From a virus, in IMG/VR virus record IMGVR_UViG_3300032293_000228, positions 1 through 26,436 of that record: a stretch of 26,436 nt of DNA; one strand, given 5' to 3'. The notes below the pieces were generated by a model. The model was not told the DNA's origin, ran no database searches, and was given only the letters and a program-made list of their open reading frames with translations. How positions within the stretch are numbered: the stretch's first letter is position 1; the number at the start of each line of letters is the position of its first letter. Made by a program: the position numbers and the translations under genes. Below are positions 1-26,436 of the stretch, piece by piece.

Positions 1-43
1 ATAAACGCGGGTGCGTGCTTTGTAGGATTGGAACCGCCCTACC

Positions 44-1258
44 CTAGCGCCTTGCCCGTCGCTGCGCTCTGTTCAGTGGCTGCGCCGGCGCAGGCTGCTT
101 CTTGCGCGCGGTCATCCTCTCCACGAGTGGCAGCCAGGACTCGGAAAACACGAGGTCTGCGTCATAGCGCTCCATCGACTGAGCCACCGCAGCGCGGTCA
201 ACCCCTCCCCCCCGTGTCTCCTCATACACCTCTTGCATCGCGGCATAGCCAGCCTCGGTGTTGGCAATAGCGAAGTATGACCCCTGGTACTCATCCCAGA
301 CTCGCTGCGCTTTGACCTTGCGCCCGTGTGGGCCCAATAGTTCAGGCTGGGCGCTGAAGTCAGTCACGATGGCTGGAGTCCCGCAGGACTGCGCTTCCAC
401 TACGGGAATGCCAAACCCTTCGCCCATTGACAGCAGTAGGGTGGCGTCAGCGGCTGAATACATCTGGGCAATAGCCTCCTGCGGGATGCCGTTGCGGAAG
501 TGCTGAGGGTGCGGGTATCGGACGCGCTGCGGGTCAATGCCTGCCTGCGCCACTAGGCGCGGAATGTTTACGCCTTCGCTGTGCCCGTTAGGCTCGGTGT
601 GCAGCATCCAGTAGACATCCTTGCGGTCAGCCATCATCGGCGCCATCACATCCACCATCTCACCGAACCCTTTGCGGACTGGGATGCGTCCACGGTTGGC
701 GGCATTCGTCACGACCAGGAATGCCTCGTCAGGAATGCCCATCGCCTTGCGTGCATCCTTGCCAGTATCTCGGAACACGCTGCGGTCAATTGCGTGCGGA
801 ATGTATGTCAACTCATCTCTGGGCTGCCCAGCCTTCAGCAGCATCTCCTCGCCAAACTGACTCATCGCAATCGCAAAGTGCTGCCCATCCTTAAGGAACT
901 TAAGCACCTGCGGTGGCAGCGGGCTGTGGTCAACGGGAGTCCAGCACGCTAGGTTCATCTCCGTGAATGCCTGCACTCCAACGAGTGGCCAGAGGTCAAA
1001 AAGCACCACGCCAAACCCAGGCTTGTCCGCAATCCAGGAGCGCATCGTGTCCGGCGCAGAGTCGATGGAATAGCGCATCAATCCTTCAGGGAAGATTGGA
1101 TGCCCGTGCGCGCAGTTCATCATCACGCTAGCACCGTGGTTGGAGGCAATCGCTACCTCGTGCCCAGCGCTGACGAGCCGATGCACTACCTGTGCAGTCT
1201 GCATTCCATAGCCTGACGGGATGTGGCAAGCGTTGGAATACCACGCAATGCGACTCAT
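44..1258 (-). CDS. GT-B fold glycosyltransferase (group 1 / GT4-like)
   Basis: Predicted to transfer a sugar from a nucleotide donor to an unknown acceptor. At 404 aa it has the normal length for a two-domain GT-B enzyme. The C-terminal half carries the classic E-x7-E donor-binding motif in GEGFGIPVVEAQ (E280, E288), followed by SCGTPAIVTD; the N-terminal half has the glycine-rich SGYG turn near residue 15. I start it at the ATG at 1258, which follows a GAGGAGG ribosome site; the open frame runs further upstream but without one. The tail ends in NRAQRRARR, a basic tag of unknown role. It follows the HNH gene with an 11-nt gap and is the last gene before the window edge. In phages such enzymes modify DNA, capsid or host surface glycans. 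With a DNA-type glycosyltransferase at the other end of the window, a second sugar addition is possible but is inference. Confidence 0.9.
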   Translation of the reverse strand: MSRIAWYSNACHIPSGYGMQTAQVVHRLVSAGHEVAIASNHGASVMMNCAHGHPIFPEGLMRYSIDSAPDTMRSWIADKPGFGVVLFDLWPLVGVQAFTEMNLACWTPVDHSPLPPQVLKFLKDGQHFAIAMSQFGEEMLLKAGQPRDELTYIPHAIDRSVFRDTGKDARKAMGIPDEAFLVVTNAANRGRIPVRKGFGEMVDVMAPMMADRKDVYWMLHTEPNGHSEGVNIPRLVAQAGIDPQRVRYPHPQHFRNGIPQEAIAQMYSAADATLLLSMGEGFGIPVVEAQSCGTPAIVTDFSAQPELLGPHGRKVKAQRVWDEYQGSYFAIANTEAGYAAMQEVYEETRGGGVDRAAVAQSMERYDADLVFSESWLPLVERMTARKKQPAPAQPLNRAQRRARR

Positions 1259-1268
1259 CTGACCCTCC

Positions 1269-1583
1269 TCACTTGTGCTTCGTGCGTCTGCCGTGACACC
1301 TTCTGCATAGTACAGCCAGCCTGTGCTCGGGCGCAAGTAGCACTCCGCCTCGGCTGATAGGGTCAAGGTGGTCCACAGTCAGGTCAGCGGTCGTGCCGCA
1401 AATCTCGCACCAGCCACGCTTGCGCCGGAGTTGGGCGCTGAGTTTGCGCCACGCGGTGTCGGCATACGGGCTCACGCCCTTGCTGCGGGAATACTTCGCC
1501 AGCATCTCTGCGCGGTGGGCCTTACATCGATTGCCCATTGCGGTCAGGATGCCGCAGTCAATGCACGGGCGCTGGAAGGTCAC
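1269..1583 (-). CDS. HNH endonuclease
   Basis: A 104-aa HNH-family protein. The zinc-binding pairs are C59-x2-C62 and C93-x2-C96; the catalytic core is DH at 71-72, H87 in the middle position and H97 at the end (CRRCH). An extra Cys pair, C7/C10 with C20, may form a second small zinc site. It overlaps the metallopeptidase gene upstream by 4 nt (ATGA). In HK97-like phages HNH proteins often sit beside terminase and help cos cleavage; this one is far from terminase, so it may be a nicking or homing-type nuclease or a host-DNA nuclease instead. The family call is firm, the role is not. Confidence 0.88.
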   Translation of the reverse strand: MTFQRPCIDCGILTAMGNRCKAHRAEMLAKYSRSKGVSPYADTAWRKLSAQLRRKRGWCEICGTTADLTVDHLDPISRGGVLLAPEHRLAVLCRRCHGRRTKHK

Positions 1584-1990
1584 GCCTTTGGGAACTCTGG
1601 CAGCGGGATACCAGGAGCCAGGATGATAGCAAGGTGGTCCACGAGGCGCTCAGCCTGCATCTCATACTGCCTATCAAAGACTGACCAGGCAAGTTTGCCA
1701 AGAGGCTCCTCCATTGCCTCCACCGTGTGGTCAAGCCGTGCGGTCAGCAGGTGCAGCATCTCGTGCGTCAACACCTCTCGCTGGCGCTCCGGGGTTTGCA
1801 GCCAGAAGTCGTGGCTGACTCTCAACTCCGCAGTCTTGGCAACCTCGCTGGGGTTAATGTCCGCCCACGCCTCAACATCTGACGCCTCCTGCGCAATGTT
1901 GACACGCCACTCGGCAACATTCAGGGCGCGCTGAAGGTCGGCAACATACTCTTCAAGTGCCTCCCACTTCGTGCGCTTCTGTATTGCCAT
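1580..1990 (-). CDS. putative zinc metallopeptidase (HExxH)
   Basis: A 136-aa protein with a clear zinc-protease helix, VLTHEMLHLL, giving H76-E77-x2-H80. Glu114 in the helix YEMQAERLVDHLA is a candidate third ligand, as in gluzincin-type folds. The N-terminal 30 residues are predicted helical and charged. There is no signal peptide, so it should act in the cytoplasm or the virion. The start ATG follows GAGGAGG at good spacing. It lies just upstream of the HNH gene (ATGA overlap). I do not recognise a named family; SprT-like proteins share the motif but are usually longer with a zinc ribbon, which is absent here. Confidence 0.8.
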   Translation of the reverse strand: MAIQKRTKWEALEEYVADLQRALNVAEWRVNIAQEASDVEAWADINPSEVAKTAELRVSHDFWLQTPERQREVLTHEMLHLLTARLDHTVEAMEEPLGKLAWSVFDRQYEMQAERLVDHLAIILAPGIPLPEFPKA

Positions 1991-1999
1991 TGGGCCTCC

Positions 2000-2152
2000 T
2001 CAGTAAGTTGGTGGAGTGGGCGAGGAGTTGCACCCCGCGTTTGCGGTGCTCAGGCTGTGCCTATGATGAGCCATCCGCCATCTGCGCCACCCCAGGAAAG
2101 TGTAGTGCTGGCTGATGGGAGGACACCACCAGCCAGCGTAGTCATCGCGCAT
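2000..2152 (-). CDS. small hypothetical protein (uncertain)
   Basis: A 50-aa frame filling the space between the zinc-finger protein upstream and the metallopeptidase downstream. Its TGA stop abuts the ribosome site of the next gene, as real genes in this operon do, and its ATG overlaps the preceding gene by 11 nt. There is no clear ribosome binding site. The sequence is rich in Trp and His (GWWCPP, LGWRRWRMAHHRH). A competing 31-aa frame starts at 2145 with an ATGA overlap. Only one of the two, or neither, may be made. Confidence 0.35.
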   Translation of the reverse strand: MRDDYAGWWCPPISQHYTFLGWRRWRMAHHRHSLSTANAGCNSSPTPPTY

Positions 2153-2648
2153 CGTCTGCCGAGAGTGGCAAGCGTCGTGCTGCGCGTGGGTGCAACTCAA
2201 GTGGGCTCACGCCTCGTAGCGGGCAGATAGCGTCTGGGCATAGCGCTGGGGTGTCTGCCTCTCCTCCGCCGGTGCACACGCGGCACATCTCGTCAACCGC
2301 GTATCTGTAGATGCGTATCTCTTGACGGATGCCGCCCGTGATGCTCTCTGTGCCGATTGCCTTCAGGCGTACCCATTCGATGTCCTCCAGGGATGGCAGC
2401 ACTCCGCCAAAGTATCGCTCTCGCATCCAGTGCACGCTCCGCCCGTGGTCGGGCATCAGCGTGAACAACTTGTTTGGCTTGATGCTTAGGGTTGATGCCC
2501 AAACGCGTGTCGCTGCGCGGAACTCATCAACCAGGGTTTGAATGTCAGCATCTCGGTGATGATTACTCGTACCACGCCGTGATGCAGCGGCGCGAGGTCC
2601 ACCATTGCGTGTGGACTTATGTCGATTGACCTGCTCTTGTTTGTCCAT
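2142..2648 (-). CDS. hypothetical protein with C-terminal zinc-finger-like cysteines
   Basis: A 168-aa protein of unknown function. I start it at the ATG at 2648, just after GAGGAGAGT, a good ribosome site. The N-terminal 35 residues are basic and look disordered. The middle is a mixed alpha/beta region containing SVHWMRERYFGG. The end carries a cysteine cluster (CRVC, then CPDAICPLR) that looks like a small zinc ribbon of the kind common in phage accessory proteins. The first 163 nt overlap the RlpA-like gene in another frame, which is unusually long for this genome; a later start would remove the overlap, but no better ribosome site is visible. Confidence 0.6.
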   Translation of the reverse strand: MDKQEQVNRHKSTRNGGPRAAASRRGTSNHHRDADIQTLVDEFRAATRVWASTLSIKPNKLFTLMPDHGRSVHWMRERYFGGVLPSLEDIEWVRLKAIGTESITGGIRQEIRIYRYAVDEMCRVCTGGGEADTPALCPDAICPLRGVSPLELHPRAARRLPLSADDAR

Positions 2649-2917
2649 ACTCTCCTCAAGTCTTTGGCGCACCTGCCGCACCAATCCACTACCCGCACCA
2701 CCGTGCACCTTGTCTGGTCATCTGCTCGGCAGACACGCAGTCTATAGGGTTTGTCTCCCCAGCGCCACGAGCCCACTGCCGCGTAGTGCGTGATGCCCTG
2801 CCTCGTGTACCAGGATGACTGCCCGTTGCGCTCTGCGTCATACCAAGATGCAACACCCACCTCTGGCACTCCTGACGGTGTAAGCGTCAATGTGAGTACG
2901 AGGAGGAGCGCAATCAT
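2486..2917 (-). CDS. secreted RlpA-like double-psi beta-barrel protein
   Basis: A 143-aa protein with an N-terminal signal-like segment (MIALLLVLTLTLTP, residues 1-14) followed by GVASWYD, the usual opening of RlpA-like double-psi beta-barrel domains. Further family marks are VVRVVDWCG with Asp78, and SIDISPHAMVDLA near 97-108, matching the RlpA D-x-G-P and iDLS positions; His44 could be the second catalytic residue. Four cysteines (63, 71, 80, 83) could form disulfides outside the membrane. RlpA proteins are lytic transglycosylases that act on peptidoglycan. A phage copy in the early region could modify the host wall or help release, but this is inference. The start is the ATG overlapping the previous stop (ATGA), with AGGAG upstream. 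Confidence 0.75.
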   Translation of the reverse strand: MIALLLVLTLTLTPSGVPEVGVASWYDAERNGQSSWYTRQGITHYAAVGSWRWGDKPYRLRVCRADDQTRCTVVRVVDWCGRCAKDLRRVWTNKSRSIDISPHAMVDLAPLHHGVVRVIITEMLTFKPWLMSSAQRHAFGHQP

Positions 2918-3285
2918 TCTGGTGGTGACTCCTTGCCAAACCAAGCAATGAAGTCATCCAGGTCAAGCACAATCATCGTCCTGCGCCTGCCGCCCGGTCC
3001 AGGCGAATCACCTACCACGAGCGCTGCTAACTGGTCACCCTTGACGGGAATACTGCGCAGCCATCCGTCCATCCTCTCGGGGTATGACTTCCCTACCTTG
3101 CACTGAATCGCAATCCAGTTGTTAGCAACATCTTGCTTGCCTCCGAACTGCCCTACGCGTTGGGCCCCAATACGCTTTGCCACTTCGCGCTCAAATGCAT
3201 TCCCACGGGCGCGCGCATTCTTGCCGCGTCTGCTCTTGGCAGGGTCAATCATCTGGCGCGTTGCCTCATCCTTGAAGTGTCCCAT
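2914..3285 (-). CDS. PD-(D/E)XK nuclease, Holliday-junction-resolvase-like
   Basis: A 123-aa protein with the layout of archaeal-type resolvases and related phage endonucleases: a basic start (SRRGKNARARGNAFERE) with E32/E34, then GGKQDV with D52, then IAIQCKVG with Q61-x-K63 replacing the usual E-x-K. The Q variant is common in this superfamily. It probably cuts branched DNA or acts on recombination intermediates before packaging. It overlaps the upstream gene as TGATG and the secreted RlpA-like gene downstream as ATGA. The superfamily assignment is fairly sure; the exact substrate is not. Confidence 0.72.
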   Translation of the reverse strand: MGHFKDEATRQMIDPAKSRRGKNARARGNAFEREVAKRIGAQRVGQFGGKQDVANNWIAIQCKVGKSYPERMDGWLRSIPVKGDQLAALVVGDSPGPGGRRRTMIVLDLDDFIAWFGKESPPE

Positions 3286-3572
3286 CAGATGAGCCTCGCC
3301 AGGACTGCGGAGCCGCCGTCGCTAAGGGTGAAGCGTGCCACCTGAATCTCCATCACGCCGTGCTTGATGAGGTCAGCATTGGTTTTGCGGTTGCCGATGC
3401 CTTCATACAAGAAAAACCAGCCGTCAGGCGCAATGGCATCTGCATAGCGCTGACTTAAGATGCACCACGCCCGCCCGCTGGCTCCGGGCTCCTCGCACCA
3501 CGCATCAGCGCCGTCCTGTATCGCAAACACGCGTTCATCAAGGAATGGCGCAGCCCGCTCGATGCGACTCAC
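3285..3572 (-). CDS. hypothetical protein, 95 aa
   Basis: I do not recognise this family. The protein is compact with aromatic-rich beta segments (DGWFFLYEGIGNRKTNADLI) and ends in hydrophobic strands (VARFTLSDGG). No catalytic motif, signal peptide or membrane segment is visible. It starts with GTG overlapping the preceding stop by 4 nt (GTGA) and has only a weak ribosome site, so it is probably translated by coupling to the zinc-ribbon gene upstream. Confidence 0.65.
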   Translation of the reverse strand: MSRIERAAPFLDERVFAIQDGADAWCEEPGASGRAWCILSQRYADAIAPDGWFFLYEGIGNRKTNADLIKHGVMEIQVARFTLSDGGSAVLARLI

Positions 3573-3754
3573 TTAATGCACCCTCGGTGATACCAGCACC
3601 AGCGCGTCTGGCGTCGTGCGCCCGCATAGGCAATACTCTTGACCCTCCAGGCATCTCGCAGGGCGCTGAGCGCTCCGCCGCAGGAGTCGCAGAGCGTTGA
3701 CTTGAACACTGGCTCCCTCCTGGGCCCACCGCGCTGAGTTTTTACTGCTGCCAT
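3569..3754 (-). CDS. small zinc-ribbon protein
   Basis: A 61-aa basic protein with a probable zinc site: C22-x2-C25 (LCDSCGG), then C53, H56 and C59 (CWYHRGC). It starts at an ATG after CAGGAG and overlaps the membrane protein gene upstream by 13 nt. It is one of several Cys-rich miniproteins in the early operon. Function unknown; possibilities include nucleic-acid binding or inhibition of a host enzyme. Confidence 0.65.
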   Translation of the reverse strand: MAAVKTQRGGPRREPVFKSTLCDSCGGALSALRDAWRVKSIAYAGARRQTRWCWYHRGCIK

Positions 3755-3924
3755 AAGGTGCTCCTGACTATCCAGACGATGGTGGCAAGCGCCAGCATCA
3801 GGTATAGCGTACCCGCTGCGCCACTGCCGCGCCGTGACGCTTCAGGCAACGATACTGCAACGAGGAGCGCCATCAGGAGGTGGGCCGCTGCGATGACAAC
3901 TCCAACGCTGTCCCAGCCGCTCAT
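3742..3924 (-). CDS. small membrane protein, two predicted TM helices
   Basis: A 60-aa protein with two hydrophobic stretches, about residues 6-25 (VGVVIAAAHLLMALLVAVSL) and 36-53 (AGTLYLMLALATIVWIV), joined by a short basic loop (EASRRGSG). It has an ATGA overlap with the upstream gene. Two-helix phage proteins can be holin-like or act in superinfection exclusion, but the position in the early operon, far from the lysin, argues against a holin. Function unknown. Confidence 0.65.
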   Translation of the reverse strand: MSGWDSVGVVIAAAHLLMALLVAVSLPEASRRGSGAAGTLYLMLALATIVWIVRSTLWQQ

Positions 3925-4133
3925 CCGCGTACCTGCCCGAGAATCAGCGCCAGGCGCTGGCAGGCGAGTTCAACTGCCTTGTCCGTTGTACTGCCCGTGA
4001 AGGTCAACTCCTCGCCCATCGAGTCCTCTAGCACTATGGTGAACCCCGCAGCGCTCCAGAGCACAGTGTCGTACCTGTAGCCGAGCATTGCTGCAAGCGT
4101 GCTGAGATTCTCTAGGGTGTATGCGCCGGTCAT
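3921..4133 (-). CDS. hypothetical protein, 70 aa
   Basis: A small acidic protein I do not recognise. It looks alpha/beta, with an N-terminal helix (LENLSTLAAMLGY), beta strands around FTIVLEDS and LTFTGS, and a C-terminal helix (KAVELACQRLALILGQ). It is coupled to the dNMP kinase gene upstream by an ATGA overlap and to the membrane protein gene downstream the same way. No catalytic motif is visible. Confidence 0.6.
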   Translation of the reverse strand: MTGAYTLENLSTLAAMLGYRYDTVLWSAAGFTIVLEDSMGEELTFTGSTTDKAVELACQRLALILGQVRG

Positions 4134-4690
4134 AGGCTCTCCTCGTCAATCCTCTCCACGAGCACTCTGAATGCCTGCTCTCCTGTCAGGTCAGTCGTGT
4201 CAATCTGGATGTCGAATGGCGCTGCCTTCCATCCCTGCTCGGTGATGTCCTGTGAGCCTAGCAGTCTGCCGAGGCGCTCCGTCCTGACCTCTGCGGAGGC
4301 GTGAACTCGTACCAGGAGAATGTCAGGGCTGACTGCCTTCAGATACTCCGCCTCACGAGGCAGTCGCACATCGTCAATGACTACCCCATACCCCATCCTG
4401 ACCAGTTCAAAGTAGTCCTGCCTCCAGACGCGTAGCCAAAACTCATTGTCAACCTCTCGGAGCGCCGCGCCAACATCCTGAAACAACTCACGCCCCGTGA
4501 GCATCGTTGCGCCAGAGTAGCGGTGCACCTCTAGGGATTCCTGCTTGCCGAGGCTGGGATATGCAAGGCGCGTGACCTCCTTGATGGCATCGGCAATGCC
4601 GTGCCGCTGATAGCCACGGAACTCCACCAACTGCTCAGCCAGGGTGGTCTTGCCAGAGCCCTGGGGCCCAATCAGTGCCACGCTACGCAT
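4130..4690 (-). CDS. deoxynucleoside monophosphate kinase-like P-loop protein
   Basis: A 186-aa P-loop kinase. The Walker A motif is GPQGSGKTT (G8-T16). A conserved DVR motif in VVIDDVRLPREAEYL (D106-R109) is the mark of phage dNMP kinases, which phosphorylate dNMPs, including modified ones, toward dNTPs. The ATG at 4690 follows AGGAG; the longer open frame upstream lacks both a ribosome site and homology-like sequence. It overlaps the nuclease-like gene upstream by 8 nt. If the phage uses a modified base made at nucleotide level, this kinase could serve that route; otherwise it simply boosts dNTP supply. Confidence 0.82.
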   Translation of the reverse strand: MRSVALIGPQGSGKTTLAEQLVEFRGYQRHGIADAIKEVTRLAYPSLGKQESLEVHRYSGATMLTGRELFQDVGAALREVDNEFWLRVWRQDYFELVRMGYGVVIDDVRLPREAEYLKAVSPDILLVRVHASAEVRTERLGRLLGSQDITEQGWKAAPFDIQIDTTDLTGEQAFRVLVERIDEESL

Positions 4691-5066
4691 AGTTGTTCTC
4701 CTCGTACCACGCGCGGACGAATGCCCGCAGTTCGTCCAGTGTATTCCCCACCTTCCGAGCCGTGTCAACCCCATCCTCAGTCCAGCCCATAATCTGCCTG
4801 ACCTCATAGACACGAGTGCCCTCCTCATCCTGCTCCCCGGTCACGAGGAGCACCGTGAACCCTGGGCTGCGTGCCAGGGCTCGGAGGAGGATGCGCTGAC
4901 CCTCCTTGATGCTCTCCTCTGGGCGCTTCCACTCCTGTACAAGGAATGCGTTGCCCCTCTCTGCTATCAAGTCCAAGTTGCTGAAGCCCCACCTCGGGTT
5001 TGCCTCGATGAGCCCGTCCAGGTCGGTGGTGTCTATGTGCGGAGCAAACCTGTTCCTCATCGTCAT
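4683..5066 (-). CDS. PD-(D/E)XK nuclease-like protein
   Basis: A 127-aa protein with a restriction-nuclease-like core: SNLDLIAERGNAFLVQEWK gives D32 and E45-x-K47, and Q57 in the downstream helix (EGQRILLRAL) fits the usual core helix. A strand FTVLLVTGEQ follows. This pattern is frequent in small phage proteins of the PD-(D/E)XK superfamily. Its substrate is unknown. It is coupled to the replication protein gene by an ATGA overlap and precedes the dNMP kinase. The assignment rests on motif reading alone. Confidence 0.6.
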   Translation of the reverse strand: MTMRNRFAPHIDTTDLDGLIEANPRWGFSNLDLIAERGNAFLVQEWKRPEESIKEGQRILLRALARSPGFTVLLVTGEQDEEGTRVYEVRQIMGWTEDGVDTARKVGNTLDELRAFVRAWYEENNYA

Positions 5067-5509
5067 CGGACTCCTCCTCTCAGGATAATCTCGCCAACTC
5101 GCATCGGGCTCTTAGAATAAGTGTCTGTCTCTTTCTCTCTCTCTATGTCCTTCTCTCTCTCGGGGTGTTTCTTTTGCGTTTCATTTGCGTTTCTTTGAGC
5201 CGCCCTGAAGCGTGAAACCCGCTCACCGCGTGTCGGGTCCACTTGATGTTTTGACCAGTTCGCGACAAAAACTGAATCAGAAGTTGTTAAAAGCAACTCC
5301 GATTTGACAAGAGTTTGGATGTGCTTGTGATACTCCTTTGGCAATAGCGCCTTCAGGTGCGCCAGGCTCTCAAACTGACCTTGCGGGCGCTGCCGCTTGG
5401 CTCGGGTCAGCACCTTGATGTATGTAAGTTGCGCGAGTTTCGGGAGGATAGCCACCTTGCCATCCTCATCCCATCCCGTGCTTAACTTAATCCAACTGCC
5501 GTTGCTCAT
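5063..5509 (-). CDS. replication-initiation-like winged-helix protein
   Basis: A 148-aa protein resembling the N-terminal domain of phage replisome organisers. Residues 1-105 look like a winged helix (WIKLSTGWDEDGK, later VFVANWSKHQVD and RVSRFRAAQRNA), then a low-complexity charged linker (PEREKDIEREKETDTY) and a short tail. Such linkers usually lead to a DnaD-, primase- or loader-binding domain, which is missing, so the protein is short for the class. The linker is encoded by a GA/CT dinucleotide tract. The ATG at 5509 overlaps the preceding stop (ATGA) after GAGGAGC. It probably binds the origin and recruits host helicase; inference. Confidence 0.62.
   Translation of the reverse strand: MSNGSWIKLSTGWDEDGKVAILPKLAQLTYIKVLTRAKRQRPQGQFESLAHLKALLPKEYHKHIQTLVKSELLLTTSDSVFVANWSKHQVDPTRGERVSRFRAAQRNANETQKKHPEREKDIEREKETDTYSKSPMRVGEIILRGGVR
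5118..5161. repeat. CT/GA dinucleotide-rich tract inside the replication gene
   Basis: The plus strand shows two near-pure CT runs separated by a few bases. On the coding strand they encode alternating Glu-Arg and Glu-Lys in the linker of the winged-helix protein. Such tracts are prone to slippage, and a one- or two-base change here would alter or truncate the C-terminus. Confidence 0.7.
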
Positions 5510-5685
5510 TTGCCGCTCCTCTCTTGCTCCTCGCAGTCTGCGAGCAGATACCCGCACGACTCGCATTCCGCTATGTAGCACTCAACCTCGTGACCCTTCT
5601 TGGGGCAGTCGCGCCATTCCCACGCGCCTGAATCGTGCTTGCATTTCTGCTTGCGCTCTGTGCGCCTCTCAATCGATGCAATCAT
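5506..5685 (-). CDS. small Cys-rich zinc-finger-like protein, 59 aa
   Basis: A 59-aa gene with a near-perfect ribosome site (GAGGAGGTTAA before the ATG). The protein has C15 and H17 (KCKHDSG), C27, C36, C41-x2-C44 (CESCG) and C51, enough ligands for one or two zinc sites, with the tryptophan pair WEW between them. It begins a new translation unit after the hairpin downstream of the Rad52 gene and overlaps the replication protein gene (ATGA). Function unknown; the context suggests a DNA-replication accessory. Confidence 0.75.
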   Translation of the reverse strand: MIASIERRTERKQKCKHDSGAWEWRDCPKKGHEVECYIAECESCGYLLADCEEQERSGK

Positions 5686-5732
5686 TTAACCTCCTCTAAC
5701 TGGCGTTTGTTTGTCCCATCGTGCGGGTTATT

Positions 5733-5762
5733 GGGAGGCGGCAGATTGCGCCACCGCCTCCC
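5733..5762 (-). terminator. terminator-like hairpin after the Rad52 gene
   Basis: A perfect 9-bp GC-rich stem (GGGAGGCGG paired with CCGCCTCCC) with a 12-nt loop, 16 nt past the Rad52 stop. No U-tract follows on the minus strand (AATAACCC). It may be an intrinsic terminator of the U-poor kind, an attenuator or a 3'-end protector. Confidence 0.55.
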
Positions 5763-5777
5763 GTGTGCTAGTGGGCC

Positions 5778-6518
5778 TCAGAATGGCAACTCCTCAAGGG
5801 ACTCCTCTGGAACCATTCGTGGCTTGGCTGGAGCCGGAGCACCCTGCGCTGCAATCCACTTGGCGCTTGGCTTATCCTTGCACCACGAGCCGTCTGGAGC
5901 CTTGTGACTTGCCGCCCAGAACGGGTTGTATGGCTTGCCAGTCGCCTTGCTTACGCCTCCTGGCTTCAGGCTCCAGGACTCGCCGTGAGAGCACACCCCT
6001 TCGCCTGCCGTATCCGCAAAGAGCATTGCCGCCTTGAGCGCCAACTGCGCATCGTCGCTCAGGGTGCTCGTAGAATCCCCTGCAATGGGTGTAGGAGCGA
6101 CCAGGACGGGCGTTTGCCCCTTATTGGCTGTCTGAGTACCTGCCTGGCTCTTATCAGGGCTGTATAGGCTCCTGCCCACGCCTATCTGCGCCGCGCACCT
6201 GCGGAGCGCATCCGAGGCTGCGGACTTCAATGGCTCGTCATCCTGACTGCTGTTGGGATAGCCGAAGTCCTGCCGCATCGTGGTCTTGCCGTCAACCACA
6301 ATGATGAGGTTGCCGTGTACCACGCTCCGTGCGGGGTCAGCCACCTTGACCTCAAACTGCCAACCTCCGATGCCGAGCACATCGTCCAGTCGCTGTGCGA
6401 CTGCCCGTGCGTCCGCGTAGGTGAACACGAGTCCACCCCGCCCCGGTCGCTGCTTTAAGTCCTTGCCATCGAATGGCGCCGCCAGCGCCTGTGCAACTGT
6501 CTGCTTGTCGGTTGTCAT
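5778..6518 (-). CDS. Rad52/Rad22-family single-strand annealing protein
   Basis: A 246-aa recombinase that should anneal complementary single strands during phage recombination. Residues 29-120 match the Rad52 core: GLVFTYADARAVAQRLDDVL, then GGWQFEVKV, a DGKTTMRQDFG strand pair and DEPLKSAASDALRRCAAQIG. A Pro/Thr-rich linker follows, then a Cys/Trp/Gly-rich domain (CSHGESWS ... GSWCKDKPS) that may bind zinc. The last residues, ESLEELPF, resemble the acidic tip of bacterial SSB. It sits directly after the YqaJ exonuclease gene (ATGA-type overlap), so the two form an exonuclease-annealase pair. Confidence 0.88.
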   Translation of the reverse strand: MTTDKQTVAQALAAPFDGKDLKQRPGRGGLVFTYADARAVAQRLDDVLGIGGWQFEVKVADPARSVVHGNLIIVVDGKTTMRQDFGYPNSSQDDEPLKSAASDALRRCAAQIGVGRSLYSPDKSQAGTQTANKGQTPVLVAPTPIAGDSTSTLSDDAQLALKAAMLFADTAGEGVCSHGESWSLKPGGVSKATGKPYNPFWAASHKAPDGSWCKDKPSAKWIAAQGAPAPAKPRMVPEESLEELPF

Positions 6519-7459
6519 TCTCCGATTCCCTCCTGCTTAAACTTGAACACCCGCGCACCAGGAGTTTCCTTGGTGTACGCATTTACAATCTCTGGCGCAG
6601 GCTTGAGAGCCTCCATCAAGAGTTTGTAGTCAACTGTGTGGCGTGGCTTGCTCTGCTTCCAGGTTGCCTGCCAGCCGCTGCCAACGATGCCCTGCTTGGC
6701 ACCGATGGCATCCTTGAGCCCTATTGCCAGATTGTCCACCTCCTGTTCCAGCAGTTTTAGTTCATAACTGCGCTCTGAATACAACGATGCGAGGCGCTCG
6801 ATGCTCGCATCTGCTTGGGCCCACTCCTCACTCTCCTGCGGGGTGACGAGCGCCAGTGCCTTTGCGTCCTGACCCGTCAGAGGCGGAGGCGTGTTTGAGG
6901 CAATCATCTCCATAAACTCCTGCGCCTTGCCGAACAACTCCGCCTGATACTTCCAGTCTGCCTTGACGCGCTCAATGCGGAACACAAGCCCACCGAGGAG
7001 CACCGCGATGTCGCACCAGGGCGCGTCCATAATCCACATCTGCCACTGCACCTGCGCTGCCACCTCTGGCGGCACTGGATACATTGACCAGCGGGGTGAG
7101 GCGCTGGTCTTAATCTCCACCAGCCCTGAATCTCCTACCACTGTCCGGTCCAGGCTCGCCATCACCCACGGGATTGACTTCATCCGCACGATGCCGTTTG
7201 AGCGCTTAAGTTTGCGCCCCGTTTCAATCTCATAGAATGTTGCGACTGCATCCTCCAGGATGATGCCCCGTTGGGCCGCTGCGCCCGCTGGCTCTGGCTC
7301 GTACTTGCCCAACTTCTCCGCCCAGAGTTGGTATGGAGTCTTGTAGGGGTTAAGCCCTGCAATGACTGATACCTCGGTGGCTGTAATGCCACCCCGGCGC
7401 AGCGCGAACCACTCTGGGCTCCGCTGCGCTGCCTTCACGAACTCGTACTGCTTGCTCAC
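6515..7459 (-). CDS. YqaJ-type viral recombinase (lambda-exonuclease family)
   Basis: A 314-aa 5'-3' DNA exonuclease of the YqaJ family. The opening RSPEWFALRRGGITATE with GLNPY is the family signature. Catalytic residues are visible: E69 in RGIILEDA, D104 in ASLDR, and E115-x-K117 in GLVEIKTS. The C-terminal part has a coiled-coil-like helix (ERLASLYSERSYELKLLEQE) typical of phage versions. It would resect DNA ends to give single strands for the Rad52-type annealer encoded next. It overlaps the zinc-ribbon gene upstream by 4 nt. Confidence 0.93.
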   Translation of the reverse strand: MSKQYEFVKAAQRSPEWFALRRGGITATEVSVIAGLNPYKTPYQLWAEKLGKYEPEPAGAAAQRGIILEDAVATFYEIETGRKLKRSNGIVRMKSIPWVMASLDRTVVGDSGLVEIKTSASPRWSMYPVPPEVAAQVQWQMWIMDAPWCDIAVLLGGLVFRIERVKADWKYQAELFGKAQEFMEMIASNTPPPLTGQDAKALALVTPQESEEWAQADASIERLASLYSERSYELKLLEQEVDNLAIGLKDAIGAKQGIVGSGWQATWKQSKPRHTVDYKLLMEALKPAPEIVNAYTKETPGARVFKFKQEGIGE

Positions 7460-7650
7460 TTGACCTCCTCCTTTGCCTGCTTCAATAACAACCGTGCCTC
7501 ATCGAGCCTGAAGCCTCCGTCTACCTTGTAGATGTCCACCAACCTCTGGTAGTGGCGTACCTTGCAAGGTGGGCAGAGTCGTTGCCCGATTTGAGGCTTG
7601 ACCTCTGACTGCTGCTTCGCGTCGCAGACGAGGCACCTCCAGCGAATCAC
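7456..7650 (-). CDS. small zinc-ribbon protein
   Basis: A 64-aa protein with a clean zinc ribbon, C6-x2-C9 (CLVC) and C26-x2-C29 (CPPC), followed by a charged helix (RLDEARLLLKQAKEEVK). It starts at a GTG overlapping the preceding stop (GTGA). Its place just before the exonuclease gene suggests a DNA-related helper, but there is no direct evidence of function. Confidence 0.7.
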   Translation of the reverse strand: MIRWRCLVCDAKQQSEVKPQIGQRLCPPCKVRHYQRLVDIYKVDGGFRLDEARLLLKQAKEEVK

Positions 7651-7997
7651 TCTGCCTCCTTTGCGCCTTCCAGCGCTGCGTCAACCGCGTCCTGGGCGTA
7701 GTGCTCGGCAATCTCTCGCCAATCCACGCGCCCGAGCGCCGTGCCAACGATGTCCGCGAGGAGCCCCTTGTGCTCTCCCAAGTCCTCTGTGATGCGCTCC
7801 TCTAGCCAGTCTGCGAGTTTGCCTGTGACCTCGTGAAGCAGGTCATCGTCGGCTGGCATTGACTCCTCGGCAATCTCGTCTGCCTGTTCCGATACCCCGA
7901 GGCTGCCGCCTGCATAGCCGTCGTTGTCAATCCAGAGCGCTACCAGCCAAGTTTCCTTGTTGGTCCATCCGTTGTATGTCTTGTCCTCTTGCGTCAT
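7647..7997 (-). CDS. conserved phage protein with YNGWTNxETW motif
   Basis: A 116-aa acidic protein. It starts with the YNGWTNKETWLVALW block (residues 8-22), which marks a family widespread in phages and plasmids (a DUF with no known role), followed by an all-helical acidic region. I choose the ATG at 7997 because it follows GAGGAGGACAAA; the open frame continues upstream through the previous gene without support. Family membership is clear, function is unknown. Confidence 0.8.
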   Translation of the reverse strand: MTQEDKTYNGWTNKETWLVALWIDNDGYAGGSLGVSEQADEIAEESMPADDDLLHEVTGKLADWLEERITEDLGEHKGLLADIVGTALGRVDWREIAEHYAQDAVDAALEGAKEAE

Positions 7998-8016
7998 TTT
8001 GTCCTCCTCTTTCTGC

Positions 8017-8100
8017 TTACGCCATCGAGCCAAGTGCTAGGAATAGCACCATCACGATTGCCCAAACTGCTACTGCGAGTGCCTCTGCGAGTGTCCTCAC
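8017..8100 (-). CDS. 27-aa single-pass membrane miniprotein
   Basis: A very short gene. It starts at a GTG that overlaps the preceding stop (GTGA) behind a GGGAGG ribosome site and ends at TAA. The peptide is almost entirely hydrophobic after MRTLAEAL (AVAVWAIVMVLFLALGSM), so it should form one membrane helix. The coupling and tight packing support expression; function unknown. Confidence 0.5.
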   Translation of the reverse strand: MRTLAEALAVAVWAIVMVLFLALGSMA

Positions 8101-8282
8101 TTTGCGCCTCCCTTCTTTGCCTTCTTGCCCTTCTTGGGCCCATCCTCCGGGGTCATAAACTCCCGTGCAATGCGGCGCTCTAGCGCCGCTGCGATTCTCT
8201 GCCCGAGGTCGCTGTCCTCTGAGAGAATCGTGATGAAATCGCTGTCCGTGTCTGCGAGTGCGAACTTCTTTGACTTGCTCAC
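8097..8282 (-). CDS. small protein with Lys/Gly-rich C-terminus
   Basis: A 61-aa protein. I start it at the GTG at 8282 (MSKSKKFALAD...), which overlaps the stop of the 32-aa gene upstream (GTGA) and follows GGAGGTGACCAA. The middle forms a helix (LGQRIAAALERRIAREFM), and the end is very basic (KKGKKAKKGGAK), suggesting nucleic-acid binding. No known family. Confidence 0.65.
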   Translation of the reverse strand: MSKSKKFALADTDSDFITILSEDSDLGQRIAAALERRIAREFMTPEDGPKKGKKAKKGGAK

Positions 8283-8377
8283 TTGGTCACCTCCATCGCT
8301 ACCAGCCAACCGATGGCTGCATATGTTGCCAAAACCAACACGAGTGCAAACTTGCTGTTCCAGAACCGGTCAATCAC
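8279..8377 (-). CDS. 32-aa single-pass membrane miniprotein
   Basis: A short gene with a strong ribosome site (AAGGAGGAG) before a GTG start, coupled at both ends by GTGA overlaps. The peptide begins MIDRFWNSK and continues as one hydrophobic helix (FALVLVLATYAAIGWLVAM). It and the 27-aa gene give this operon two single-helix membrane peptides within 400 bp. Function unknown. Confidence 0.6.
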   Translation of the reverse strand: MIDRFWNSKFALVLVLATYAAIGWLVAMEVTK

Positions 8378-8577
8378 TTTGACTCCTCCTTGACTCTTGG
8401 CTCACAAAGGATGCAGACGGGCGTGCCGCCTAACTTCGTGAAGTGCTTAGGGTTAGCGCCGTGAACAAATGCTTTCTGCATATGGTCAAAGCAAACCACC
8501 CGCCCGTCGCGGTACTGCCAGCGAGGCTCTGTCCATCGAATAGGCGCGCTCTCCTGATGACCCTTCGCCCCGGTCAT
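8374..8577 (-). CDS. small Cys/His protein
   Basis: A 67-aa protein with possible zinc ligands C29, H32 (VCFDHM) and C55-x2-C58 (VCILC), resembling a treble-clef or ribbon layout. Its ATG overlaps the previous stop (TAATG) behind GAGGAC. It has no named family that I recognise. Confidence 0.68.
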   Translation of the reverse strand: MTGAKGHQESAPIRWTEPRWQYRDGRVVCFDHMQKAFVHGANPKHFTKLGGTPVCILCEPRVKEESK

Positions 8578-8789
8578 TATCGTCCTCTCTCCGCTGCGAG
8601 TCGGGACTGCTCCTGCCTCTCATTGAGGCTGATGAGTTCGTCCTGGCAACGCCCGCAGATTGTTTCGCGCTCTGCGAGTATTGCGTTGCATCCGATGCAG
8701 TAGCGCGTGAGGTCGTACACCCAGCGGTCTGCAAGTTTGACCATTCCGCCGCGCTTAGCGGTCTGCCTAAATGACTGGTGCTTGCTCAT
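8577..8789 (-). CDS. small zinc-ribbon protein, first gene of the early operon
   Basis: A 70-aa protein with C31-x2-C34 (CIGC) and C45-x2-C48 (CGRC) forming a probable zinc ribbon, then a charged helix (DELISLNERQEQSRLAAERG). It is the first gene after the promoter at 8845-8874, with an AGAGGAG ribosome site before the ATG. Being first in an early operon fits a regulator or host-takeover factor, but this is inference from position only. Confidence 0.7.
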   Translation of the reverse strand: MSKHQSFRQTAKRGGMVKLADRWVYDLTRYCIGCNAILAERETICGRCQDELISLNERQEQSRLAAERGR

Positions 8790-8844
8790 CTGTTTCTCCT
8801 CTTACCAGTCCGCCCGTCTGGGTGGATTCCTCCTGGTGAAACGC

Positions 8845-8874
8845 ATTATAGGCGTTTCTTGGGGTTGCCGTCTA
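8845..8874 (-). promoter_or_regulatory. sigma70-type promoter for the early operon
   Basis: On the minus strand there is a perfect TATAAT (8845-8850) with TAGACG (4 of 6 matches to TTGACA, 8869-8874) 18 bp upstream. It lies in one of the few real intergenic gaps, between the hairpins after the zinc-ribbon gene at 8948-9151 and the first early gene at 8789. It is the best promoter match I found in the window. Confidence 0.6.
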
Positions 8875-8903
8875 CACCCTATTTTGAGCACGAAACAGGG
8901 GTG

Positions 8904-8935
8904 CCTCCAGCCTGGGAGGAGGTCCAGGCTGGAGG
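8904..8935 (-). terminator. strong 12-bp hairpin between late and early regions
   Basis: A perfect 12-bp inverted repeat (CCTCCAGCCTGG / CCAGGCTGGAGG) with an 8-nt loop. No U-tract follows on the minus strand. It lies after the last gene of the upstream unit and about 30 bp before the -35 box of the early promoter, the expected place for a terminator that insulates the two operons. Confidence 0.65.
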
Positions 8936-8938
8936 GTT

Positions 8939-8959
8939 GCAGCACCGCTAGGGTGCTGC
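8939..8959 (-). repeat. 8-bp hairpin spanning a stop codon
   Basis: The inverted repeat GCAGCACC / GGTGCTGC with a 5-nt loop. The loop contains most of the TAG stop of the zinc-ribbon gene. It sits 3 nt from the 12-bp hairpin, giving a tandem pair like that after the capsid gene. Confidence 0.6.
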
Positions 8960-9151
8960 TTCGTCATCCTCCTCGGAGGCTGCTATCAGGAACTTCAAGC
9001 AGCGTGTGCAAACACTATTGGACGCAACGAGAGTGCGCCGTGGATTGACTTCCAGAGGCTCCTCGTTGAATCGCCAGACGCGGTTTAGTCCACCGCACGC
9101 AAAGCAGTATCCGAACAGCGACTGGTCAGACGCACCTATGTCGTGAGGCAC
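8948..9151 (-). CDS. small zinc-ribbon protein
   Basis: A 67-aa protein with C16-x2-C19 (CFAC) and C48-x2-C51 (CTRC), a probable four-cysteine zinc site, and an acidic tail (SEEDDEAAP). It overlaps the end of the metallophosphoesterase gene by 16 nt and is the last gene before the tandem hairpins. Function unknown; the pairing may point to a shared role in DNA metabolism. Confidence 0.65.
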   Translation of the reverse strand: MPHDIGASDQSLFGYCFACGGLNRVWRFNEEPLEVNPRRTLVASNSVCTRCLKFLIAASEEDDEAAP

Positions 9152-10317
9152 GGCAGCACGCGGAGGTCATCCCATCCGAATGGGCCCACCGTGATGGTGA
9201 GCAGTCCAGCAGGTGCGACTACGCCTGCCTGCTCGGTGAACCACTGGCTGCCGCCATCGAGCGCCGGAGCCTGGAAGTGCGTGCGACTACCTGACTGCTT
9301 TACCACGAGATGGTGGTAGTGACCCGTCAGGAGAATGTCTGCATCACCAATCGGCTGGAGCCCGAATGCCTGCTTGCCCCACCACGATTCTGCGGAGCCC
9401 TTCACCTGATGCCCGTGTGCAAGTCCCACGATGGTTCCATTCACATCCAGCGTCAGCGTCAGTTCATTCTTTGGGAATACAAAACTGATGTGGTCATAGT
9501 CTGGGTTGGCGCGAATAATCTCAGCCACCTGTTCCATCACCGCAACATCATCGTTGTCCCCGAAGGTCGTGTATGCCTTGCCGTTTTGCCGATTCTCGCC
9601 GTGGTTGCCTGGAACTGCTGCGACAATAATGCGAGGCGCAAAGGTTGCCCAGCGGGTCAGCGCCTTGACAAGAATCCGCCGCAGTACGGTGGTCTGCTCT
9701 CGCCTATCTAGGTCAGCCTGGAATGACTGCATCGCATAATGTCCGGCGCAAGACTCAAACAAGTCACCGAGCCCAACCACTACCATCTTGTCAAGTGGCC
9801 GCCCTAACTTGCGCAACTCTTTCCAGCGCTCCTCTACCTCGGTGATGCCAGACAAGAATCTGGTGACGATGCCTGCGGAGCCTCCGCCCTCGCCCTTGCC
9901 CATCTGGAAGTCAGACAAGGCAACAACCATCGCCATCTCGCCATCGAGCGTCGCAACCTTCTTTGGCTTGTAGCGCTTAATCTCCTCCATCAGCGCCTGG
10001 TAGTCAGCCCCCAAAGGTGCACGCTTCTGTACCACCTTGCCCTTCCACTGCCGATTCAGGATGCCGTTTGGGTCACCCCACACATTGAACAGGACGGGCT
10101 CTACAACGGAAAACTGCGCAGGGTCAAGTCCCCAGACGCGCAGGATGGCATCCCAGTCTGGTGCGTTGTCGGCTGGCATCGCCGTGGAAGTGATGGTGCC
10201 TTGCTTGCCGTCCCACGACACTCCAGGCTCCCAGCCCTCGGGGTGTTCGCGCTTGGGCCGCTTGGCTGTCTCAATCTCTTGCTGCACCGCAAGAATCTCT
10301 CGCAACTCTTTACTCAT
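9136..10317 (-). CDS. calcineurin-like metallophosphoesterase
   Basis: A 393-aa protein whose second half has the metallophosphoesterase motifs in order: SDFQ (D136), GLGDLFE (D185), GNHGE (N238, H239), AHGH (H301, H303) and TGHYHH (332-336). Two metal ions should bind these residues. Phage members of this type are often annotated as Mre11-like nucleases, but the substrate is unproven. The N-terminal 115 residues are a separate, phage-specific region. I use the ATG at 10317 because it overlaps the previous stop as ATGA; a GTG nine bases upstream is possible. The gene follows the HTH gene, a pairing that I recall from actinobacterial phages. Confidence 0.85.
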   Translation of the reverse strand: MSKELREILAVQQEIETAKRPKREHPEGWEPGVSWDGKQGTITSTAMPADNAPDWDAILRVWGLDPAQFSVVEPVLFNVWGDPNGILNRQWKGKVVQKRAPLGADYQALMEEIKRYKPKKVATLDGEMAMVVALSDFQMGKGEGGGSAGIVTRFLSGITEVEERWKELRKLGRPLDKMVVVGLGDLFESCAGHYAMQSFQADLDRREQTTVLRRILVKALTRWATFAPRIIVAAVPGNHGENRQNGKAYTTFGDNDDVAVMEQVAEIIRANPDYDHISFVFPKNELTLTLDVNGTIVGLAHGHQVKGSAESWWGKQAFGLQPIGDADILLTGHYHHLVVKQSGSRTHFQAPALDGGSQWFTEQAGVVAPAGLLTITVGPFGWDDLRVLPCLTT

Positions 10318-10520
10318 CGTGAGCACCCGCAGTCACCGCGTCGGTGTCGGTTTACATTGAACTGGCGCCAATCGATGCCCTTGCCTGATAGCCAAACCTC
10401 AACCGCCTTGCCCGTGATGTCCCTGCGCTCCAGCGCAGCGTCCAGCGCGGACTTATCCGAGGCGCTCAGCCCCAGGAGTTGATACTTGCAAGGTGGACCC
10501 TTGCGCACCTTTGTGTCCAT
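10314..10520 (-). CDS. small HTH-like DNA-binding protein
   Basis: A 68-aa protein with a helix-turn-helix-like pattern: LSASDKSALDAALERRDITGKAVEVWL followed by a basic end, NVNRHRRGDCGC. The RHRRGDC ending is typical of small proteins encoded just before a phosphoesterase in actinobacterial phages (recalled pattern, not searched). The ATG follows GAGGAGGAG. It may act with the phosphoesterase on DNA or be a transcription factor; unresolved. Confidence 0.65.
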   Translation of the reverse strand: MDTKVRKGPPCKYQLLGLSASDKSALDAALERRDITGKAVEVWLSGKGIDWRQFNVNRHRRGDCGCSR

Positions 10521-10586
10521 CTCTCCTCCTCTGCACGGGCTGACTACTGCCCGCTCACCTCATCGTCAGGGATGGCTCCGCGCCTG

Positions 10587-10916
10587 TCAAGCCCCAAGTT
10601 TGCTGCGATACACGGCAGCCTCAACCGCGTTGCCGATTGCCTCCTCATCAAGCGTGATTCCACGCTTGGCGCACTCAGCCCGGACCAGGGCAATGGCGGC
10701 TGCCTTCTTGTCCTCTCCCACCTTGCTCTTGAGCGTCTGCTCCACCGAGGCAACCGTGGCAGCGGCAATGCGCTCCAGCATCGCATAGTGCTCTGCCGCC
10801 ATCCGTGCCTTCAGGTATCCGATGACCGCATTGGCGAGCCAGCCCAGGGCTCCGATGACTACGGGCACGAGCGCCACGATGAGCGCGTTGATAAGGTCGC
10901 TGATGAATGGGTCCAC
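10587..10916 (-). CDS. LLH-family holin
   Basis: A 109-aa protein with one N-terminal membrane helix (about 8-33, LINALIVALVPVVIGALG), then a long amphipathic helix (MLERIAAATVASVEQTLKSK) and a conserved-looking end (KRGITLDEEAIGNAVEAAVYRSK). This layout matches the LLH holin family. Holins form membrane lesions that set lysis timing and release the lysin. It starts at GTG after GGAGG and lies directly after the C39-like peptidase gene, which supports the lysis role. Confidence 0.82.
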   Translation of the reverse strand: MDPFISDLINALIVALVPVVIGALGWLANAVIGYLKARMAAEHYAMLERIAAATVASVEQTLKSKVGEDKKAAAIALVRAECAKRGITLDEEAIGNAVEAAVYRSKLGA

Positions 10917-10918
10917 CT

Positions 10919-11491
10919 TTATGCCTCCTTGCGATTGACGATAATCATTGCGGGTGGCGTGGAGAATCCAGCCTGACCCTTTGAATCACGGAGCGTCCTG
11001 ACCTGCGCCGGAGTTGCGGAGCGCCCAGGGTTGCCCTCCTTCATTGTAGGGCAGGCGTATTGCCAGCCTGTGCCGTCGTGCGCCAGGACAACCCAATGCC
11101 CGTATGACGCCAGCGGCTGCTTTCGCCAGTAGTCACGCTGCCACTTTGAGCGCAGAGGCTCATCGACTGAGCGCTGGCTTGCCTGGATGTTAAGGATGAG
11201 CACCGCGCCGCTCTTTACCTCGTTGCTTGCCTGACTCCAGTCATACACGATGCGCGCCTTGAGCCCGAGAATCTTGGCGGCATCTCGTACTTGGGCCGCG
11301 CTAGTGCCCTCTGCTCCGGTCGCAGTATCCCTGCGCCCAGCCTGCGCGCACGCCTTGTGCGCCTGCTTGGTGGATGTATTCGTGCCCAGGTAGGTTGCAG
11401 CCGTGGCAACGGATGCTGGCCCGCAGTCATCCATCGCCTTCACCCCGAGGCGCTCCGCCAGCCCTAACTGTGAGCGCACAACTAGGCTCAC
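10919..11491 (-). CDS. C39-like cysteine peptidase, candidate endolysin
   Basis: A 190-aa protein with the papain-like C39 signature: DDCGPASVATAATYLG gives catalytic Cys23, and YGHWVVLAHDG gives His132. The domain fills most of the protein. In some actinobacterial phages a C39-type domain is part of the lysin, and here the gene sits between the XhlA-like gene and the holin gene, so it is the best candidate for the peptidoglycan peptidase. No separate wall-binding domain or signal peptide is visible. GTG start, overlapping the previous stop (GTGA). The peptidase fold is well supported; the lysin role comes from context. Confidence 0.78.
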   Translation of the reverse strand: MSLVVRSQLGLAERLGVKAMDDCGPASVATAATYLGTNTSTKQAHKACAQAGRRDTATGAEGTSAAQVRDAAKILGLKARIVYDWSQASNEVKSGAVLILNIQASQRSVDEPLRSKWQRDYWRKQPLASYGHWVVLAHDGTGWQYACPTMKEGNPGRSATPAQVRTLRDSKGQAGFSTPPAMIIVNRKEA

Positions 11492-11673
11492 TTGCCCTGC
11501 CCCTGCATCCAGGCAAGGAGGCCACCGAGCCCGCTGACGCCTAGGAGCGCAATCACGAACTTGGCGAGGCGATAGGCGCCACGGGACTCCGCCAACTCAA
11601 CCTTAATGTCTGCAAGGTCACGCTCGATGCGGTCAAGCCGCTTCAGAATCTCGTGGCTTTGGCTTGCGGTCAT
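11488..11673 (-). CDS. XhlA-like membrane protein (lysis accessory)
   Basis: A 61-aa protein with a coiled-coil segment (EILKRLDRIERDLADIKVEL, 8-27) and a C-terminal membrane helix (FVIALLGVSGLGGLLAW). This layout resembles the haemolysin XhlA family, which works with holins during lysis. It is coupled to the fibre gene (ATGA) and the C39-like peptidase gene (GTGA). The family call is by architecture only. Confidence 0.65.
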   Translation of the reverse strand: MTASQSHEILKRLDRIERDLADIKVELAESRGAYRLAKFVIALLGVSGLGGLLAWMQGQGK

Positions 11674-13019
11674 TTCTCTAACTCCCTCAGTCTGCTTTCA
11701 AGGTCATTAACGCGGTGCCAGAGCGCCGCAATCAACGCCACAGGGTCGATGGTCTCAGGCTTTCCCTCGGAATCATATCCCACCGCGTGCGTCAGACCAG
11801 CATCGTGAATCTCCTCTGCGATGAAGCCCAGGCGTGTTGCGCCGTTCTCATCCTCAATGATTGACTCATAGTGGCGTGGCTTAACTTTGCGCGCTGCCTC
11901 AAGCACCACCTCATCGGCATCCACAATGTTTGTCTTGTAGCGCGCTGAGGATGTGTTGCGGCGCAGTTGGTAGTTCGTGCCAGATACCAGCACCCAGATT
12001 CCTGCGCTTGATGTCTGCGTTGTGGTTTGAGGCGTATCGTGCCTCAGACCCTGTGCGCCTGTGAGGTTGGCATTGAATCCACTGAATGTCCCATTTGTTC
12101 CGATGGTGGCCGCGCCGATTGTGGCGGAGGCAGAACTGAGCGCGCCTGTAACTGTTGCTGCGCCTGTGACGGTGGCGCCTGAGGTGGTGACGCTGAGTCC
12201 ATTGAGTGAGTCTCCCGCTGTGTTTGCGGTGATGTTCAGCGAGCCGTTCTCTTGTCTGATATACGCAGGCCCATATGTTCCAGGCGTGGTTGACTCAGCG
12301 ATGGTCAAGTCAGAACTTCCAAGCACAAGTCGTACATCAAACACCTTGATGGTTCGTGATGCCAGCGTGGTGCCAGCGTTCTGGAAGGTGATGCTGACCT
12401 TGTAGAACGCTGCATCTGGCTGAAGCGCCGTATCAACCCAAGTGGTGAACTGGTCAACATCAGGCAATAGGTTCTCAACAACACCAGTGTATGAGTTGAA
12501 CTGATAGGTATTCAGCGTGACGACTGAGCCAGTCGTAGTAAATGCCTGCGTGTATTGACGACCAACTGCGTAGAGTTCAGCATCGGTGTTGTTGGAGGCG
12601 CTGCCCATCGTCAACATTGGGTTGATACAGAATGTCTGACCGCGTGAGCCTGGAATCGGAATGTAGCGACTCAGGGTCAGTGAGCCGCCAGTCCCAGCAC
12701 CCACCGTAATCTGTAGGACTTTTCCTGAAGCCGCCGAAGCATCCGCAACAATTGCAGCGGAACAGGTGCTACCAGTTGTCGTCACAGTCCAGTACGGCAG
12801 AGGATTTTCAGCGGTGATGTTTCCAGTGGAGTCATCAGGAGAAATAGCAAAGTCACCGTTGGCAACAAGCGTTTGAATCTCTCGCAGCGCGGCTGGTCCG
12901 AACAGCAGCGCAGTCTCGCCGTCGCTGCTCGTGCTGACGAGCGCCGCGCCGTTTTCGCTAGTGACGCCGCCCTCGTAGCCGCCAAGCCCAGTGAGGTCTG
13001 TGCCGTATCGCTCTGCCAT
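11670..13019 (-). CDS. tail fibre/tail protein with S74 self-cleaving chaperone domain
   Basis: A 449-aa structural protein. The N-terminal half is Ser/Thr-rich beta structure with a probable carbohydrate-binding-like region (about 50-235), then short repeated Thr/Ala/Gly strands (TTSGATVTGAATVTGAL) like a trimeric beta-helix. The end (about 357-449) is a Peptidase_S74 intramolecular chaperone: SSARYKTNI supplies the Ser-Lys dyad (S357 and K362), RLGFIAEEI follows, and the C-terminus is a coiled coil (HRVNDLESRLRELE). In this family the chaperone trimerises the fibre and then cuts itself off before the serine. It is the last tail gene and likely binds the host. Confidence 0.87.
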   Translation of the reverse strand: MAERYGTDLTGLGGYEGGVTSENGAALVSTSSDGETALLFGPAALREIQTLVANGDFAISPDDSTGNITAENPLPYWTVTTTGSTCSAAIVADASAASGKVLQITVGAGTGGSLTLSRYIPIPGSRGQTFCINPMLTMGSASNNTDAELYAVGRQYTQAFTTTGSVVTLNTYQFNSYTGVVENLLPDVDQFTTWVDTALQPDAAFYKVSITFQNAGTTLASRTIKVFDVRLVLGSSDLTIAESTTPGTYGPAYIRQENGSLNITANTAGDSLNGLSVTTSGATVTGAATVTGALSSASATIGAATIGTNGTFSGFNANLTGAQGLRHDTPQTTTQTSSAGIWVLVSGTNYQLRRNTSSARYKTNIVDADEVVLEAARKVKPRHYESIIEDENGATRLGFIAEEIHDAGLTHAVGYDSEGKPETIDPVALIAALWHRVNDLESRLRELEK

Positions 13020-13021
13020 CT

Positions 13022-14425
13022 CTAGCCTCCAGCCTTCGTTAGCAGCGCAGCAACTGCACTGCGCTTTGTGTATTCAGCCTCAATGTCTATGCGCAACTGA
13101 TAGGAGCCTGGCGACTCAAACGAATAAGTGACGCTTGCCACTCGCAGGATTTCGTTCAAGTCTAGTGCGGCGGCAGTCACCTTCACGAACTGCCCTGGCA
13201 GCCACGCATTCACGAGTGTGCCTGCTGAAGAGTAGCCCTGCGTCAGCCCATACTCCCAGTTCGGATTTGTTAGTTGCGTCTGGCTTGAGCCAGAGATTGT
13301 AAATGACACGGTGCGTACTGGCTTGGAGCGCACCTGCATCGTCCCCTTCGTGAGTCGCTGAATCTTAGTGGAGCGAGAGCCAAAGCCAAACTTTGCAACC
13401 TTTGGTGCGCTGAATACTTCCTGCGCAAGTGGCCCAGTGCGTGAGGTAAGCCCAGAGCCTGAGTATGGAGCGGTGCCAGTATAGGTGCGGAAATACGGCT
13501 GACTTGTAATCGGGCTGGCGTTGCCATCGCGGTCTGCGCGTGAGTCTGCCGCTTGCACGAAGATGCCCTTAACGATGTTGTCGTGGTCAAGGGTGACAGA
13601 AAGATTGTGCGCAAGTAGGCGCGTTGCGGTTCCAGCACTACCAGTACGCGCAGCAGTAGGGTCAGTGACAATCTCCGCTGGCGCGGTTGCCGTTCCTGGA
13701 ACTACAATGGGCCCATAGTTCAGGCGCGCAGCGCCGTCCACATAGAAGTTATATGGCAGCCCATTCTCGCCGCTTGCCTCCTCTGCAATCTGGCTCAGCG
13801 CGCTGGTCAAAGTGGTTGCCTTGAAGTCAAGGCTGCCCAGGGTCACCGCTGTCCCAGAATAGCGAGCACGAGTGCTGCCGCTGATGATGCTGGTGTCCAG
13901 AATCTGGCGCGTGGTCGCGTCGTTCACTTGGTCGTGAATCCTCGCCAGCAACTTGTCGATGTGTTCGCGGTCAGTCAGCGCAGTACCACCCTGCTTGAAT
14001 GAGCCAACTGCTTGATAAATGTCTGTGCCGGTATATGACTTGCGCACTAGGGTTTTGCCAAGCCATCCGTCAGCATCGGCAACCGTGACTGTTGCCCTGG
14101 TTCCAAATCCACTGCCAAGCATCTCTGCGTCAATACCTGTGATGTATCCCAGAAACAGCGCCGTGCCTGATGAGTAGCGCGAGTCAATAAACTGCACACG
14201 CGCGTTGTCTGCTACGGCGCCAGACTTCCACCACGGCCCACCCGCGGGAGTCTCCGTCTGTAGGACATCGAATGACATTCTGCCGCCACCATCGGCGCTG
14301 ACATTTGCGCTGAAACTGCCAAGTTCAATATATGGCGTCGTGCCAGCGGTTGAGGCTGGCAGCGTGAGCAGGTTTGCGGTGCCGCCGCCAACTCCAGCGA
14401 TGGTGACTGAGTATGGGTTTGACAC
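13022..14425 (-). CDS. tail tip/baseplate protein
   Basis: A 467-aa protein encoded directly after the tape measure, the usual place of distal tail and hub proteins. It is beta-rich, with Gly/Ser/Thr-rich segments and a terminal region (YQLRIDIEAEYTKRSA) like phage hub or distal-tail proteins. I see no enzymatic motif. It starts at GTG overlapping the tape measure stop (TAGTG). Assigned mostly by position and composition. Confidence 0.72.
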   Translation of the reverse strand: MSNPYSVTIAGVGGGTANLLTLPASTAGTTPYIELGSFSANVSADGGGRMSFDVLQTETPAGGPWWKSGAVADNARVQFIDSRYSSGTALFLGYITGIDAEMLGSGFGTRATVTVADADGWLGKTLVRKSYTGTDIYQAVGSFKQGGTALTDREHIDKLLARIHDQVNDATTRQILDTSIISGSTRARYSGTAVTLGSLDFKATTLTSALSQIAEEASGENGLPYNFYVDGAARLNYGPIVVPGTATAPAEIVTDPTAARTGSAGTATRLLAHNLSVTLDHDNIVKGIFVQAADSRADRDGNASPITSQPYFRTYTGTAPYSGSGLTSRTGPLAQEVFSAPKVAKFGFGSRSTKIQRLTKGTMQVRSKPVRTVSFTISGSSQTQLTNPNWEYGLTQGYSSAGTLVNAWLPGQFVKVTAAALDLNEILRVASVTYSFESPGSYQLRIDIEAEYTKRSAVAALLTKAGG

Positions 14426-15684
14426 TATGGGCGCGTGCGGCGAGGGTTGGGGTCAAGCATTCCAAGATAGGATGCCGCTGTCTGCCCCACCACCTTCTTG
14501 TCAAGCACGATGTTCGTGATAACGCTCGTGCTGCCGCCTCCTGTTGTAGCACCGAGTCCAAATACAGAACTGGCTGATGCGCGTTCACGAGCCCCAGCCT
14601 GCTCAGCCCTAGCCTCCGGAGTGCTGACTTTGTTCAGCGCGTTGACCACTGCCGTGACATTATCCACTAGCCACATCAGCGCATCAAAGAATGGCTTGGC
14701 AAGTGCAAACGCAGCCTTGATGGCCTCTCCGAGTGCCTTAAACGCAAACGCAAGTGCACCCTCTCCGTCACCCCAGAGCGCTCCAATAAGGTCGCCCACG
14801 GACTCAAACACTCCGCCAATCGCCTCGGCAACTTCGCCAAAGGCAGGCATCAGGTCATCAAGGATTGGGCCCACAACCTTGCCGATTGACTCAGCAATGC
14901 CACCCTTGCCAGCAAAGGCATCTGCCACTCCAAAGATAATGTCACCGAGTGTGTCAAGCGCCGGGGTGACCATCGGCAGAATCGTGTTTGTCAGGAATCC
15001 GAGCGCCTCGTTGACGGCTGGCAGGAACTTCGCACCGAATGCCTCAAACTTCTCGTTGAGGTCAATCTGCGCTGCCTCAAACTTGCCAGCGGTGCTGTTT
15101 GCAATCTCCTCCGCCACACCTTGATACTTCTCATTGGCAGCAGTCAGGATGTCCTGCAACTTGGCGCCCTTCTTGACTTCAATGCCAAGTGTCTGTAATC
15201 CACGAGTGCTACCCTGTGCGCCCTTGCCGAGCGCCAGCATCACTTCTGCGAGTGGCTTGCCCGTAGCGGCAGAGATGTTGGCGGCAACTGCGTTTGCCTT
15301 GAGCAGCGCATTCTGATTCTTGAAGAATCGGCTGCCTACCTCAAGCCCGTCACGCACCTCATCGTCTGTGATGCCGAGGCGCTGCATTGCCTTGATTTGC
15401 TCGTCCACCTTTGGCCCAAGTGCGTCCAGGTTGAACCCGCGTGCCTTCAGCGCCGCGTTGAGCCTGATGGTTGCCTTCTCATCCTCCGCCGCGCTCTTGA
15501 TAGCGGCAAGCGTGAATCCAGCCACAGCCGTGACCGCAGTTAGGGCAGCAGCGCCAATAGCCTTAAACGCTGCGACTGCGTTTGACTTCATTGAGCCAAA
15601 CGACTTGCCTACACCCTTGAGAACCTTGCTTGCGGCATCCTTGGCAACAACCGCAAAGACTGCCTGACCATTCGATGACACCAT
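14425..15684 (-). CDS. tail tape measure protein (short)
   Basis: A 419-aa, mostly helical, Ala-rich protein with hydrophobic segments (AAALTAVTAVAGFTLAAIKS near 46-65; more around 220-260) and tape-measure-like repeats. It is encoded after the tail chaperones and the gp10-like protein and before the tail tip genes. By the usual 1.5 angstrom per residue rule the tail would be about 60 nm, short for a siphovirus. The ATG at 15684 follows GGAGGTAG. Confidence 0.88.
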   Translation of the reverse strand: MVSSNGQAVFAVVAKDAASKVLKGVGKSFGSMKSNAVAAFKAIGAAALTAVTAVAGFTLAAIKSAAEDEKATIRLNAALKARGFNLDALGPKVDEQIKAMQRLGITDDEVRDGLEVGSRFFKNQNALLKANAVAANISAATGKPLAEVMLALGKGAQGSTRGLQTLGIEVKKGAKLQDILTAANEKYQGVAEEIANSTAGKFEAAQIDLNEKFEAFGAKFLPAVNEALGFLTNTILPMVTPALDTLGDIIFGVADAFAGKGGIAESIGKVVGPILDDLMPAFGEVAEAIGGVFESVGDLIGALWGDGEGALAFAFKALGEAIKAAFALAKPFFDALMWLVDNVTAVVNALNKVSTPEARAEQAGARERASASSVFGLGATTGGGSTSVITNIVLDKKVVGQTAASYLGMLDPNPRRTRP

Positions 15685-15690
15685 CAGTGA

Positions 15691-16248
15691 CTACCTCCGC
15701 TTGAATCGGGTGAGTTTATGCTTGAACACACTATCATTGAAGTATCGCTCCACCGTGGCATAGAATGCGTCCATCATCTTGGCTTGGTTCGTGGGGTTCT
15801 GCGCCGTCTGCGTCACGAATGGACGCGCCTGCACCGTCGCAGTTCCGCCCTTCTGAACCAGCGACTTGCCCGCTGCGACATCCGCCCAACTGATGCCCTT
15901 CACCGCCTTGTTCGTGCCGAGGCGTGTCCGATGTCCAGAGGTCACGAAGTATCTGTACCACGCGCCACGCGGGTCGCTCCTGCTACGCCCAGGGCGTGGG
16001 CCCACCGTCGCAGACGGGCGTGAGAATCGTCCAGCCTTCGCACCGATGGAGCGCTGGAGCCTCCCTGACTTGACGGGCGCTGCTGACTTCAGCGGGTTGA
16101 TAAGGGTGCGCACCGCGTTAAGGGATGCGACTGCAAGCAGTTTGTTGTAGGCGCGTGGGTTGGAGCCCTCAATGAATCCCAACTCAAATGCGCGCATCGA
16201 GTCCTCTGGCACATACTTGACTTCTACGGTGCCCGGACTTGATGCCAC
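15691..16248 (-). CDS. HK97 gp10-like tail completion/neck protein
   Basis: A 185-aa protein with the marks of the HK97 gp10-like family: SAAPVKSGRLQRSIG near 54-68, RGAWYRYFVTSGHRTR near 94-109 and ARPFV near 141-145. These proteins close the head-tail joint or finish the tail. Such genes normally sit between the connector and the tail tube genes; here it follows the tail chaperones, an unusual order. Its GTG start overlaps the previous stop (TAGTG), after AGGAG. Confidence 0.8.
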   Translation of the reverse strand: MASSPGTVEVKYVPEDSMRAFELGFIEGSNPRAYNKLLAVASLNAVRTLINPLKSAAPVKSGRLQRSIGAKAGRFSRPSATVGPRPGRSRSDPRGAWYRYFVTSGHRTRLGTNKAVKGISWADVAAGKSLVQKGGTATVQARPFVTQTAQNPTNQAKMMDAFYATVERYFNDSVFKHKLTRFKRR

Positions 16249-16463
16249 TATCTTGCTCCTTTGGGTTGCAGGTCAGCCATAAGCATAAATGTTCGCTGGA
16301 AGTCGCCAGCATTCCATTCCATCACTTCGTGTGGCGGGATGCCAAACTCTTTGCCAATAAGGTGCGCCATTATCAGCGGGTGAGGCGAGATGGAGCGACC
16401 TGCCGCCAGCCTCTGTGCGTCAAGCCTCAGCGTGGGGGGAGTGCTGCCACTGCCTCCGACCAC
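16248..16463 (-). CDS. second tail assembly chaperone frame (T part of a G-T type fusion)
   Basis: This frame has no ribosome site of its own and lies in the -1 frame relative to the first chaperone. It should be read by ribosomes that slip at 16433-16439, giving a fusion of 95 residues from the first frame plus 61 from this one (156 aa, spanning 16717-16248). The part after the slip reads TLRLDAQRLAAGRS and later HEVMEWNAGDFQRTFML, in the style of phage gpT-like ends. The fusion would load the tape measure during tail assembly. The layout, one frame overlapping the next just before the tape measure region, is classic. Confidence 0.8.
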   Translation of the reverse strand: MVGGSGSTPPTLRLDAQRLAAGRSISPHPLIMAHLIGKEFGIPPHEVMEWNAGDFQRTFMLMADLQPKGAR

Positions 16464-16717
16464 TTGCTGATTGCATCGCTCAGGGCATCCATCGGCGCAT
16501 CAAGCACCGAGGTTGCTGGCTCGCCGCTCTCGTCAAGGAAGTTGTGCTTGACGATAAGGCGCTCAACCGCTGACATTGAGCGCTCAACGCTGCCGCTCTG
16601 AAGTTCAATAAATACGCGTGCTGGAATGCCGTCTGCCTTCATCGTCGCTGTCCAGCCATCGAATGGGCTGGACAGCGCGATGTCGACTGTTCGTGCCTGT
16701 ACTTTTGCCTGACTCAT
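16427..16717 (-). CDS. tail assembly chaperone (G part)
   Basis: A 96-aa protein encoded between the tail tube and tape measure genes. It has beta strands at the N-terminus (VDIALSSPFDGWTATMKAD) and helices toward the end (MDALSDAISKWSEAVAALPP), as in other small tail chaperones. The ATG follows AGAGGAGG. Its stop codon comes 6 bases after the C-rich slippery stretch, so most ribosomes make this form and a fraction make the longer fusion. Confidence 0.82.
   Translation of the reverse strand: MSQAKVQARTVDIALSSPFDGWTATMKADGIPARVFIELQSGSVERSMSAVERLIVKHNFLDESGEPATSVLDAPMDALSDAISKWSEAVAALPPR
16433..16439 (-). promoter_or_regulatory. predicted -1 ribosomal frameshift site (C CCC CCA)
   Basis: In the frame of the first chaperone the minus strand reads C-CCC-CCA, which fits the X-XXY-YYZ rule; both proline codons can re-pair after a one-base slip. 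The slip moves ribosomes exactly into the second chaperone frame, two codons before the zero-frame stop. Confidence 0.72.
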
Positions 16718-16744
16718 CGTGCCTCCTCTGCTATCAAGTTGAAC

Positions 16745-17752
16745 TTAGGGCAACGCCGCCAAGTCACTATTAACGACGATGCGCAATGACTTTGCGCTTG
16801 TCTGGTCATACACGAGCGTGCCCGTCACGGCCATCGTGGTGAGCCCATCTTCAGCGCCAGCCATCTGCTGCACTTCGGTTGGGACAATCATCGCCATAAT
16901 GTGCGCGCTGTAGGTGCCGTTGCTCCAGGACAGTCGCACGCCTCGTGGCGTCGCTGCCTGGTAGGCGTCATACCACGAACTGACTGCCGAGGAGGTGCTG
17001 CTCACCGTCATCGTCAGGCTGCCCGTGAATGGGCCGCTCTCTGCGTGCGTGCTGAAACTTGTCGTGCCAGCCAAGTATGACTGGCGCAGGATACCTGCAT
17101 TGAACTCAAGACTGAAGTCAAGCAAGTACTCGTATGCCGTGCCATCAGCAGTTCCTGGGAATGCCGTGCCGTGCTGATAAGCATTCCACAAGCGTCCTGC
17201 CATAAATGGCGAAGTTGGCGTGCCGTCTGCAAGCGTTGCGCTGCTCTTTGCAATCGTCTGCGCGAACAGGTTGGCGCTCAGGTTGGTGAGCCCGCTCCGG
17301 TCAGCCGCAATCGTGATGGACTCCGCCAAGCAATAGTTCGCAACGTACTGCTGAATGCCATCCGTGGCAACGAGGCTGTATGAGGTTGGCGAGTTGGCTG
17401 CCGTCATTGAGTAGTCGTAGTCCCACTCATATGGCGCAGCCGTACCAGACACGGTGTCAGTCTTTGTCATTGACAACCAGATTGGCAACTCACCTACGCT
17501 GATGGCTGGAACTGTTGCGCTGAGCGTTGGCTCAACGCTGACGATAGTTCCAGTCGTTGCGATGAGTGGGTTGCGGAGCGCAACGCTGCGCTCTGCTCCC
17601 AACTCGATGGTCGTGCCGTTTGTGATGACTCCCGTAGGGGTCACCAGCAACTTACGCCCGCCGCTTGTTAGCGTTGGCGTAGTGCCTGAGGTGGCCTCCT
17701 TGAATGCCACCAGTTTGCTGAACAAAACATTGCCTGCGCTGGCTGCTGGCAT
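16745..17752 (-). CDS. major tail protein (tail tube)
   Basis: A 335-aa Ser/Thr-rich beta protein encoded just before the tail chaperones, the standard place of the tail tube subunit. It has alternating strands such as TPYIELG-like segments and LDFSLEFNAGILRQSY, and a late region (GSLTMTVSSTSSAVSS) typical of tube proteins. The start overlaps the preceding stop (TGATG). No catalytic motif. It should form the hexameric rings of the tail. Confidence 0.85.
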   Translation of the reverse strand: MPAASAGNVLFSKLVAFKEATSGTTPTLTSGGRKLLVTPTGVITNGTTIELGAERSVALRNPLIATTGTIVSVEPTLSATVPAISVGELPIWLSMTKTDTVSGTAAPYEWDYDYSMTAANSPTSYSLVATDGIQQYVANYCLAESITIAADRSGLTNLSANLFAQTIAKSSATLADGTPTSPFMAGRLWNAYQHGTAFPGTADGTAYEYLLDFSLEFNAGILRQSYLAGTTSFSTHAESGPFTGSLTMTVSSTSSAVSSWYDAYQAATPRGVRLSWSNGTYSAHIMAMIVPTEVQQMAGAEDGLTTMAVTGTLVYDQTSAKSLRIVVNSDLAALP

Positions 17753-17976
17753 CAGTCATTCTCCTTGTCATCTGCTTGCGCCGCTAGTGCGGCATTGTTT
17801 ACCCGCTCTGCAATCCCTGCGGCAATCCACGCCTCTGCCTGAACTGCTGGTGCGTTGATGATACTCCCATCAGACGGGAGGCCACCCACGAACTCGCCCG
17901 CTGGCAAGGAGTCCGGGACACACCTGACTGCAATACGGCTGATGATGTTGTAGTTCACTCGTTTATGCACTGGCAT
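17752..17976 (-). CDS. hypothetical protein in the head-tail joint region
   Basis: A 74-aa protein I do not recognise, encoded between the probable tail terminator and the tail tube, and overlapping the former by 14 nt. It has a short N-terminal strand region (NIISRIAVRCVPD), then a Gly/Pro stretch and a helical Ala-rich end (QAEAWIAAGIAERVNNAAL). Possibly a small joint or tail protein. Confidence 0.62.
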   Translation of the reverse strand: MPVHKRVNYNIISRIAVRCVPDSLPAGEFVGGLPSDGSIINAPAVQAEAWIAAGIAERVNNAALAAQADDKEND

Positions 17977-18406
17977 TAATAGCCTCCACTGATGACACTT
18001 GAATCTCTGCGGTGATGGTCAGGTACTCCTGGTCAGCCCAAACATCTGTTCCGATTGTAGTGCTTACAACGCTTGCCTGCGAAACTGCGTCCGTGTTGTT
18101 TAGGGTCACCCCGTCAATCAAGGAGTCGCGCAGCCAAGTGCGCCACGCCATCAGGTCGGAATACTTGCGGGCAAGGTCAGCCTGTGGCTGGATGTAGATG
18201 GTCGCACTTAGCGTCAGCGTGACTTGTCGATTGGCTGCACCGTAGGCAACCGCATCGCCTGATGGAATAATCACGCACGCTGGCACGACTGGCAGGTTGT
18301 CCGGTGGATAGGCGTGCACCGCGCGCAGCGTGTATCCAGTTGGCGAAGTCCTGGCAAGCAGGTGGGCCGCTAGTCCCGAGATGACGGTGGCATCGTTGAA
18401 ACTCAT
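17963..18406 (-). CDS. probable tail terminator / tail completion protein
   Basis: A 147-aa alpha/beta protein coupled to the connector gene by an ATGA overlap. It opens with a helix (ATVISGLAAHLLARTS), then strands around VPACVIIPSG and VTLTLSATIYIQP, a helix (YSDLMAWRTWLRDSLIDG) and a final strand pair (EYLTITAEIQV). That order fits tail terminator proteins, which close the tail tube at the head end. The call rests on fold reading and position. Confidence 0.6.
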   Translation of the reverse strand: MSFNDATVISGLAAHLLARTSPTGYTLRAVHAYPPDNLPVVPACVIIPSGDAVAYGAANRQVTLTLSATIYIQPQADLARKYSDLMAWRTWLRDSLIDGVTLNNTDAVSQASVVSTTIGTDVWADQEYLTITAEIQVSSVEAINASA

Positions 18407-19008
18407 CGCGCCAAGCCTTCACGCTTGCGATACTGCTCAAGCAGCACCTGCGCTTCTGGGTGTAGCGCTCGTGTCTGGCGGAGGATGCCGCCCAAGTCCT
18501 GCGAGCCGATAACACCAAACGGTGAGGTGCGCGATGACCAGACTGCGCCAGCCTGGATGATTGCTGCCTGCTTGACTGCCGTTGGAACTGCGGGCCATCC
18601 GAATACTCCAACCACCTTCACCCCGAGATACACGCCAACTGGGAATGCACGCGGAGCAGGAGTGCTCGTGTCAATCTCGGTGTATGGCCAGCCATCGAGT
18701 GCCGCGTTGCGAGGAGCAGGAACAAAGTCTGTTCCAGCCGTCCAGGTTGTTTCATACACTCCGTCTGCGTTGTCATCCGTCTGAAGTGTCGTGACGCTCA
18801 CGAGGTCATCGGTGAGAGCGTATGACCAGTCACTTGCTGTGTAGTAGCGCGTTTCAGTTGCAGTTCCAAACCCCTGCCTCCGGTCGGTGTAGTTGTCAAT
18901 GAGCGCATCGGTTGCATCCAGTACGGATTGCAGCGCGCCATCGTCAGCCGTGTCGGCAGTGCCAATCCCAATAGCACTCTTAAACTCTGCCAGTGTTGCG
19001 TATGACAT
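18403..19008 (-). CDS. head-tail connector protein (gp6-like)
   Basis: A 201-aa protein starting MSYATLAEFKSAIGI, then helices with ALQSVLDATDALIDNYTDRR, the usual opening of gp6-like connector proteins that form a ring under the portal. The middle is a beta insertion with Trp/Tyr, and the end is helical (VKQAAIIQAGAVWSSRTSPFG), also typical. It follows the capsid and two small head genes, and its ATG overlaps the preceding stop (TGATG). Confidence 0.82.
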   Translation of the reverse strand: MSYATLAEFKSAIGIGTADTADDGALQSVLDATDALIDNYTDRRQGFGTATETRYYTASDWSYALTDDLVSVTTLQTDDNADGVYETTWTAGTDFVPAPRNAALDGWPYTEIDTSTPAPRAFPVGVYLGVKVVGVFGWPAVPTAVKQAAIIQAGAVWSSRTSPFGVIGSQDLGGILRQTRALHPEAQVLLEQYRKREGLAR

Positions 19009-19280
19009 CAGATGCCTCCAGTTTGTAGGATGTAGAGAGTTTCTGGACCAGCGTCGGTATGGATAGCATACAACTCCTCACCCTCTGGCAGGTAGAACTC
19101 GTTGGTGAGTCCATCGTGTAGCCCAAAACCATTGGTGGTAGTGACATTTGCACCACCAACAAAAATGGCGTGGTTTGGATTGCCGTGTGAATGCAAGTAG
19201 AGTTTTGAGCCTCCCGCGTTGCCAACGGCAACTCTGACGCGTGTATTAGTCACCGAAACTTGCGCTGAGCGAATAGCCAT
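19008..19280 (-). CDS. small beta-rich head protein, possible decoration protein
   Basis: A 90-aa beta-sandwich-like protein (VSVTNTRVRVAVGNAGGSKL, then HAIFVGG, LPEGEELYAIHT and LYILQTGG). Small proteins of this kind are often encoded soon after the capsid gene and can decorate the shell, but I have no direct proof here. The start overlaps the preceding stop (TGATG). Confidence 0.6.
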   Translation of the reverse strand: MAIRSAQVSVTNTRVRVAVGNAGGSKLYLHSHGNPNHAIFVGGANVTTTNGFGLHDGLTNEFYLPEGEELYAIHTDAGPETLYILQTGGI

Positions 19281-19534
19281 CAGATGCCCCTCAGAGGCTT
19301 GCTGTTGAGCGCTTTGGGCAGGGTGGCTGTCTCCATAGCCTCAGGCGCTTCTGGCGCCTCTCCGTCGCTCCTAGAGCCAAATGCGGGGGATTCTGCTGGG
19401 GGGATGGGCTGAGCGTATCCGTGGGCAATGAGCGCGTGGGCCTCCTCGGTGGGCAAGTCAATAATGCCGCCACGGGGTGGCCATCGATTGCCGTCACGAC
19501 TGCCCGCAATGTGCTCCAGCATTCTCACCAACAT
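19280..19534 (-). CDS. small protein encoded after the capsid gene
   Basis: An 84-aa protein. I start it at the ATG at 19534, right after a perfect GGAGG ribosome site, not further upstream, where the frame would run through the hairpin. It opens with MLVRMLEHIAGSRDGNRWPP and contains GGIIDLPTEEAHALIAHGYA, a pattern seen in small phage proteins next to capsid genes (a hypothetical family). The end is Glu/Ala/Pro-rich. Function unknown. Confidence 0.7.
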   Translation of the reverse strand: MLVRMLEHIAGSRDGNRWPPRGGIIDLPTEEAHALIAHGYAQPIPPAESPAFGSRSDGEAPEAPEAMETATLPKALNSKPLRGI

Positions 19535-19551
19535 CTTGCCTCCTGAATAGT

Positions 19552-19584
19552 GCAGGGAGGCTGAGCCCAGCCCAGCCTCCCTGC
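19552..19584 (-). terminator. 12-bp hairpin after the major capsid gene
   Basis: A perfect 12-bp stem (GCAGGGAGGCTG / CAGCCTCCCTGC) with a 9-nt loop, 23 nt past the capsid stop and just before the ribosome site of the next gene. There is no U-tract. It could reduce downstream transcription or protect the capsid mRNA 3' end, giving more capsid than neighbour protein. Confidence 0.6.
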
Positions 19585-19591
19585 GTGTCAA

Positions 19592-19610
19592 CTAACTCTT
19601 TATGAGTTAG
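19592..19610 (-). repeat. 7-bp hairpin covering the capsid stop codon
   Basis: A perfect inverted repeat, CTAACTC / GAGTTAG with a 5-nt loop. The TAA stop of the capsid gene is inside one arm. Together with the 12-bp hairpin it forms a tandem structure. Confidence 0.6.
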
Positions 19611-20764
19611 GCAACATTGGCGGACTTGAATGACTTGACTGCGCTTGCCTGGGCAAGACCAGTCGCGCCACGCACTTCAACCTTGTACGAAACAAGACCC
19701 GTGTTCCACGCAAACTCGCGTGAAACATCAACTCGCACGCCGCCAACAAGCGCCGTGTAAATCTGCCCGAGGTCACCGAACAGGATTGAACCTGCGGTGT
19801 CATCGGTGAGGTCAATCAGCGCTGCGGAATACACTGGCGCTCCGAGGAGTCGGTCAGGGTTATTCGCATCGCCTGCGCGGAAGATTGGCTGACCCGTTGT
19901 ATCAACGAGCCCGGTCACAACACCAAGCGTGGTGTCATTCATCAACCAACCAGCCTTTGGCGCTCGTCGGTACACCTGGTTCACAGATGCCTTCAACTTC
20001 GCAAGGTCAGTGTAGTTTGGGTTGACCGTGGTGCCCGAGCCCGTCACGCCAGCACCTGCGGCAGCGGCAATCGCCGTACCAGCAAACGCACCGTGCGCAA
20101 CTGCAACTTCTGCACCGCACTTGTCGGCAATCATCCCAGCCAGGTCAAAGACTGCATCCTCAACAAGTTCCTCAGAAACCTGAATGATGGTTGCATACTT
20201 CACTGGTGTAAGGGACAGCGCGCTGAGCGTGCCGTCCGACTCACCGATGGTGCCAGCCTCAGCAACGCTACCTGCGGTGCCGAGAGCAGTGACTCGTGGG
20301 AACTGGATGTTGTTGCCGTTGGCAACACGCACCACAGTGATAATCCCTGGGTCAAGGAATGGGTTGAACTGAGCCGCAACAACATTCACGCGGTCAGCAA
20401 TGGTGACTGGGTTGCCCAGGCCAGTTGACTTCGTGACATCACGGAACTCAAACATACGGCTGCCGCCGTTGCGCCCAAGTGCGCGCAGTTCGGCAACTTC
20501 GCTGTCGTCTGACTTCTCAACCTTTGGAGCGATGACGGCAGCAAACTCTGCGCGCGCTGCATCAGCAGCCGAGCGAGCCTCAGACGCATCCTTCTCCGAG
20601 CGAATGGCGGCAGCAATCGTGCTGGCCTCATTCGTGAGGGACTCAAAACGCGCCTGCGCCTCTCCCTCAAGTGCGGCACCCTTCTCTGCGAGGTCAGCAA
20701 CGATGCTGGTTGCCTCGGTGAGAAGTGACGCACGCTTTTCGTGCAACTTCTTTACATCAGCCAC
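19607..20764 (-). CDS. major capsid protein (HK97 fold)
   Basis: A 385-aa HK97-fold capsid protein. Residues 1-95 form a charged coiled-coil-like delta domain (KLHEKRASLLTEATSIVADL) that acts as scaffold and is normally removed by the prohead protease encoded next upstream. The rest shows typical HK97 pieces: GLGNPVTIADRVN, VANGNNIQFPRV, KYATIIQVSEELVEDA and the C-terminal VRVDVSREFAWNTGLVSYKV. It starts at GTG after AAGGAGG. It is followed by two hairpins. Confidence 0.92.
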   Translation of the reverse strand: MADVKKLHEKRASLLTEATSIVADLAEKGAALEGEAQARFESLTNEASTIAAAIRSEKDASEARSAADAARAEFAAVIAPKVEKSDDSEVAELRALGRNGGSRMFEFRDVTKSTGLGNPVTIADRVNVVAAQFNPFLDPGIITVVRVANGNNIQFPRVTALGTAGSVAEAGTIGESDGTLSALSLTPVKYATIIQVSEELVEDAVFDLAGMIADKCGAEVAVAHGAFAGTAIAAAAGAGVTGSGTTVNPNYTDLAKLKASVNQVYRRAPKAGWLMNDTTLGVVTGLVDTTGQPIFRAGDANNPDRLLGAPVYSAALIDLTDDTAGSILFGDLGQIYTALVGGVRVDVSREFAWNTGLVSYKVEVRGATGLAQASAVKSFKSANVA

Positions 20765-20866
20765 AGTGGGCCTCCTTGTCTATCTGCTTTGCTTTTTGCT
20801 CAACCCAGGTGGGATGGCTAATGCGCGGGCTCACTCGATGGTGGCGGAGCGCTGCCTCGTGACCTT

Positions 20867-22363
20867 TCAGAGCGTTTCAGTGGTCAGTTGCTCAAGCACC
20901 AACTTCGCCTTAGCAATGCTGGGGTCAATCCCAACACGCTTTGGCGCGAGTGTTTCGCGCACCTGGTCCACTACCTGGAGTTCATCCTCAGACAACTCTT
21001 TGGCTGCCTTGATGGACTCCAGCGTTGACATAAGGCGCTCAGCGTCAACGCCAATCTTGTCGGCGGACAACTTGCGCACTGCGGTGAGCCCTAGCGTCGC
21101 AGGGTAGGCAGGAGTCTGCCCAGCGCTCAACACGCTCACCTCAAACAGATTCACTTCACGAATGGTGCGCTGGTCGCCAGCCCACTCATCGCCATTCTTT
21201 GGCACGGCAAACCCAAATGACATTCCCATTGCCGCAGCCTCGTGCGTCAACTTGCTGATGACGCTGGCAGCGTCCGGGTCAGCAGGGTCAAGTTTTGCCT
21301 CTACGCGGAGCCCGCGCTCATCCTCTTGTAAGGCAAGCCGCCCGCTGGCAGTTGTTGCCAGGGCGCGTGACTCGTCGTGCCCGAACAGGAATGAAATGAC
21401 CTTATTGCCCGCACCCGCTCGGCTGAGCGTGCGCTTAAATGCGCCAGGAGCGATGACCTCGGTGAATGGAAGTCCAGCCGAAGGCTGGTTGAACAGCGCC
21501 GCGTATCCCGTGAATGTCTTTTGTCCAGACTCATCTTCAGTCACGCTGAAGTCACCCATCGGCAGTGCGCGTGTTTCCAACTCTTTCACATCAAACCTCT
21601 CTGCTGTGGCATTGATAATGCCGTCTGCCCATCGTACAACGCGGTCAGCGCTCTCCCCATCAGTTGGGTCCACGCCCCACAGGTATGCGGCCACTGCGCC
21701 CGGTCCAGGGAAGTCAGCATCGTCAGCGTTGCTATTGCGTGGCACATCTTCCCAATCGATGCGGTGGCGGAGAATCCAGGCGCGCATTCGCATCACCTTC
21801 TCATCCTCAACCTTGCCTGCGCGGAGTTGTCGTGCCTCCTCCACCGTTTGAGGTTGAAGGCCATCGCCGCTCAACCCAGCCTCGTGGTACTGCAAGCCAC
21901 GAGCAGCCGCATCCTGAATGTATTGCGGAACATCCACGAGCACGCGCATTTCATCATCGCTCTCATCGTCAGCAGTTAGTTCCATCGCCTCGTCTGGCGT
22001 GTAGGCAGCGATGCCCATACCCTCGGCTGTAGCCCTAGCGTCAGCATCGTTGTCAACCAGGAACTCCAACTCATCGCCATACTCCTCTTGCAACTTGCTG
22101 TACTTGTACCCCTTGAATGCTTCTGCAACAGCAGGGCTGCTCTGCTCGTTGAAGTCCTGCAAGTGAATCTCTGAAAATGGCACGCTGTTGTCGCGCAGCC
22201 ACTTCTCTGTTTCGTCAAGCCTGCGGATTGGTCGTGCGCTTACAACGATGACCTCATCACCGCTGTCCTGCACATATGACTTCAGCCAATCGATGTATGG
22301 CTGGTTGGGGGTATCGCCGGTGGTCGTGAGCGTGCCGTCAATGTCGGTGATGATGTATGACAT
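20867..22363 (-). CDS. HAD phosphatase domain fused to prohead protease
   Basis: A 498-aa protein, about twice the usual length of a prohead protease. Residues 1-130 are a HAD-type phosphatase: TDIDGTLT (D7, D9), VVSARP (S42), a lysine near 87-90 and FLVDNDADA (D104, D106). Residues about 140-255 are a phage head-protein module with a helix (MRMRAWILRHRIDW) and PGAVAAYLWGVD. Residues 262-430 are the S78-type protease, with H329 in GHD and S382 in MSFGF. The protease trims capsid delta domains and sits between portal and capsid genes. The role of the HAD part is unknown. The ATG overlaps the portal stop (TAATG) after AGGAG, so both domains are one gene. Confidence 0.88.
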   Translation of the reverse strand: MSYIITDIDGTLTTTGDTPNQPYIDWLKSYVQDSGDEVIVVSARPIRRLDETEKWLRDNSVPFSEIHLQDFNEQSSPAVAEAFKGYKYSKLQEEYGDELEFLVDNDADARATAEGMGIAAYTPDEAMELTADDESDDEMRVLVDVPQYIQDAAARGLQYHEAGLSGDGLQPQTVEEARQLRAGKVEDEKVMRMRAWILRHRIDWEDVPRNSNADDADFPGPGAVAAYLWGVDPTDGESADRVVRWADGIINATAERFDVKELETRALPMGDFSVTEDESGQKTFTGYAALFNQPSAGLPFTEVIAPGAFKRTLSRAGAGNKVISFLFGHDESRALATTASGRLALQEDERGLRVEAKLDPADPDAASVISKLTHEAAAMGMSFGFAVPKNGDEWAGDQRTIREVNLFEVSVLSAGQTPAYPATLGLTAVRKLSADKIGVDAERLMSTLESIKAAKELSEDELQVVDQVRETLAPKRVGIDPSIAKAKLVLEQLTTETL

Positions 22364-23556
22364 TATTCTTGTGGCTCCTGTCCGATTGTGCCGATGTTTA
22401 GTGGCTTCCAGTATGCATCGCCGTCTGGTCCAATCCCTGTCCTGTCCTCCAGGGCTCGCACCTCGTTGATGCTCAAGAAACCATTGTTGAGTGCGGTCGC
22501 ATAAGAGTTGTAGCGCTCCTGCGTGGTGGCGCGGAGGAGCCCGTCAACCGTGAACTTCAGGAAGGTGCGCTCAGCGCCTGGAACCAGTCGCTGGAATGCA
22601 GCCTCAAGTCGTGCTACGAGTGGGCCCAATCCCAGGCGCAGCCATTCGATGCCGATGACTTCCACGCTGCTATATGAGGTGTTGCCGCCTGGGTACTGCA
22701 GCAGATGCAACGGCACGCCATAGATGCGCGCGATTGCCTCAACGCCATAGTGCATTGTCTCCACGAGTTGAAGGTCATTAATCTTGACGCTCATTTGCGA
22801 ATAGTCAGCGCCTCCGGTCAGTACTGCTACGCGCCAGGCGCGGTCAACACCTTCGTGCCTTCGGGCAAAACTATCTCGGAGTGTCTGCGCTTGTTCCTGC
22901 GTCAACTCCCCTGGAACCTTAACCACGCCGCCCACGGTTGCGCCCTGCTCATAAAACTTGGCGCCAAAGAGTTGCGTTGCAGCGGCAAGTCCGAGGGTGA
23001 CGCGGTGATGCTCAACGGGATTCAGCCCACGCTCATTCTCTCCAGTTGCGAACAACGGAATGTGAACAATAGAATCCGCACCGAGGGTTGATGCGCCCTC
23101 CTTTGTTGTCACCTTGTATACGGGCTCACCCATCGGGCCAGACAGTATCTCCACCTTTTGCGGGTCAAGCACTCGTGTCTCAACAACATTGTCAGAGGAG
23201 TCGCGCAGCGCAAGGATGAATGCGTTGCCGTCAATCAGCAGGCTGCTGACCACTCGATGCTTGAAGTCAAACGCTGTGCGGTTGGGGTTGTTAGGCTCCG
23301 GGACATCCATCCAGCGCGGGCGCGGGCGATAAGGTCTGCGCTCACCGTCAACCCTGATGTATGTGTCCCACGGGAGTGAGGCAACTGTGTCGGCGTAAAG
23401 TTTGACGGCTGCATACAGCGCGCCAATGCTTGTTGCATTATCCTCGTTGATGTGTACGCCTGCTGTTTTTTGCGGCAGGTCGGATGGCCACCACGGTGAC
23501 ACCACTCGCTGCTCCTCGGTTTGTTCACGCCCCAGGATGCGGTCAAAGATTCCCAT
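22363..23556 (-). CDS. portal protein (HK97 family)
   Basis: A 397-aa portal subunit that forms the dodecameric ring for DNA entry. Family marks are TSIGALYAAVKLYADTVASL near the start, LLIDGNAFILALRD in the middle, LQLVETMHYGVEAIARIYGV with PLHLLQYP, and a late FLSINEVRALEDRTGI. The length is typical. It follows the large terminase gene and precedes the protease gene, the standard HK97 order. Confidence 0.93.
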   Translation of the reverse strand: MGIFDRILGREQTEEQRVVSPWWPSDLPQKTAGVHINEDNATSIGALYAAVKLYADTVASLPWDTYIRVDGERRPYRPRPRWMDVPEPNNPNRTAFDFKHRVVSSLLIDGNAFILALRDSSDNVVETRVLDPQKVEILSGPMGEPVYKVTTKEGASTLGADSIVHIPLFATGENERGLNPVEHHRVTLGLAAATQLFGAKFYEQGATVGGVVKVPGELTQEQAQTLRDSFARRHEGVDRAWRVAVLTGGADYSQMSVKINDLQLVETMHYGVEAIARIYGVPLHLLQYPGGNTSYSSVEVIGIEWLRLGLGPLVARLEAAFQRLVPGAERTFLKFTVDGLLRATTQERYNSYATALNNGFLSINEVRALEDRTGIGPDGDAYWKPLNIGTIGQEPQE

Positions 23557-23564
23557 CTGCTCTC

Positions 23565-25076
23565 CTATAGTTCAATGAACTGCACCGCAGCCGCAGGCTT
23601 TGGGCCCACTGCTGTGGAGAGTGTACCAGCACGGCTGTGTGCCATTATCGCTGCAACAAACAAGTCAATGCGCTTCAGGCTGTTCCTTGCCTCCTTGCGA
23701 ACCATCAGCCCGTTGCGTGAATAGTATGGCGTGGCATTGGCTGCGTGCCGCGCAAGTCGTGGGTCAGCGTCGTGCTTGATACTCCCATTCACCACAGCAT
23801 CATACATCGCACTTGTTGCTGGCACCATACGGGATGGTGTCTGCGGAAACTCCACGACTGGCAACCCCATCTGTTGCCACGCCTCCATCGAGCGCTGCCA
23901 CCTAAACGGGTCACAGACAATCTCTTTCACATCGTGGGACAAACAAATGCTAGTCATTGCAGCCTCCACCTCCTCAACTGGTACGCGCCAAGTCAGCGCA
24001 TCGTCAAGTCCACGCTCCCAGTGCCCTAACACGAACAGCGCCTTGTCGCTGATACGGCACGCCACGATTGCGGTGGAGTCGTTGCTGAATGAGCCGTCAA
24101 ACCCAAGCACGATAGGGTCAGCCTTGTCCAGTTTGAGCGTCTTGTCCTCCAGTGCCTCCCACGCGCCCTGCGGCAAGAATGACTCGCTGGAGGTGACCCA
24201 ACGATTCAGCCGCTTGGTTTCATACTCGTCACGCGGCAACGAGCGTGCTGCGGCAGCGAAGTCCTCTGGGTCAAGGAAGTCCCCGAATGCTGGATTGGCT
24301 GCGGCTGCTGCCTCTGGTGTATTCCATTCGACATCCTCCGGCGCAGCGAACCACCTGAAGTAAAAAGTGGGGTCATCCACTTCGCCACTCTTGATGCGTT
24401 GGCCGTATTGCCAGAGCGTGTAGCAAAGGCTGAACTCTCCACGGCTGTTCATCTTGGCACCAGCGGTTGAGATGCCGAGCACTAGCGGATTGCGTCGTGC
24501 GCCTGAGCCCAGGTTCACGGTTGCCCAGAGTCTGTCATCTGGCTGAATGTGTACCTCGTCAAAGATGACCGTGCTGAAGTTGTATCCCTCTGCGCGCGAT
24601 GCGTCTGCCGAGAGCACGCGCAGCACGCTGCCTGTTTCTGGGTACTCAATCACATCCCTAAGCGTGTGCAGTTTGCGTGAGAGTATGGGGTCAAGTTCCA
24701 CCATCCTGGCGCACTCTCGGAACACGATGCGAGCCTGCGCCCTATCTCCCGCAACGATGGCAACCTCAGCGCCAACTTCGGTGAACAGCGAGTAGAGAGC
24801 AATGCCAGATGCGAGGATGCTCTTGCCATTCTTGCGAGGCATCATCAGAAGCCCGCGCCGATACCTGCGCCGCCCGTCCTGGCGCAACTCAAAGATGTCG
24901 TTGAGAATCTCCTTCTGCCACGGGCGCAGTTTCATTAACTGCCCAGCGCTATCACCCTTGCTTAGTCGGCAGAATGACTCGATGAACTCCGCAACCAGTG
25001 GGCCTTCTGACTTAGGCGCGCCGCGCCGCCTTGATGATGGCTTCAAGTTTGGCTGTGGCGCTGTTTGCTTGTCCAT
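23565..25076 (-). CDS. terminase large subunit
   Basis: A 503-aa packaging motor and nuclease. The ATPase part has a modified Walker A, MPRKNGKS (79-86), Walker B TVIFDEVH (169-176, D173/E174) and the coupling motif GISTAG (201-206). The nuclease part has D327 (GFDGS), D389 (VCDP) and D471 (RIDLFVAA). It matches HK97-type large terminases in order and length. The ATG follows GAGAGGAG and overlaps the small subunit gene by 65 nt. Confidence 0.95.
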   Translation of the reverse strand: MDKQTAPQPNLKPSSRRRGAPKSEGPLVAEFIESFCRLSKGDSAGQLMKLRPWQKEILNDIFELRQDGRRRYRRGLLMMPRKNGKSILASGIALYSLFTEVGAEVAIVAGDRAQARIVFRECARMVELDPILSRKLHTLRDVIEYPETGSVLRVLSADASRAEGYNFSTVIFDEVHIQPDDRLWATVNLGSGARRNPLVLGISTAGAKMNSRGEFSLCYTLWQYGQRIKSGEVDDPTFYFRWFAAPEDVEWNTPEAAAAANPAFGDFLDPEDFAAAARSLPRDEYETKRLNRWVTSSESFLPQGAWEALEDKTLKLDKADPIVLGFDGSFSNDSTAIVACRISDKALFVLGHWERGLDDALTWRVPVEEVEAAMTSICLSHDVKEIVCDPFRWQRSMEAWQQMGLPVVEFPQTPSRMVPATSAMYDAVVNGSIKHDADPRLARHAANATPYYSRNGLMVRKEARNSLKRIDLFVAAIMAHSRAGTLSTAVGPKPAAAVQFIEL

Positions 25077-25497
25077 CGATGTCTCCTCTCAAACCAACTC
25101 GTGCCGCTGGAGTCAGCCCCAACTCACGCGCATACTTCTTGACGGCATCTGCGTTGTCCCGAACAATCTGGTGGAGTGGATTCTTGACGAACTCTCCGCC
25201 ACGCCCCTTGATAAGTGGGCCAGTCTTGTTCAGCATACTCTCTGCCTCCAGGTAGCGTGCGAGTGCTTCGCAGTACAACCGCAGTAAGTCCTTATCTGCT
25301 GAGGTCAGGACACCCGTTGACCCCAGCGCCTCAATGACCCTCTCCCAGACTGCGCGCGCATCGTCGCGCAAGTCAGGCGGAGGAGTCAGCGGGCCACCAG
25401 CCGGGATTGGCTCGGCATAGTTGATGACGCTTGGGCGTGTTTCGCCAGAGAGAATCTTGAGCCGCGTTGGCTTAGGCGCTGGCCCTCGTGTGCCCAT
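25012..25497 (-). CDS. terminase small subunit, P27 family
   Basis: A 161-aa protein that recognises phage DNA and recruits the large subunit. It begins with the P27-type GTRGPAPKPTRLKILSG and continues with helices DDARAVWERVIEALGS and LTSADKDLLRLYCEALARYL, then GEFVKNPLHQIV and LGLTPAAR, all usual for the family. The ATG follows AAGGAGA, 3 nt after the glycosyltransferase gene. Confidence 0.93.
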   Translation of the reverse strand: MGTRGPAPKPTRLKILSGETRPSVINYAEPIPAGGPLTPPPDLRDDARAVWERVIEALGSTGVLTSADKDLLRLYCEALARYLEAESMLNKTGPLIKGRGGEFVKNPLHQIVRDNADAVKKYARELGLTPAARVGLRGDIDGQANSATAKLEAIIKAARRA

Positions 25498-25500
25498 CGC

Positions 25501-26394
25501 TCATTCTCCTTGCTTTTGTTCGTCATCCTCATAGCGCATCCCGTACTCGTTGGGCTCTGCTTCCAAAGCAAGTCCGGGTTTGCGTCGCAACTTATTGCGC
25601 TTGAATGGAGTGTAATCCACATAGTGATGCCATCTCCCAAAGCGCCAGACAATCTTTGACACATCTGGGTGCAAGTCCACCTGCATCTTGGACTTAGGAA
25701 GCGTGCCTTCTTTGGCGTAGAACTCTGCCGTGTTCCCACCCTTGACTGTCTGCGTGCGGAGTTTCATTTGCAGGAATGCGTTGAACTGCACCGTGCACCA
25801 ACCATCCTTGAGCATTCGCAGGCTCAGGTCGGTGTCCTCGTTGTACCTTCCGCGCCAGCGATACGGCACATCATTCCTGATGAGGTTGCACGAGTAGATG
25901 CGAGTGTTCAGGGCAAAGGGTGGCTGCTTGCTCTTACGGCTGGCAAACATAAAGTAGTTGGGCCCACTCATCGCCACATTGTCGTAGCGGTCAACGAAGT
26001 CCTCCATCGCAGCAAAGATGGCGCCAGTCTTGGCTGGCACTTTGAAGTTGCGGTTGAGCCTGAAGAATCCGTCAATGTTGTCGTCCATCACCCAGTGGCT
26101 TGTGGCTCCTGCCTTGATGGAATGCTCCCACGCAAAGTTGCGCGCAGGTCCTGGCCCTTTGCTCTTGGTCATCCCCAAGTCGTCGCAGGGGTCATAGTCA
26201 ATCTGGTACTGCTTGTCGAGCACCAGCAAGGTGGCTGACGAGTCTATGTGCCGAGCGTACTCATCGTGCTCTTGCTCCTCAACAACGATGTAGTGCGGCA
26301 CGCCCATCTCGTGCAACGAGCGACTCGTCAGGCGAGAGTCTGCCCTGCCTTTGCTGACGATGTATAGCGGGTGCTTAGGATTTGTCATCGACAT
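25501..26394 (-). CDS. TET-associated-type glycosyltransferase (DNA hypermodification)
   Basis: A protein of about 297 aa matching the TAGT/GREB1-C-terminal-like glycosyltransferases. Its marks are PKHPLYIVSKGRADSRLTSR near the start, GPGPARNFAWEHSIKAG, the metal-binding-like HWVMDDNIDGF, and RGRYNEDTDLSLRMLKDG with LRTQTVKGGNTAEFY. Family members are linked to glycosylation of oxidised 5-methylcytosine or related bases in phage DNA. The partner dioxygenase or methylase is not in this window. The start is uncertain: ATGs at 26394 and 26388 and a TTG at 26418 are possible, all without a strong ribosome site; the two ATGs give short overlaps with the upstream gene. Confidence 0.85.
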   Translation of the reverse strand: MSMTNPKHPLYIVSKGRADSRLTSRSLHEMGVPHYIVVEEQEHDEYARHIDSSATLLVLDKQYQIDYDPCDDLGMTKSKGPGPARNFAWEHSIKAGATSHWVMDDNIDGFFRLNRNFKVPAKTGAIFAAMEDFVDRYDNVAMSGPNYFMFASRKSKQPPFALNTRIYSCNLIRNDVPYRWRGRYNEDTDLSLRMLKDGWCTVQFNAFLQMKLRTQTVKGGNTAEFYAKEGTLPKSKMQVDLHPDVSKIVWRFGRWHHYVDYTPFKRNKLRRKPGLALEAEPNEYGMRYEDDEQKQGE

Positions 26395-26436
26395 AACGCT
26401 TGGTGACCAGTCTGCCAATCTCTGCTTCTGGGAACC
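26375..26436 (-). CDS. C-terminal fragment of an upstream gene
   Basis: A frame open to the window edge that ends with TAA at 26375 (last residues FPEAEIGRLVTKRYVDDKS). It overlaps the glycosyltransferase start by about 14-20 nt, like other gene joints here. It is too short to identify. In related phages DNA methylase or ParB-like genes can occupy this place, but nothing here proves it. Confidence 0.4.
   Translation of the reverse strand, partial: FPEAEIGRLVTKRYVDDKS

Follow-up and report, generated by a model that had tools for sequence, protein, structure and literature searches.

Near-complete loss of five palindromic tetramers from a siphophage contig and lineage-specific sets of purged words among its relatives

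Gene content and affiliation of the contig

The window analysed here is a whole 26,436-base IMG/VR virus record (IMGVR_UViG_3300032293_000228), which represents an incomplete HK97-type siphophage genome. The genes recognized on its minus strand include those for the large terminase (23565-25076), which served as the query for finding relatives, the portal protein (22363-23556), on which the tree discussed below is based, an S78 prohead protease with an N-terminal extension (20867-22363) and an HK97-type major capsid protein (19607-20764). No protein of the group is better conserved than the small terminase (25012-25497), which is 78-87% identical in most relatives while capsids go down to 25%, indicating an unusually conserved packaging specificity. 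Also encoded on this strand are a YqaJ-type exonuclease (6515-7459), a Rad52/22-type annealing protein (5778-6518), a tail/receptor module (11674-14591), a TET-associated glycosyltransferase (TAGT; 25501-26418) that may be a DNA base hypermodification enzyme, and a small HNH endonuclease-like protein (1269-1583), recognized by sequence inspection, HNH families being found in the pooled scans. No integrase was found among the families listed for this incomplete window or among the first 25 listed in the pooled scans of the group.

Megablast of the window against known phages gave no match and thus no near DNA relative. Among annotated phages the closest is the Pontimonas phage phiPsal1 (MG835450, 31-kb genome), which is only distantly related and has homologues of the terminase (42% identity), portal, protease, capsid, group 1 glycosyltransferase and metallophosphoesterase. 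Because the next closest terminases are those of Streptomyces phages and the metallophosphoesterase (9136-10326) matches almost solely actinophages, the host of the window phage is likely to be an actinobacterium. By terminase, no prophage close to the group was detected in 84,980 species genomes, the single relative (35%) lying in Brevibacterium. Phage-borne SAM synthetase had no counterpart at a strict threshold in 397 genomes of the Brevibacterium phylum, a result that is uninformative on the host. The most similar long relative of the window, G001 (28,450 bases), has a ParB-methyltransferase, which was not found in the incomplete window.

Five palindromic tetramers are purged from the window

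The whole window (1-26436, both strands) is free or nearly free of five tetramers: exact counting gave GATC 0, CATG 0, AGCT 0, ACGT 1 and AATT 2, against second-order Markov expectations of 112, 138, 106, 76 and 47, respectively. The sequence-only reading, made by eye, had reported the near-absence of the first four words, with a single ACGT at 17343-17346, and the exact recount agrees in both respects, no word of the four reaching anything like dozens of copies. It had further noted AATT as rare, at about two copies; there are exactly two where about 48 are expected, which brings AATT into the purged set as its fifth member. Of the words said to be kept, CTAG (30), TCGA (42) and TGCA (122) are indeed present, and TTAA is found 30 times; GTAC (55) is well above the "over 20" first given, and TCGA falls below its shuffle mean.

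As a null model we shuffled synonymous codons within the 44 CDS that cover 96% of the window, with protein sequence and codon usage held fixed. The shuffled sequences are expected to hold 104±7 GATC, 68±7 CATG, 116±8 AGCT, 59±6 ACGT and 48±6 AATT, so that the five deficits (z from -7.5 to -14.7) go beyond what protein sequence and codon usage impose, and near-zero counts are not predicted without selection. Codon choice follows the purge as had been proposed for Phe-Met pairs and for Ile after G-ending codons: none of 151 internal ATG codons is preceded by a codon ending in C, and ATC is never used for Ile after a G-ending codon (0/92), yet it makes up 206 of the 396 Ile codons overall. TCGA, GGCC and CCGG lie about 60-65% under the codon-shuffle mean without being purged, so the deficit in palindromes is to some extent a general one. 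A similar depletion was seen for no 5-mer in the window and, among 6-mers, only for CCAAGG (2 found, 17 expected).

All five purged words are known orthodox Type II specificities, recognized by MboI/DpnII (GATC), NlaIII (CATG), AluI (AGCT), MaeII/HpyCH4IV (ACGT) and TspEI/MluCI (AATT). Under the rule of Rusinov for elimination of Type II sites (observed/expected below 0.1 with more than 15 expected), every one of them counts as eliminated (0/112, 0/138, 0/106, 1/76 and 2/47).

Related contigs purge different words

Related phages show the same kind of purging with different word sets. Already among 80 contigs sharing the terminase, and later among 176 non-redundant related contigs, nearly every long lineage was found to have its own purged set; the 105 contigs of at least 8 kb hold 38 sets, one of them empty, and the maximum in the census of 176 is five words, reached in three contigs. 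Observed-to-expected ratios are bimodal and mostly on/off, GATC for instance being below 2% of expectation in 16 contigs and between 2% and 20% in none. Examples are AGCT and CATG (G002), AGCT and GGCC (G003), AATT, GGCC and TTAA (G004/G005), AATT and CATG with CTAG and TGCA nearly gone (G014/G015), CATG and CCGG (G018), and ACGT, CATG, GATC and TCGA (G020). No tetramer is purged from G006/G007, but CCWGG and CCTCG are. Degenerate words (CCWGG, GGWCC, RGCGCY, GRCGYC, CYCGRG, GTYRAC, GTNAC and CTYRAG) and Type IIS words (GAAGA and GTCTC) missing from various relatives likewise match known Type II specificities.

The source samples, going by the metagenome identifiers, are presumably mainly freshwater. 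Contigs with a purge identical to that of the window come from other metagenomes (L001, L006 and G001), while contigs with different sets occur together in one sample, as in metagenomes 3300034198 (L004, L009, L011 and L026) and 3300032116 (L240, L167, L177, L198 and L247).

Two asymmetric patterns were also observed. Each of the G009/G010 genomes (L094-L097) has about 1,100 CAG trinucleotides, yet at most one ACAG or CCAG (an MCAG purge), and in mirror image G016-G019 (L106-L112) are almost without TCAG and GCAG (a KCAG purge) but retain ACAG and CCAG. We know of no Type II specificity or 4-bp enzyme matching either word, and these purges may indicate undiscovered restriction specificities.

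The purged words of the window all have A before T; the sequence-only reading saw this in the first four and allowed, as an alternative to restriction, for a rule not yet described. As a rule it fails, since relatives also purge CTAG, TGCA, TCGA, TTAA, CCGG and GGCC; words with T before A are purged in G013-G015 (CTAG and TGCA), G020 (TCGA), and G004, G005, G009 and G010 (TTAA). A before T is a strong tendency outside the window's clade, not a law: there, A-before-T words are purged in 215 of 852 eligible contig-word pairs and T-before-A words in 12 of 686 (motif-level p 0.005, the contigs not being independent and trimer-based expectations being low for purged words). So strong an excess is not predicted by restriction alone.

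Sets switch between close relatives

On a portal tree of 151 entries the minimum number of state changes, a rough figure owing to recombination, is 19 for AGCT, 18 for AATT, 16 for CATG, 9 for ACGT, 8 for CCGG, 5 for ATAT, 3 each for GATC, GGCC and TGCA, and 1 for CTAG. A full swap separates L193 and L208, which are 88.2% identical over 5,088 bases: L193 has 15 GATC, 0 AGCT and 0 CCGG, and L208 has 0 GATC, 8 AGCT and 9 CCGG. The pair has most of its other palindromes at the same positions (CATG, 19 vs 15, with 12 in place), and the 15 lost GATC sites were replaced most commonly by GATT (6) and GACC (4), both single-base changes. L196 and L257, about 95% identical, contain 1 and 10 AGCT. In L004, which belongs to the same clade as the window, AGCT is kept (23 of 47 expected) but the four remaining words are lost as in the window; of 15 AGCT aligned with the window, all are gone there, 13 of them without amino-acid change. 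Site loss is mostly by one synonymous base change.

The residual sites of the window are few. Its ACGT (17343-17346) corresponds to ACAT in the nearest relatives L240 and L004, its first AATT (788-791) to AATA in the nearest relative L082, and both are private to the window within its own clade; the second AATT (12750-12753) lies within the tail module. That module has been exchanged between the window and G001, which otherwise align at about 91% identity. It is nearly clean in the window, and in G001, where it makes up 15% of the length, it holds four of the eight residual forbidden sites (excess p 0.02), as would be the case if clearance of the imported DNA were still under way.

L249:1-4682 and L175:9446-14127 are 100% identical over 4,682 bases. 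L249 has seven CATG, all outside this stretch, and L175 has none; this may reflect recombination between lineages with different purged sets, or else chimeric assembly.

Escape from host restriction as the probable cause

Avoidance of restriction sites is a textbook phenomenon, which usually concerns one word per phage or is a fixed trait of a family. About one tenth of viral genomes have lost Type II sites wholly or almost wholly; such elimination is an established strategy, is most marked in non-temperate phages, and in published surveys takes place almost solely at orthodox Type II sites (PMC6286503). The window resembles the dsDNA phages described earlier in that palindromic Type II words approach zero over the whole genome and on both strands (Sharp 1986; Rusinov et al. 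2018, PMC6286503). It differs from the latter survey in losing five words in 26 kb and in belonging to a family in which sets switch among close relatives; moreover, the sites in that survey were matched to enzymes found in the host's annotation, whereas our case is known from phage sequence alone. The closest parallel is the HF1 group of haloviruses, from which CTAG and GATC are wholly lost (AGCT also in HRTV-7), TGCA and CATG are reduced, and GGWCC and many 6-mers are lost, with methylases encoded by the phage; these are, however, myoviruses of archaea, whose seven isolates share a single, nearly fixed core set, compared with 38 sets and swaps here (PMC7230728). The mycobacteriophages of cluster B3 share a subcluster-specific, genome-wide shift in one restriction tetramer, but there GATC is four-fold over-represented instead of absent (PMC4841201). 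Our literature search found no account of purged sets that switch between lineages. Restriction-site elimination is known, then, and what appears new by our literature searches is the number of words together with the rapid combinatorial switching within one group.

Whatever selects against these words must recognize short sequences in double-stranded DNA, be either present or absent for a given lineage, and change quickly, which fits host Type II restriction. We consider it highly probable that the phages escape, site by site, from successive Type II systems of their hosts, a known anti-restriction strategy that is seen here at unusual completeness and turnover, with host endonucleases as the presumed selecting agents. 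In a lytic-looking phage, many separate, mostly synonymous point mutations would clear the recognition words, GATC, CATG, AGCT, ACGT and AATT being those of Type II systems met in hosts of the window's lineage. As only a site-free genome would be uncuttable, selection would persist to the last copy; each encounter of a lineage with new host strains would add words to be cleared, and those freed from selection would presumably come back by drift. The sequence-only reading had suggested that the lineage was long exposed to hosts possessing several restriction or methylation systems. Exposure to several restriction systems is the explanation best supported by the different Type II sets, their switching and the lack of any phage gene that tracks them, but "long" may be wrong, since sets switch between sequences 88-95% identical. 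Three findings speak against a Type II explanation: the temperate-looking distant relative phiPsal1, which differs from the window in having cI/cro-like regulators, purges no tetramer; the strong excess of A-before-T palindromes goes beyond what restriction alone predicts; and the asymmetric MCAG and KCAG purges fit no Type II specificity known to us.

These asymmetric words, odd for Type II enzymes, could instead point to another host defence acting at the same words, such as methylation-dependent nucleases (DpnI type) or phosphorothioate systems (Dnd/Ssp). GATC is in addition a target of Type IIM enzymes and of phosphorothioation, and the GATC-free HF1-group haloviruses have been discussed in these terms (PMC7230728). 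Nevertheless, most words purged across the relatives are palindromic, in strict or degenerate form, as the words of Type II enzymes typically are, and strong elimination was reported by Rusinov et al. solely for Type II (PMC6286503), so that we regard a non-orthodox defence as improbable. Still less credit can be given to the idea that the phage destroys host DNA with a site-specific nuclease of its own and has removed its own sites: the group does carry small HNH and PDDEXK-type nucleases, but relatives with different sets have them in common, and when genes were tested against words across 15 long records (738 tests) none tracked the purged set, the best result (p 0.0014) not withstanding correction and pointing the wrong way for such a model. 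Codon usage, base composition or mutational bias without selection on words could account for the general part of the palindrome deficit (TCGA, GGCC and CCGG), but for the five words it is ruled out by the shuffle, which still expects 48-116 copies, and by orthologues of similar protein sequence in L241 (capsid 91% identical), which keep 41 GATC, 36 CATG, 59 AGCT and 34 AATT in 8 genes. That the absence arose artificially, through a library made with restriction enzymes, through assembly or through misreading, is conceivable for a metagenomic contig that is not an isolate, but is excluded for practical purposes by the exact recount, by the same purge in contigs of other metagenomes, by differently purged relatives within the same metagenomes, and by changes that consist of substitutions in aligned genes.

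If escape from host Type II restriction is indeed the cause, the genomes seem to record the defence enzymes that each virus lineage has recently survived. One natural phage group offers on/off purging that affects about 12 words, combined in dozens of ways and swapped between sequences 88-95% identical, and this makes the speed at which a site class is cleared, the return of cleared sites once selection stops, and the value of the purged set as a predictor of the host restriction repertoire testable now from sequences. A bolder proposal, which we advance tentatively, is that each purged set, made up of independent switches, evolves fast and could be read as a log of the restriction systems in current and recent hosts, including the undescribed specificities MCAG and KCAG and the A-before-T preference. 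If true, hosts and host switches might be inferred for uncultured phages.

Candidate anti-restriction genes

Among 23 long records, likely anti-restriction genes encode a ParB-methyltransferase (20), a C5 methyltransferase (8), a Mom-like protein (6) and TAGT (6), as called from pooled scans and sequence motifs, the Mom and second-methyltransferase labels being assigned per cluster by inference. The presence of TAGT in 6 of the 23 hints at hypermodified DNA; the families listed included no gene for a TET/JBP partner. A gene pooled under the GP88 family (PF17338; L099:1358-2110 and six other records) goes with unpurged CATG, being present in none of eight long CATG-purging records and in six of seven non-purging ones (p 0.0014, not significant after correction). 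The probable Mom-like DNA modification gene (L092:6534-7352) has relatives in G006-G008, G012, G015 and G016, and records carrying it tend to lack a smaller number of tetramers than the others (mean 1.5 vs 2.9 purged), a difference that is suggestive only (p 0.07).

Follow-up and report, generated by a model that had tools for sequence, protein, structure and literature searches.

We found that a gene of an uncultured virus joins a HAD domain of PNKP-like fold, a middle module and a prohead protease in a single reading frame, that the HAD domain is one of several exchangeable N-terminal cassettes rather than a constant component of the protein, and that an internal start under selection precedes the protease. 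The gene very probably makes both the HAD-middle-protease fusion and a conventional 240-aa protease. The window, meaning the whole 26,436 nt stretch analyzed here, is a metagenomic virus contig (IMG/VR record IMGVR_UViG_3300032293_000228).

A HAD domain in frame with an S78 prohead protease

The gene lies between the portal and HK97-type capsid genes, downstream of TerS/TerL (Table 1). A preliminary description made from the DNA had noted one continuous frame with HAD, middle and protease parts, without giving its strand. This was borne out for the minus strand, which encodes 498 aa in one open frame, while the plus strand of the same segment carries many stops. The ATG at 22363 has an AGGAG upstream and overlaps the portal stop codon (TAATG). 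Near the window ends, at 25501-26418 (-) and 44-1366 (-), we also noted two glycosyltransferase genes, one TET-associated (TAGT, E 1e-47) and one of group 1; they suggest that the phage DNA is hypermodified and glycosylated.

Table 1. Features of the fusion gene and its neighbors, in window coordinates
Feature	Coordinates	Strand	Remarks
Long product, HAD - middle module - S78 prohead protease	20867..22363	-	498 aa, single open frame; in frame in ~100 distinct relatives
HAD domain (module C), residues 1-128	21980..22363	-	D7, D9, S42, R44, K84/K87, D104
Acidic low-confidence linker, residues 129-143	21935..21979	-	pLDDT <50 at 132-140; downstream edge of swapped cassette
Middle module D, helical, residues 145-251	21611..21931	-	also N-terminal to protease-capsid fusion in Roseobacter phage CRP-406
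Internal Shine-Dalgarno GAGAGG (codons E255-R256)	21596..21601	-	6 nt before internal start
Internal start codon GTG, codon 259	21587..21589	-	first of 498 columns
Predicted short product, conventional 240-aa prohead protease	20867..21589	-	inferred from conserved internal start
S78 protease domain, residues 273-423, H329 and S382	21095..21547	-	Pfam PF04586
Portal gene	22363..23556	-	stop overlaps long-product start
HK97-type major capsid gene	19607..20764	-	directly downstream of protease gene

The C-terminal part is, by sequence, a member of the S78 prohead protease family. PF04586 matched residues 273-423 with an E-value of 3e-30 and 105.9 bits (gathering score 21), and the proposed catalytic pair H329 and S382, already named in the preliminary description, was invariant in the 29 aligned full-length members. 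The protease part of a full-length AF2 model was poor, so inter-domain contacts could not be read from it. In Roseobacter phage CRP-406 (L142:3492-5876), the middle module is found at the N-terminal end of one 794-aa chain with the annotation major capsid protein, which is apparently a fusion of middle module, protease and capsid.

The N-terminal part has a PNKP-like HAD fold that falls below the cut-off of that family. With a single full-length sequence the HAD match was sub-threshold in Pfam (Hydrolase_3, HAD_PNKP), and the HAD part matched phrog_415, 'polynucleotide kinase', with an E-value of 3e-10. HAD_PNKP was matched by 23/23 aligned members, with E-values up to 0.01, and its gathering score of 27.6 was not reached (21.6 bits for the HAD of the window, 26.7 for L115). 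Searching the PDB by sequence with the single protein returned nothing, and with the alignment it gave only weak matches that included thioredoxins. Structure prediction, which the preliminary description had proposed as a check for a HAD fold in residues 1-130, was clearer: the AF2 model of residues 1-135 (pLDDT 91.8, pTM 0.86) is a Rossmann-like HAD fold without a cap insert, and Foldseek led to HAD phosphatases. Among the significant PDB matches, T4 PNKP (2ia5) had the top TM-score (0.76, rmsd 2.4); those of Pnkp1 were 0.67-0.70, of Nir2 LNS2 0.65-0.72 and of lipin/Pah 0.64-0.68, with the E-values of lipin/Pah slightly better than those of PNKP.

All of the HAD motifs are present (DxD motif I, S/T motif II, K motif III and acidic motif IV). 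Using hhalign, D165/D167, S211, R213 and D277 of T4 PNKP aligned with D7/D9, S42, R44 and D104; no clear arginine was found at the positions aligned with R176/R246 of T4 PNKP, where the alignment is weak. D9, S42, R44, K84 and D104 were identical in 100/100 distinct HAD domains and D7 in 99, despite pairwise identities down to ~45%, and the assignment of D7, D9, S42 and D104 in the preliminary description was thus correct. D106 was kept in 95/100, and the classical second Asp position of motif IV is N105 (N in 85, D in 13). A dead structural fold is disfavored by this conservation, and the HAD domain is likely to be catalytically active. Its substrate may well be polynucleotide ends, most likely a 3´-phosphate of DNA or RNA, an assignment we make tentatively. 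Capless HAD enzymes have an open active site that suits large substrates, and nucleic acid 3´ ends are favored because of this open site and because, among phage proteins, polynucleotide kinases/phosphatases are the closest relatives; one of these, in a Drulisvirus, adjoins RNase H and endonuclease VII genes.

Four scans of IMG/VR, in which we looked for the same fusion in related phages as had been suggested, yielded ~100 distinct sequences with HAD in frame with the protease. Counted with first-pass module profiles, 88 full-length HAD-middle-protease frames remained from the first three scans after removal of duplicates, and 78 of these 88 had a portal gene upstream and a capsid gene downstream. 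Median dN/dS was 0.25 for HAD, 0.16 for the middle module and 0.12 for the protease. A metagenomic contig might be suspected of joining unrelated pieces, and the fusion could then be an assembly artefact or a chance frame. This has a negligible probability and is ruled out by the ~100 independent in-frame relatives and by purifying selection, each architecture being found in several independent metagenomes. Judging from these sequences, the fusion is old and maintained. Two relatives have a broken HAD-protease frame, between middle module and protease in L120 and inside HAD in L109, either through assembly error or as a true split.

No HAD and protease fusion was found among 50,697 isolated phage records. 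A scan of cellular genomes with the family alignment gave no relative, and one that used a distant member turned up four MAG contigs, whose similarity covers the middle module and protease and not HAD. In BFVD, A0A6J5R419 of an uncultured Caudovirales phage (501 aa, the same length class) matched with 64% identity over HAD and is evidently the same fusion; it was deposited under the automatic name 'Prohead protease', and we found no description of it. Several further uncultured-phage prohead proteases in BFVD matched the HAD model at 19-28% identity.

A conserved internal start and exchange of the N-terminal cassette

Codon 259 of the frame lies in a low-confidence linker just upstream of the protease domain, in the context GAGAGG-TTTGAT-GTG. 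In 95/95 alignable members this codon is GTG (73), ATG (12) or TTG (10), with no other Val or Leu codon. Two tests on codon 259, both of which allow only partly for relatedness among members, gave the same picture: among 55 clustered representatives its column ranked 1 of 498 for start codons and Shine-Dalgarno energy, with a mean anti-Shine-Dalgarno duplex energy of -7.4 kcal/mol compared to a column mean of -2.6, and synonymous shuffles gave -4.26 (sd 0.36; best of 300, -5.2) compared to -7.59 observed. The internal Shine-Dalgarno sequence is at least as strong as that of the gene's own start (-6.4). The Arg codon within it was AGG in 23/23, compared to 5.7% AGG usage among Arg codons overall. 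Synonymous identity also peaked at this site, though the peak was local and not outstanding (z 2.4), and the codon-choice test is the stronger of the two. We conclude that the internal start is under selection.

The same start is present in members that lack HAD. In the divergent L121, L141, L176 and L203, another Shine-Dalgarno sequence (AAGGAG, GAGGAG or GAAGGAG) precedes an ATG, and in three distant HAD-middle-protease members (L190, L201 and L205) no obvious internal start was found before the protease. Other candidate sites were rejected: M139, at the start of the middle module, has a poor Shine-Dalgarno sequence and is not conserved, and positions 191/193 are preceded by Shine-Dalgarno-like sequence, but the M is not conserved. 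According to the preliminary description, evidence that the protease can be made by itself from a start inside the frame would count against the fusion. Computationally, codon 259 is predicted to be such a start, and because a conserved start codon and Shine-Dalgarno sequence precede the protease, a protease of normal size is probably also made, with the fusion as a second, longer product. The short product would presumably begin where ordinary S78 proteases usually start.

The sequence upstream of this start varies by whole modules. In relatives without HAD, Pontimonas phage phiPsal1 among them, the place ahead of the shared middle module and protease is taken by two others, module A (MPYFITD...GWATVK...GCHETKEAAI...) and module B, which has four Cys (4-Cys). 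Mixed N-termini were also seen: A-HAD, HAD-B, HAD without the middle module, and HAD with a DUF5824-like segment. The last of these is exemplified by L125 and L129, in which more than 100 extra aa (DUF5824) lie between HAD and the middle module. Among 76 untruncated loci selected by the protease, HAD was present in 48 and absent from 28, and all 76 had an in-frame N-terminal extension.

An exchange is seen between L010 (HAD) and L071 (A-B), whose protease domains are 100% identical in aa and 99% in nt. Their DNA homology ends ~20 nt into the frame at common 'ITD' codons and restarts right after HAD, with a breakpoint that maps to linker residues 129-143. Each of the two forms was recovered from at least three metagenomes. 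The HAD cassette (M-S/P-Y-I-I-T-D; L010 ~1097-1116) and module A (M-P-Y-F-I-T-D; L071 ~2482-2501) have common first codons, as if microhomology there had guided the exchange of cassettes. HAD domains can also replace one another: L052 and L172, both HAD-bearing, have proteases that are 99% identical and HADs that are 46% identical. On the protease tree we counted 10 changes of HAD state, at least seven of them forced by well-supported branches. HAD is no constant component of the protease, given that other modules replace it before an identical protease domain.

Two other loci bear on the modules themselves. L094:3938-5842 encodes a HAD-protease with a ~110-aa insert C-terminal of the protease (WTVSADRDLDIVERDWDG...), another exchangeable-looking module. 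In Actinomycetia phage DSL-LC01 (L143:2515-7309), a Cys-rich gene with the annotation 'high potential iron-sulfur protein' directly precedes two others annotated as capsid maturation protease and is possibly a standalone relative of module B.

A model for the two predicted products and its alternatives

We propose that translation from 22363 would give the long HAD-middle-protease form, while initiation at 21589 would give the ordinary 240-aa protease. If this short form carries out head maturation, the N-terminal part would therefore be free for swapping. The HAD domain would be an active, capless, metal-dependent phosphatase of the T4 PNKP type that enters the prohead as cargo on the long form, is cut loose at the acidic linker during protease maturation, and then works either within the head or, after ejection along with the DNA, in the next host cell. 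Entry into the prohead is a requirement for prohead proteases, as established for HK97, and loading is for that reason the simplest use of a covalent link. HK97-type proteases also digest themselves and leave the head, and a tethered domain might therefore be destroyed too. We regard entry into the prohead and release of HAD as evenly poised between right and wrong. The explanation as a whole, a two-product gene with an exchangeable cassette and a PNKP-like phosphatase as optional prohead cargo, is plausible and is put forward with some reserve.

The Drulisvirus relative of the HAD domain is a standalone protein. Its place in a nucleic-acid metabolism cluster, together with an internal start through which the protease does not depend on its N-terminus, would fit a soluble phosphatase of nucleotides or nucleic acid ends that works in the infected cell and is not packaged, the protease gene serving as a convenient slot for late expression. 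We consider this unlikely, since a module is in frame in 76/76 untruncated protease-selected loci though a separate gene would do, and since neither of the other cassettes, A or B, is known as a soluble enzyme. That unrelated modules (A+B, HAD, A+HAD, HAD+B, extra DUF5824) fill the same position could instead point to a structural role, in which they act as spacers, resemble a scaffold or serve as targeting elements by which a share of the protease reaches the prohead, with HAD catalysis incidental; the nearly constant middle module could itself be the targeting part. However, a spacer has no need of D7, D9, S42, R44, K84 and D104, which disfavors a mere spacer, and the catalytic residues are kept in 99-100/100 while domain identity drops to ~45%, making a purely structural role improbable.

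Fast exchange of cassettes on an unchanged protease is also the pattern expected of conflict genes, and polyvalent proteins (PMC5512222) offer a precedent for packaged effectors. HAD could then be a packaged anti-defense or host-takeover effector exchanged in an arms race, acting on a host or defense nucleotide or nucleic acid end rather than on phage DNA. With dN/dS well below 1, we find this quite improbable, and we keep to packaging of a PNKP-like phosphatase as the working model.

Relation to known systems and implications

The gene resembles several described systems and differs from each. It shares with S78 proteases of the HK97 gp4 type (PF04586/phrog_80) the C-terminal half, the standard slot between portal and capsid genes and the H329 and S382 residues, and differs in a 250-residue N-terminal extension with HAD and a conserved internal start. 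The prohead protease of phiPsal1 (MG835450, AUV61415.1) agrees in middle module and protease, with 37% identity over residues 96-472, and has the same portal and capsid neighbors, but its N-terminus consists of modules A and B (4-Cys), without HAD. The phosphatase domain of T4 PNKP (pseT; 2ia5) and phrog_415 share the fold and the D/D, S, R, K and D motif residues; the domain studied here lacks a kinase domain, has mostly DN instead of DD, and is fused to a head protease.

Polyvalent proteins, which are presumed to be packaged, end in assemblin-like peptidases (PMC5512222). Like the gene described here, they string multiple modules together ahead of a C-terminal head protease and are encoded among virion genes. 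However, they are large separate effectors, whereas the fusion involves the phage's own prohead protease, for which packaging is predicted; the word 'phosphatase' is absent from the text of PMC5512222. Two polypeptides from in-frame internal starts have been validated for phage endolysins (PMC9430671). There too a long and a short product have a common stop, while in the present gene both are predicted from sequence, the enzyme class is another one and the short form is the head protease. Consistent with the preliminary description, which knew of no described function for such a fusion, we found in open-licence PMC papers no description of the fusion, its function, the exchange slot or the internal start.

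A curious fusion thus becomes a testable system with sharp predictions, namely that each gene gives two protease products and that exchange of the N-terminal enzyme leaves the protease unaffected. For annotation it is a warning that such 'prohead proteases' hide enzyme cassettes and that the short product is missed by gene callers. More speculatively, an entire group of uncultured phages may use its prohead proteases as a loading dock, where enzyme cassettes are exchanged, travel into the head on the long form and are delivered together with the DNA. The conserved internal start would uncouple the protease from its N-terminus, and the slot would hold the HAD phosphatase, the 4-Cys module or others. 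If the long form does enter the head, fusion to the maturation protease would be a simple means for phages to load enzymes into capsids, and it would also suggest a cargo-loading tool.
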